Below are positions 1-64,000 of a stretch of DNA of 64,000 bases, in pieces. Position 1 is the stretch's first letter. Each line of letters begins with the position of its first letter. The notes under the pieces were generated by a model, which was not told where the DNA came from, ran no database searches, and was given only the letters and a program-made list of their open reading frames with translations. The stretch lies in assembly GCA_027475525.1 (NCBI GenBank), contig JAMWFC010000084.1, forward strand, positions 50,258 through 114,257, given 5' to 3'. The DNA is from Macrolepiota albuminosa (taxonomy: Eukaryota; Basidiomycota; Agaricomycetes; Agaricales; Agaricaceae). A program made the translations under genes and the position numbers.

Positions 1-1256
1 TGATAGGACCCCATACAGGATCAGCGCATCAACGGCAGGCTACGGCAGCACGGCACAGGTCCGGGATACCTTAGCGCATGCTAACTAACCAATTTTGGCA
101 ATATTTGACGGCTGCGCATGGCAAGAAGCAGATCCAATCAGTGATAGCGCTGACAGCAGACAGAATGACAACTGACAGATGGCATCAGTCACTGACGACA
201 GCACTTAGCGAGAAGCCTGATGATCTATCAAAAACTGATGGACAGCTTGGCGTTTGACCTTGGTGTCTGACACCGCTTAGCGTCTCGATTTGGCGCCTGA
301 CATCGCTTAGGTACTCTGACAGACAGAAGGGTGATGGAGTGATGGTTTAGCTTCGCGATCTGTCGCCTGGCGTCGCTAAGGCTCTTGAATGGACGGTAGG
401 GATCTGAAACCGTTGGAGCTACCCCTATGAAATTTTCTAGTTTACCGCACTCTGGCGTCATTAGCCACTGGCGATGGCGAACTCATTGTAGTATAAAAGT
501 ACTTACCAACTTGTACATACGCCAAGAGAACAATAGGCCAGAGTTTCCTGCTCCCCTTTCTTTAGTCTCCCTTACGCTTCAGATCTCATTTACGGTCGGC
601 AACGTTGAACTCATCGGCAGTTACAGACGCTCGCCAACACTCGACACACTCACGCCTTGCAACTATGGCAGGCATTATCAACACTTAGACTTCGCTAAGC
701 ATACCGTGCTCTTGCTGCTCACATTGCCGTGTTCGCTTACCGCTCTTTCATAGGCGCTTTATCTTAGCGCTTTACACTTGCCGACTCCCCTTTACTGACT
801 TTTCCCCTTTTTCACAGGCACGTTCTCTGGGACCTGCCCGGGACTCCCCACATTACTTATAGCGTGCCCAACGCAAGCAATTGGTACGGTAACACTATAG
901 TAATATTTGTTACTAACCAAACTTTGGGCGTCATCAGTGTGACTGAGCCACAGCCTCTAGAGGTTGCCCTTACATTCTCTGGGACCTGTCTGGGACTCAA
1001 CCTTCAAAACACTTAACATGCCAAAAGCAATATTGACTAAGTAGCTGTACTAGTGCCAGTGTGCCTTAGCTCAATTCATCATTGTCACATTATATAAAGA
1101 CAAGCTACAATTCATGTCTTCAGCATGAATTTCATAGCTCATTGAGAGCTTTGCTTCCAAATCTCCTCCAACTAAGTCTTCAACCTAACCTCACTTTGTT
1201 TGATTAGAGCTCCAAGTATGTATAGACAACTCAATGCTTAATCCCAGCCTTAACCG
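1..1256. other. Non-coding, repeat-derived left edge
   Basis: No gene can be supported here; the open frames at 228-461 and 427-753 resemble nothing I recognise. Around 240-395 there are three degenerate copies of a motif of the type CTGACAYCGCTTAG, suggesting a decayed internal repeat. CpG is frequent up to 1256, in contrast to the block that follows. It is probably part of a transposable element whose other end lies outside the window. Confidence 0.4.
823..999. repeat. Pair of 25-bp direct repeats
   Basis: The stretch starting TTCTCTGGGACCTG at 823-847 recurs at 975-999 with two mismatches. The spacing is 152 bp. The function is unknown; it could be an internal repeat of an old LTR or MITE. 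Confidence 0.6.
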
Positions 1257-1724
1257 AATAAAGTGAGGTTAAGGCCTTGGTATTTCACAACTCAGTGCTT
1301 AATCTCAGTTTTTCTCAACTCTTAAAATATTATTGTAAGCTAAAATAAATTCTTCTTGAATTTTTCAGATTTCTTTAACTATTGATAAACACCAAAAAAC
1401 TAACAATCAATGTATCAGTAGCCTTTAATTTTCTCCTGATTTTTCAGTGATTTTCCTGGAATTCTTTAAGCATTTATAAATCTCCAAAAAACTAAAATCA
1501 GTGTATCAGTACCTTTTGAATTTTTCCTGATTTTTTAGTGATTTTCTTTAAACTTTTCAAACATTTTATACACACTCTACCAAAAAACACATAAAAAAGG
1601 CAATTCTTTGTCAGCTTTAGTCAGAAACTGTCAAAACTAACTAATTAATCATTCCTACAAAACAGTTGTCCCATATATTATAAATGAGCTATGATTCATG
1701 CCTTCAGCATGAATTTTGTAGCTT
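1102..1724. repeat. Two copies of an imperfect palindrome
   Basis: Sequence 1102-1140 contains ATTCATG and CATGAAT arms around a 7-bp loop and is flanked by AGCTA/TAGCT-like arms. A diverged direct copy lies at 1685-1724. Both sit in AT-rich sequence without genes. It could be a foldback element or an old LTR feature. Confidence 0.5.
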
Positions 1725-3447
1725 GTTATATAGAGATTGCTTGATCAATCTGTTCTGATATATATAGCCAACATAGCTGTCCTGAAATTGCACTTTGACA
1801 TATTGATTGAGTTTATGAATTTGCTTTCCTTTAGCATTTTATACCTAGTTGTCAATCTGCTATAATGTCAAGTCTTATTGAATAATAATATTTAGCAGCT
1901 GAAAAACTGAGAGTTGTCAACCTATAACTTCTTTTAATATATATATACATATTTAAAGAGTTAACTATTATGATTACAAGTTCTTTATCTATATTAACTG
2001 ATATACTTGATATATTGAAATAAATAATTGGAGAGGCTATCAGAAATTGAGAAACTTTGATTAGTTATCTTGCACACAAATTATATTTTATACTTGTATA
2101 GCATCAAAAAAGACTCACAAGAAGCAGATTCATTTCTTACTTTCAGCATAGTTTGTTGTTATACTCAAACTACTTTTGTTTACAGGTTATTAATATGAAG
2201 CCACATTGCAGATGGATGTATCTGTTTCTATACAGAAGTCATATTGATATCAATATCTTCTATGCTTATAGGAACACAATTGAGAATTAAAAGTTTTCAA
2301 GTTAAGCCTCTATGTTTTGGTTGTCTGCTTATCATGCCATCCAATTCTTGGATTTGTGTTTATAAACACTAATATATATAGTCAACTCCTTCAATTATTG
2401 AGAAACTCCTCTTTTCAAACTCACTCAAAAGCTCAACTCATCTAAATTTTCATACAAACAGTCACTATAATTTCTTTTTCTGCCTCAGTATTATGCTATT
2501 AGTCTCTTTTAACCATTCAATCTTATAGACAGTCTGTAAGGACAACTTCTGGAGGCTATAGCTCAGTCACACAGCTGGCAGAGAGAGATCCAAAATATAT
2601 TAGAGTATATACTAACAATATCATAATAACTACTTACTTAGCAAAGAAAAACCCAAAAAAAAACCAAGTTTAGACATTCTCTATGCCAGGATTGATGCTT
2701 TTAGAGCCTCTAAAGCATAGGAAACAACTGTACATGACAACAAAATCTTAAAAAATTCAAAAATTGCCTAAACAAACAATTATACAAATAAAGCAGGAAA
2801 ACTCTAGACTTTAGAAGTTAGAAAGGCAAACTCCAGCTTATGTAAGCAGTCTGTATGCAGTGTTTTGAATGGGCCATACTTGTCTGAATAATAGATAGTT
2901 AAAAAACCAGAGCACCTCAAAGGCTAAAAATAGTACTAATAGATAGTATTAAAAGAATAGAAACAGTAAAGTAAAAGAATAACAGAAGAAATAAGAAAAT
3001 GAATGAAGGAAGAATGAAGGAATAAGAAGTGAAAGAGGAAAAAAATGAGAAGTCCCCTGATACAGTCAGTCATTGACAAGACTTTACTGTAGACCTTGGT
3101 ATTGCCATGTGCTGCAGCAGCCCATCTCTATTGATTACTTAATTTCTAACTTTTCATTTTCTTCTCATAGTTTTTGCACCTCAGTTATCTACCACTATAT
3201 TGTGGTTGTCTGAGATGTGCATAATGTTTTTCACAATCCCAACTCATATACTAACTACTGTAAGTAGAATGCTTAACATCTGCAGAACTCCTTCTACAAA
3301 GCTAGTGAGCACTAGTGACAAGCAGGAGTCAAGCAGGCATAGAGGCAAGCAAGAGACTGGCAAGTCAAACTAAATGGTCAGACTGAGTTGTCAGATGTCA
3401 CTAGAAAGCTTACAGTTGGTTTGATATGTAGGCCAGAAGAACACTGC
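1257..3447. other. AT-rich CpG-free decayed repeat
   Basis: Reading both strands I find no CG dinucleotide from 1257 to 3699, about 2.44 kb including the start of the adjacent LTR. There are no substantial open frames. The sequence is interrupted at 3448 by the gypsy insertion and continues beyond it at 8843-9315, also without CpG. The natural reading is an old, heavily methylated and deaminated repeat. Confidence 0.7.
1391..1590. repeat. Diverged ~92-bp tandem repeat (two units and a partial third)
   Basis: The motif CCAAAAAACTAA followed by GTATCAGTA and CCTGATTTTT recurs at 1392 and 1484, and the start of a third unit at about 1580. Spacings are 92 and 96 bp. The units are AT-rich, contain no CpG and have no coding potential. 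Confidence 0.6.
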
Positions 3448-3452
3448 TATTG
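3448..3452. repeat. Target-site duplication, left copy (TATTG)
   Basis: TATTG lies directly outside the TGTAAG terminus of the left LTR. The same five bases lie directly outside the CTTACA terminus of the right LTR at 8838-8842. Five bp is the usual gypsy TSD length. Confidence 0.85.
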
Positions 3453-3725
3453 TGTAAGACAACCACAGAGGTTTGTCTTCACTTAGGTAGCTAGAAACAG
3501 AATGGAACAAGTTGCAATATCTGGAGGAAAGTTGGTCTTGAAAATACAAACTTGTATCTAAATACCCATCCCAAAATAAAATTCTGTCTCCTTTAAGGTT
3601 TTGTTTTTTATTCAATTAAGAGGCTCTCCATTGAGTGTGTTCCAAAGTGTTGTGTTGCATCAGTCAAAAGTTGTGTATGTCAGCAGTTGAAGTCTGAATC
3701 GTTGTCTGTAAGCAGCATGCTTACA
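3453..3725 (-). repeat. 3' LTR of the gypsy element
   Basis: It is similar base by base to 8579-8837, with small indels. Termini are TGTAAG and CTTACA. The divergence between the two LTRs is clearly visible, indicating an old insertion. Confidence 0.9.
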
Positions 3726-3746
3726 CTCACTCTGACTTCAAAAAAT

Positions 3747-4478
3747 TTATTGTCTCCCCAATTCCTCTTTTCTCTTTTCCCAGTCATTCAACGCTACCTT
3801 CCTACTTTTCCATTCGTTATGATCAGGACCATAATCATGCCAACGCACCAGATATTGCATTCCATGACTCTGTCGTTTTTCATCCAAGATACAATTGATA
3901 AAATGCTCTTCCTGCCCATCCTCCATCACTACAGGTCTGAGCATCTCAAGCCATCTGGAAAGAAATAATATATCATTGTTAGGCATATACAGCAATAGTA
4001 AACTGGCATGAAATCTATTAGTGATGTTCATTGATGTTGGCAAGTCCAGCACATATTCTGATGTGTCTGGGAATGCTTCTAAAACTACAAAGAGACCGTC
4101 TTGCCTAAGCATGAATTTTACAACCTTTCCATCCTTTTTTTGCATGTATTCTTGTCTGCAATTCACAGTAGACAACATGACCTTTTCTCCAACAAAATAT
4201 GGGATTTTAGGTGCATGGCTTTCATTTGCATGGTGAGCCTGATTAATTTTTGCCATCATCAAGTTGTCCATCGTATCTAAGAAATTTGCTTCAATATCAA
4301 GCAAGACACACAGAGCCAAATCCTCTGCAGGAGTGTCATACAAAGGAGGCAGGTACAGAAGAGGAAGCATGCAAGGTAAAAATCCCAACTTGAGCTGAAA
4401 AGGCAAGTATCCTGTAGAAGTGTTGATAGTATTCATTGTTCTGAACCTAATATGTGATAGAGCTTTAACCCACCCCAT
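3747..4478 (-). pseudogene. Integrase C-terminus plus chromodomain (gypsy pol fragment)
   Basis: The minus-strand frame ends in a chromodomain-like segment with ILDEKR, YLVRWHDYGPDHNEW and a trailing WEKR helix, the arrangement seen in fungal chromoviruses, where it directs insertion to heterochromatin. Upstream, NTSTGYLPFQLKLG corresponds to the GPY-side end of the integrase core. The catalytic core between this fragment and the zinc-binding fragment is interrupted (about 4480-4718). It is a fragment of a dead polyprotein, not a gene. Confidence 0.8.
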
Positions 4479-4718
4479 TTGTAGTCAGTCAATATAGAAA
4501 CAAATACATTGAACAATTGTTTTGTTTGACCACTCTGAAGTGCCATTGGTCTGAGGATGAAAAAAGGTAAACATCTTGTGTTTCATGCCCATCAATTTCA
4601 TAAGAGCTCGCCAGAATGCTGATGTAAATAGGGAGTTGCAATCTGTGATAATTTTATATAGGAGGCCATTTTTGCAGTACCAGTCTCTAAAAAATACTTC
4701 TGCAAAGTCTTCACCAGT

Positions 4719-5006
4719 CTAAGTAGTTTTGCAAGGAAAAATTTGAATTTTGGCTCCTGCACGGCAAGTCATCAAACAGAATGCATCAAATCCTTTGTTA
4801 ATTGGCAGAGGACCCACAAAATCTAGTGTTACTGATCCAAAATGACACTCCAGAATTGGGAGAGGGTGTAGAGGCCCCACCAGCTTTTTGGTACTTGATT
4901 TATTGCGTTGACAGTCCATGCAAGATAGTATATAGCCTTTGACAAGGTCCTTTCTCATATTAGGCCAATAATATGAATGACGCAAGGACGCATACGTTTT
5001 ATCCAC
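4719..5006 (-). pseudogene. Integrase zinc-binding (H2C2) and start of core (gypsy pol fragment)
   Basis: The translation shows YWPNMRKDL and CMDCQRNKSS, the second half of the HHCC zinc finger, followed by GPLHPLP and the start of the catalytic core, LDFVGPLP. Asp in LDF is the first residue of the D-D-E triad. The frame stops immediately after and does not join the downstream fragment. Confidence 0.8.
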
Positions 5007-5081
5007 TTAAAAATGGCTGAGTTTATTATGCATGACTCAGAACAAGTTCTCACAAAGGCCATTATAATTTGGCACAATTAA

Positions 5082-5849
5082 TCAGTTCCCAACATAAAGC
5101 AATTCATTCCACAATTCCACTCCCAGTACCAACATCCCACCACGTTCCCTGTTTTCTAATATTTTTTTTATATAATTGTTCACCCTGTATCCTTTCATAA
5201 TCAGAGGAATCATGCTCTTCTCTGTCTCCAATATTAAAACCATAGACATTTCAACCTCCTGTTCTGGGAGCTTTGATAGGACATCTGTGACTGTATTTTC
5301 TTCTCCTTTGATGTAATGTATTATGTAATTATATTGCGCCAAGTACTCTATCTATCATGCCTGCTATTTTGACAAGTCATGCTGCATCTCAAAATTCTTC
5401 AATGTTTTGTGATCCATGTATATTTCAAAATATGAGCCTAGCAAGTCCATTCTCCATTTGTGTAATGCTCATATGATAGCAAGCATCTCATGCTCGTGTA
5501 TGGGATAATTCTTCTCTGCCATTATTATTTGTCTCAAATTGAATACAATGGAATGTGCTGATTCCCACGTCTTTCCAAAAGATAGCATCGCTTCTGTCTG
5601 TCGCTTGCTTGCATCACAAGTCACAAAGATTTTATTGTCCTTCGGATCTTGATGGTCAATTGTCATCAGACAGTCTCTGCCCACCACTAATTGCTTAATC
5701 CCTTCAAATGCAACCTCATGTTCTGTTGTCCATGGCAGCAACACCAAATTAAATTCCTTCTTTGTAAGTGGGGTTAAAATTGAAGTGTGTTCAGCCAGTG
5801 CAGACAAAAAGGTGGTGATATATCTGACAAGGCCAAGAAATTGACGCAC
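5082..5849 (-). pseudogene. RNase H region of gypsy pol, two fragments
   Basis: 5469-5849 contains the RT/RNase H connection and FVTCDASKRQTEAMLSF, where the Asp is the first catalytic RNase H residue, then AEKNYPIHEHEMLAI with the conserved Glu. 5082-5342 contains HYIKGEENTVTDVLSKLP, the end of the domain where the family has ADALSR. The frames are separated by stops. Confidence 0.8.
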
Positions 5850-5867
5850 ATGCTTAGCCCTTTTTGG

Positions 5868-6266
5868 TCATGGCCAATTGAAAATCTTTTCTACCTTAGA
5901 GGCATTGGCCTCAATCTTTTTTTCCAAAATGTGATGTTTTAAGAAATCAATATCTGTGCAAAACAGATCACTCTTCTTCAACAAGCAGAACAGTCTGGCT
6001 TTTTGCAATGTGTTCAAAATCTTATGCACATTTTCCTCATGCTCCTCAAGAGTTTTTGACCAGATAATAATATCATCAAGGTATACATAACAGATTTTAC
6101 TGATGTAATCTCTAAGCACTAGTGTGACACGCTGTTGTTGCATTGCAGGTGCATTCTTTAACTCCATGAGCATTACAATCCACTCCCAAAGACCAAAGGA
6201 TGTCAAGGTAGCAGCGTATTTAATATTATCTGAGTGCATGAGCATTTGGAAAAAGGTGTTGGTCAA
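5868..6266 (-). pseudogene. Reverse transcriptase fragment (gypsy pol)
   Basis: The fragment carries the RT active-site motif YLDDIIIWS (family YVDD/YLDD box) and the preceding palm segment ending LKNAPAMQQQRV, where functional relatives have GLxNAPATxQ. The Pro-to-Leu and Gly-to-Glu differences are single C:G to T:A changes. Sequence from 6267 to about 6650 resembles the N-terminal RT fingers but is interrupted. Confidence 0.85.
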
Positions 6267-6887
6267 GTCTATTTTTTCTCAAAAACGTGTATCTGGCCAT
6301 GTGCAATCTGCCAATATGTCATTGATCCAGGATAACAAAAAATTATCAGGGATTGTTTTTGCATTCAACCATTGATAATTGTTTATTCATGGTGGTAAAA
6401 CCACAGGGTCAGCTTTTGAGATCACGAATAACAGACTTGCATATGGTGATGACAAAGCCTGAATCCTGCCAGCCTTTACATGTTGGTCAATTAAGGTTTG
6501 CTATTCATCATGGTATTTTTGCAGGCACAAATATGAACATGCAATTGTAATTTTTGCAAGGGACTTAACTTGAATTTGGTGGTAGACATCAGTGGGCAAT
6601 TTGCTGGCATGCAGAATATCAGGTGGAAATTGATCTTGGTATCAATGTTTCATTCTTTTGTCCAACTTCTTCAACTGAGCTCTACCTGCCAACACCTCTA
6701 TTTTTGATCTTATCAAGCCCAGCATGAATGGCTCACTTGTGGCCAAATTCTTCTCCAAATGGACAAAGCAATCCACATGTTGCAAAAAGAAGGCATTCAA
6801 TTCTGTGCATACAGGTTTTCTTCACTTCTCCATTTCCTTTTGGCCATTTCTAATCCATTTCCTCTCTTCCTGCTTCGTCCTCTTTTC

Positions 6888-7517
6888 TCAGCTACATCTG
6901 ACATGCAGCTCCACAGAACTCTTATGCAAGGAGGTTGGGTCAGAGGGATGGAACAAATCGAAACCCATCTTCTTATCAATAATGCTGTTTATTTCCAAGT
7001 CAATAATCAATCCATTTTGCTTCACAAAGTCCAACCCCAATATGAGTTCTGAATGCAGATTCAGACAGACAATAAACATTTGAGATTTAGAGTGCCACTA
7101 AAAGCATGGTGATATAATTACAAGCTTTACATATTGTGTCAAAAGTTGCAAGTCATTCTTATTTCCCAAAGTGAAAGTGCCAGAAACCAGAAGTGGATGA
7201 GGAAGAGGTCAAGTCAGTAGGCCAAGGTTATTAACAAGCATTACAGAAATCAATGCTGGGGGGGCACTGGTGTCAATAAATGCCTTTTCTACTTTTGTCA
7301 GAGTGATGGAAGGTTCCAAGACAAAACAAGAGTAAGTGAGATGAAGAAGAAGCACGTACTTACTACCCATATCACTACTAGCCTTCTTATCAGATGATCC
7401 CTCAAAAACCGCCGCCACCATCACTGAAGAAGCAGCTCCTCCTGGTCCCATCACTGTTGCCTTTGTCTTACTTTTCAGATGCTCCTTCTGCACAGCTGAT
7501 GCAAACTTGGGTATCAA
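6888..7517 (-). pseudogene. Aspartic protease region (gypsy pol)
   Basis: 7209-7517 contains AFIDTSAPPALIS, corresponding to the retropepsin FIDSGA/DTGA active site. 6888-7079 contains LILGLDFVKQNGLIID, the conserved ILGxDFL segment near the end of the protease. Stops and frame changes separate the two halves. Confidence 0.7.
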
Positions 7518-8111
7518 TCAATGTTTGTTGTACTCATCCAACTTTAGGGCCTGCCCCTTCTTCAGACATGTGGCTGCCAGATGATCGACATACAAGCAAT
7601 GACACTAATAACAGCCAGAATGGTTATCAAGAATCTTATGCTCTTCTACTGTCAAGGCGTAAACATTAACATGAGACATGACAGACACTGTGCCTTTGGC
7701 CTTAGAACCCACATCTGTCACAGTCAATTTCATGTTTGTGATATTCTTGAGCTGTGTTTTTCCCATGATTGCAATAGAGTCAGCGAGGTATTTGCTAATC
7801 TGAGCCTTTTATGAAGCAATGATTTTGTCTATGTCCGAGAGAGTGCAAAGCCATTGATTGAGATCGGTGATGTTGTTGTAGCAACCATTCTTGTTATCGA
7901 GGGTGTATTCTCTTCAAACATCATCCTGGCAATGCAATAGTATGTGATCATGTAATTTTTCAGAGGAAATATGAAAATGGGGAAGTGTCACAAGAATGTC
8001 ATTCACTTCTCTCAATGCGTTAACCCAGACCTCAAAACTTTCATCGGCTGCTTGCTCTTTCAACAATATATGTGTGACCTCCTATGCCCAATCCATAGAC
8101 AAGACGATCTC

Positions 8112-8578
8112 TCAGAGGTGTGCCATGAAAACAGGGAAAGTGAGTCCTTTCAATTCCACTTCATTCTCTCTTACCCAGGCATGTATGGCTGGGAAATCAA
8201 TGTTGAACATCACCCTTTCTACCTGCTTTTCATCTCCTATTCCCTTGTGACTGAAGTACCATCTACAGTTGTATTTGAACTCTTCCAGTTGTTGAGGTCC
8301 AATCAATCCCTTGCCAATTACAGGTGCATGACTCAATGATATCTGTGTTACTTCCACTGTGTACAAGGTATTCTTTGATGCTGGCATAGTGGGCACATGA
8401 GAAGGGGGGATGCAAAAATCTTCTGAGGAGTCAGAGGAACAGGAGAACAAAGGCGAGCATGACAGAGGCAAGGATGGTGTAGTATTTGAGGACAGAACCA
8501 TGGCAGGGACTGTCTCTGATAATGGTGCTGGCAAATCTGTGAGAGGAGAGGGACTTTGCAAGGAAACCATAGAGCAAG
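8112..8578 (-). pseudogene. Gag fragment of the gypsy element
   Basis: The minus-strand frame includes LIGPQQLEEFKYNCRWYF and KQVERVMF, then a segment ending ELKGLTFPVFM. This corresponds to the retrotransposon gag domain of agaricomycete gypsy elements, with its L-TFEEFM end. The open frame runs back into the 5' LTR, so the apparent start there is not meaningful. A downstream zinc knuckle was not found intact. Confidence 0.65.
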
Positions 8579-8837
8579 GGCAAGGACAACATGGAGGTTT
8601 GTCTTCACTTAGGTAGCTAGAACCAGAATGGAACAAGTTGTAATAATATTCAGGGGAAAGTTGGTCTTGAAAATACAAACTTGTATCTAAATACCCATCC
8701 CAAAATAAGGTTCCATCTCCTATTCAATCAAGAGGCTCTCCATTGAGCATGTTCCAAAGTGTTGTGTTGCATCAGTTGAAGGTTGTGTGTGTCAGCAGTT
8801 GAAGTCTGAATTGTTGTCTATAAGCAGCATGCTTACA
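8579..8837 (-). repeat. 5' LTR of the gypsy element
   Basis: It matches 3453-3725. Its outer end CTTACA is followed by the TSD TATTG (8838-8842); its inner end near 8579 is less well defined. The primer-binding site should lie just below 8579 on the minus strand, but I cannot match it confidently to a tRNA. Confidence 0.85.
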
Positions 8838-8842
8838 TATTG

Positions 8843-10647
8843 TTCAGCCTGAAGATATTCTATCCACAAGCTGCCTTTATATACTATATCAGTGCTATGC
8901 TATTACTAATACTGTTTAACTAATTGGGCCCTGGTATGTAATGAAGTATGACTAACAATAATTGATGCTGAGTAAAGTCCATGCATATGACTCCTCAAGG
9001 CTGACTACTAGAAAACAAAAGGAGAAAAGATGGGCTGAGCAGTCATTTAAATGTGCTAAGAGTGGGTGCATTGTTGGACTAAGCTTGATATAGGTTGAGT
9101 GTGGTCTAGAAACTGGTCCCCTGACATCAGCCTCTCTTTAGGTTTATTGCCTCAACAAACAGTATTCATCTTCCCCAGGTTGGGCAAGAGCATTGAGCAG
9201 TGTTAGTGCCATGTAGAGGTGCCTCAGAAACACCTCAAGCATAATGCCCATAAGCATAGTCAATAACCATCAGAGATGACAGAGCTGAAGTCAGAGTAGA
9301 GGGCCATAGACAAGCCGGCAGGTAGTGAAAATGCCACTGGAGTCAGTACAGAAGGTGGAGTATCCCAATCAGAAAGATTGAAGAAATCTGGGGTAGGGTC
9401 ATGCACAGAAGCCATAGGAGAAAGAGGTGGTGCAGACTGGGTAAAGGGTTTTGAGGTGGACAATGCAGGTTCCCTAGAGGAGGCCGGTGCAACAACTACA
9501 TTACCAGTTTTTACTTGTATTATATTCCAACAATTTCACATATTTCACATTCCTTTGTTGCTACAGCCACTGGCCACTACATTACAAACAATGCCAGCCA
9601 TGGCCGATGCAATAGAGACAATTCAAGTAAGATAGATATATACATACACAGGTTACCAACCACCCTCAATCAATTCTACACAGACTGAGGATGAGCAATA
9701 CTAATACACGCCTACAAAACACAACGCTTACCATATCCTTACGGTTTTCTGTATTATCTAGGTTCAACAGCTTATGGATGCCTTCTTGAATCATGAAGAC
9801 GAAACAAATTCTAAGTAAGTAATCACCTGTCAACGCTTTCATCTGATGGAAAATTTCGAAGCAAATCACATGTCTTAGCCGTTTTAAGTCCTTCAGCGCT
9901 TCAGCGCTTATTCTCTTATTTTCCCTCGTGATTTGTATGTTTGGCCTGCCCAGGTGATTTACAAGAATTTATTTTTGCGGCGCGCTGGACTGATCTTATC
10001 TGTCGACTGAACAATTATTAGGAAGTGTATTTCACATTAAAGATCCCTTTTACTGCAAATGAATACCTATATCATGATATGTAACATGCACATGGCAAAT
10101 GCGCCACTGTCTGCGAAATGACCCGGCGTTCATAGAATACCGCGACAGTCGGTGCTGACCAACAAAGACTCGTGGATTTTTTTTAACTCTCATCACAAGA
10201 CTTCACCTCTCTGTTTCGGGTATACGGTTCATACCTTCGAAATGATGGAAGTTCGGCTGGAACGGATCCATCGATCTGATTCAAAGTCACCCACACAATT
10301 CAGCATCAATATCTGTCTCCTCTGTAGCCTTGAGAATCTGAACTGTTGTGGAAGCCCTCAGTCGATTCTAACGAGTACTTTGATTCTGAGGAGATGACTT
10401 CTGCTAGTGGAAAATATGATGCGATCCTCGGTACACAATTAAACTTCAGCACTGGTGTTCCTTTTAGGCGTCTCAAACCACATGTCATGGAGGGTCAAGT
10501 GATATAAATAATTAACGGTATATCCGCTACCATTCGGAAGGCACGCATGGGACGAGATCTGTGTGGATCATCGACCTAAAACCCACTCCCTATTGCCACC
10601 ATCACGAGACATTCTTCATGGATCATAGAATCCCATAAAGGCAAAGG
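8843..10647. other. Intergenic; right flank of the gypsy insertion and upstream of the aquaporin
   Basis: 8843-9315 continues the CpG-free repeat seen left of the gypsy element. A minus-strand frame at 9260-9463 (Ser/Pro-rich, starting MSTSKPFTQSAPP) could be the gag N-terminus of another element, but this is weak. From about 9660 the base composition returns to normal. I see no gene between 9660 and 10647. Confidence 0.5.
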
Positions 10648-12006
10648 ATGGAGTTCCTTGCCCAGTCAATCATGCCCCCGTCCTCCACTTCCATTGATAT
10701 TCAAATGAATCCAACGGAAGACGAAAAACAGTCGAACCGGACCGAAATACCTGATGACATGGTCTCAACGCATAGTTGGTGGTGGAAATATAAGTCAGTC
10801 ACTGTTCTGTCATCCTATCACCATTGTACAATAATCAAAACATTATATTAGGCAAATGCTGCGAGAACCACTAGCTGAATTTGCGGGTGTCATGATATTG
10901 GTTATCTTCGGCAATGGAGTCGACTGCCAAGTAGTCCTTACTGGCAATCCAAATGTAGTATCGTCTCCCAAAGGCGTGCGTGCTTCTCTGCCTTTGAATT
11001 CTCAAGAATCTAAGTGTTCTGGTTAGGATTATCTTTCTATAAACTTCGGTTGGGCTGTTGGTTAGGACCTATTCTGACCTCCATTCCTAAACGCTAACGC
11101 TCCTATGTAGGGACTGCAATGGGTGTCTGGCTCAGCCTTGGGATCTCGGGTGGCCATATCAACCCTGCGGTATGTTTCCTGAGTCTATTTCCCTCGGCTT
11201 CAGTATATTGACCGAGCTTTTCAAGGTCACATTAGCATTTGCTACTTGGCGCGGGTTTCCGTGGAAAAAGGTACCAGGTCAGTTGACTATCCCGCTTCCT
11301 GATACGTAGTCTTAAATTTAGACTAGCTTATATCTTCGCACAATTGATGGGCGGCCTAGTTGGTGCTGCTCTGGTGTATGCTAATTATTTCCACGCCATC
11401 GACATTTTTGAAGGGGGTGTGGGCGTTCGAACTCTTAAAACCGCGAGCCTTTTTTCCACTTACGCAGTAAGCGACTCTGACTTTGGAAAACTAGTTATAT
11501 TCTCACGTGCAGATCTACAGGTGGACTACATGACGCACGTCTCCTGCTTCTTTTCGGAGTTCCTTGCAACGGCAGTGTTGATAATCATGGTTCTGGCCAC
11601 CATTGATACTGGAAATGCTGCTCCCCCATCTAACTTATTCCCCCTTGTCTTGTTCTTATTGATTCTCGGCATTGGTACAGCTTTAGGGGTCGAGACTGGT
11701 GAATTTGCTGTACTCGTTATCGTTCCTGGCTAAATCTAGCTCATAGGTTACGCATTAAATCCTGCACGAGATCTCGGACCCCGCCTCTTGACGTCAATGG
11801 TTGGCTATGGAAAAGCTGTCTACACATTCCGCAAGTATGAGATGCAGATCTTGTATGTCCTGCAACTGTCACTGATAACGATTTCTTCTAGTCAATATTG
11901 GATATGGTGCCCAGTTCTCGGTCCCATCTTGGGCGCTCAAGTGGGTACCATGTTTTACGACGCTTTCCTGTACAATGGGAGCGATACCCGATTCAACCAG
12001 CGGTGA
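10648..12006 (+). CDS. Aquaglyceroporin (MIP family), nine exons
   Basis: This is a membrane channel for glycerol, water or other small solutes, probably at the plasma membrane. The nine exons 10648-10793, 10852-10975, 11027-11060, 11111-11169, 11226-11277, 11327-11466, 11521-11698, 11747-11834 and 11892-12006 join in frame to 311 aa with GT-AG introns. [11 protein letters not shown] opens the first membrane helix. The first NPA box is in GGHINPA (about residues 119-121) and the second is NPARD (about 249-253). The Asp after NPAR and the long loop before the second half are typical of glycerol-conducting fungal members rather than strict water channels. The N-terminus is about 45 residues of cytosolic, polar sequence. 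The family call is firm; substrate is inferred. No neighbour suggests an operon-like context. Confidence 0.92.
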
Positions 12007-14247
12007 GATCGTCTGCTTTCATCTGGGTCTGATCTCAGGTTTGATCTTGATTCATAGTCGTCGCGCATTAAACAGACAACTTTCGTTTGAAAAGGTGTAA
12101 ACCCGACGTAAATCATTATAATACAACGTTTGTTTCCTTGTTGAAACAGTATCAGTCCAATGACATATAAATGGAACAGTGTAAGAAAGATATCACCTCA
12201 CTGGATCCCCCTGCTCGTGTTCTGAGATGAATTGTTCGATCTTTGACTTGAAGCTTCCATGAGCTCTTTGTCGGATCCATTCTCAAAACGATGCCAGGGA
12301 AAATGGTGTATCTGACATTGGTCGCTTCCGAACAGCCGATTTTCTTATCTTTAGTACTTCGATGGGAATTTTACTCCTCGCTTCTGCAACTCCTGCTATC
12401 GAGGTAAGGATAGAGAGTATCGCAGCTAGGATGTTTCCCGACTTTCATTAGCATCCGGATACTAGTCACGATCATTATGGTCAATGAGCAACCAAAACAC
12501 TTCCAAGGGACCTGTTGTCTGACAACAAAGTGACAATCTTTTCGGATGCTCAACTCGAACGTGAACAGGCTTCCCATCTTGTCTGACTTCTATAGGTCTC
12601 ATGCATCGCAAGTTGAAAGAGTTGACAGGAATCCCTTCACAATAGGTTCGTCAATTTGGTCACCTTGCTGTCAGTCTAAGTACACTGATTGAGAAAGCTA
12701 CATCTGGTCGTTGCAATCATTAGAAAGGTCTAAGTCGGATTGACGCAAAGAGAGCTAGCAACTGCAATGGCTAGGAACGAGGGATCAATCAACGTGCTCC
12801 TCTACGAACTTTACGAACTCTCGTTGCTTACAATTGCGAGAAATGGGTCTGTAAGCACTCAATAGGTATCAGGATGTCCTCCTCCCGAGAGTCATCGAAT
12901 GCCGATGCCGAAGTTCTTGGGCTGCTTATAAAAACTACTCTGAGGTATTTGTCAAATTCATTGTCTATCAGAGTACCTAGGTCGTACAGTCTTTGATCCA
13001 AACGACCACAGAACAAGACCACGTTATCTATTCGTGACGATAGAATCTATCGATAAGCAGTTGAAACTGGAAGAGTCGAGAAAGAGCGCGAAGGAAGAAG
13101 AAGTAGTAGTCGTCCGTAAGTAATCATTTGGCCATGAATTAAATCTAGTCAGACGGTTCTGTCATGCATGACGTAGTGTCCGTAAGTAGTAATCGTAGTT
13201 GTAGGGGATGACAGTCAGCTGGCTAGTACACTCCTTTGGCTCGACGATGACATATATCGATAACTCTTTTCTCGATTTCAAGGGTCGAAATTTCTTCCTG
13301 CGATGCGAGTTTTTGAATGCCTGAACGGACCTAATCCAAGAAGGGATCTCCGTCCACATCAGGAAACTTTCCAATGAGGAAAAGACGTGACACGAAGTCC
13401 GTCATCTTCGCTGTAACCTCAGCCTTCGTTGATTCTCACTTGTTCAAGAGCGATTGAGCACGGCTAGCTGGTGCGGATCTTGTTTCCAATTGCGTGGCTG
13501 TCGATAACCAAATCCTGGAAGGTCAACATCATCGATCCGGCGCCAGTGCTTGTCGCGCAACCACACACTTCAGATCCAGGAAACACATCAGGTAAGCTGG
13601 ACCTCGTCGCTGCATATATCAAGCGAACAGCGGCTGAGGGGATACAGATTTGTTACGGAGACTGCTCCAAGATATTTTGAGATCGGATCCAGATGATAGA
13701 TGCGTATAGTATCAGCGGCAGCTTAAGCTTTTAGATGTTCTGGATCTGGAGGACAGGAGATTATTATACTGACGTGGTCTCCAATTAGATCTAACAGTCA
13801 GGAGAGTATCTACTTAATCCAACCAGATTACCTAGGGTACCTGATCTTATTAATATTCATTGAGTTTACCTGCTGATCTTCTGGTAAATTCCGCAATTAT
13901 TTTTGTCACGAAGCTCGGCTGCTGTGGGAGTGAATTAAGAACTTGAGTTTCCTGTAAAGTTTAGTCAGTGGCGTTCAAGCGTTCCGTGGCCGGATATTTC
14001 TCGTTGCCTAAGAGCAAACTTACGGTCTGGAGAAGTCCAATCCAGGCTGACCGGAAATACGGATCGATGCTGACTAAGCCTCCATGTTGTTCGCATCTCC
14101 GGCGTAGCTATGAAGATTCTGAGCGCGAACTTCGAATTCTGTTCATCACTGACAAATAGATGATCGAGTGACGACCATGGAAAGAGTGCTCAGAGGTTTT
14201 CTCCCACTCTTCGTCTCCTCCTCGCCTCATTCTGGTCTATTGCAACC
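12007..14247. other. Intergenic, 2.2 kb, no supported gene
   Basis: Short frames occur on both strands (for example 13162-13374 and 13471-13680), but none resembles a known family or joins through plausible introns. The sequence has normal CpG content. It presumably contains the 3' region of the aquaporin and the promoter of the G-alpha gene. Confidence 0.4.
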
Positions 14248-16226
14248 ATGGTATACGCGCCGGGAGATCCGTTCTATGAACTCATGCAACCACCGCTAGA
14301 CGAAACACCGGCACAGGCCACAGAGAGGAAGCAGCGAGAGCGAGAGGCACAAGCGCGTAGTGATGAGATCGACGAGTCCATAAAGCAAGCGCGGGAGATC
14401 GCTAAGAAGGAGAAAAATATTGTCAAGGTGCTTTTGCTTGGCCAGTCTGAAAGCGGTGAGTTCCAGTTGCATTATACTTATGAACGCTCGGCAGAGCATC
14501 TCGTATAATTGCTATTAGGCAAATCCACTACACTTAAAAGTAAGTTTCTTGTAAATTGTGGATGTGTGAATGTATATATATTTGATATTTATATGGTTAT
14601 CAGATTTCCGAATGCGGTATGCGCCAGACGACTGGGAGAAGGAACGTAACGGCTGGCGCGCTGTGGTCCAACTCAACCTCGTGCGCTCTATCATAACCAT
14701 CCTTGGCGTTGTCGAGAAAGAGCTCAATGGTGAATCAACCACGGATAAAGATGACGAGCCTATTCATACCGATGATGCCGAGCTGGAAACACCTGAATTT
14801 GGTGAGGAGCACCGGCTGCTCTCCAAACGCCTTACGCCACTGCTTGGTGTAGAGACTGAGCTCAAGCGTCGACTTGGCGCAGGGTCAGATTCCGTGCAAA
14901 CAGATCAGCCTATGGTTTCCACACCCTTTGAGGGTGCCCCAGATCCGGATACCAACCCTCGTCGGGCCATGGCTGAGTTCGCGGTGCGTTCATGGAAAGA
15001 CGTGGTTGACCCTAATGGTCGATCGTTACCCACAGAGGCAACGACTGCTGTGGTGGACTCTCTGTCAGATGTCATTGCTGGATGTAAAGATGACATGAAG
15101 ATTCTGTGGAACGATAAGAATGTGCGTATCGCTCTCAAGAGGCGAGAATTGCGCCTGCCTGATTCTGCGGGTTTGTGAGTAGTTTATTCTTTTCTGTGTC
15201 TCTTGGTATTTTCGATGAATATCCACCTAGTTTCTTGAATGATCTTGAACGCATTGCATCCCGCGACTATGTAGTCAGTGACAACGATATTGTTCGTGCT
15301 CGGTTACGAACTGTTGGAATACAAGAACATCGCCTCAGATTTAAATATGGGCCATTCGATAATCCGAAAGGTGTGTACCCTTCACACCTATCACAACTTT
15401 TTGCTTCCCTCTGACATTCTTTCCGAGTAAGGGAAAGCGACGGGTTGGGAATGGCGGATATTTGACGTGGGAGGTTGCCGTACTTCTGTGAGTTATTTAT
15501 CTCCATTGGCATTTGGAAACGTATTCTTATTCATCAACTTCCCTCCAGCGTGCTGCCTGGCTTCCTTTTTTCGATAATGTCAATGTCATTATTTTTTGTG
15601 CGATTTCAGTATTTTTTACCATCGTATGAACTCATGGCCATAACCAGTGTCGCCGGTGTCAGTCTTTGATCAACGCCTTGAAGAGGACCCACGTGTAAAC
15701 CGACTAGAGGACTCGATCAACTTGTGGACATCAATTTGCCAGTCAAAACTTCTGGCAAAGACTCAGCTCATTCTCTTCCTTAACAAGTGTGATCTCTTAC
15801 GTAGAAAGTTGAAACGTGGAGTCAGAGTGAAGGATTTTCTTCCTAGCTACGGCAGTCGGCCCAATAAAGTGACGGATGTTGTGAAATGTAAGTACCTACC
15901 GATTGAGATCCGAGATCGTCTAAAATATACTGCCTTTTCACAGATCTTCGAGAGAAGTTCAAAGATATTCAAAAGAAATCCTCACCGGAGGCCCGTTCGA
16001 CTTATATATATCCTACCACTGTTACGGTATGTTTCAAGTTCATTGATCAAGATTTATCGTGGCTAATGAGGTCATCGCGCAGGATACTGAAGCGACTGCG
16101 GTAACGTTGGAGTCCGGTAAATTCCTGCACTTCTGAGATAACATTCTTAAACCTGACTGTACTTGCATCTGTATAGTTCGAGACGGTGTCCTTCGTGAGA
16201 ATCTAGCCCATTCCCAACTTATATAA
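14248..16226 (+). CDS. Divergent G-protein alpha subunit, ten exons
   Basis: GTPase subunit of a heterotrimeric G protein, expected at the inner face of the plasma membrane. Ten exons (14248-14455, 14519-14539, 14604-15174, 15231-15370, 15432-15487, 15549-15597, 15648-15887, 15944-16026, 16083-16116, 16177-16226) join in frame to 483 aa. The P-loop is GQSESGKST (65-73), split by an intron. Switch I is RARLRTVGI (289-297), with the conserved Arg and Thr. Switch II is DVGGCRTS (325-332). NKCD is at 394-397. The helical domain is about 90 residues longer than in classical Gai. The N-terminus is MVYAPG and lacks the MGxxxS myristoylation signal; a charged helix follows. The catalytic Gln of switch II is replaced by Cys. 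It fits the expanded, divergent G-alpha group of agaricomycetes; the receptor is unknown. Confidence 0.93.
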
Positions 16227-16861
16227 CCTGCGAAGTTCATAATCTTACCTTTTATAATGAATACTACTGCGCATACTGTTGCATATGTATAACAACGTTA
16301 ATAGCGGATGTTTATAGTGCCGTGCGAGAACGGATGCATTTATTCTGGTTATAGTATGCTGTTACTCTGGCAGGGTCGGTGGAATGGAAGCTAGGTTTTC
16401 TACTACATATGACGAGGTGAAAAATCAAAGTGGCTAGCTTCGGTGCCTCGTGCGATTGGGCCCAGCTGACAGAAGAACAAGGTGCTTGGTCCCAGTCGTG
16501 TGGCTCTATTGTATTTTGCCGACCTATAGTCCGCCGATCATCTTGGCAAAATTGGTTGTTTCTGTTATACTCTGAGCACACAATAAGCAGGCGCTACAGC
16601 TTTAAGGTGGACGACCATGTCCTTTCATCTGCAAACATACGCCCCTACAAGGCGAGAATTACTGGGTGTACACCAATTGGTGCTGGCTAATTCTCTCACT
16701 CTCCGAATCCGGCTATCCTTCTTCAGACGACATCGCACATGAACCAGAGTCTTCTGACTCACTAAGCCCATAAGTATCATCAGCATAGCCATTCCCATCG
16801 CCAGCTCCACAACTACATCTCCCAGCTCATCTCTTATCACTACGACCACAACCTCCACTTA
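16227..16861. other. Intergenic
   Basis: No gene seen. Small frames on both strands are short and look random. It holds the G-alpha 3' end and the likely promoter of the gene at 16862. Confidence 0.4.
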
Positions 16862-17605
16862 ATGTTCTCGAGGATCTTCAGACGGCTACGCCGCCGCCAC
16901 TCGCCAACACGGATTGTACTCGTCCCACCTGACCTAAACCTACGTGACTCCTTCGCGAGCCCCTTTCCACACGTATCAGAAGGCGGATACACACTTTATT
17001 ATGAACTCGAGTTGCTACAACGGAAACGCGCGGAGAAAGAAAAACATAACATCACGATATCCACCCTGCGTGCACATGCACATTCCCAGGCACAGACACA
17101 GACACCTGGTGCCTCGTCCAGTCGTCATCGACAACCATCACGATCTACATCCCAGCACCAGCAGAGCCAAAATTCACGGCGCCATGACACTACCAAATCT
17201 ACACGGTCGCATAGACCAGGGCTAGAAAATATACCAGAGATGTCGCCCATTCGTCCACATCGTTCAGTGAGGAAACGGAAGAAGATTAAAGATCTTAGAC
17301 AGGTCATGGAGACTCAGGCTGCGGAGCAGGCGCGCATGATGTTGTCGACAAATCAATTAGATACGCCCGGTACGGCACTTTCGCGCCTGCCTTCCAGTTC
17401 GTACGGGCACGGCACTGTCGAAACACCACCAACAACCATGGAGGATTTTGTAGAGGATGGGTTTTTAATAGCTGTAAACTTCAAGAACGACGCCGGAACC
17501 AATATCGAACGCTTCAATGCCGGTTCCAGCGACCCCTCTGATAGATCTCCGAGTTTATCTTCGTATTATACTGCTAGGAGCCATTTCAGCGTCCATAGCC
17601 GATAG
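16862..17605 (+). CDS. Hypothetical basic low-complexity protein, 247 aa, single exon
   Basis: I do not recognise this protein. The unbroken frame starts MFSRIFRRLRRRHS, a very basic N-terminus. Then comes a YYELELLQRKRAEKEK helix (about 46-62), a long Ser/Gln/His/Arg-rich disordered stretch (about 70-125), a KKIKDLRQVMETQAAEQARMM helix (about 139-160) and an acidic MEDFVEDGFLIAVNFK segment (about 192-207). Codon use and length argue that it is real. No signal peptide or membrane helix is evident. It starts 636 bp after the G-alpha stop, on the same strand. Its function is unknown; a nuclear or nucleic-acid-binding role would only be a guess from its charge. Confidence 0.55.
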   Translation: MFSRIFRRLRRRHSPTRIVLVPPDLNLRDSFASPFPHVSEGGYTLYYELELLQRKRAEKEKHNITISTLRAHAHSQAQTQTPGASSSRHRQPSRSTSQHQQSQNSRRHDTTKSTRSHRPGLENIPEMSPIRPHRSVRKRKKIKDLRQVMETQAAEQARMMLSTNQLDTPGTALSRLPSSSYGHGTVETPPTTMEDFVEDGFLIAVNFKNDAGTNIERFNAGSSDPSDRSPSLSSYYTARSHFSVHSR

Positions 17606-18791
17606 TTACGTTTCTGTTCGATTTCCGACCAGAAATCCGTTATGACATTCAACGATAGATAACAGACCTTATCTTATTTTACGAACGCGACGAGTCGGTT
17701 TCCTTTAAATCTCTTTTAGCACTTTGGGATTACTTCTCGAATTCCTTGTATAGCCTATTGATATTCATCATTCCTTCCGCACATACCTCAAGAAGTAATA
17801 TTGTTGAAGTTTGAGTGCGAAAGTTGCAACGTCGAGAATATGTCAACCAATATCAGCCTAATCAGAAGACTGGTAAGGGGCTACTAGGACAAAATCAAAC
17901 CGGTCGCCTAGTTTAGGGCGCATGAACAAAGGCTGAGGTGGTACAGCCGCCTCGAAGAGTCGCTTGAGGGGCGCAGTTAGTATATATGAGAGTGTCGCCA
18001 CGCGGGGACGGTGTTGGCCTTGACTCGACGTGGCGTATATATTGAAGGTGAAGAAAGGGGAAAAAATACAAAAGATGCGTATTTGTACGTATTAGTATCC
18101 TAAGGACCTACAGGTGGCCAAACGATGAGAGAGTCACCGGTGACCGAATCAAACCAAGTTTTACTCATCAACATGCTTTCAAAAATGGGGGTAGATTCAA
18201 GCAAGCAGATAAAAGAGGTCATACTGAGTCATCAAGGCACAACCCAAGGTAGACGATCATCTCATGATTGTCGGGCTCTTCACATTGCCACCTTTTCCAG
18301 CAGGATATCTTCGAGATGGGGACGATTTTGGCCCGCCCCATCTACAAACTCCTGCAGTAAGGGATGTCAATGGAATAGACTGATTCCTCCCCCGTCTGAG
18401 GTTCTGCTTTCACACTTTTGCCTCCCATGTTTTCCGCTGCAAGTCTCTCAATACGAATATAGAGAACTCTTGTTGTACATTAAATTTGTCCATATATTTT
18501 TTCGGAACCAGTTAATAAGGGAATGTGTTAACATTTCGTACATCGTGACACATGACAGGACAGTATACCACATAATCGTCACTCATGTAAATAATAATTA
18601 TTCTGCCTTTTAGACAGATTCACTGACATCTATATCAATATATATTCTAATGTAGTCAATCATAATATCTCGCTGATATCGAGAGACGGGAGACGAAAGA
18701 TTAAAAAAAGAGTGATTTCGAGAAATTAGTACAAATCCCCGAGAAAACTCCCTAACCAAGTCTCGAGTCACAATATCACAGCTGAATCTGT
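17606..18791. other. Intergenic; doubtful frame at 18125-18613
   Basis: A 162-codon plus-strand frame at 18125-18613 has no recognisable domain and its end is an AT-rich tail, so I do not call it a gene. The rest shows no structure. It lies between the convergent 3' ends of the hypothetical gene and the exopolyphosphatase. Confidence 0.4.
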
Positions 18792-20168
18792 TTAGGCTGC
18801 CTCCAGAATGCTCTTCATGAGCGGTGCTGTGACTTTACGATTGGCATGCGCATTGCCTTGATTGTATGTGCGCGACAGTGCACCATCAGGCAATTTCCCA
18901 CCCTTCTCCATATCGTATCTCTCCTTTTTCAGCCTAACTTTGAGCTCCTCGCTGCTTTCCAGGCCTCTAAACAATTTCTCTGCAAGTGCCTCCACATCAA
19001 AGTGCACCTGTCCCTCCTCATTCTTCTTCCTCCCATCGTACACCACCCACGCCATCTCGCGCTTAGATTTCCCCTTCCCCTTGTTTCCACCGCGGAACGA
19101 CGTCAGCACCCCCAGTACCTGTATCTCGCGTTCTTCCATCCATGCACCTGCCGCCTCGTCTAGTTTCCACTCCCGGAGACGGACAGGCACAGATGCGAGT
19201 CCGGCACGGATAGATCCGGCACCTGGAACATCGAGTACATATTCTTTATAGTCGCGCCTAAGAAGATCTCGCGCAGACAGATGGTCAACGCCTGCCTTCA
19301 GCTGATTCAATTTGCGTGTGAGGTCCTTTATGGCAGTTGAATTGTGCAGGTCCTCATGAGAGATGAGTGACGCAGGGAGCAAGGACGCAAGAGTGCTGCG
19401 TGGTGCGAGGAAGCCCGCTGCGATGTGATCTGGTGCGAGGGCTTTGCCGCCAGGTTTTAATCCGTTGGTGTCAATGAGGATTCCGGTAAGGAGAAGAGTC
19501 GCGAGGGAAGTGGGGATTTCTTGAGGAAGAAGAGCGGTCACATGGGAGACACAGGAGCCGGCGGGGACGATTACGCGAGGATCGGCATCGAGATGCTTGC
19601 CCTCATCTGCATGGTGGTCAAGGATGGCGGTAACAGTAGCCAAGGGGTTTCGGAACGTGTAAGCCGAGGCAAGGCTGTTATGATCGACCAGAGCAAATAT
19701 GTGAGACGGAAAAGCCGTTGTAGGTGCACTCAAGACGAAGGGTGCAAGGTCCGTCAGAAAAAGAAGTTGCTCTTTGGGCTGCGTGATTCCAGCAAGCGAT
19801 AATGCATACATGTTTTCAGCACGCAGATCAAGGTCGTCGCGTTCCAGCTGTAGCAACGGAATAGCGGGTTTATTGAGTACCTCTGACAAAATCCACGCAT
19901 AAGCAATGGACGAGGCGACAGAATCAAGGTCTGGGTCGCATCAGCATAAGAATAATGCATTAGTGTATGACGCACCTCCTGCCTCGTTGCCCATCACAAC
20001 AGTCCAATCACCACCTTTCTGTGGAGTTGAATGTATGTCTCGAAGGTACTTTTCTTTGGATGCAGAAAGAAATTGAGGGAGCAATGGGGCAGCTGGTTCA
20101 GTTAACATCATAGTCGTTTCAACTCGTCTTGCATTTCCAAATAAAAATCGACGGATAGGATTTCGCAT
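18792..20168 (-). CDS. PPX1: Exopolyphosphatase, PPX1/prune type (DHH-DHHA2 family), two exons
   Basis: It hydrolyses terminal phosphate from inorganic polyphosphate (EC 3.6.1.11), in the cytosol or mitochondria. On the minus strand exon 1 is 20168-19976 and exon 2 is 19930-18792, separated by a 45-bp GT-AG intron. They join in frame to 443 aa. The metal-binding motifs are present in order: GNEAGDLDS (about 60-68), VDHN (146-149) and DHHADEG (169-175). A C-terminal DHHA2 domain ends with the RTYNQGNAHANRK segment. Length is close to fungal PPX1. The start is the first ATG, giving a basic N-terminus (RNPIRRFLFGNARR) that could act as a mitochondrial presequence; this is inference. All catalytic motifs look intact. 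Confidence 0.9.
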
Positions 20169-20958
20169 TAATTTTCGAGGCGAGCGACAGAAGAAATAAG
20201 GTAATGAGCGAAGGAATGCCGTCTTCGTGGCGGGATGACTTTATAGCAGAGGAAGTGAGCAATAGATCTAGAGGTCATAATGTTCACTCAGCATCTGCAC
20301 GTGGGTATTAATGATTGTCGAACGGTTTTTACATAAAACTACGTGTGCTCGCTGATGTGAATGATCTCCTTCATGAATGAGATGGTACACCAGATTTAAG
20401 ATGACAATGTGTAAATGTTCTGATCATTCAAAGCATCATATATTGGATTAAACTGAAAATATCTCGGAACTGAGTTGTTAAGAGTGGACGTGGTTTGACA
20501 TTACAATGTTGAGCGAATAGAGCAATTCCTGGATTCGGAGGCAGTATAAGCCTGCACCGTCAACAGATACTGGACACACAAGACAGAACTGGATCTCGCT
20601 CTGTTCTACGCAAGTGCTGCGGGACATACGTACTCGACAAGTTTGAGGGTTCGAGAAGATAATGAACTTGAGGAAGTGGAATGGTGCATATCCGGATATT
20701 GGTCGTCGTAGTAGTCCAGGATTACAGGCAGACCTTTAATATACAATCACGGACATCAAAAGGCCGCATGTCGTGAAAAGTTACATGCGAAGAACAGTTG
20801 TAACAGAATCGCATTTCCAACTCCTCATACATTCTTAAATAGATCAGTAACCTAATAAATGCATAGCGGTCAAAACTAGTGACAAGAAGACAAGCGGGTG
20901 ATTGATAGCCAAATCAAACCCACTGAAACGTGGGCAATAATATCTCATGATCTCATGG
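20169..20958. other. Intergenic between PPX1 and EMC2
   Basis: Nothing gene-like is seen. It contains the PPX1 promoter (PPX1 starts at 20168 and reads leftward) and the 3' end of EMC2. Confidence 0.4.
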
Positions 20959-22123
20959 TCAGCGGGACGCCAACCATGTTGACACATATCCAGCCCCCGG
21001 CTTCTGCCCTTTGTACGTGGCAAGCACCCGTTCCGTTGCCAGTTCCTCGATAAGCCTCAGTTTTTTGAGTGGTGCAATCGGTGTTCCAGACGCTGATTGA
21101 GCACCATTTGACGCGGCTACGAGCTGGCGTGAGCACTACGAAAATTAAGTCAATGCAGGTCTCTTGCAAAGCAGTAATTAACCACTCACGTGTTTCACAC
21201 CATACCATGCGCGAATACAGATACCCCGAGGCGGATCATCTGAAGATACATCATGCTCACTCATGTCTATGACGACGAGGAACATTTTTAATGCGAGAGG
21301 AACGTCGCCCGCGGTGTAAGCTGTCTCCGCAAACTGAAGCGCAGTGAACGGATTTTGCGGCGCGAGAATGAGCGCATGCGAGAGAGCCTCCAGCGCATGC
21401 GTGTATCTGATAATACCACAAAAGAGATGGTTAATCAAAGGTCAATATATGAAACCGGAGACAGACACACTGATTGCATGAGGTGTATATGTCAGCAAGC
21501 TCAAGCCAACCCTCGGTATCAGTATAAAATGTATCAAGAAACTTTGAAAGCTCTTCCACTGCCATTTCTATCTTACCAATCCGGCGCAGTACTGATATCC
21601 GGCGTTTCCAAACAGCCTACACAGAAGTATTAGGATCTCGTCGAAAAGAAGGTCACAAGATAACACCGACTGCATTCGTAGGGTCCGCATCGAGTAATCC
21701 TTTATAGTACTGTAGAACGATGTCCGCCGAAACACTGGCCTCCATTCGTATGCCTGTAAGCGCGTCCACGCGTGGTGATTTGGGAAACTTGTCAACAAGT
21801 TGCCTTATGCATTCCTACAAAGATGAATAGTCAGTCGCTTAACCGCATTGCTACAGAGGACTTCATACCTACATCTGCAATGTCCAAGCGTCCCACATCA
21901 ATGGAGGCGAGTGCAAGCTGCTCCAGAAATGCCCAGGCTGTACTTCTGCTGAGTGACGTGGTTTCATTGGCTCCCGTCTATACACACCATCGTCACTATT
22001 TTTTGTTCTCAATCCTGACTTGAGGATTAAAGACCCATTCTCGAAGGTCTCCTGTGAGGCACGGGTATTGTTGGTGCGATAGGTCGCGAGCTGCTGGAGC
22101 GCCGTACTCAGTGACGGTGTCAT
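20959..22123 (-). CDS. EMC2: ER membrane protein complex subunit 2 (TPR protein), six exons
   Basis: A cytosolic TPR-repeat subunit of the ER membrane protein complex, which inserts tail-anchored and multipass proteins into the ER membrane. Minus-strand exons 22123-22020, 21948-21873, 21814-21671, 21616-21471, 21406-21190 and 21135-20959 join in frame to 287 aa, the usual length for fungal EMC2. Diagnostic stretches include IRMEASVSADIVLQYYKG, AVWKRRISVLRRIG, FYTDTEGWLELADIY and HALILAPQNPF followed by FAETAYTAGD. The C-terminus contains LRLIEELATERVLATY. All introns are GT-AG and 49-71 bp. The neighbours are unrelated. The identification rests on recalled family features, but several blocks agree. 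Confidence 0.85.
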
Positions 22124-22428
22124 TAGATAAAACTCGTTTTACGTAACGTTGATTTATGGTCGTTAATTCTTGACCCACGACAATGACACGCAATAGCGCC
22201 TGTGAGTCAAGCTACGAAAAGCTGGATACGTACCTGTGCTGTCATCTTTCGTCTAATTTCACGCAAATTTACAGATATTCTATGTAATCCTTTCTGTATT
22301 TTGAGGCGCGATTTCCGAGTGCTCTCTCTGGATCCTAATCTATTCTCTGCAGAGGATCACCAGTTTGAGACCTTTCATAGATGGTCGAAGTTTAATGCTG
22401 GCGTGTCGTCTATCCGACTTTCATCTGA

Positions 22429-22582
22429 CAAGAGTCCTACTTTACCCGAGCCCAATTCAATGATCCTCTGCAGCCTCTTGAGGTTTCTGAGTAGAAATTG
22501 GTGGGCAAGAGTCCTACTTTACCCGAGCCCAATTCAATGATCCTCTGCAGCCTCTTGAGGTTTCTGAGTAGAAATTGGTGGG
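22429..22582. repeat. 77-bp tandem duplication 1
   Basis: 22429-22505 is repeated exactly at 22506-22582, with three further matching bases. Probable unmerged contig overlap. Confidence 0.9.
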
Positions 22583-23478
22583 CAATGCCCCTTTTATTAC
22601 AACCCAACAAGATGGTGTCGATATCCACTGACGAAACATGGTATATCAACTTCAGGAACGAAGCAAACCGTATCTCCACCAGTAGAGCTTGACAGGTCGT
22701 AAGCTGGTGTCCATTATTATCATATGCAGGGACCATGTTTCATCTTGAAACGGGAAAAGCTTTAGCCCTTGCCTTCGTGAATGCGCTTTATTTTCAAAGG
22801 TTGGTTCTGACTATTTTATTACCGTGTCTCAGGCTTTTTGACAAGACAGAGGGTACGGAATCCATCAATGTCGGTATTCCCGCCACCCTGATAATTTGCT
22901 TACCTGTGTTCTTTTCTTCATTGGATACCTAATCCTTACGATTTCGAAAAAAGAGCTCTGTGGCGTTACTTTGCATAGTTATTCACAAAACGTAAGCAAT
23001 TTTAACCTTTTGGTGTGTCGATAAAGTTTAAAACCTCGTAAAATATACACACACAAGCAAAGACTTTTGCACCGATTTCGTAGGAAGTATAAGAGTAGCT
23101 TTCATGACCAGTCATCAAGTTGCCAGTCTGTTGATTTGAGAAAGGTAAGTAATTGAACAGATGAATCAGCGAGACAATTAATGAGAACGCCAAGACGTTG
23201 ATGAAATGAAACCAACTTACGATGCGTCCGTAGCACTCCCAGTACGCGGCCTACGCTGTCAGCTACGACACTCGTGGGCGGACGGCGCTGAGAAGACTAT
23301 CTGTCTGCACGATTCTACAGTGATAACATGTCCAGAGTTATCCCAGGAAGAAAGTTCGTGCGAGGATGCGGCATGTATTGCTAATTACGAAGATGAAAAT
23401 GGTTCAACGGGTGTCGTGTTGGAACCAGAGGTCACGATGCCTCTGGGAACCAGGCTTCTAAAACGGAAATATCAAAAG

Positions 23479-23632
23479 ATGGTAATTACGCTCCATTTTC
23501 ATGGCTCGGGGTGATGACAATTTTCCTTCGTCTTGACCCCCGAGTGTCGTCGTCCATGGTAATTACGCTCCATTTTCATGGCTCGGGGTGATGACAATTT
23601 TCCTTCGTCTTGACCCCCGAGTGTCGTCGTCC
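23479..23632. repeat. 77-bp tandem duplication 2
   Basis: 23479-23555 is identical to 23556-23632. The unit contains a small hairpin (CTCGGGGT / ACCCCCGAG arms). Probable assembly scar. Confidence 0.9.
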
Positions 23633-23882
23633 TGGATGACCCTTTACGGCATGAAACAAGATTAAGTGTCTGCTTTGGTCATCAGGTTATCATTTCAGTC
23701 ACTGCAATATGTTTTCGGGGCTGTGTTGCGTTGTGGATCATTTGTTACGGCCAATGACGCTGTTTCAAGCATCTTTCACTTTTGAATACCTCAAACTCCA
23801 ATGACTCGTGGCCCGCATGAAACTTTCCCAGCGAGTGTCGTTGAGCCAAGCTCTCTGTCCTTGTAATAAAAAGGCGCTAAAC

Positions 23883-24036
23883 AACTGGCTTCCGTTGCTT
23901 GCAAATAACGCAATGTACCGAGCTCAGCTGTTCACATTCGTCTTCCTTGGTGCTGCCCTAACTGGCTTCCGTTGCTTGCAAATAACGCAATGTACCGAGC
24001 TCAGCTGTTCACATTCGTCTTCCTTGGTGCTGCCCT
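23883..24036. repeat. 77-bp tandem duplication 3
   Basis: 23883-23959 is identical to 23960-24036. It duplicates the start codon and signal peptide region of the pectate lyase gene. Confidence 0.9.
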
Positions 24037-25291
24037 GTTTTAGCTTAGCCGTAAGTGACGATCAGGGTCTATCTAGCTGGAAAGCGGTCAAACTCATTCC
24101 TGTGAAAATAGTATCTCGACATTGCAACGCCGTGATGCAACCAATGTCTTCCCGACTCCTCCAACGAGTTCCATGAGCTCGCCCATCACCGTTGCGGCTG
24201 GAACAACCTTTACTCCTTCTAAGCCGTACACTAGGTACGACCGTGGTTCTGGCGCATGCAGCGGCCAGTCAGAGGGAGGTGACTCCGATGCTGTGTTCCT
24301 TCTTCAAGAAGGTGCAACCTTGAGCCGTGTTGTTATCGGCGCCAACCTGGCTGAAGGGGTTCATTGCCTCTGTATTGACTTTCGTGGCCGTGGTGTTGTT
24401 TGTTCACTTTCCTTACAACAGGCTCCCGCACCTTGGATCACGTCTATTTCGAGGATGTCTGCGAAGATGCTATTACCCTCAAACAGAAGGGCGGAACCTC
24501 TCGCATCAATTAGGGAGGTGTACGTCATTACAACTTGTTATATCATGCTTTCTCAGTGCTAAAATCTTATCGATCTAGGCCAAGCTGAGTAATTGCGGGG
24601 ATAAATCGAGGTTCGAATCACCTTTTTCCGGAATTCTCAGCATGCGGACGACAAAGGTTGTCTTTCTTTTTGCGGGGATAAATCGAGGTTCGAATCACCT
24701 TTTTCCGGAATTCTCAGCATGCGGACGACAAAGGTTGTCTTTCTTTTAATTCTTCACTTGAAACTCATGGATCGGTTTCAGTCATCCAGCATAACGGAGG
24801 CGGAACTGTTATCGTCAATTCTGTATGATTTTCATCTTTGCAGTTCACTTGTGAATCTACCTTCTTTCTAGTTCTACGTCGAAGATTTCGGAAAGCTTTA
24901 TCGCAGCTTACCTCGTTTCACCCATGTCCTTTGTACCTGGGCTAAGTGATGTAAACCTTCTAGTGCGGAAACTGTGGCACCCAATACGCACGCCACATTG
25001 AAATCAATGACGTTTGGGCTGCCGATGGTTCCGCCCTTGTAGGCATCAACACGTAAGTGCACCAAAACTTTCTGCATTGACTCGGTCTTGACGCCTTTCT
25101 TGTAAACTGACAGAAACTACGGAGAGTGAGTCCATCCCCTTCTAATGTTCTGCAGAGACTGACTCGCCCTTTAGTACCCCAAAGATAAGGAGGACTCAGG
25201 TAGACGATGTCAATGACATCTGTCAAAATTACACCGGCAATGACGATGGAGACGAACCAGTTCAAATGGCAGTGGTCCTGACGACAAAATA
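23990..25291 (+). pseudogene. Pectate lyase, PL3 family, with in-frame stops
   Basis: Secreted enzyme cleaving polygalacturonate by beta-elimination. The likely start at 23990 (copied at 23913 by the 77-bp duplication) gives a signal peptide MYRAQLFTFVFLGAAL. The core follows across several introns: [122 protein letters not shown] and a C-terminal VNDICQNYTGNDDGDEP. It stops at 25289-25291. A TAG interrupts just after the signal peptide, and another lies at 24511-24513 where the family has Tyr. A family Cys reads Arg a little upstream. A second 77-bp duplication lies in the intron region near 24593. It is either a recent pseudogene or a live gene with base errors. Confidence 0.8.
24593..24746. 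repeat. 77-bp tandem duplication 4
   Basis: 24593-24669 is identical to 24670-24746 (one more base matches). It lies inside the pectate lyase gene. Confidence 0.9.
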
Positions 25292-25527
25292 AGTCCTTCC
25301 GATATCTCGAATTTCCGCAAAATCCTGACACGACTTTTCTATAGTACTGCTTGTATACGTCGTCGGACATAACCGAACTTTGATGAGATAAAAGTGAACC
25401 CGAAAGATTGTTCTCATGCGATCTTCCGCCATCCGTGAAGGGAACTGTGAAGGGTCCTGCAAGGATCTCATCTAAATTGTTGAACGCAGGAGTGACCTTA
25501 GCGCACGTGACCGAAATATTTTCACTT

Positions 25528-25573
25528 CCTAGTGTCGTCGTTTTCCTTCATTCTGAAGCACGACGACACTAGG
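25528..25573. repeat. Perfect 14-bp inverted repeat (hairpin)
   Basis: CCTAGTGTCGTCGT at 25528-25541 is exactly complementary to 25560-25573, with an 18-bp loop containing TTTTCCTTC. It lies 237 bp past the pectate lyase stop. It could act as a 3' processing or terminator-like structure, or be a foldback repeat. Confidence 0.8.
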
Positions 25574-25841
25574 CCGTCTACTGCCGTTGAGGTGTGATTC
25601 CGCTCCCGCTGCATACAACTAGCTGCAACATAAATTTCAATCGATGTATCTTGATTCATGTATACGTAGTTGCCAAAAGCTTGAGTTGGGTATTGTCATT
25701 TCATTTGAAATCCACACATTATTGATCCTGGTCTCCTTGATTTTTGTGATCTTTCTATCACAAAAGACCCACTGAGGAAGTCTTGCTGAGCGAATTGGTC
25801 TTTTGAAGATGGTCGAATGTGTTGGACTCCTTCCTGCCTGG

Positions 25842-25950
25842 TTTCTCCGTATCCGATCAGTCACGTGATACTTTGCCACATCATTCGTCTGCCACTCGCT
25901 TCTACAGTCTCAGTTGTCTCCTCCATTGTGACACGACACTGAGACTATCA
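25842..25950. repeat. Dispersed hairpin repeat, copy 1
   Basis: It contains ATCCGATCAGTCACGTGA, then CCACATCAT, then an inverted repeat with AGTCTCAG / CTGAGACT arms. A diverged copy with the same order lies at 48300-48407. It is not coding. Confidence 0.7.
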
Positions 25951-26076
25951 TCTGTGTTCGTATCTAATTAGATCCGGGATTACAGAATGGATGACAAACT
26001 CGTCCCTTCGGTAGTGTGATGGTCATTCACAAAAATAGCATTTTTTCCCAGAGTTTTGCTTCCCCAATAAGGATTA

Positions 26077-26230
26077 GTCGAACCCTATGCCTCTGGTTCA
26101 AGCTTCTGGACCCAATTCTTTGTCCACCTGAAGAAACATCTTGAGGCTGGAATGTCGAACCCTATGCCTCTGGTTCAAGCTTCTGGACCCAATTCTTTGT
26201 CCACCTGAAGAAACATCTTGAGGCTGGAAT
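26077..26230. repeat. 77-bp tandem duplication 5
   Basis: 26077-26153 is identical to 26154-26230. Confidence 0.9.
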
Positions 26231-26449
26231 TTTGCACAGAGACCGGAAACCATTGAGCCACTGATATCGATAGTTTCGCGAGGAAGACATAAGGGCCACG
26301 TGGATTATAATGGATGGAATGGTCAGATGGTGTCGGAGAGTGATTCGGGCCGCTACTTCCTCCCAGATGAAAGCTTACGCGCTTACGGCGGTTCGAAATG
26401 GGTTGCTCTTCCAATAATTGAACGTCTTGTCCTTCCCATCGACTCACAT

Positions 26450-29141
26450 ATGGTTTCCACGGCTGACCTTGAGCAGAATAGAGTTGGAGCAGAAGGCACC
26501 TTTTTTCAGGCGCAACTAGGAGTCAAATCGACAAGAAAACACTTCTTCGCACCCGTAGACCTTGCGTGTGCGGAAGCCGTGTACCGTGATGCAGAAACCG
26601 TAGAATATAGTGACGAGGATGAGGTACGTACATAATCTTCGTTCTGGCCTTTCCCTTTTGACTCGTTTTCTTCTCCCAAAAGAGACGAGTGAAGCGTAAG
26701 ATTGACAAAACCATACTTCCGCTGGTGATCTGCAGGTGAGGACTTACTATACTTACCTAGAAAAAGCCTCTGCCAACAATGATTTCATAGTTTCATTTGT
26801 GAGTGATCTCACAATGACTTATGCGTAACCTGAGTAACATTGTTCCTTACATTTTCTACAGTTAACCAATTCGGTGGGTTTTTCGCAACTGGGAACTCGT
26901 ATCTAGGAATGTATATACTGATAGTTAATAAAGACCGAACGAACATGTGTGCCCCTTCAGTTTTAAGTCGCTCTCAATAGTTGGTTGACTGCTGCAGTGG
27001 TAATGTCCATGTCGTCGAGGCTTTCAATGATAATTATGTACGTGCTCGCTCCACTCTTTTACCTACTCTTTTGAACCGATTGATATACCGATTGAAGGGA
27101 GTTTCGACTAATGCGAAGTGGACCCTCGCATTGAGCATCTTTTACGTCGGATACTGTGAGCTTGCACTGGCCGAAACTCAAGTTTCATGCTTCTACCGTG
27201 ACATTGTTAGGCCTCCTTGAAATACCTGCCAATAGCGAGTCACGATCATTCTACTCCTTAGGTCTTCTGACACAATTCGCAGTCTTGCAAAGGCATATCG
27301 GGGCCAACAGATTGTAAGATAATCATTCGTTACCCATGAAAATTTTCTAAAAGACGCAGTTTCTTCCTTTCGCTAACGGGATGGGGCATAGCATCCCTCT
27401 CCTTTGTGTATGCAAAGGGGTATGGAGGTCTTTTGGCTCTAAGGTGAGTTATTCTGCAGCGGGTAGCGATTGACTTTGCCCATATCTCTTTAAAGAGTAC
27501 TGCTGGGAATCGGAGAAGCAGGATTCTATGCCGGTATGATCTATTACCTGTCGTTCTGGTACAAAAAGTGCGTTTCAGAATGCCTGTATGTCTACTGATT
27601 GACGCCAGTGTGATTCTGCCTTAGGCACGAGCTTGCTATACGCATCAGGTGCGAGGCTGACCTGTTACTTGATATGCTAGGCTTAATCAACATTATTCTG
27701 TGAAAACATTAGCCTCGGTATGACTGGAACCGTACCAGGTGCCTTCGGGGTTAGTAGCCAACAATAATCTAGGGTTTCTGTATTTGATCATCTTCAGGGT
27801 CTGATTGCCTTCGGACTTGTCAGAGCAAATACCTCCTTACTCGCTGGGTTAGTTGTCTATGACTTTGCCTTATCTCTCGTTTATGAGCTTTGCAGATGGC
27901 AGTTACTTTTCCTGGTAATGTGTAACTACTGCGGAGTCATCATTTTTCTCACTTTTGCCCAAAGATAGAGGCAATCCCAACCTTAATCATGGCATCAGCA
28001 ATTCTGCTCTTTCTCCCTTCATTCCCGTTTACGGCAAGATTTCTTACTCCTCGCGAGCGCGCTATTGCTCAGGCACGTCTGAACCGGGACCACAAACCAC
28101 AGTCACATGGAGGAATGACCGGGTGGCAAGGTTTCAAAGCAGTTGTTGCAGATCCTAATGCATGGCTGTTTGCTGTGATATATGCGAGTTGTGAGTACAC
28201 TGTCATCTCTTCTGACTCGAAAAGATGCTGAGGTTACAGTTAATGTCGGAGTTGCCACTGTCTCTTATTTCCTACCTACAGTAAGTGTTGGCTACGTCCA
28301 TGCTATCACTAATTTGGATACAATGTGAAGCATAGCTGATCAAAGACCTTGGGTTCTCGTCCATCGATGCTCAGGGCCTGACGGTTGCTCCTTATGTTGT
28401 TGCTTGGTTCATGGTGTTCTTCCAAGCTTGGCACAGCGATCGTACCAAAGACAGAGGATGGCATATTATGCTGTCATGTTCTATCTCCGTCATTGGATAT
28501 ATTATCCTCGCTACTTCTGTCCAGAAAAGCGTGGGTGCTGGTTACTTTGCTCTTTTTCTGATCGTGGGCGGAAATTACAGCCTTTTGCTACTTCTGTCCA
28601 GAAAAGCGTGGGTGCTGGTTACTTTGCTCTTTTTCTGATCGTGGGCGGAAATTACAGCCTTTTCCACTCGTCATGTAAGACGCGCAAGCTCATTCTATCC
28701 CTGCTGACCTCCTGAAAAGGAGCTGGGCTGCGAATGTCTTCTCACCGACCTCAAAACGTGGTGTTGGAACGGCGTTTATCGTTTCTATCTCAAATTGCGT
28801 CTCAATGTTGGTGTCTTTTGAGCCTCCCGATATCATCTTGTGATGACAGCCTTAAAGTGCTTCACCTCAAGTCTACTTTGATCCTGATGATTCATTTAGG
28901 AAGGGACATGCTATTTCTGCTGCGTTCGTTCCAGTCTACACTTGATTCGGAGATACATGCTCAGATAGATTCTTTCAGATGCCTCTTTCTGTCATTCTGC
29001 GCTGCATTTACTTTGCGCACTCGACTTACGTTGAAAAATAAGCGGAACGCAGAGGCGTCGATGGCAATGTCGCCGGAGGAAAAGCTTCCTGTCGCTACAG
29101 AGATGTGGGATAATGACATACGTTATGTCTTTATGACCTGA
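26450..29141 (+). CDS. MFS permease, Dal5/Tna1 (anion:cation symporter) type, many introns
   Basis: A plasma-membrane permease of the allantoate/nicotinate group; the substrate is not known. The N-terminal acidic segment EYSDEDE is spliced to RRVKRKIDKTILPLVIC, the usual start of the first membrane helix in this family. Then follow NAKWTLALSIFYVGYC-LLEIPAN, FFLSLTGWGIASLSFVY, VLLGIGEAGFYAGMIYYL, LGMTGTVPGAFG, LIAFGLVRAN, a loop with FLTPRERAIAQARL, KDLGFSSIDAQGLTVAPY, WHIMLSCSISVIGYIIL and an acidic tail ending WDNDIRYVFMT (stop 29139-29141). The start at 26450 is my best guess. The intron after IPAN (27235-27292) begins GC, not GT. A 77-bp duplication at 28510-28663 breaks the frame; even with one copy the frame appears off by one base there. 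The exon around the first helix (26735-26980) is unresolved. Confidence 0.8.
28510..28663. repeat. 77-bp tandem duplication 6
   Basis: 28510-28586 is identical to 28587-28663. It lies in a coding exon of the MFS permease and repeats the segment encoding about ATSVQKSVGAGYFALF. Confidence 0.9.
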
Positions 29142-29775
29142 TAACTGAAATGGGTTCCAATGACTAAACCCGGGCCCGTTTCGACTTTGTACTAGATATG
29201 CGGGGGCTTTCTAAGAGGGCTTAACACACCTGCGTGCCCGTTTCATGTACTCTCCGCTGACGAAGTTAAGCGTCATGACGATTGAGGTAACTATTGACGG
29301 GGGGAATGAAGAAGAAAAACGGGAGTCGCGGTCATGTGTAGGGAATCATAAATCAGAAAAGGGGTAGTATATTTATCGAGGGTATCGAAGGCTCAAAGTA
29401 AAACTGGAAGATGAAAAAGAAGCCGGTATGCTAGTGATATCCAAGTAATCAAACGAACTGGAGGGGTGTCGAGCATGTACATGTCTAAGACAGAAACCAA
29501 AAGAAACAAGAGGAGACATATTACTTTGTCCTTGATATATAAGGAAAAAGAACAGAAAAATAGAGAAAGTCATCTATTCAACGTGAAAGAGAAGCGAGTG
29601 GGATATAAAGGAAGATTAATAGGTCCATGAGGACTGCTTTGGATCAATTAATACCACCATCCGCTCGCCATGGGAAACCCAGTTTGACTGAGCTTGAGGG
29701 AACACTGGTATAGAGAGTAGCAATGAGAAGTATATAACACCTTTTCCACAGTATACAGTACTTTTATACACTGCT
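29142..29775. other. Intergenic downstream of the permease
   Basis: No gene seen. It ends at the left terminal inverted repeat of the element at 29776. Confidence 0.4.
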
Positions 29776-31011
29776 GGCACTGACACCTAAGGCAGCACTC
29801 TTTGTGCTTTCTTGATGGCATCTTAGGGGGGTTATTTGTGTTGACAGAAACCCCCCTAAAACGGCTGGAGGTTGGACGGTCGTGCTTCTATTTCCCAAAA
29901 TGGAACCTCCCGAGATTTCCAATTTACCTCTTGAGATTTACGATTTACCTTCCAACCTCTTTTGTACCTCTCTACGTACCTTCAAGCCTTTATCCCTACC
30001 TTCATACCATCACACTTCTTCACCTCTCAACCACTTGGGCTCTCAACTACTCGGGCACTCAATGAACTTGTTGTATTTGTAATCAATGTCTTTGATCTTC
30101 TCGACCACTGTCTATGATGATGGTCTCACCCAAGTATCCGACATGCTCGTTGCAAATTGTATCCTAGAACACATGCAGTATGTGAATCCTCAGTTTATAC
30201 GTGTATTTGACTCTGCTTACTTAGAACACATGCAGTACGTGAATTTAAGGCAAGGTAAATAAAGTGTCTGTAATAGTAGATGATTCGCTCACCCTCAGTC
30301 TATATGTGTATTTGACTGAGGGTGTGTAATGTAGGCCATCTAATATATACACATTTCTCTCTGTTTTTTATTTGTGTTGTAGAGGTAGCGGCGACCCATA
30401 GTTGATGAGGGAGAAAGGAAGGTTGGCAGATCGAGTTAAGCACAAATAGAAAGCATTTGCCAAATTCTGTCTTACCTTTTTGATTTTTGTCTTACCTTTT
30501 TGTTTTCATGGGCACGGAGCACTCTGGTTTTTGGCATTCTACTTCATTCAACATGGGGCCATCCCAAAATCAGGCCTTCCCTTCAACATATGGTGATGAA
30601 GAACAGTTTTGGAGTTTATCAGTATGGACAGGAGGACGATAGCATAGATTCAAATATGCTCAGTTACAATTGATGTCTTGTAGTTTCTTGATCCAATGTA
30701 CCATATCCATATTTTTTGATAGTGCTGAATATTATTTGTTCTTGACATAACCTCATAATTCCAGGAAGGGAAAAAGATATATAAGTATGCAGAAAATATA
30801 TGAAAACACGTGTCAAGAACCTCCCAACCAACTAGCGAACCTCATAACCACCCAACTTCTGCACTGCAAAAATGGACTTTCTAGGCCCAATCGCAATCTC
30901 GGCTTCGAGAAGAGGTGCGGTCAGTGTGCTTAGGGTACTTCCCATCAGCACAGATAACCCCCCTAATGTGCCATCAAGAAGCACATACCGTCCTGCCAGG
31001 GGTGGGCACTG
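29776..31011. mobile_element. Non-autonomous DNA-transposon-like element with ~70-bp terminal inverted repeats
   Basis: The left arm (29776-29846) and the reverse complement of the right arm (30943-31011) align through CTTGATGGCA, TTAGGGGGGTTAT and TGTG-TGA blocks with few mismatches; outer parts share CACTG/CAGTG and GGCAG. The interior is about 1.1 kb, has no transposase, and carries short internal direct repeats (GAACACATGCAGTA at about 30169 and 30226; CCTCAGT-TAT-GTGTATTTGACT at about 30188 and 30295). No target-site duplication could be fixed, so the superfamily is unassigned. Its right end abuts the next foldback element. Confidence 0.65.
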
Positions 31012-31268
31012 AAAGATGTTTCCATTGGAAAAAGTGTAAAAGAAACATGTTATATCATTTCTAAAGTGCCAATTTCAGATATAAAAAGTCACTTTGCTTT
31101 GTTTAAAGACTTTTTCTTTCAGGTGGCACATGGATTTCTAAAGTGCCAATTTCAGATATAAAAAGTCACTTTGCTTTGTTTAAAGACTTTTTCTTTCAGG
31201 TGGCACATGGAAATGGTATAGCATGTTTCTTTTCCACTTTTTCCCAATGGAAATACCTTTCAGCAGTG
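31007..31268. mobile_element. Foldback MITE, nearly palindromic
   Basis: The left half starting CACTGAAAGATGTTTCC matches the reverse complement of the right end (CACTGCTGAAAGGTATTTCC) over about 57 bp with few differences, and the similarity continues inward through GTGCCA...TGGCAC. With one copy of the internal 77-bp duplication (31057-31210) removed the element is about 185 bp. It has no coding capacity. It lies 65 bp upstream of a tRNA gene. Confidence 0.75.
31057..31210. repeat. 77-bp tandem duplication 7
   Basis: 31057-31133 is identical to 31134-31210. It falls across the centre of the palindromic MITE, where a k-mer assembly graph would be expected to break. Confidence 0.9.
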
Positions 31269-31332
31269 ATAATTGCTCAAGCACGAAGGCCACCGCGGCT
31301 ATGACAGAAAAACCTGATAATTTGTTACACAC

Positions 31333-31414
31333 AGCAGCATGGCGCAGTTGGAAGCGCGCGGGGCCCATATAGAAGGTTGACCCCGAGGTCACTTGATCGA
31401 AACAAGTTGCTGCT
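31333..31414 (+). tRNA. Initiator tRNA-Met (CAT) with a 10-nt intron
   Basis: The 82 bases fold as a full cloverleaf: acceptor AGCAGCA/TGCTGCT with the A1-U72 pair of eukaryotic initiators, D stem GCGC/GCGC, anticodon stem CGGGG/CCCCG, T stem ACTTG/CAAGT. The T loop ATCGAAA has A54 and A60, an initiator hallmark. The anticodon CAT is at 31366-31368, with C33 before it. Ten bases (31370-31379) lie between positions 37 and 38, the canonical tRNA intron site; without them the tRNA is 72 nt. TTTT at 31416-31419 is the Pol III terminator. The internal B-box overlaps the T arm. Confidence 0.93.
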
Positions 31415-31419
31415 ATTTT

Positions 31420-32173
31420 GATTTCTTGCCTCCTTTTTAAAAACTCCTCTCATGATGTATTTTTCCGTTCCCTGACAGAGAAAGAGACCGTGACAATGGC
31501 TTGAAGATTGTATATACACGTTAGCATCATAATTTTGAATTGAAATGGAAATCGGCGTCCGGCGCTTGGAATCATTCGAGTAAATGTAATCTGGATTATC
31601 CTTGGAAGCGATTCTAGTGACGTCAACGAACAACACACTCGGGTCGAAAGATTTAGGTTAAGGGCTGACTGGCGGAAAGCATACTGTTACAAGGGGTTGA
31701 TGGAAAAGATCTAAAAGGGCGAGCAGAGGTCGAGTACTGGGGATGGGGAAAAGGGATAGCTGGAAGAGGTCGTAACACCTCATGTTTTGTTGAAGTAAAA
31801 GCCATTATTCATTATTGTCTTTATTGTAAACCCGTTGGATGGGCTCAAGCTATGGCGACATTTGCAGAATAGTTTGGGCTGATTGTATTGTGATGGACGT
31901 ATGCCTCATGCATCATACATCCACGGTTGGTGGTCAAGGTAGAAATTCGCTTCCAAGACAGATCGCCATCAGGAATGTGACCTGTGGTTTGAGGTTCTGA
32001 CGAACTGATCGTTGAATCAAGGGGGGAGGGGGGGGGGGGGGGGCACTGTGTTGAATTCGACGTTTAATTGAAATGTCACTTGGTAGTAGCACATCAATCT
32101 TCAATAAATACTCGTCCATATTATGGCAACACGAATAACTTCGAGGTCGTTGGCCACCAACAAATACCTCAAC
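31420..32173. other. Intergenic between tRNA and peptidase gene
   Basis: No gene. A run of guanines (GGGGGG A then 16 G) occupies 32021-32043 and could form a G-quadruplex or mark a low-quality homopolymer. Confidence 0.5.
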
Positions 32174-35100
32174 TTAGAAAAGCTTCGAGACACTGTGGCT
32201 GTAGTTTAGAAGCATTTTCTCTAGTTTCATCGTGCTGGAAACGTACGAAAACTTCCACAAGTTCACTGGGTTGTTATAGGTGTCGTTGGTATACGGGAAC
32301 CTGACTGTTATCGATGACATCAACAAGTGAAAGCCGTGTCCCAGGGCATTACGCACATAACGGTAACTCGGAAAGATAAGCTGCGAGGAGATTCATTCAA
32401 TAAGTATTCCAAGTTCAAGCAAAGCGCTCTACGTACCGATCGGAACGCTCTCATTGAAGAAACTCCAAGCTGTATGAAAACAAGTTCTCATAAGATCACA
32501 GAAAATTGAGGATTATTTGACCTGTCCTCCAGTTATGTCTAGTCGAGAATGATAAACTTCGATGCATCTCTAATGACTCGATATACGAACCTGAAGTTGG
32601 CTGATACAAGCCTTCAGAAGATGATTTGGTCAATACCACTAGTCTCAGACTTTCTCGGGGTCGGGACTCACAAATCAGGAGGAGCCAAAGGATCCTGGTA
32701 ATATTCATGCCAAGTTAGCGTTACTACTCTAGGACACGAGTACTTACGTCCTTCACACCAGCTGTTTTGATCTCTGTATCGATGTCCACCCATTCGAGGA
32801 CCTGATTACCAGCCATCCCTTAGGACGAGATGGAGCATAAGCGACTTGGTTGTAAAGATGAATTTAGCATATACCCTTGAACTCTACATCTTCCCCAGGT
32901 TTACCTCCGAAAACGGCGATCTTGGTGCCGTGTCGTTCATTCATGAGGGTGCTGAACATTGCGCAGGTGGAAGCGCAATTGCCGTTGCTGACTGTGTTGA
33001 ATGGAATTTGTCCAAGCTACATTACTGAATTATATTTTAGCTCACCAATAGCGACTTTGCTAAAAGAACAGAAACCTAGTTGAGGTATCAGGGTAGTATG
33101 GGCAAGGAATTACCTTAGATTGAAAGGAGGATCATCTGGAACCCTCTGCGAGAATCCAAGTTCACAAGTATCCTGTATGTGTGTGTCTTGATAAGCATAT
33201 GCACCATTGGGTGTAATGATACTCACATGGAACCTCTGAGATGTCGGATCCGAATGCCCATTGACAGTAAAAGGCGATGAGGGGGTAATATAGTCAAAGT
33301 TAGCAGGCATATGCGTTCCGTTCAAGAAGGCGTCTGTCAGACAGTAAAAGGCGATGAGGGGGTAATATAGTCAAAGTTAGCAGGCATATGCGTTCCGTTC
33401 AAGAAGGCGTCTGTCACGATGTTGGGTACCTAAATCTTAACAATGAGAGCCTGGCTTACAGTTGTCGCCAGTGTAGAAGGAAGAGAAATCGTTAAGACCA
33501 AGCTTAATATCCGCAGCAACAATCTTCTGAGCAAGAGCATTGGCACGGACGGATGAGACAAAACCGCTGAATGACATTTTGAGCAAGAAGTACTGCAAAA
33601 ATGTATATGAAGACACACGGGTAGCCAAAATTGGCACCAGAGAGATATTGATGCAAGAACTGGCCCAGGCAGACGAACCCTCCTGGATCTCTCGTGAGAA
33701 ACAGGCCAAAGTTATGTTTGATGGCGCCTACCTCCATTATTTGTCAAGTCAATCAGAAGCTGTGTAATTCCCGCTTCCTTGAATGCCTGGATCGCGCTCA
33801 CAACATCGGCTTGGAATCCGTCGAAGTCGCCCGAAAATGACCCGACGAACATCTTTTGTGGTCAATACTGTAAGGACACTAACTGAGCATTCATCAAAAT
33901 CTAACGCACCACGCCCGTTTCATTATCGGGAAGGATGAAGGACTTGATGACTCCTTCACTCCCTGCAACAGGAGGTAGGGAGGGTATAAACTGGGGAGGG
34001 AGACCGACGGCGTTAGAGTGTGACTTGTCAATGATGTTTCCCTTGGCAAGACGGCGGGTAACCGTCTTCGACAATGTTTGTGAGGCCTTCAGATCAACGC
34101 CATTGGTATCAGCATTCGCTGCACAATTAGTTTCCCAACTAGTAAAAGGAGGTCAATCATGGAATAATGGCACCCCGCTTGGAATTGTCAGAACTCACTA
34201 AGAAGCTGAATCAGTAAAAGGTGTGCCAAGATAGTTTGCCAAGTAAGGAACAGTGACATTTTCTGCCACAGTAGAATTAACAGGGATTAGATTGAATGTG
34301 AGTGAGGTTTGAGTGACATCCATAGGCCCAGCCAGATCGCCCAATCGTTGAGAAAAATCGGTTCCGGAGATGCGATAACTAGTGAATACACTATTGACTC
34401 TAACGCCATGGTCCAGATAGTTTCCAGAAACGGTCTTGGCAATAGTATCCACATATGCGTATGGATCCTGGCCATTGATTTGCAGAACCTGAGCACCTGC
34501 AAGACGCTTCCAGTCAAACCCGATGCTATCGAAAAAGCCTGTGTATTCAGTGCCAAGGAGAGAGATGAAGTCTACCGCATCAAATGCTATGTAGACACCC
34601 TGGACTCCGTTGACTTCAACAGTGATCGGAGGTGTAGGAAGGACATTCTGGTAAGCGTCATAGCAATTCGGGAACCAACCTGACAATGTGAGGGTGAGTA
34701 TTACGCACGCAACGAGTATAATATATACAAACGGGTGTGTCCATCATTCAACTGAGTAGTGAAATCATAGAGAGCTTTGTTGAAATCGTAGTCAGTCTTT
34801 CAGAGAATAATTCATCACACCAGTGCATATAAATTCTACAGGAACCGAACTTACTGCAAATTCCGTCGAATTCAGCTTCGCGATTGTTGCTCGGATGTCA
34901 ACCATATAAATTCTACAGGAACCGAACTTACTGCAAATTCCGTCGAATTCAGCTTCGCGATTGTTGCTCGGATGTCAACCGTCGACTCCTGGAATGGCGG
35001 CGGGGAATTCAAGTAGTATTCCTCGAACGTGAAAAAATCGAAGACCCGTGCAACGTTTGTGAGGACGTTCTGCCTCAGAGTCTCGTTGAAGGGAAAGGCT

Positions 35101-35252
35101 TTGTAACAGGCGAGAGCGTCGGCTGGAGGTACGAACGTCTTTCCTGCGACTTTAGTACATGGATCAGCAGCCGACGAAGCTGCAAAGGTTAGTTGAGGGA
35201 TAAGACATGCGGCCGCAAAGACAGACGAGGCAAGCCTCACGATGAGAGGCAT
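32174..35252 (-). CDS. Secreted S41-family (tail-specific-like) serine peptidase, many introns
   Basis: A predicted extracellular or vacuolar peptidase. The start at 35252 gives a signal peptide MPLIVRLASSVFAAACLIP; a second copy of the start at 35329 is due to the 77-bp duplication. The N-terminal region has ADPCTKVAGKTFVPPADA and ACYKAFPFNETLR. A PDZ-like middle contains GAQVLQINGQDPYAYVD. KMFVGSFSGDFDGFQ and LLIDLTNNGGG lead into the S41 fold. The nucleophile region is probably VSNGNCASTCAMFS, followed by MNERHGTKIAVFGGKPGE. The C-terminus reads PYTNDTYNNPVNLWKF and ends VSKLF. Three 77-bp duplications fall in this gene (33263, 34826, 35203); counting one copy at 33263 gives an unbroken exon through TDAFLNGTHMPANFDY. 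Exon ends were not all fixed. It resembles basidiomycete CPAF-like peptidases. Confidence 0.75.
33263..33416. repeat. 77-bp tandem duplication 8
   Basis: 33263-33339 is identical to 33340-33416. It sits in an exon of the S41 peptidase and shifts the frame. Confidence 0.9.
34826..34979. repeat. 77-bp tandem duplication 9
   Basis: 34826-34902 is identical to 34903-34979. It spans an exon end and donor site of the S41 peptidase. Confidence 0.9.
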
Positions 35253-35356
35253 CGTTGTTATCCTGAGGACACAAACCTGAGACATGCGGCCGCAAAGACA
35301 GACGAGGCAAGCCTCACGATGAGAGGCATCGTTGTTATCCTGAGGACACAAACCTG
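35203..35356. repeat. 77-bp tandem duplication 10
   Basis: 35203-35279 is identical to 35280-35356. It duplicates the start codon of the S41 peptidase. Confidence 0.9.
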
Positions 35357-35658
35357 GTGACATTTATATCAATCAAGCTTTAAGTCTATAGAAGAGAAGG
35401 TTTCGATCCGATACTAGGCAAGAATAGTGCACTAAAGACAGACAGGCCACATGCTTGAATGAACACTTGCGCAAGGATGCATCCGTCAAGGGACTCAAAC
35501 TGGACATCGGCAACTCACGAATAGAATATATCAAGGGCTATGCCACATGGAACAAGTGATACAATTGTCGCAGAGATGTAAGTCCCACGAGATAAGGTGG
35601 GATACAAGAGAACAATTACAAGGACACAGTGCTTCGTGATGGTCTTCTATCATGTTGA

Positions 35659-35812
35659 GTCGGCGCTTGAGACTGGATATATCCTTTCACCGCACAGTGA
35701 ATAGCCGTCCGTGTGACTATATGCACCACGAGTGCGTCGGCGCTTGAGACTGGATATATCCTTTCACCGCACAGTGAATAGCCGTCCGTGTGACTATATG
35801 CACCACGAGTGC
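35659..35812. repeat. 77-bp tandem duplication 11
   Basis: 35659-35735 is identical to 35736-35812, with four more matching bases. Confidence 0.9.
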
Positions 35813-35961
35813 GTCGCTTCGATAGTCGACGGATTAAGCTTAAATTAATTACGCCTTAACATTATTACATAAGCCCTATCCCTCAAAATCCCTTCTGCCA
35901 TCTGCAAGTCCGTTTTGCTATCGTCACATCTTTGCAATTTATGTTGTGGCATCTCAATACT

Positions 35962-36216
35962 TCAATTCTGACTCATTTGAGAACCACCACACCTTGAAAC
36001 CATGGTTTCCTCACTATCAAGTCTAACAACAAGTGCATTCGGAGGAGACCTCTCGATGTAACCACGGTAACGTGCTCGAAGATGGTACTCATCCTGTTTC
36101 TCGCCGCTTATGAAACATTCACAAAGAGGTCCTCGGGGCGGGGCCAATCGCGAGCGAGTGCTGATATCATTGATTGTGAATTTTTTGAAAGCTGGGGCTG
36201 CGGAAGCACGATCCAT
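35962..36216 (-). CDS. Possible small hypothetical protein
   Basis: An 84-codon minus-strand frame starts MDRASAAPAFKKFTIND and is rich in Arg. It may be one exon of a larger gene, since an acceptor-like site precedes DEYHLRARYRGYIERSPPNA. I do not recognise it, and it could equally be chance. Confidence 0.25.
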   Translation of the reverse strand: MDRASAAPAFKKFTINDISTRSRLAPPRGPLCECFISGEKQDEYHLRARYRGYIERSPPNALVVRLDSEETMVSRCGGSQMSQN

Positions 36217-36317
36217 TTGGTGGTATTTCCTATTTCAACGTCCAGTACGAGCACCTGCGACCTTGTCTCTTTCTCATGCTCCTCAAGTTCTGTTCGCTGG
36301 TCTCGTGGATGATCATA

Positions 36318-36471
36318 TACATACTCTGTCAGTGAATCTCAGTGGCGTATCAATATATTAAACTTTATTTAAGCTTTCGTATCATCGATTTCTGTACATA
36401 CTCTGTCAGTGAATCTCAGTGGCGTATCAATATATTAAACTTTATTTAAGCTTTCGTATCATCGATTTCTG
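36318..36471. repeat. 77-bp tandem duplication 12
   Basis: 36318-36394 is identical to 36395-36471. Confidence 0.9.
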
Positions 36472-36825
36472 TTAGCCTTATAAGGACCAGATATGACACT
36501 GAATCTGGAAGGGAATTCTAATCCCTTGGAATGGTTAGTGTCAGTGGTACTATTCTGGCAGTGATGTCGACAGGCTACCGCTTGCACTTTCTTGCGCCGT
36601 TCGCGTTCGCGTGGGTCGAGGAGCGGTGTCTACGGTGGTATCCTGGATACGATATATCAATCCCTTTTTGCCTCTGTCACAAGGAATTTAAACTTTATAT
36701 GGCCTTGACAATGTACGTTGTACGTCAAATTATATCCTACTTCGAAGAGTTATCCGCTTGCCTTTCACATATAGAGACAGCCCAAATATTCGTTGTAAAG
36801 TTATATATACATGGAGATAGATAAT

Positions 36826-39800
36826 TCAAGTACTAAATGTCAGCACAGTGTCCCGAATTTGGATTTTCACACTACGGTCTGCGACCCAACTAATTCGTAT
36901 AAAATCCATCGTTTCTTGTGCAGTCATATTCGCTACGACACTCATGATCAGCAACAGTAACGGGTACAGATCGAACGTCAAAGGAACACACACCTGCTTC
37001 TCCTACGTTATAGCTGATTGTCTTGAACGGTTGCGAATCACCATGCCCTTGTCGAGGTGGTGCTCCAGGATTGAAGAAACTCGCGAAACTCGAACCGACC
37101 TTCCAAACTAAGGCGACACTCTCTTCTATAGACAGCGTCAACAACCTTCGTCCATCGGGCGAAAAACTACATGCTGATATCGCTTTAAGGCGACACTCTC
37201 TTCTATAGACAGCGTCAACAACCTTCGTCCATCGGGCGAAAAACTACATGCTGATATCGCTTTTTGTGTCCTTCAAGAACGTACAGTCTAATGGCTGTTT
37301 TGAGGTCGTACATGACGACAGCTCCATCGCTTCCACCTACAGCAAGACGCTGCGTTCCCATATAAAAATCAACAGCGGGAAAACTAGAGAGCAGTAATGT
37401 AGATAGACTAGGAGGAAAGAACCAAAAACCTACGCCTTGACAACTTGGCTTATGACTTCAGTTGCTGAGTCTATCACTGCTTCTCGATGTGTAGTGGCAT
37501 TGGGGTCCAATGACCTGACAACGGCCTCCATTAACTTGGGGATGTTGGGCTGTAAAACAGACGGACGCTGAAACAGGATCTCAGGTAAAGTAATTTTATT
37601 GCTTGAGCGAGTGTACCGGCCTTTTTGATGAGAAATGCAAATATTTGCATGACGGCTTTACGGTGCTCCAGCGTAGGCGGTGTTAGTATATCAAGTCCCA
37701 ACGTCGTCATGAATAGAGCCGTGTTACTTGATGCGATCTGCAGAATAGCAAGCCGAGCTTGCAAACCGATATTCTGAGGGCTGAAGGAATCCTTGTGACT
37801 ACTGGTAGCCAGACCAAACAATGCTCGAAGAATCTCCATGGCATCAATATAATGATGCCAGATATGGAATCCCCTTGAACACAGGTCAACAGCAAGGACC
37901 CTGTGCAGGGAATGCTCATCATGCAAGTAAATGGCAATCGATTTTGAGATATCCGTGAGCGCGCTATGATCATTTGAGTGAGATAGAACTAAGTAAAATT
38001 GAGCTAATGTTATACCTCGTAGAGAGCAAGCTATACTTTTCTGCGGCTAGATAACCACACAAAAATAATGAGAGGGCAGCCTGAATTGATTCCCGTTCAG
38101 CAGTGGGTTGAAGACACGGCACTTGACTATGTTTAGCTGATGAAATGGGAGGAACAATGGTGCCTACGATGGTGTTGCCAATGCTCAGTGATCTCGATAG
38201 TTTCTCCGTCTGACATACAAGCCATGGCGTAGTCAAATAGCACGCGAGTCGCCCTTCGAACATGGTCTAATGAGTCTGTCAGACCAGACGGCTCAGAAAA
38301 ATTTACAGAAAAACAAACTGGAACCGTCAAACCATTTGCGTGCGAGGTACACGAGACTGGGCGGTTGGTATTTTGGTCCAACAGCTGATGCCAAAGAAGT
38401 CGCATAGAATATCGTGACAGTATGAGCACCTTCCATCAACTCTACAGAAATTGTAATTAAAAAGTGCATGTCTGGGTAAATAGACAAACAGACCTTCAAA
38501 GACGCTGAGAGCGTTGAGCATGACAACGATCGAAAGGGCCCGGGCAGCGGAGACATCACTCGAGAAGCACCATAGTTCATGAGAACTTGTCCTTCGGTAG
38601 AGAGTAACCGCTCCATTGCTAAAAGAATCTGAGAAGATTCGTCTTCGTACAAGTCAAATCTGGTTTTTACCTTGAAACGCCTGAAAATGCTAGAGAAGGA
38701 CGAATTCCAAGCTTTTCAAAACATATCGCATCAATATCGTGGTTCAACCCGGGTGTCAGAAGTACCGATAGCACAGAGCGAAGTCGTTCAAGAGTTCTGA
38801 GAATCGCACGAGTTTGGACACGATTCGTGCTTATCGACTTTGCGACAGCGACAGACGCTGATGTGAAGCGTTCCAAGTCCAGCAGCAGCGTCGAAGCTGA
38901 AGAAGATAAGACTTATTCTAGAAAAGATTTTGCAATCAACTCACAGGTATCAGGAAATGTCAAGTTCGGAATCGACTCGAGGAAAATGTTCTGCTCCCTT
39001 ACACGGGTGTTTATTGCTCTATGAGATCTGTTAAGCATCTTATCTGACTTGCCCAAGATATTACTCACATCTCTGACCACCCTCCTTGCTTTAACATCTC
39101 CTCAGCTTTCTCTTCAGCCATTGATCTCCAAAACTCTTGGGTCTTCACATCCCACAGACGAGCGCGATTGTCCGCATAAACAATGAGCAAATTTGTGGAC
39201 CCGATACAGACTCTGCGTAGAGGTACAGACGACCCGGGAATCAGGTACAAGCTGCCGGTAAGTAAACTCAGAAAGGGAAGTGAGACGAAAGGGCAAACAA
39301 ACTCACAACTGAAACCCATCAATAGCAATAACAGCAATGGTCCCGTCTGCAGATATACATAATACACATCCCTTCAATGGAGTATTCTGCGGATCCTCAA
39401 CTTGTATGACGTGGGCTAGGCTTGTTGTGAACAGCGTCCAGCGCGCACACAAGTTGTAATGACTTATGTATAGAAGGATGAGTAAACCTTAACAAAAAAG
39501 TAATATCACCGTACTCCAAGGTCCAAAATCCCACAGAACCATCGTCAGCTCCTCCAACGATAAACTTTTCTTTCGTCCTGCCATTTGAAGCAATAAACAG
39601 GCTTGTGATGAAGCCATTCAAGGCGGGTTCAGAAGTATCACTGGAAGGCGTTATTTTACTAGAATCTGAAATCATTTGGATCAAGGACGATCGTCGAAGA
39701 CGGCCATCGACTGGAAAACACTCAGAGATCAGCAAGGCTCAGACTAAGTGACAGAAAATCACGAACGACATCCTTGCACTATCAAGTCAAGTTCCATAGG

Positions 39801-41924
39801 TAGTAACGACGTGACCTCTTTTCCAGTATTATGAGTAGGCCGAACTTTGGAAGACCGCGCTTGCCAAGACGTCCTCAAGTCTTTTGAACACGTATCAAAC
39901 ACGGTAAGATTTCTGACTCTGTTTTCTGAATAGGCCGTGAACAGGATTTGTGATGCAGACGTGATATCTATTGCATCGTAAGGATCAGCGAGGGTGATGG
40001 TTTGCAGCCGATGAGGTCTGGTTCGAGTTCAGGCCACGGAGAATTATCACGTTGAAGAAAACAACTAACGTCACAATGGTCCTCCTTTCAAAGGTTATGT
40101 CGTTCATGTCAACGTCATTATTATTATTGGCGTCCACAGCTCTGAGTGTATAACATTCAGCACGATCCTATATTTGTTAAAGAAAGAACATTAGATCTCG
40201 ATGAACTAGATCGTACCTCGAATAAAATAGTGTATGACGAGTCAGTGGTCCATTGTACATCTAGAATAGAAACCTTGGAATCCATAAACAACACGTGGAG
40301 AGATCCGCTTTGAAATTCAAAAACCTGGAAAAGATATCGCTAAATGCGCATCAACGTTCGAAAACTCATACTGACTGTAAGATGTTTCTCAGACCATGCA
40401 ATGCCGAAGGTTTTCCTTCGAGCGCCTCGTGCATGGAACCCCAAAATTGTTTCACCTGTAAGAACTTCGCCCAAATCATTGACATCATCACACGCGATCC
40501 TCCGTGTTTCCTTTGTGGTCTCTGCTGGAGACGAGTGTTCCGCAAGATGTGGTTTCAGAGCCTTAAACGGGTTTGGTATGTTGAGGCTCGATACATCTTT
40601 TCCTGGAGGTTGGATTTCCAGTTGTGAAGTTACACGAGGAAAAAGATGTATGCGTCTACTCAAAAAGTGGCCCTCTGCAGATAATTGGAAGAGTTTCAAT
40701 GATTCTAAAAAAAGGATCAACACTCATCCAAAGTTGATGGTAGAAACGACGAACTATCCACCTCTTGATGTAATCCAAGGCTATAGGAAGGTCCCTCGAA
40801 GTGCCACTGTCCAATCAAATCGATGTCAACATTGAGTTCATGGGAATGAAACTCAAAGATGGCAATACGAGATTTCTTCTGCACACCATTATCAGCAAAT
40901 TCCAAAGATGGCGGCGGTGGGGCATTGGGATCAATCGTAGCCGCAATGAGGATGATCGTGGTCTAGCGATAGCATTCGTTGATGACTGATGGAACGAAGA
41001 GAATACACTTCAAACCTCCTGAAGTTCATACACTTTGAGGTGGTTCCAAAACCATAAAGCTTGGAACAAATCTTTATCTTCGACGTTGATAGGAGGATTT
41101 AGAGCCTTGCTTGAGAGACTGACAGTGGCCATGCAGTTCCCGTCTTTCAGTGAGATAACGCTCAAATCTCTGCGAAATATCAAGTTTTGGTGTCTATCGG
41201 AATAAATATCAACTGACCCTGTTTCCTGAAGAACAACAAGAAGCTGATTATCCTCAATCGGGCGTACGCTTGTCACCCCCCGTCCTGGTCCTCCGTTCGG
41301 TAGAATTACGTGGCACCACAAATCAAGGAGATTTAATTTCTCAGAACCGGACTCGGGCGACGAAGGGTACGATGAAGGCGTGATAAAGGCGGCAGAATTT
41401 GTCGCGGATAACAAAGACTTTTGTATTGTATTTCGCTTCAGGCATGGAGTAGGACTTGGTAAGTCCTTACTAGTCGGTGGCTTCACTAGTTCTTTGGGCT
41501 GGCGGCCCTGCAAGATATCCTTCAATTTTTCAGGTTCTTCTTCAAAGTCAACATAGTTCTTAGGCGCTTCGACTTGCTCGGCTGTTACACCAAATACTAC
41601 AGAAGCCCTTTGGCTCACATTGAATGGAGGGGGTGATGTTGGGGTCGAAGACCGCGAACGCGAAGGCGGACGAGACTCTAGCAGCGATAGACGTGGCGGC
41701 TGTGAAACAATTGGTTGTGTTCTGCAAGTTTGACTGAAGAAAAATAGAGTGCCATCCTGAGTTCCCATCGCACAACCTCCTTCAGAAGGATGCTTGAAAG
41801 CCGAGACATGACCCCAAGACCTGATTACGGACGGGCGAGCGGACGAACAACTCTGTTCCAGGAGGTCGCTCCTCTCCCTTCGAAATGTAAGCGGAATGAT
41901 AAACGCAGGCGTTGGACTCATCAA
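36826..41924 (-). CDS. Large WD40-repeat protein, possibly WDR7/rabconnectin-3-beta-like
   Basis: A long multi-exon minus-strand gene of about 5.1 kb. Exon 1 (from 41924) reads SWGHVSAFKHPSEGGCAMGT and TQDGTLFFFS, a first beta-propeller blade, then a Ser/Pro linker. Later exons carry IAIFEFHSHELNVDIDLIG, FIVGGADDGSVGFWTLEYGD, CVLCISADGTIAVIAIDGF and LLIVYADNRARLWDVKTQEF followed by WRSMAEEKAEEMLKQGGW. A helical, armadillo-like middle spans roughly 37.5-38.7 kb. The C-terminal part has SACSFSPDGRRLLTLSIEES and ALVWKVGSSFASFFNPGAPP, and ends DRSVKIQIRDTVLTFST (stop 36826-36828). The order propeller, helical region, propeller-like C-terminus resembles WDR7, which regulates V-ATPase assembly, but the subfamily is inferred. 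A 77-bp duplication (37109-37262) repeats one blade segment; one copy reads continuously. Confidence 0.65.
37109..37262. repeat. 77-bp tandem duplication 13
   Basis: 37109-37185 is identical to 37186-37262. It repeats the codons for about AISACSFSPDGRRLLTLSIE in the WD40 gene; a single copy is in frame. Confidence 0.9.
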
Positions 41925-42047
41925 TGAAATGGTTCAATATGTATATTGACATTATGTAACACAGCCACAATATATATCGTCCTGCCATGACATCATCTGC
42001 GGCAGACTTTTATCACTCGGAGCCCAACCGAAAACTGTTAGAGTACA

Positions 42048-44023
42048 TCAAACTACATAAGGCGGAGGGGTTCCAAGTCGTATTGGATATATACTTTCTG
42101 TTGCAAAAGAAGCGTAATAATCCGAATGGTCTTCCACTTCCTGTGCCTCTGGCATATGTCTATTGAACATGTGGACATCCTGCGAAACAGGTGTCCTAGG
42201 CGAAACAGGTGTCCTAGGCGAAGCAGGTGTCATAGGCGAAACAGGTGTCCTAGGCAGACGAGCGATTTGTTGAGGACTAGTCTGTTGAACAATGTTTCCT
42301 GTAATTTGTAACTTGAACAGACGGTTTAGCGTCAGGATGTGTTAAGATAAAGCGGTTGGAAAGCTTACTTGGTGTTCGGGCCTGTGAACACCACGAGACA
42401 TATGCACTGAAGTGTTAGACCCAGCCTCCACCATCGTCTCATCATTTGATGATATACTGTGAGCGTGAACGACAGGATTAGACATAATCATCTTCCGCAT
42501 TTCGCTTTTTCCAGGCGACTCCGGGGAATACATGGCAGAATTGCTGTCGAAGTGTAAATTCTCCGTCCTTGTACTGGGAGTAAGCAACGTGAACGGCTCT
42601 TGGACGGCCGTCTGGTCCTGCTCTCGGGCCCATTTCTTCTTCATTCTCTTCAAATGGCACTAGAGGAATGATGGAACAAGCTTTAGTGATTGATGACTGG
42701 GGCTTACCAAGAAGCAGATCAATAACACAAGAATAGCAGCAGCACCAGCCCCAGCGGTGATGCCAATAATAGTACCAGCAGACAAACTGAACGGTCGCGT
42801 CGGTATAGAGTATTTAGATGCATCTTTGGTTCTGTCGACCTACCTAGAATGGACCGTATCACTTGGCGATGCTCCAGAGGTATTCGCAGTACCAGAGCTA
42901 CTATTATGGAAACTTAAATTCGGAAATAATGTTTGATATACGAAAAAAACTCACGTAGACGAGGAATTAACAAGGCTGGGGAGGGTATAAACTGTTGCAT
43001 AGTCAATTTCAAACAAGTCGTTCGCCTGGTTGATGATGAGCAGCGAATGATTTCCAGGTCCGATGTTGCTATCGTAATGAAGCAAGCTCTGCGCTGCATA
43101 GGTATTCGTAATCGCTGAATAGTACTTGGGCATCCCATTGTCCAGTTGTATCGAATATTGCCCATTGTCTGGGCCGAGAGAACCATACAATGCGACAGCA
43201 TCACCTGAGACATTTTAAAACGCTAGTTCATGGCCGCCCAGAGATCGTGAACACACCCTACACTTACTGAGACACAAGGACTACTATCATAGCAAGATAC
43301 TCACTGTAAACAAAAAGGCCATCGTTGCTCCGATTTCTTTCGTTGAACTGGATAGTTGAGAAGGAACGATAAGCTTAGATACGAGACCTTCTATAACACT
43401 TACTTACCGGCCAGTGCCGTCAAAGAAAAGAGCAGGATCCGATGGTTTCAACCAATCGCCTTGATGTTTTTCAAAGGCAGGTTCTGCATCATCAACTACA
43501 TTCTCAGTCACAGAACCTGTTTTTCCAATATTAACACTCGAAACCCATGTCAACTTTTGAGTAATGTCAGATAAAGCACATCAGACATTTAAAAATTCCA
43601 TACATAATCAATGACAAGAGTTGAATTCCCTCGAGTAGAGATGGTAAGGGTATGGGTACCGGGAGATAGAGTATTATTCTGGATAAAGAGCGGGACCTGG
43701 TTCCCCAATGGACCCTGTCCATTCTTGGAAAAAGTCTGGTCATCAAGATCGACAGTGAAAATTCCATGGTCCATGTAGCCAAATACAGTGATGCTGACTC
43801 CTTCAAATGTGAAAGTCATTATCGCGCCCGGCTGTTGAGTCGATGTAATTGTCCCTTTATAAGACCTTGAAGGTTCTCGATGAGACAAGACACAACAAGG
43901 ACTAGTATGTACCTACTCGTTTGTAGCAACGGAGTTAGTGCTGGTGTTGTGTTGTGCCCATGCCCCAGGGGGTTGGTAAGCGATAAGTGGGCTTGCATCG
44001 TCGATGGTCAATAGACTAGACAT
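42048..44023 (-). CDS. Single-pass membrane protein with two beta-rich ectodomains
   Basis: A family common in agaricomycetes and of unknown function. The start at 44023 gives MSSLLTIDDASPLIAYQPPG; no clear signal peptide is seen. The first domain has GAIMTFTFEGVSITVFGYMD, FTVDLDDQTF and LSPGTHTLTIS. The second has VVDDAEPAFEKHQGDWL, DPALFFDGTGRSTK, GATMAFLFTGDAVALYGSL and NHSLLIINQANDLFEIDYA. A Gly/Ala-rich transmembrane helix, GTIIGITAGAGAAAILVLL, is followed by basic KRMKKKWA as stop-transfer. The cytosolic tail of roughly 150 residues is Ser/Thr-rich and contains TPVSPR repeats. It stops at 42048-42050. The layout suggests a cell-surface receptor or adhesion molecule; this is inference. 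The repeated lectin-like beta folds could bind sugar. Confidence 0.75.
42184..42255. repeat. 18-bp minisatellite, four units, coding
   Basis: Four units of GAAACAGGTGTCCTAGGC-type sequence (one unit with two differences) encode the six-residue repeat TPVSPR in the cytosolic tail of the membrane protein. Unit length is a multiple of three, so copy number can vary without frameshift. Confidence 0.9.
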
Positions 44024-44779
44024 GGTCTATTTGCAAAGAAGAGGAGGATCAATGTGCACAAAGCTCTGAAGCCTGTCAGTCAATATCAACGGACATTAGA
44101 AGATAAAAGTAGAAGACAGTAGTCAATCAAATGATCTTGGTTGCGAATACCACGCCTCAATGAGTTGAGCAACAAATTTGACTCCCTCCAGTATCAATTG
44201 ACTGGACTATGAAGAATAGCATCCTCGTCGAGACTTGCAATGGAGTCTGATACTCGACCGTCAGTCCAGATCTTGTTACAGCAAAGTATACACGATCAAA
44301 AAGCGAAAGATCCTATTGAGTGCTTAGAGCTATCCATCGCTTTCTCACAGAAAAGACGTTTGAGTTTGATTCAGGAGACATCTATCAAGAGTTTCATACG
44401 TGAGGCATCTTGCTCAGGGCAACAGTTTGAAAAGACACATTGTGTGAAAGGGAGACATCTATCAAGAGTTTCATACGTGAGGCATCTTGCTCAGGGCAAC
44501 AGTTTGAAAAGACACATTGTGTGAAAGCGCCGCTACTTCAGAACAGAGATTGTTCTAAAAATCAAACAGTCCCAATTATAAACAACTTTCTGTCGTGATG
44601 GACAGAAAAACGGCGTTTGCCGAGCCATGTCTTGAGCTCTTCGAGATTTGTGCATTCCCTTCAAAACATGAAAATCATGTCTAAATGGTCGTTTTCTCAA
44701 AGCTTCGCTGTTCAATTTCAATCTTAACGCTCTGGTCTGCCTTCATAATATTTTTCTGACGTTCCTGAGTTGTTTTGGG
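44024..44779. other. Intergenic with one 77-bp duplication
   Basis: No gene supported. Duplication 14 lies at 44374-44527. The region separates the divergent membrane protein and TBCC genes and presumably contains both promoters. Confidence 0.4.
44374..44527. repeat. 77-bp tandem duplication 14
   Basis: 44374-44450 is identical to 44451-44527. Confidence 0.9.
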
Positions 44780-45730
44780 ATGACAGTTGGAAACTCGTAT
44801 CAACAATGCAAAGTCGAGTACAACTATTCCAGGAGAGTTATTACAAATCTGTCCACTGAACTAGCTAGGCTTGGAAAGAGTCTTGCTGATGCAACAGGTT
44901 CGGTACCTCGATACGATCAACGACAGCATGAAGAGGTCAGTAATTGCCCTTTTTTTTCAAGTATGGACAGTCCAATCTGAATTATAACCAGCAAATAACA
45001 GCTTTAGAGATCGCTTTAGCGGAATTAAGAGGATTGTCCAAGCCAAAGCCCAAGTTTGCAATTAGACGAAAGACAGCTGATCCAATGCCCAAAAGTCTGC
45101 TCGAGCCTACGACTGCTTCCCTTGATAATTCATCATCCCTCTCTGGACCGATAACTAATATATCATTATCTGGTTATTCTCATGTATCAACTTTTGACGA
45201 CAGATATGTTGCCAGGATCATCAACACCGGGGGACCTGGTTATTCGGGACCTCGATCATTTGTATTGTGGATCTACTGTCATCTGGCCGATGTAGTGCAT
45301 CAAACTCCACTCTGCTCATTTCCGCACTCCACAACCAGAATTTGAGGGACACCGTGCTTTTACTTCGGCGTATCGAAGGCAGTGCCTTGATCCACGACCT
45401 AACAAGATGCACGATTTCTGTAGGGCTGCCACCAGGTAGGCAAATTGTCATTTTGCACAGCTCAATCTGATCCTAACATCAGTACTACATCGGATGCACT
45501 TCCAAAAATGTAGACGTCTACTTAGCTGTTATGTCCGACCCTATCATCCAGCATTGCTCAGAGGCACGTTTTGGAGGTTATCCTGACGTTTTTGGTTCAA
45601 TTGCAATAGTACTATTCCTCCACAATGTTTGCGATGCTAATTCAAGCTAAGGAAACATTTCAACGTTATTGATTTTTCCCATATACGGTCGTCACCATCG
45701 CCTCATTGGTTGGTCCTTGATAATGATTGA
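44780..45730 (+). pseudogene. Tubulin-binding cofactor C-like gene with frameshifts
   Basis: TBCC is the GTPase-activating factor that releases folded beta-tubulin from the tubulin-folding supercomplex. The helical N-terminal part reads LSTELARLGKSLADATG, YDQRQHEE, then across an intron QITALEIALAELRGLSKPKP. The TBCC beta-helix follows in pieces: STPGDLVIRDLDH (frame 2), CIVDLLSS and NSTLLISALHNQNLRDTVLL with LRRIEGSALIHDLTRCTISV (frame 3), then TSKNVDVYLAVMSDPIIQ and HCSEARFGGYPDVF, and after an intron RKHFNVIDFSHIRSSPSPHW to the stop at 45728-45730. Single-base changes near 45258 and 45430, a probable 2-base loss near 45500, and a frame change near 45195 break the frame. The gene is either decayed or carries sequence errors. 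The true start may lie upstream of 44780. Confidence 0.7.
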
Positions 45731-46410
45731 GTAACATCTAACTGGCCTTTCAAGAATGCTACAATGTCACGACAGGTTTTCAATGTAACATGCAAGAATA
45801 TACTCCCTGAACCCTAAGATTTCGTTTTTGGTCGATGTGCGGGTTGCATGGAGAAGACGAATGGATGCCCAAGAATATACTCCCTGAACCCTAAGATTTC
45901 GTTTTTGGTCGATGTGCGGGTTGCATGGAGAAGACGAATGGATGCCCTCAGCACTGAAGTTGGCATGCATCGTTCGTCAAGTACTGCCGTCGCCTAGTTA
46001 GTCTGGATAATCCGAGGGTCTCAGGACCTCTCGTCATGGACCAGTAAACTTCCTTCCTCGGAGCAATACTCGAATATGTTGATGATTCTGATAGGCTACA
46101 TAAATAGGGCTTGGAATCAAATAAACTTACTACAATCCACTTAATATTTCTGTAACTAAGGAATTAATTACCAGATATACTCAAGGAGTAGTGTTTGAAT
46201 GATAATGTGATAATGTCAAGTGCTGAGGACTGATGTATGATATATGCGATATCTCGATGTGGTTGTGAATTAGTCTTATAGAAATAACCTTGGCAATGGA
46301 TGACGAGCAAAATCAAGGAGTCAAATATGTAAACGTTGCAGCACAGCCATAGAGCATTCGTTCAACAGTAACACGACGTACTTTTCGACCACGACTGTCT
46401 TCTCACACTA
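45731..46410. other. Intergenic with one 77-bp duplication
   Basis: No gene. Duplication 15 lies at 45793-45946. The rest is AT-rich promoter-like sequence upstream of the Cys-rich gene. Confidence 0.4.
45793..45946. repeat. 77-bp tandem duplication 15
   Basis: 45793-45869 is identical to 45870-45946 (one more base matches). It is the last of the series. Confidence 0.9.
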
Positions 46411-46842
46411 ATGGCTGACGACGCAGGCGAAGTATGCTGTGGACTGTGCTGTAAGCTTCAAAGCTTTCGCATTGCTCATTGTACCTCTCAAGGATTCAAA
46501 TCACGAGGATATTTCTAGGTATCTGTTGTACATCTTCACTGCAGATGTGGACCCAAACAAGTACGTTTCTTTGTGCTAACGTCACCTTCACTTAATATTC
46601 TTTTCAAAGCTGGGTGGGGCTCAACCGGCTGTTGTAACGGCAACAGGCAAGCCGGATGCTGTAATTCTTGCTGCGGTGACTCGTTTGATGAAGATGCGTT
46701 TGATAAGGAGGTGAAAAAGGATATGGAGATGACGAGAGCGAGTACAAGTGCAGACGTAAAACCCACGACAACAGAACAGCCAACAAGTGGCCAAGCCATG
46801 ACGATACCAACGAGTAAACCAGAAACCATTCCAGAGCGCTGA
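46411..46842 (+). CDS. Small Cys-rich protein, 104 aa, three exons
   Basis: Exons 46411-46450, 46519-46560 and 46610-46842 join in frame with GT-AG introns. The product begins MADDAGEVCCGLC and has paired cysteines (CC, CC, CC) in the first 60 residues, including STGCCNGNRQAGCCNSCCGD, then an acidic SFDEDAFDKEVKKDMEM helix and a Thr/Pro-rich tail ending PETIPER. There is no signal peptide. Clustered cysteines of this kind in small fungal proteins are often palmitoylated or metal-binding; here that is inference. I do not know a named family. The second exon is the least certain. Confidence 0.6.
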
Positions 46843-49530
46843 CCACCCATTGACATTGATACATGCGTAGCATCAACTCTATGTCTTTGATATCCATTTT
46901 CATTAATATTCTTCCCATACTGGTATAGTTATTATCTGATTTCATCTTATTATTGCCAGGTCATTGTAGGTCCGTCTTGACTCGGAACGTGCTTTAACTG
47001 GAATAAGTTAGACTATCTATGACTACCCTCTTGTACTTATATATTGCGCTCGAAATCAGGGAAAGACGCAAATTGAGAATCTGTTTGGTCCGAACTCTTG
47101 TAAGACAATGTGTCGCGTCTTGTACCCCTAGGCTTCCTGTAACTGTACATAAAATACCTGCCACCATGCTCCATAAATCGATTTTATGATTACATATGAT
47201 GCATTGATGTTTTAGGCCGTTGAGAGTTGTGATTTAGTCAGTTCTCTTACAATATAGAAAAGACAACTAGTTGACCACAGACTATCCAGCATAGAGATCT
47301 CAAGATGAAATACGGTGAACTCAGGTTGCCAAGCACCTGGCGAGGAGAGGACCACAGGACCTCATGTAAGAATAAGATCCATCCCTGCAACAGGTGACTG
47401 CGGTTCTTGATATGGTTCTCGCGCTTGAAAAGGGCCCGGCTTCTTGAGCATCAACCAAAGAATTGGCTGCATCGATTAAAGAGCTTGGCTGAGTGGAATT
47501 GCCAAAAGGCTGGCCATGTCTCACTGCACGGCTTCCGGCGCCTGTCACATCATGAAGTGGATTCAATTTCCTCGACCACTAACTGTTCAAACGTTCAAAG
47601 TTTATGCAAATTACTTGGATTGTAACGTCTAGACACTTACCTATGGGCAACGTCCTGAATTATTTGGAGAACATGTGGGGACAGAATATATGGCAGTCGA
47701 AAAGACTCCAGACCATATAGATTAGACTTGGCCTCTGCCACTTCCTATCAACAAGATTAATGCAGGCGCTGTAATAGGCCGTCAATATAAATTCTCTGTA
47801 AGGAGATAACAAGGAATCAAGGGATTTGCCAGGCACGGCTTGTGCTGGGAAACCTCAGTGAAGGAATATGATCCTGGTTATGGGTTGGTCAAGGCTTTTG
47901 AGGGAGATAAAACAAATCCGACATAGTGTTTGATGAGGGTAATTGGAACGAAGAAAGCTAGCAATTGGTGTTCAAGTTTGAACATAACCCAGCCCCCCTT
48001 TTCTGACAATGGCCGGATCTTAGAATTCAAATCCACCATTTCACCAGTTTCCACAAGGGGTATCAAACAGCTGACGCTGACTTTAAAGCGCCATGTTCCG
48101 ACTGGGGAATGAATCGACACAAGAGGGCATTGATCAATGAGCGCCAATAGAACTTTGCCTTGGTGTAGGAAGTCAGAAATCTAGATAGGTTGAAAAGAGA
48201 GACACCATGACTAGGCTCTACCAAGAACACCATCCGCTATCAGTGAGATATAGGCAAGCACAAATTGAGCAGAAACTCTTTTGTTGACCCATGGGTCTTA
48301 TCTCCGCGCATCCGATCAGTCACGTGAATTCACCACATCATATGTCGTTTCTTCTTTTACAGCCTCAGTTGTTAACCACGACATTGGCTCAACACTGAGG
48401 CTGTGAGTGATCCATAGCTTATTCATTTTTTCTTACAAACATACTCATATGTTTTTACCTAGTTTTCTTAATTGTTTCTGTATAGTTTCTGTATAGCTGT
48501 ATAGTTCCGGGATTCCTTGAACTTTGATACTCAAGTACCCCTTCCAAAAGTAATTTGGCATACCCCTCCTTGTCAGCAAATCCCAGAGAGAAGGATAAAT
48601 ATCTTAAAAGGACCTTATGAGCAACTTTTCTTGGGATGCAAACTCAAATGGAATCCAATCTACCTGGAGGCAAGTTAGTGGGTCCAGCATGAAATATGTG
48701 GACATATTCTGACTGTCACTTGACTTGAAAGGTTACGACAACTCTAGATTAGTTTCTCTTCCACATATCCCATTATAGACACTAAGGCGTAAGACCTGAC
48801 ACAGGTGACATGAGAAAAGTTAGCAAGCGCTGCTCAGATGATTACTTTCATTATGACAGTAGACTTTGGCCTTGGAATGGAATGCAGTGCAAAAGTCAAC
48901 AATACTGCTGTTGAAGGTTATACGGGGTAAATTAAACTCCAACAGGGCAAGGTCACAAGGACACAGAACTTGTTATAAATGGCTGAGATACTCCACAAAC
49001 ATCTGGCAAATATACGTTCAATTGGCACAAGAATTCCTCTATCATTGGTCACACATTGGAAGAACCGGGAGACTCAAAGGGAAACGACCAGTTTTTCCTG
49101 AAGAAAGATCATCAGAAATTCAGAAGTGATTTTTGAGTCTTAAGCATATTTTCGGCTACCATTTCATTTAGACCTGTTGTATTGAGTGAATGTCTGGATG
49201 TGCTTATGAGTAATAAATTCTGTATCATGGTTTTAGACAGACAGAATAGACTAATTGACTGGAACAAACCTCTGATTCATCGGATGGCCCAGAACTTCAG
49301 TGAAGGACAAAAGTCATCGGAGAATTTTGCTCAAACAATTGCCAAGGTGCCAAATCGAATTCAAGCTTCCAACACACTAAACTTCTTGCTGAGGTGATCT
49401 GTCCAGCAAAGATGAAACTTTGATACAAGCGCAGCAATATCTGGAGATCTGTGACATGCACAGATATGAACAATATTTCTTGCCGACCTCCGACATTGTT
49501 CCTGAAAGTGGTAAGCGGTATACAGACTAA
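46843..49530. other. Intergenic, 2.7 kb
   Basis: No gene is supported. Short frames (47878-48147, 48866-49129, 49182-49397 and others) show no domain. It contains the second copy of a dispersed hairpin repeat at 48300-48407. It ends at the insertion site of the LINE. Confidence 0.4.
48300..48407. repeat. Dispersed hairpin repeat, copy 2
   Basis: It has the same order of elements as 25842-25950: ATCCGATCAGTCACGTGA, CCACATCAT, then arms ACAGCCTCAGTTGT / ACACTGAGGCTGT. The arm sequences have changed compensatorily relative to copy 1 (GTCTC to GCCTC with GAGAC to GAGGC). Confidence 0.7.
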
Positions 49531-49544
49531 GAATAAGAAAACAC
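49531..49544. repeat. Target-site duplication of the LINE, left copy
   Basis: GAATAAGAAAACAC at 49531-49544 is repeated exactly at 57567-57580 after the poly(A) tail. Confidence 0.95.
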
Positions 49545-49902
49545 GGGCAACTTGAACCCGGACCACCACCATGGTTACCGGAGAGGCACGTGCACAGAGC
49601 ACCTCTACCGCCCAAGGTGGGCCCAGAGCACTGGCGAAACCAAGGGACCCACAAACGGGCTATGTTATAGAAACACAGTCAGGTTGGCACTCTGAGTACA
49701 GGACTCTCCCCCCATGCCACTATACTGTGCGGAGAATGCACACGATGGCACCACACCCCCCTACACACAAAATACCGCAAGTCGAACATGACTGGTATAG
49801 AACACAAACCCAAACTCAATAAAAATCGTAAGAAATAGCCATCTGGGAGACATAAGGACCTCATGCTGCTCAGAGGGGGACGTAAGGTAGAACACGGAAA
49901 GA

Positions 49903-51893
49903 ATGAACCCCCTCCCGGCAAACGAAATAGCCGGAGAAAAAAAAAAAAGAAATGTAAAAAAGCAAAAGAACAAGCAGAACCAAGAAACCGGAACACCGAC
50001 CAGAACTATGGAGAGATCATCTAGCCCACTATCCGAACGCTCCTACGCCGAGGCGGTAACAGGATCCCCCAAAAGGTACTCGCCACAACCCAGGGCCATG
50101 CCACAAGCACAGAATGAAGCAAACCAAATGCAAGTGGACCCCCCCCAGGCATCGTCGCCCGGAATCCCCCTATCCTCCATGCCAATGGTACCAATGCAGG
50201 AGCAGATTGAGCCCGAAAAGCACACAAACGGGACCGCACCAATGGAAATCGAGGTGGACAACACCTTAGGACGTGCAAGCGAGGATGTAAACGCACTCCT
50301 GAACAACAGAGGCCCATTTGAAGGCTGGAAAACCGTAACACCTAAGAAAAACCGCAAGAAGGCCAGAAAGAACACCAAACCCCCCACGGACTCCCATAAA
50401 CGCCCACACACTGAATCCCCCCTGAAAGAGAGACAACCGAAACGCCAGGCGACCATAAACGGCAGTGAAATGAGCGACGACGAAGGAAATCGCCAGGGGT
50501 CGCCTAGCCCAAGCCCAGCCCTCTCTGTCTCCGCCCTAGACTATACAGATGAGGAGGAGATAAGGGCGAAAACAAGGCAGAGGGCGAGCATCACCCCAAA
50601 GGCCGAGGTAAAGCCACAGGCTAATGCAGATCCCACGAGCACGTACAGAGGAACACCACGCGTGGTAAGACACCGGAATATAAGCAGAACCCTACTGAAA
50701 CCGGAGATCTAGTTACCGCATAACCACACAAGGGCCCACAGAGAACAAAGCCCGATGGAGGTGTCCACACCCAACATAGCGGCCCACGACGAAGGAGGTG
50801 GTAACGACCCTGACGCAGACGATCCAGAACTGTGGTTCGAAACCACTGAGGGGGATATCACGACAAATGGCAAAGGCCTGCACAGGACGGTGACCCCTCC
50901 AGGAGGGTGGCCGAGGGTATACCTGGCAGCGAACCCTGCCTTTAATATAGCCCCCGAGACACTGAATGACTGGGAAGACATAGCTGAACACGCTTGTATC
51001 GCGCTAGGTACGAATACTCAGAAACTGGCAAGATGAAAACTGGGGACGCGATTAAGGACCTGATAAAAAGACTAGTATACATTGAGCATGATGAAAGCGT
51101 CGCGGTAATATTCCCGGACCAAGATCTACCCCCAAAAAACGACAACCGCTACCCACACCCCTACCACCTCTTAGTGGTGGGCCTAGACCCACAACAAGCA
51201 CAGAGGCTGCTGGACCTGGAGGTCGTCGCAACACCAGAGGCAACAGTCTTCTTCTTGCCATGAGACCCAGCCAGGTCCCTGTATATTCTCACGATGAAAG
51301 GCCTTACCTACAACAATACGGGAGGGGCAAGGGAGCTTGTGGAGGATCTGGCGAGACGCACCTTTCGCATGTCCCCCGAAATACGCGCGATGATCGAACA
51401 CCACTCGACCCAGTCCACAGAAGAGGAACTCGACAGAGTCCTCAACATTCGAGCCTCTTTCCTGCCAATAAAGCACCGCTCAAACACCTTCCGATGCTGG
51501 AACCTTTACTTCATCAACGACCCCGGCTACGACAAAGACGAGTACAAACTCCTGCGGAAGAGAATGAGGGCGTGCACCTTTAAAACCCTGGCCTTTGGTA
51601 AAGGCCATGCACTGACGGGAACAGACGAGCAGCCCATTTGCACCGGATGCAAGTCAGCTGACCACGACTCATACAACTGCCCATTCTCGAAGCTCCCAGG
51701 TTGGCTTGGCTACAGACCCAACGGCCCCGGAGACAGAGCAGGTACGACGGACTTTGCAGATGAGGAGTACAGCCAAAAGAGATCACGCCAGACAAGCACA
51801 AACAGGAGAGGAAACTACCCCCCATGGTACAGGGGAGGCAACTACAGGGGCCGAGGTGATGGATTCCCACAGAGAGGAAGAGGTCGCACGTAA
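49903..51893 (+). pseudogene. LINE ORF1 (gag-like, CCHC zinc knuckle)
   Basis: Nucleic-acid-binding ORF1 protein. The first part (49903-50712) is Lys-, Pro- and Ser-rich (GEKKKRNVKKQKNKQ; RSYAEAVTG). A TAG at 50710-50712 interrupts, then the same frame runs to 51036. The reading continues in another frame from about 50994 to 51893, with a TGA at 51261-51263. The C-terminal part has RSNTFRCWNLYFIND, the knuckle CTGCKSADHDSYNC (C-x2-C-x4-H-x4-C) and an RGG-like tail GGNYRGRGDGFPQRGRGRT. The breaks inactivate it. Confidence 0.85.
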
Positions 51894-51987
51894 ATAGAAA
51901 TACAGAATACATGTCCAATATAACATCGCGCTGAACACCTGCCCCAAATGACAACGGAACTACACCAGAAAAAGACCGAAAGCACAG

Positions 51988-54900
51988 ATGCATACACAAG
52001 CGCACCCCCCCCCCCAAACATCAAACTTTAACACAATCATGAATAGCAAGCAAAAGGTAATGAATATAACAACTAACAACGGCGAATCTCAACAGGTCAA
52101 CGGCTACAGCTCCCCGGGGGAAGGAGGGAGACGCGACCCGGCCACCGATCGCACTCCTGATGATCTCCTCCAGGGATTCGGAGGTGAAGATCCAGAAAGG
52201 ATGCAGGCCGAGTGTGCCGAAACGGTCACAGCGACCGCTGACGATGTGACAGAAACATCCGACCCCCAACAAATGAGGAACCCCACAACGCGGGAGGCCC
52301 AGAAAGGACCCATAGGGCACGATACAATTGAGGCAATACAAAGCCAGCCCCCACGCAAAAGCCGTGACCTTGGAACAGAGGACATAAATCCGGACGAACT
52401 AATCCCCGGTGTAAGGCAACATGAAGCGGAAAGCGACGACCGCACCGCAGGAAATATAGAAGAACTCGGAGGAAAAAAGGCAGGGAAAAGACCGGGATGA
52501 GGAGCCCTGAGAATAGCATCACTCAACATTAAAGGAGCGGGATCAACTGGCACGAACCATAAATGGGGCGAAATTAGCCATCTCATGATCAGGGAGAGGA
52601 TAGACATCCTGACGGTACAGGAAACACATCTGACTGAAGAGAACAGGAGGAAGCTAAACAAAACATATGAGAAACGACTCCACTTTATCTCGACGTTAGA
52701 TGAATCGACCCCGAACAAAATGGGGATCGCGGTAATACTAAACAAGAACACCACAAGATGGCAGGATGCCAGTTCAGAAGTAGTAATAAGGGGAAGGGCA
52801 CTTCTGGTAGACATACCGTGGTCTCAGGACAGGGTGCTCGCATGCCTGGCAGTATATGCCCCAAATAGAGCAAGTCGGAACAAAGAATTCTGGGAACGAA
52901 TAAGCAAACACTGGGAAAAAGAGAAATGGGAGAAACCTACGTGCATACTGGGGGACTTCAATGTAGTAGAGGACTCCGCTGATCGCCTCCCTCCACACAG
53001 CGACCCTGCAGCAACAACTGATGCCCTAGCGGACATGAAAGTACAACTAAGTATGGTCGACGGCTGGAGAAGGGAACACCCGACCGATACAGACTTCACG
53101 TACCGTGTGGAAAACGGTGGCATACAGTCCAGAATAGACCGAATATACGTGCAAGAAACCCTCCTCGACTACACGCATGAGTGGAAAATAGAAAGATCCG
53201 GAATAGAGACGGACCATAGACTAGTGAGCATGAGCATAGTGAATCCCTGGGCGCCACACCAAGGCCCTGGCAGGTACGCCATGCCACTCTTCCTACTAGA
53301 ACACGAGCCTCTGGTGGATAAGCTAAACGAGCTCGGAGAAGAGTACTATAACAAGATCAAAGATTCGAAAGAAAACCGCACCGCAGACTACAACCCACAG
53401 AGAACGCACAAAAAAATGAAAGACGACATGCTAAAGGTGATAAGACAGCATGCGAAGGGCCTCACCGCAAAAATAGACCAAAACATCGCAAACCTGGAAA
53501 AAGACAGACAAAAAATACTGAACGACAACAGTTGGGATGATAGACGAAAGTGCGAGGAAACGGCTATGCTGGATGAGAGGATAAGGGACCTCAAAAGAAC
53601 GAAGATGCTGAGGGCAAGAGACAACACACAAACTAAATTCTTCATTGAAGGTGAAGTGCTGAGAAAACCGTGGATAAACGCCAATAAGGAGACACCCCCA
53701 AGGGACGTAATAGTGGCGCTACGCGACAAAGAAAGACTAAACAGCCCCCTTGTCCGACGCTCGGACAAAATGACTAACCTGGCGAAGGAGTATCACGAGA
53801 AGCTGCAGGAAGAAGACCAAATAACAGACCCCCATGAACACAACCTTAGCATAGAGGAAGTCTTAGTGCACGTAAATAAGAGGCTGAGAAAGGAACAAAC
53901 CGAACAAATGAAGACAAACGTGACGGCAGAGGAGGTCCGAGAAGCGCTAGAAAAACTCCCAAATGGGAAGGCAGCAGGGCTAGATGGTATTCCACAGGAA
54001 GTCTGGAAAAGCCTCATGAGAACACCAAACAAGGACGAAGGTGAGGAGAACGCACCCCAAGAACGAGATGGGAGGGAAAACAGAAACTTCGACATCGTGG
54101 AGTACCTGACAATACTGTATAACGACATAGAGGACTTCGGGATGGTCGAGAAGACAGACTTTGCAAACGGATGGATGTGCCCAATCTACAAAAAGGGCGA
54201 TAAGACAGATATAGGGAACTACAGGCCAATCACAGTTCTAAACACAGACTATAAGATACTCACTAAAGTACTCGCAAATAGGCTAACCAAAGTAACGCCA
54301 GACATTATACACCGAGACCAAGCGGGCTTTATGAAGGGACGTCGCATAGAAGACCAAACGGAATTGGCGAACCTGATCCTAGAATGGGGAGAGAAGAGAG
54401 GGACAAACGGCATGTTAGTCTGCCTAGACCAAGAAAAGGCATACGACAAGATAAGACATACCTTCTTATGGGAGACCCTCAGAAAATTCGGCTTCCCTGA
54501 AAAGTTTATCGACACGATAAGAGCGCTATATAGAGATGCAGAAACAACAGTAATCATAAACGGGGAGAAAAGCGAACCCTTTAAGGTCACCCGGGGGGTC
54601 AGGCAAGGCGACCCGATGTCATGCCTCCTTTTTAACTTAGCGATAGAGTCACTTGCCCAGATGCTAAGAAACTCACCACTAAAGGGAATAGAAATCGAGG
54701 GCGAGGTCGAGCGATTGATCGCGAAGTTCTTCGCCGATGACACAACTGTTTACCTGTCTCAAGACGACGACATAAGGGACCTACAAAACATACTAACGAA
54801 ATGGTGTAAAGCGTCCGGGGGTAGGTTCAACACTCCAAAAACCACGATAGTACCCATAGGCGGGAAGGATTTCAGAAGAAACCTAACAGAAACGAGGAAG

Positions 54901-57366
54901 GTGTCAGAGACCAGCCACAAAATCCCAGAAGAAATAAGAATCGCACGAGACGGAGAGGCTACGCGCCTCCTAGGCGCCTTTATTGGGAACGGCGTCAACA
55001 ACCCAAGCGTGTGGACCCCCACCATAGAGAAAATCACGAAAGACTTAGATAGATGGGATAAGAGCCACCCCACAATAGACGGACGCCGCCTGATAATTGG
55101 GATGGTAGTCGGCGGCCGCACCCAATACCGCACGTGCGTACAGGGTATGCCACCTGAAATAGAACAGAGGTTAATAAAAACAATAAGGAGATTTATATGG
55201 GGAGGAATTTCGCACCCGACGGTGGGCCTAGACACTCTCTATAGACCTGTCGAGCAAGGAGGAAAGAAGCTCCTAGACCTCAGGGCGAGAAACGAAGCCA
55301 TTGACCTAATGAAAACCAAAAGGTTCCTAGACATGAGCGTGACGAGACCAACATGGGCAAAGATTGCGGACTCACTAATAGAAATAAACCTGAATAAGAA
55401 ATGGAGGATTGACGGACAAGGAACATACCAGAACATATTCCTACAGTCCCTAACGGTAGACACGAGGGCGAGCGAGAAGGGCTTGCCCAGGTCTATGAAA
55501 AGGATGATACGGACAGCGCAAAAACACGGAGTAAGCCTGCCACCCACGAAACTGGAACCGGGAACAAGACTGAACATGCCAATATGGTACCACACAGGAT
55601 TGATTGGATCGAAGCACCCAGGTTTCAACTCAACCACCGGAAAGTGCCAGAGGGAAAACCATGGGATAAGGTCAGTAGGGGACCTGGTCCAACTCATCAA
55701 ACAAACTAACCAGGCACTGAATCAAACACATAAACCAAGAAAAAACTGTAAGTGCGCGTGCTGCAAAGAAATGAGGAGGAAAGGGTGCAGAAACCCGAAC
55801 AAATGTGGCGCGAGTGCCAGGAAGCTTCTGAATGCCCTAGGCCATAGATGGAACCCTCTTGACCTAAAGGACCTAAAAGACGGACAGATAAACGACGGAT
55901 TTAGGGACCTCATAAGAAACAATAAATCCAACCTCTTCGACAAAAGAATACACACCACGACGTCCATCAAAGACTGTTTCAGAGTCTTCGCAAATGAAAA
56001 AGGAGAACAACAAAACGGGGAGGTCCCAAGTGAGGAAAGACCACAGAGAAAGGGACCAGCGGGGTGGATCAAAGTCTATACAGATGGATCCTGCGAAAAT
56101 AACGGATATGAGAATGCTACCGCAGGAGCGGGGCTATGGTATGGCAATGACGACCCACGAAACGTAGCGGCGAGAGTCCCGTAACACCTAGACCAGTCAA
56201 ACAATGCGGGAGAGGCACTAGCGATACTGCTAGCGGTGCAACAAGCAGACCCCGACGACCACCTGGAAGTACTCAGCGACTCGAAAATTACAATAGAGGC
56301 GCTAACAAAGAACCTAAGGGAATGGGAAGATAAGGGCTGGATAGGCATAAAAAACAAGGAAATACTGCAGGCCACAGTCTCCAAGATGAGAGCGAGGGCG
56401 GGCCAGACCGTCCTCACCAAAGTCAAAGGCCACAGCGGCCTGGAAGGCAACAAGAAAGCCGATGAACTGGCAAAGAAGGGGACCAAGATGAGTAGCGAAC
56501 TCCGAATTAAAGACGCGCTCACAAAAAGGGAAGGAAACTACGCGCTAGGAGCAAAACTAAGCGTAATGTCCCAGGCACAGCTGTACAAAGGGGTACTAGA
56601 AGGAACACCCCCCCCGGCGAGAAGGAGTACGGTCATAAACCTAGATAGAATAAGGTGGGCCGTAAATGACCTAAACGGCGACCCACTGTCGGATCAAAGC
56701 ATATGGAAAGCACTGAGGGACAAAACTCTAACAAAAGAGTCAAGAGCCTTCCTGTGGAAGGCGACACATAATGCGTACAAAGTGGGGGAATATTGGACTA
56801 ATATCCCGAACTACGAATCGAGGGGATGGTGCCACATATGCGACGCCGAAGAGGGCTTAGAACACATCCTAACCCAGTGCAAGGCAACTGGGCAGAAAGA
56901 AATCTGGAGGCAAACCGGAAGACTATGCGAGCAACAAGGCCTAAAATGGCCTCAACCCAACCTGGGGCTGATCCTTGGATGCAACCTAGCACGGCCAGAA
57001 GTCGAGAGAGGTGAGAAAACAGAGGCAAGTAATAGACTGTTCCGAGTTGCCGTATCTGAGTCCACTCGCCTGATTTGGAAACTGAGATGCGACTGGAAAA
57101 TAAGAAGAGAAGCAGACCCCGAAAAGGTCATAACGGAAGACGAGGTTGTCCATAGATGGAACAATATGATCGCCAAAAGACTGAAATTGGACTGCCTGGC
57201 GTCGGAAGAAAGGAGATACGGGAAAAGGGCCCTGGACAGGAGACTAGTAGCAAACACCTGGGGTACCCTCATTACAGATAACTTAGCACCACATAAAGCG
57301 TGGAGATCGGCATTAAGGGTTTTAGTGGGTATGGGAGTCGACCGCCCCCCAGGGCGGAATAGATAA
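51988..57366 (+). pseudogene. LINE ORF2: endonuclease, reverse transcriptase, RNase H; two in-frame stops
   Basis: One frame of 1793 codons broken only by TGA at 52498-52500 and TAA at 56182-56184. The APE-type endonuclease starts LRIASLNIKGAG, with VQETHL, GDFNVVEDSADR and ETDHR giving the catalytic Glu, Asp/Asn and His. The RT has NGKAAGLDGIPQEVW, NYRPITVLNTDYKI, DQAGFMKGRR, LDQEKAYDKI, GVRQGDPMSCLLFN and the active site FADDTTVYL. A Cys-rich linker CKCACCKEMRRKGCRNPNKC follows. RNase H has YTDGSCENNG, NNAGEA, VLSDSKITI and VKGHSGLEGNKKADELAKKG, so its catalytic residues remain. The C-terminus has the CHICDAEEGLEHILTQC zinc motif. The first stop precedes the endonuclease by only a few residues and is consistent with CGA to TGA. 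Confidence 0.93.
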
Positions 57367-57521
57367 GCAACGACCCGAGCCCCACACACTGTGCGTAACA
57401 GGCATTTCCCTTAGGTGGGCCGAAAATGGAACTTAGAATAAATGGAATACAACGCGAGATAGATCATTCTGGTACCTAGAAGCTAACTGATGTAGATACG
57501 TCTAGGAACTAATAGAACCAC

Positions 57522-57522
<1 letters not shown>

Positions 57523-57566
<44 letters not shown>
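57523..57566 (+). other. Poly(A) tail of the LINE
   Basis: Forty-four uninterrupted A follow ACCACC and are followed directly by the right TSD copy. Confidence 0.95.
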
Positions 57567-57568
<2 letters not shown>

Positions 57569-57580
57569 ATAAGAAAACAC
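57567..57580. repeat. Target-site duplication of the LINE, right copy
   Basis: Identical to 49531-49544. Confidence 0.95.
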
Positions 57581-59447
57581 ACCGCTGGGATGGAGAGCTG
57601 CACATCTATGCTTGAACAAGGTAAGGTCCTGTCGCATCTGAAACGTATCTAAGTCTCATACTCTCGGTACAAGTATGCTCCAATAGATCAAGAACTTCTG
57701 AATGTATTTGTACCGGATGCGCTTTGTATATGTAGCCACACAATTTGGGACGTGTATAGTAGGGAAAATGGCCAGATATAATTATCATGAGTATTAATAC
57801 TAGATTTGGGGGATTCACCTGAGGTTGAGCGCTAATAGTTTAAAAAACGCTGTATATTGCTGCATTGCTGGGCCAACAACATTAACTGATTAAAGCTTGA
57901 ATACAATGTGAAGACAATTTCAGTGTGCTGAGAGGAACTAAAGACTTGGAAGAACTTTCCAGAACTTACCACGCGTACAGTATCAAGTGAAACACAGCGC
58001 AATTACACATGCCAATTGAATATATCATGGGGTGACCCTGTTAGACCTATTATACTGAATTCTGGCAGAGCCAGGTCTATAAGGCGTTACTGTGTGGTTG
58101 TCTGGTGTGCAAAGAGTTCACACCGAAAAAAAAATATCTCAGGAGACAATAAGTGTTTTTTTTCCACATCAGATAACCCCACAGTACAGCTCCTTACGAT
58201 GACGCACCTGTAGCCCGGACCCAAACCACCCCACCCTTTCAATCTGACAAAAATCCTTTCCTCAGCAATAATACATCGTTAGCACTGGTAACTTTGTAGG
58301 AAGATGTATTCACAAAACCTAACACACTTCCAACTTAGTCTGAGCTGAGATGAGGGCTGATTGTTGAGTCCCTTCATTATCGATGGTCAAGGCGTTTCCC
58401 ACGGGCAAAGCGGAGTTTTAACATGTCGTTGACTATATATATCTGAGTCTGAAGAAGGACGACATTACTTATCTGATGACAATCAATCTAGAGATAAACT
58501 TGACAATGGACAACTGTCAGCTGTAAGGTTACCCCAACATGTCAAATACCTCTATTCCGAGTCGTACACCGTTTATTCCACACACACACAACAACCTACC
58601 GAATCTTGCAGGTCCGTCGAGTCCCCTTTCACTGAACCATATTCTGGTAGTTATGCTGACAACTTGATAGTTTTTAATCGAGTCTGACTAACGTGTGACA
58701 TATCTGTGATGTTCGACTGGGAACGGCCCGAAACTACAGGTAGTATGGTTTTCCAGAACTGATGATCAACCTTCTAACTCGAGCCTCGAGCTTGGGTTGG
58801 CCTTCGAATCACAACGTGCCATGTGGTATATGATTGATTGCTTGTCGAGTAGTGTCAAGGAGTCCCTGCGATTCATTGCCTCTGCACGTGGTCTACACGT
58901 CTTCATTGGCATTGAATGGATGTTTGAATGAACTGACTGTCACTTCTCATAAATATCTCATCGTTGCCCGTTATGAGCGGCACTGGACTATCAGCCCTGG
59001 ATTCAATTTGAGGCCTCCAGCTCCATCAGCATGCCGGCAGGCCAACGTGTTCAATCTCATCGGATTACTAGTAATCGCTTTTTCATGCTTGCATGGTTTC
59101 CCGGGGTTCTTTATCTCTCCTGAAACATATAATGGTAGGATCGCACTTCTATCCATCTTGATGTGTATTGCCTCCAGCGCCTACTGACTGTTGTTACTTA
59201 GACTGTTGGCAGCAGCCAGTACCTTTGGCGACTCTGTTTTACTAAGCTGGAAAAGTTGTCCACGATTGCGCCTTTGGACAGATGGGCGGCGAGAGGTGTC
59301 ACTTTGAGAACGGTATTTTCAATCCTCAAACATCAAATGTCAGGATCCTTGGTGAGGATGTCGACTGATATCTGTCAATAGATCCTTACATAAATCTTTT
59401 GGCATCGAAAAACCTGAAGACGATATTTTCTCGCTCTTGTCACAAAA
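57581..59447. other. Intergenic between the LINE and the 76-aa gene
   Basis: This is the continuation of the sequence interrupted at 49530. A TATATATATC box lies near 58434 but no gene follows it clearly. The frame at 58834-59187 has no recognisable domain, so I do not call it. Confidence 0.4.
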
Positions 59448-59799
59448 ATGTCTGAGGTCCACACTCATCAACCCACTGGCAAGACAACTATGTGTACGCC
59501 TATTCCGTCTTGTATCAATGTGCGGGTCCACGATAACACATTATATTACAGCCGTCGCCGAGGACATGGGAGGACGGTACTTGGAAGGTGTTGGCAAAGA
59601 AGCCGCTGAAACAGCCGGTGAGGATACCGTGCAATACACCCAAACGGATGACGGACAGCAGAAAATTGACGATGCTAAAGCCGAGGCACAGGTAATGATT
59701 TGAAACTGAGACCAGTTTATTGGTATTTGATGGCTTTTCCTTGCTTGCTTGTAGGGTCTTTGGGCAAAATACTGTGGCTGTTTCTCGTCCGCAGCATGA
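59448..59799 (+). CDS. Small hypothetical protein, 76 aa, three exons
   Basis: Exons 59448-59493, 59552-59691 and 59755-59799 join in frame through two GT-AG introns. The product begins MSEVHTHQPTGKTTMS, has an acidic polar middle (VAEDMGGRYLEGVGKEAAET; DDGQQKIDDAKAEAQ, probably helical) and ends GLWAKYCGCFSSAA. No signal peptide or membrane helix is seen. The CGC near the C-terminus could be lipid-modified, but that is a guess. I do not recognise the family. The consistent splicing argues that it is real. Confidence 0.5.
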
Positions 59800-60381
59800 A
59801 AGCTGAAGGAACGCTCTACGGATTCAATATGTTATTTCTTTGTTCTAAAACAATGCAAAGGAGTAAGAAGATACCCCCATCAGGTTAAGACAATTGTCGT
59901 CATGTATTTCTTACGGGATTATCGGGCTCTCAGGGAATTGTTTGACTAACCTGGCAGCTTCGGCTGGTACATCTATGATCCACCTCTCACGGTCAAGATG
60001 ATCGCCAGACCCATCAAATAGACACACCAGCTTGACTCAGGCTCAACCTTCTCCGGGTGAACAGGCGCTGATGTAGTGACTCCTGCAAACTATCACCACT
60101 GACTCTCCAATGAGTCAATTCTTTGTGATGTGTGAAATACTCCGTGGAATGGGTCACGGTGAAAGAACAGTTTTGGAAGCTGTGGCGCTCAACATCCAGG
60201 TAGTGTTTTTTCTGAGTAGCACATAGAAGTATTATACTTTGGAATTCTGATGTTACGGTACTTGAGTGATCGGAACGAGGAACTCATCTCTCTTCACGGG
60301 CTTTATCGGAAAGTAGACAATGAAGGTGACTTGGAAACCAAGGTCAGCATCTTTTGTGATATAAATTCTTTCTACTTATTC
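59800..60381. other. Intergenic next to the second LINE
   Basis: No supported gene. The LINE poly(A) (as T on this strand) begins at 60382. Confidence 0.4.
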
Positions 60382-63300
60382 TTTTTTTTTTTTTTTTTTT
60401 TTTTTTTTTGGTGGTATCACGGCAGTCTGCCGACCGTTCACATAAGTCAACCTCTTACAGACTAGGATAAATGCGATATATCGCTCATTCATTTCATTTC
60501 TATCTCGTTCCCCCGGCTATGGGCCACCCCGCTGGAAATGCCTTTACGCACAGAGTGTGGGACTCGCTAACCAATACCCACTAAAACCACGGATAACTTT
60601 CTCCAGAGCCTGAGGGGTGATATGTCTCCCTGTATTAGGTTCGCCCATGTTTTCTTTATCAGCCCGGGCTTGTATGCCTTATTTCCGAACCTATCTCCAT
60701 CTGTCGCTAGGCAATCAAGCTTTATTCGTCGTGTTATTGCGGCTCTTATTCTTTGTACTACTTCTCTGTCGGTGTAAGTACGCTCCGGGTCAGAGTCTCT
60801 TGAGATTCTCCATTCACACCTTAATTTCCAGATTAAGTAGGTAGCTTCAGATATGACTATCTTCCTGAATCTACGTTCCCCTTTATCACCCTTTCTCTTC
60901 TTTTTGGTGAGCGCACATCCAAGCTGATCACCTAGAGAAGGTTTAGCGAAGGGTAGTCCTTTCTTAGCATGTAACGCCGTGATAAAATTCCATACTACAT
61001 TTTGACCTGATGCGGTGCACTCTGTAAGGATGTGCTCGACCGTTTCTGTTGTTCTGCACTGTGGGCACACCGCTCTTTCTTCGTAATCCTTTATATTTTC
61101 CCAGTATCTTCCTATTTTATAGGAATTATGCATCGCTCGCCATAAAAAATTTCTGGATTGGCGGGACAGGTCTTTATCTCTTAGGGACGTCCAAATTTGC
61201 TTGTCGGTAGGGAAATCACCTAGTCTTTCCTTCGCTGCCCAACGCGTCATGTCTAGGTGTGCCGTAGTTCCTTTTCTATGCGGTTTAGGCGCTCTCTCTA
61301 TTATTCCTTTATATGCTGTTGCTTGCGTTAACTTCGCTAGTTTTGCGCCCGAGAGATTGTATCCCTGTGGTATATCTAGGTTTACTTCGTCCGGGGTTGT
61401 CTTACGCGCGCCTTCGTTCGCAAGTCTGTCAGCCTCCTCGTTCCCTTCAATTCCGGCATGACCTTTAACTTTCTCTAGCAAAGTAATTCCGTTTCTCTTA
61501 CGGACAGTTGCAACTATCATCTTAAGGATTTCCTTGTTCGCTATTCCTATCCAGCCTTCGTCTTCTCTTTTCTCCAGATGTCTGGATAAGCTATCTATTG
61601 TAATTTGCGAATCGCTTTTTATCAGGATCGCTTGGTCTGGTTGGGCAGTTTGCGCCGCCACCAGTATGGCTACCGATTCCCCTGCGTTGTTTGTCTGTGA
61701 CACGCTTCCTGGTAGACGGATTGCCTGATTCCTTGGGTCGCCGTCACCAAACCACACGCCAGCTCCTGCTGCTTGTACCCCTTCGTCGTTCTTTATACAC
61801 GAGCCATCTGTGTATATCGTCGTTACATCTATTGGGGATCGTGGGGTCCTTGTGTACATGGACTGATCATTGGACGTCTGTTTCGACTCCGTGAAAACCC
61901 TGAATCCCTCTCCGAGGAACCGCCTTGTGGTGAAGTCTGGTTCGATTACCAGTCTGCCCTCTTGTGCAAGCTCTTTCTCCTCCTCCGTTATCTTCCGGAT
62001 TATCTCCGGGGCATTTGGGTTCCACTTTTCTCCCAATCTTGCCATATATTCTCGTGCCAGCTTGCTACATTTGTGCGGATTTCCGCATCCTTTACTCCTC
62101 ATATCCTTACACACTGGACACGCACAGTTTTTCCTTGCTTTGTGGTCACTGGGTTTTTCAGGGCCTAGGGCTTTGCCCAGGTCTATCATGTCGTCTACCT
62201 TATATACCTTATGCGTCCTTCTCATACACATCATAGATGCTGAATTTATTCGTACATATTTTTCCTGTGCAAGGCCGATATGGAACCAGACTGGCATCTG
62301 TCCCTTAAGGTCGTTAGCAAGTATGAGGGGGTGAAAGGTCACGTCGTGTTTTTTCATTGCCTGGAGCATCTTCTGTAACGATGTTGGTAAGCCGCCTTCC
62401 TTATTTCTCACGTCCACTCTCGTTGATTGCAGTAAGAAGCTCCCCAGGGCGCGCTTATCAACTCTCTGCGTTATGGCAATTTTTGTGTTGATGATTTCGT
62501 CAGCCATCGTCGCCCACCTTGGGCGTTCTTTGTCGTAATTTAAGTACCTCTGGGCCTTCATGATCTCTATTGCTTCGTTTCTTACTTTCAGGTCCAGTAC
62601 CTTTCTGCCTCCTTCCTCTATAGGCAAGCGCATGGTGTTTATCCCTACTACCTGTCTCGACTCACTATTCCATAGAAACTCATTTATCATCTTCGTTAAT
62701 TGGTTTTCTATCTGCTTAGGCATTCCCTGAACTCTGGTTCTGTATTGAGTACGTCCGCCTATTACCATATTTATTATCAGCCGTTTGCCTTCTAGCGTTG
62801 GCCTTCCTTTATTCCATCTTTTCAGATTCCTCGTTATGGCTTCTATTGTCGGGGTCCATACGCTAACGTTGTCGACTTTGTTACCTATGAAGGCACCCAG
62901 GAGGCGTGTCGCCTCCCCTTCTCCCGCAATCTTAATGTCTCCGGGTATGGTTCGGTTCGTATTTGCGGTCGTCCGTGAACGTATAATTTCATTTCTGTGT
63001 TCCTCTGAGCCGACTGGAACAATTACTGTTTTCGGTATGTTGAATCGTGCTCCTGATGCAGCACACCATTCTTTCAACAGCTTCTGTAGATCATGGAAAC
63101 TGTCTTCCTCGCCTAAGTAGACTGTGGTATCATCGGCGAAAAGCGTTGCGATCAGCTTCTCAACACCCTCTCCTACATTTATACCTTTAAGGTTCGAGGA
63201 TCTCAGCATCTGCGCAAGGGATTCTATAGCAATGTTAAAGAGGAGGCATGATAGCGGGTCCCCTTGCCGTACTCCCCTTGTAACTCTGTATTTATCACTT

Positions 63301-64000
63301 ATCTCGCCGTTCAGGATGATTTTCGTGTATGCATCACTATATAATGCCTTTACTGTATTTATAAATTCCTCTGGGAGTCCAAACTTTTTCATTGCTCTCC
63401 ACAGAAACGGATGGAGAATCTTGTCGTAGGCTTTCTCCTGGTCCAAGCATACAATCATTCCATTTTTCTCTGTCAATTCACACCATTCTATTGCGATCCG
63501 GGCTAGTTCAGTTTGGTCTTCGATTCTTCTTCCACGCATGAAGCCCGCTTGGTCTCGGTGGATGATGTCGGGGGCTACCTTCCCCAACCTCATGGACAAG
63601 GCCTTAGTCATTATTTTATAATCTGTGTTTAGTACGGTAATGGGACGATAGTTTCCTATGTCCGTCTTATCCCCTTTTTTATACAGGGGGCACATCCACC
63701 CTTCGGCAAATTTTGTTCCCTGTTCGATACCAAACCTTTGTATGTCCTGGTACACATTTGCTAAGGCCCATACCACGTTGAATCCTGGCTTTTCGTCCTT
63801 TTGGGCCTCTTCGAAACGAAGAACAAGTTCCTTCCATACTTCATGAATGATTCCATCAAGGCCCGCAGCTTTCCCATTTTGTAACTTTCTTATCGCTTCT
63901 CCTACTTCAGCCTCATTTATCAACGCACTTAAGTCGTCCCTCTGATCATTTTTTAGTCTTACTTTAACTTTGGACAGGACTTTTCTCATTTTTCTGCGAT
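60382..64000 (-). mobile_element. Second Tad-like LINE, 3' part, runs off the window
   Basis: A 28-nt poly(T) at 60382-60409 is the poly(A) tail of a minus-strand LINE. Its 3' UTR carries the block CCCACACTCTGTGCGTAA, close to the one in the LINE at 49.5 kb. The 5' half, with ORF1 and the endonuclease, lies beyond 64000. It is oriented towards the first LINE, so the two are convergent with 2.8 kb between their tails. Confidence 0.93.
60567..64000 (-). CDS. LINE ORF2 (partial): reverse transcriptase, RNase H; unbroken
   Basis: The frame is open from the window edge to the stop at 60567-60569, more than 1140 codons. The RT has NGKAAGLDGIIHEVW, NYRPITVLNTDYKIM, DQAGFMRGRRIEDQTELA, LDQEKAYDKI, GVRQGDPLSCLLFN and FADDTTVYL. 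The linker CACPVCKDMRSKGCGNPHKC follows. RNase H has IYTDGSCIKN, NNAGES, IKSDSQITI and VKGHAGIEGNEEADRLANEG, with all four catalytic positions present. The C-terminal zinc motif is CPQCRTTETVEHILTEC. The apparent start at 63989 is internal. No stops or frameshifts are visible, so the enzyme part could be functional. Identity to the first LINE is moderate, so it is a separate family. Confidence 0.93.
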   Translation of the reverse strand, partial: RRKMRKVLSKVKVRLKNDQRDDLSALINEAEVGEAIRKLQNGKAAGLDGIIHEVWKELVLRFEEAQKDEKPGFNVVWALANVYQDIQRFGIEQGTKFAEGWMCPLYKKGDKTDIGNYRPITVLNTDYKIMTKALSMRLGKVAPDIIHRDQAGFMRGRRIEDQTELARIAIEWCELTEKNGMIVCLDQEKAYDKILHPFLWRAMKKFGLPEEFINTVKALYSDAYTKIILNGEISDKYRVTRGVRQGDPLSCLLFNIAIESLAQMLRSSNLKGINVGEGVEKLIATLFADDTTVYLGEEDSFHDLQKLLKEWCAASGARFNIPKTVIVPVGSEEHRNEIIRSRTTANTNRTIPGDIKIAGEGEATRLLGAFIGNKVDNVSVWTPTIEAITRNLKRWNKGRPTLEGKRLIINMVIGGRTQYRTRVQGMPKQIENQLTKMINEFLWNSESRQVVGINTMRLPIEEGGRKVLDLKVRNEAIEIMKAQRYLNYDKERPRWATMADEIINTKIAITQRVDKRALGSFLLQSTRVDVRNKEGGLPTSLQKMLQAMKKHDVTFHPLILANDLKGQMPVWFHIGLAQEKYVRINSASMMCMRRTHKVYKVDDMIDLGKALGPEKPSDHKARKNCACPVCKDMRSKGCGNPHKCSKLAREYMARLGEKWNPNAPEIIRKITEEEKELAQEGRLVIEPDFTTRRFLGEGFRVFTESKQTSNDQSMYTRTPRSPIDVTTIYTDGSCIKNDEGVQAAGAGVWFGDGDPRNQAIRLPGSVSQTNNAGESVAILVAAQTAQPDQAILIKSDSQITIDSLSRHLEKREDEGWIGIANKEILKMIVATVRKRNGITLLEKVKGHAGIEGNEEADRLANEGARKTTPDEVNLDIPQGYNLSGAKLAKLTQATAYKGIIERAPKPHRKGTTAHLDMTRWAAKERLGDFPTDKQIWTSLRDKDLSRQSRNFLWRAMHNSYKIGRYWENIKDYEERAVCPQCRTTETVEHILTECTASGQNVVWNFITALHAKKGLPFAKPSLGDQLGCALTKKKRKGDKGERRFRKIVISEATYLIWKLRCEWRISRDSDPERTYTDREVVQRIRAAITRRIKLDCLATDGDRFGNKAYKPGLIKKTWANLIQGDISPLRLWRKLSVVLVGIG

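Follow-up and report, generated by a model that had tools for sequence, protein, structure and literature searches.

Exact 77-bp tandem duplications in a Macrolepiota albuminosa contig are almost certainly an artefact of assembly

Introduction

In SPAdes, neighbouring edges overlap by k bases, and 77 is a usual choice of largest k; the consensus of long reads typically errs by one-base deletion. There are published accounts of false duplications that arise at the boundaries of contigs and in error-rich or heterozygous regions (Rhie et al. 2021, PMC8081667; Ko et al. 2022, PMC9516828). Our literature search found no account either of an exact k-length head-to-tail artefact or of a doubled k-mer anchor.

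The locus considered here is a stretch of 64,000 nucleotides (the window), which corresponds to positions 50258–114257 of contig C71 in a M. albuminosa assembly of 100,137,612 bases and 129 contigs. A first-pass annotation had listed 15 exact tandem duplications within it, all with a period of 77 bp, and had read them as the product of an assembly step with k = 77.

Results

Inventory of the duplications

At all 15 of the listed coordinates, two identical 77-bp units lie directly adjacent to one another (Table 1). The runs over which each base equals that found 77 positions further on are 77–81 bases long, and, because of this, the start position is uncertain by 1–4 bases at eight of the 15 sites. 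Extensions of this size are expected where adjacent bases happen to agree by chance; across the 52 exact 77-bp duplications from nine contigs (see below), the mean excess over 77 is 0.58 bases. A scan of the 64 kb for periods of 15–1499 bp returned only two other full exact tandem runs, one at 42182 with a unit of 18 bp and one of low complexity at 57523 (periods 15–22); between 23 and 1499 bp, no exact tandem period besides 77 bp was present in the window. Chance is not the source of exact 77-bp units in 15 places. Their distribution is patchy: all fall within 23.5 kb, and there are none in the flanking 40.5 kb (positions 1–22428 and 45947–64000).

Table 1. Exact 77-bp tandem duplications in the window, with the length of the match run and the state of the allelic contig C113. 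Left and right refer to the first and second copies, respectively
Feature	Position	Run (bases)	Copies in C113	Differences from C113
77-bp duplication	22429..22582	80	single	8–11 bases right, 20–23 left
77-bp duplication	23479..23632	77	single	one-base deletion within 2 bases past second copy, the sole difference in next 250 bp
77-bp duplication	23883..24036	77	single	right side, a difference cluster including one-base deletions
77-bp duplication	24593..24746	78	single	right side, a substitution and then three one-base deletions
77-bp duplication, both allelic contigs	26077..26230	77	doubled (C113:7203)	none within 250 bp
77-bp duplication	28510..28663	77	single	one-base deletion abuts second copy, the sole difference in next 250 bp
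77-bp duplication	31057..31210	78	single	one-base deletion abuts second copy
77-bp duplication, S41-like gene (minus strand)	33263..33416	77	single	substitutions 1 and 25 right
77-bp duplication, S41-like gene region	34826..34979	78	single	closest right difference 26–27 bases
77-bp duplication	35203..35356	77	single	one-base deletion 2 bases past second copy
77-bp duplication	35659..35812	81	single	closest right difference 22–26 bases
77-bp duplication	36318..36471	78	single	right side, a substitution plus two one-base deletions in the first 16 bases
77-bp duplication, WD40 gene (minus strand)	37109..37262	78	single	one-base deletion after second copy
77-bp duplication	44374..44527	77	single	the only site differing directly left; right difference 6–7 bases
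77-bp duplication	45793..45946	78	single	one-base deletion within 2 bases past second copy

Comparison with the allelic contig

The allelic comparison is that of C71 with a single further contig, C113, positions 1–38000 of which align along window positions 20092–49544 and beyond, mostly at 97–99.96% identity; within this alignment, the stretch 28587–31133 contains no mismatch and one gap. C113 is single-copy at 14 of the 15 sites, the exception being that at 26077, which is doubled in C113 as well. We considered whether this shared duplication might be ancestral, and rejected it: a paralogue at C62:1812591–1814151, which is 91–95% identical, has one copy as judged from the match coordinates, such that the doubling is not ancestral to the repeat. 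C113 itself carries four duplications in the aligned stretch, three of which are single in the window.

Polarity of the junctions

Polarity was measured as the length of C71–C113 identity to the left of the first copy and to the right of the second, with the site at 26077 excluded. At 10 of the 14 informative window sites, the alleles differ within 2 bases to the right of the second copy; a difference this close to the left of the first copy is seen at one (44374). Among 2468 control 77-mers with a unique exact match (from 3575 positions tried), the corresponding rate is 0.8% on each side; the statistics for polarity, and those for deletion clustering given below, treat nearby differences as independent. 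The four window sites with no C113 difference within 2 bases to the right are 22429, 34826, 35659 and 44374. The difference directly right of 33263 is a substitution, which suggests real heterozygosity. Outside the window, a one-base deletion follows the second copy within 2 bases at each of three further C71 sites (C71:134449, C71:137111 and C71:140123), and, over the 17 informative C71 sites, 13 are polarized to the right, one to the left and three to neither side. C113's own four informative duplications are mixed in this respect: L033:4967 has its difference to the right, C113:29290 to the left, 16777 to both sides and 6325 to neither at close range, and a one-base deletion at the junction is absent from all four.

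One-base deletions beside the junctions

Over the aligned 29.3 kb, the window differs from C113 by 22 one-base deletions, 5 one-base insertions and 190 substitutions. Many of the deletions sit in short homopolymers. Seventeen of the 22 lie within 200 bp to the right of a junction, where 2.1 would be expected were they evenly spread, and none lies in the mirror 200-bp stretches to the left of the window junctions. Closer in, there are nine one-base deletions within 8 bases to the right, at nine of the 14 window sites, and no one-base insertions. For substitutions, the excess to the right is not significant over 200 bp (22 versus 18.3 expected) but is so over 8 bases (5 versus 0.9 expected). With the three outside sites included, a one-base deletion is found within 8 bases of the second copy at 12 of the 17 informative C71 sites. 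Five C71 sites (23479, 28510, 37109, 45793 and L013:449) show no difference other than this deletion over the following 250 bp, and none of these isolated deletions has a second duplication on its far side. The one-base deletions beside the junctions look like errors.

Spread through the assembly

Exact 77-bp duplications number 52 in 258,696 non-N bases from nine contigs, and they are present in seven of these (C71, 29; C90, 8; C113, 4; C1, 4; C20, 3; C100, 2; C81, 2; C60, 0; C129, 0). This sample is non-random: 156 kb of it is C71, and C81 was picked because it was already matched, without which the count is 50. The eight duplications of C90 all fall in one 10-kb sample, and another from the same contig has none. 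For the duplications of C90, C20 and C100, a search for allelic counterparts returned only pieces of ∼40 bases or repeat-family matches.

An examination of the length spectrum had been proposed in the first-pass annotation, and the outcome in the stretches scanned favours its reading: no exact tandem period of at least 23 bp besides 77 occurs in the window or in the sampled stretches L001–L023 (the latter scanned to 999 bp, and a further stretch, L036, for periods of 70–84 only). Additionally, we took part of a high-copy C100 repeat as the query and considered adjacent matches no more than 100 bases apart on one contig, giving 90 joins among 131 of the 138 matches. In 27 of these joins, from 17 contigs, the other repeat copy has extra bases, in every case 76–79 of them (77 in 21 joins, 78 in four, and 76 and 79 in one each). 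The remaining 63 have missing bases, exactly 77 in 47 joins, between 73 and 78 in 15, and 176 in one; these reflect the query's own two duplications, which are lacking from those repeat copies. The copy on C81 is unbroken at the query's duplication and has two 77-bp duplications of its own close by, the first starting ∼8 bases from that of the query. At C29:372447–373966, the match coordinates indicate six such insertions in 1.5 kb.

The sampling also brought some compositional features to light. Just upstream of the window, C71:42669–50000 (L010) consists of 7,332 bases of N, which may be an assembly gap. The G+C content is 0.58–0.61 in the samples L016 (C1), L022 (C129) and L023 (C100), the last of which is a high-copy repeat, versus 0.38–0.52 in the remaining samples of more than 5 kb.

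Effects on genes

Given that 77 is not a multiple of three, every exonic copy shifts the reading frame. The S41-like gene at 33263 was expected to have a continuous frame if one copy is counted, and indeed it does. The same had been claimed for the WD40 gene at 37109, wrongly so: its single-copy frame is not continuous, as a base is missing right after the second copy relative to C113, and the frame in the window is, thus, displaced twice, by the extra 77 bp and by the missing base. C113 is open through this junction, which is spanned by a Pfam WD40 match at residues 58–82 of the translated piece. The gene at 28510 is presumably transporter-like, with a frame that we take to be intact on C113; a Pfam search with the 73-residue C113 fragment from this site yielded nothing of use. 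At least one gene here, then, has a further one-base deletion besides the duplicated 77-mer, and gene models, pseudogene counts and tandem-duplication surveys derived from this assembly would be wrong.

Other features of the window and assembly

The best named relatives of the DHH/DHHA2 protein encoded at 18792–19940 (minus strand) are, apart from the window's own protein, from Termitomyces, with 88% and 86% identity, and its other good matches are also from mushrooms; this points to Termitomyces or something near it, a mushroom of termite gardens. A non-LTR retrotransposon occupies 52501–57366 on the plus strand, where a 1227-residue frame contains reverse transcriptase (PF00078, E = 1.3e-39) and endonuclease (PF03372) domains; the next frame resembles the 3' part of this element, and one stop codon separates the two. 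Weak SH3_Tf2-1 and chromodomain matches at 3747–4484 (minus strand) mark the remains of a gypsy-type retrotransposon. Rfam has no match within the window. Elsewhere in the assembly, equally scored match pairs recur at a constant offset within single contigs (C92, C81, C65, C27, C90 and C44). On C92, for example, the pairs 1184434/1691249 and 1221160/1727975 share an offset of 506,815, and on C65 the offset is 105,808. These are large within-contig duplications, which possibly represent the second haplotype in the same contig, or are real.

Discussion

The 77-bp duplications are almost certainly an assembly artefact rather than real DNA. A fixed length of 77 bp points to a k-mer length, and the artefact reading of the first-pass annotation is supported both by the occurrence of one sharp length in many contigs and by the single copy on C113 at 14 of the 15 sites.

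As to the form of the artefact, we think it probable that a left anchor has been written twice ahead of an uncorrected long-read patch, both patch and anchor being inferred. In such a hybrid assembly, accurate sequence indexed by 77-base words would alternate with short patches of less accurate long-read consensus. The patch would be appended, wherever the accurate path stops, from the start, and not the end, of the last shared 77-mer, such that the left anchor is doubled, whereas the right end of the patch would be joined correctly. A patch of this kind may still hold uncorrected errors, and the doubled 77-mer would mark its left edge; the faulty step could be the hybrid assembly itself, gap-filling or polishing. 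This model predicts that deletions should be confined to the right of the junctions, and for the window relative to C113 this is what is found (17 of 22 within 200 bp to the right and none to the left); the exception is L013:449, which has a one-base deletion 74 bases to the left. Also against the model are the mixed polarity of C113's own duplications, the four window sites that show no close difference to the right, the substitution beside 33263, the enrichment of substitutions within 8 bases and the lack of any difference at 26077.

The first-pass annotation had proposed a different mechanism, in which contig ends are joined without merging their k-base overlap. The part of this that invokes a k = 77 artefact stands, but the join itself fits less well with the near one-sidedness on C71 and with deletions that pile up to the right. 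In its fullest form, the proposal would have unitigs of a de Bruijn graph (SPAdes-like, with k = 77) concatenated untrimmed, and the junctions would lie at branch points of the graph, which arise from heterozygosity or from differences between paralogues. We regard this as unlikely, albeit a serious contender, as it accounts for the length of exactly 77 and for the fact that most junctions adjoin an allelic difference (10 of 14 within 2 bases to the right, against a control of 0.8%). Moreover, the repeat copies L023 and L036 are doubled separately in the same neighbourhood, with starts ∼8 bases from one another, which is what divergence of paralogues would produce, and it retains some probability because C113's own duplications, and a few of those in the window, adjoin substitutions. 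A bubble has two ends, yet at the five isolated one-base differences on C71 only its opening is doubled. Furthermore, such overlaps would be expected mostly at substitutions, whereas what adjoins the doubled 77-mers is chiefly a one-base deletion in the contig with the duplication (nine of the 14 window sites have one within 8 bases), and the excess of deletions extends over the 200 bp to the right (17 of 22), all of which is awkward for unmerged overlaps.

Two further explanations are scarcely credible. An error of scaffolding or haplotype merging, in which overlapping contigs, one from each nucleus of a dikaryon, were joined as in an ordinary false homotype or heterotype duplication, could draw on the partial presence of both haplotypes in the assembly (C71 and C113) and on the false duplications at contig boundaries described by Rhie et al. 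(PMC8081667), but the homotype duplications presented there are of about read length and often gapped, and those here are of exactly 77 bp with no gap. Real tandem duplications of fixed length, as might be left by a transposase or a repair process with a 77-bp footprint, would be in keeping with the perfection of the units and with the doubling of 26077 on both allelic contigs, but we reject them on the strength of the single length, the single-copy allele and the positions, which are not shared among the repeat-family copies: one exact length recurs in many contigs, in sequences unrelated to one another, and the two copies never show partial divergence, an allele without the second copy exists at 14 of the 15 sites, there is neither an inserted element nor a shared motif, coding frames are broken, repeat-family copies are without the query's duplications (47 joins at exactly −77), and the paralogue of 26077 is single-copy.

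To return to the doubled left anchor, it is an even call whether a short uncorrected long-read stretch has its left edge at every doubled 77-mer, and hence whether this is an error type of a hybrid assembler or polisher. If so, any assembly could be searched for exact tandem repeats that share one odd length and precede one-base deletions, and errors of this kind could be found and dated without reads. A density of 0.2 per kb would amount to ∼20,000 sites and ∼1.5 Mb of false sequence assembly-wide, although this is a crude extrapolation from a non-random sample. Counting exact tandem repeats by length is a simple detector of the fault, and the value of the 77-bp duplications lies in their use as a warning of, and detector for, a faulty assembly step, not in real biology.

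The likeness to known systems is partial in each case. With the contig overlap of SPAdes-type assembly at k = 77, the duplications share an identical k-base stretch between consecutive pieces and a single fixed length; the difference is that both ends of a bubble would be expected to be affected there, whereas on C71 it is almost only the left edge, with one-base deletions thereafter. With the deletion errors of unpolished long-read consensus, the window shares a preponderance of deletions over insertions (22 versus 5), many of them in short homopolymers, but here they are confined to ∼200 bp to the right of a doubled 77-mer. As in the false homotype duplications described by Rhie et al. (PMC8081667) and Ko et al. 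(PMC9516828), one locus has been written twice by the assembly, in association with sequencing error and heterozygous boundaries; the cases printed there are of about read length and commonly gapped, whereas those reported here are exactly 77 bp long, head to tail and gapless.
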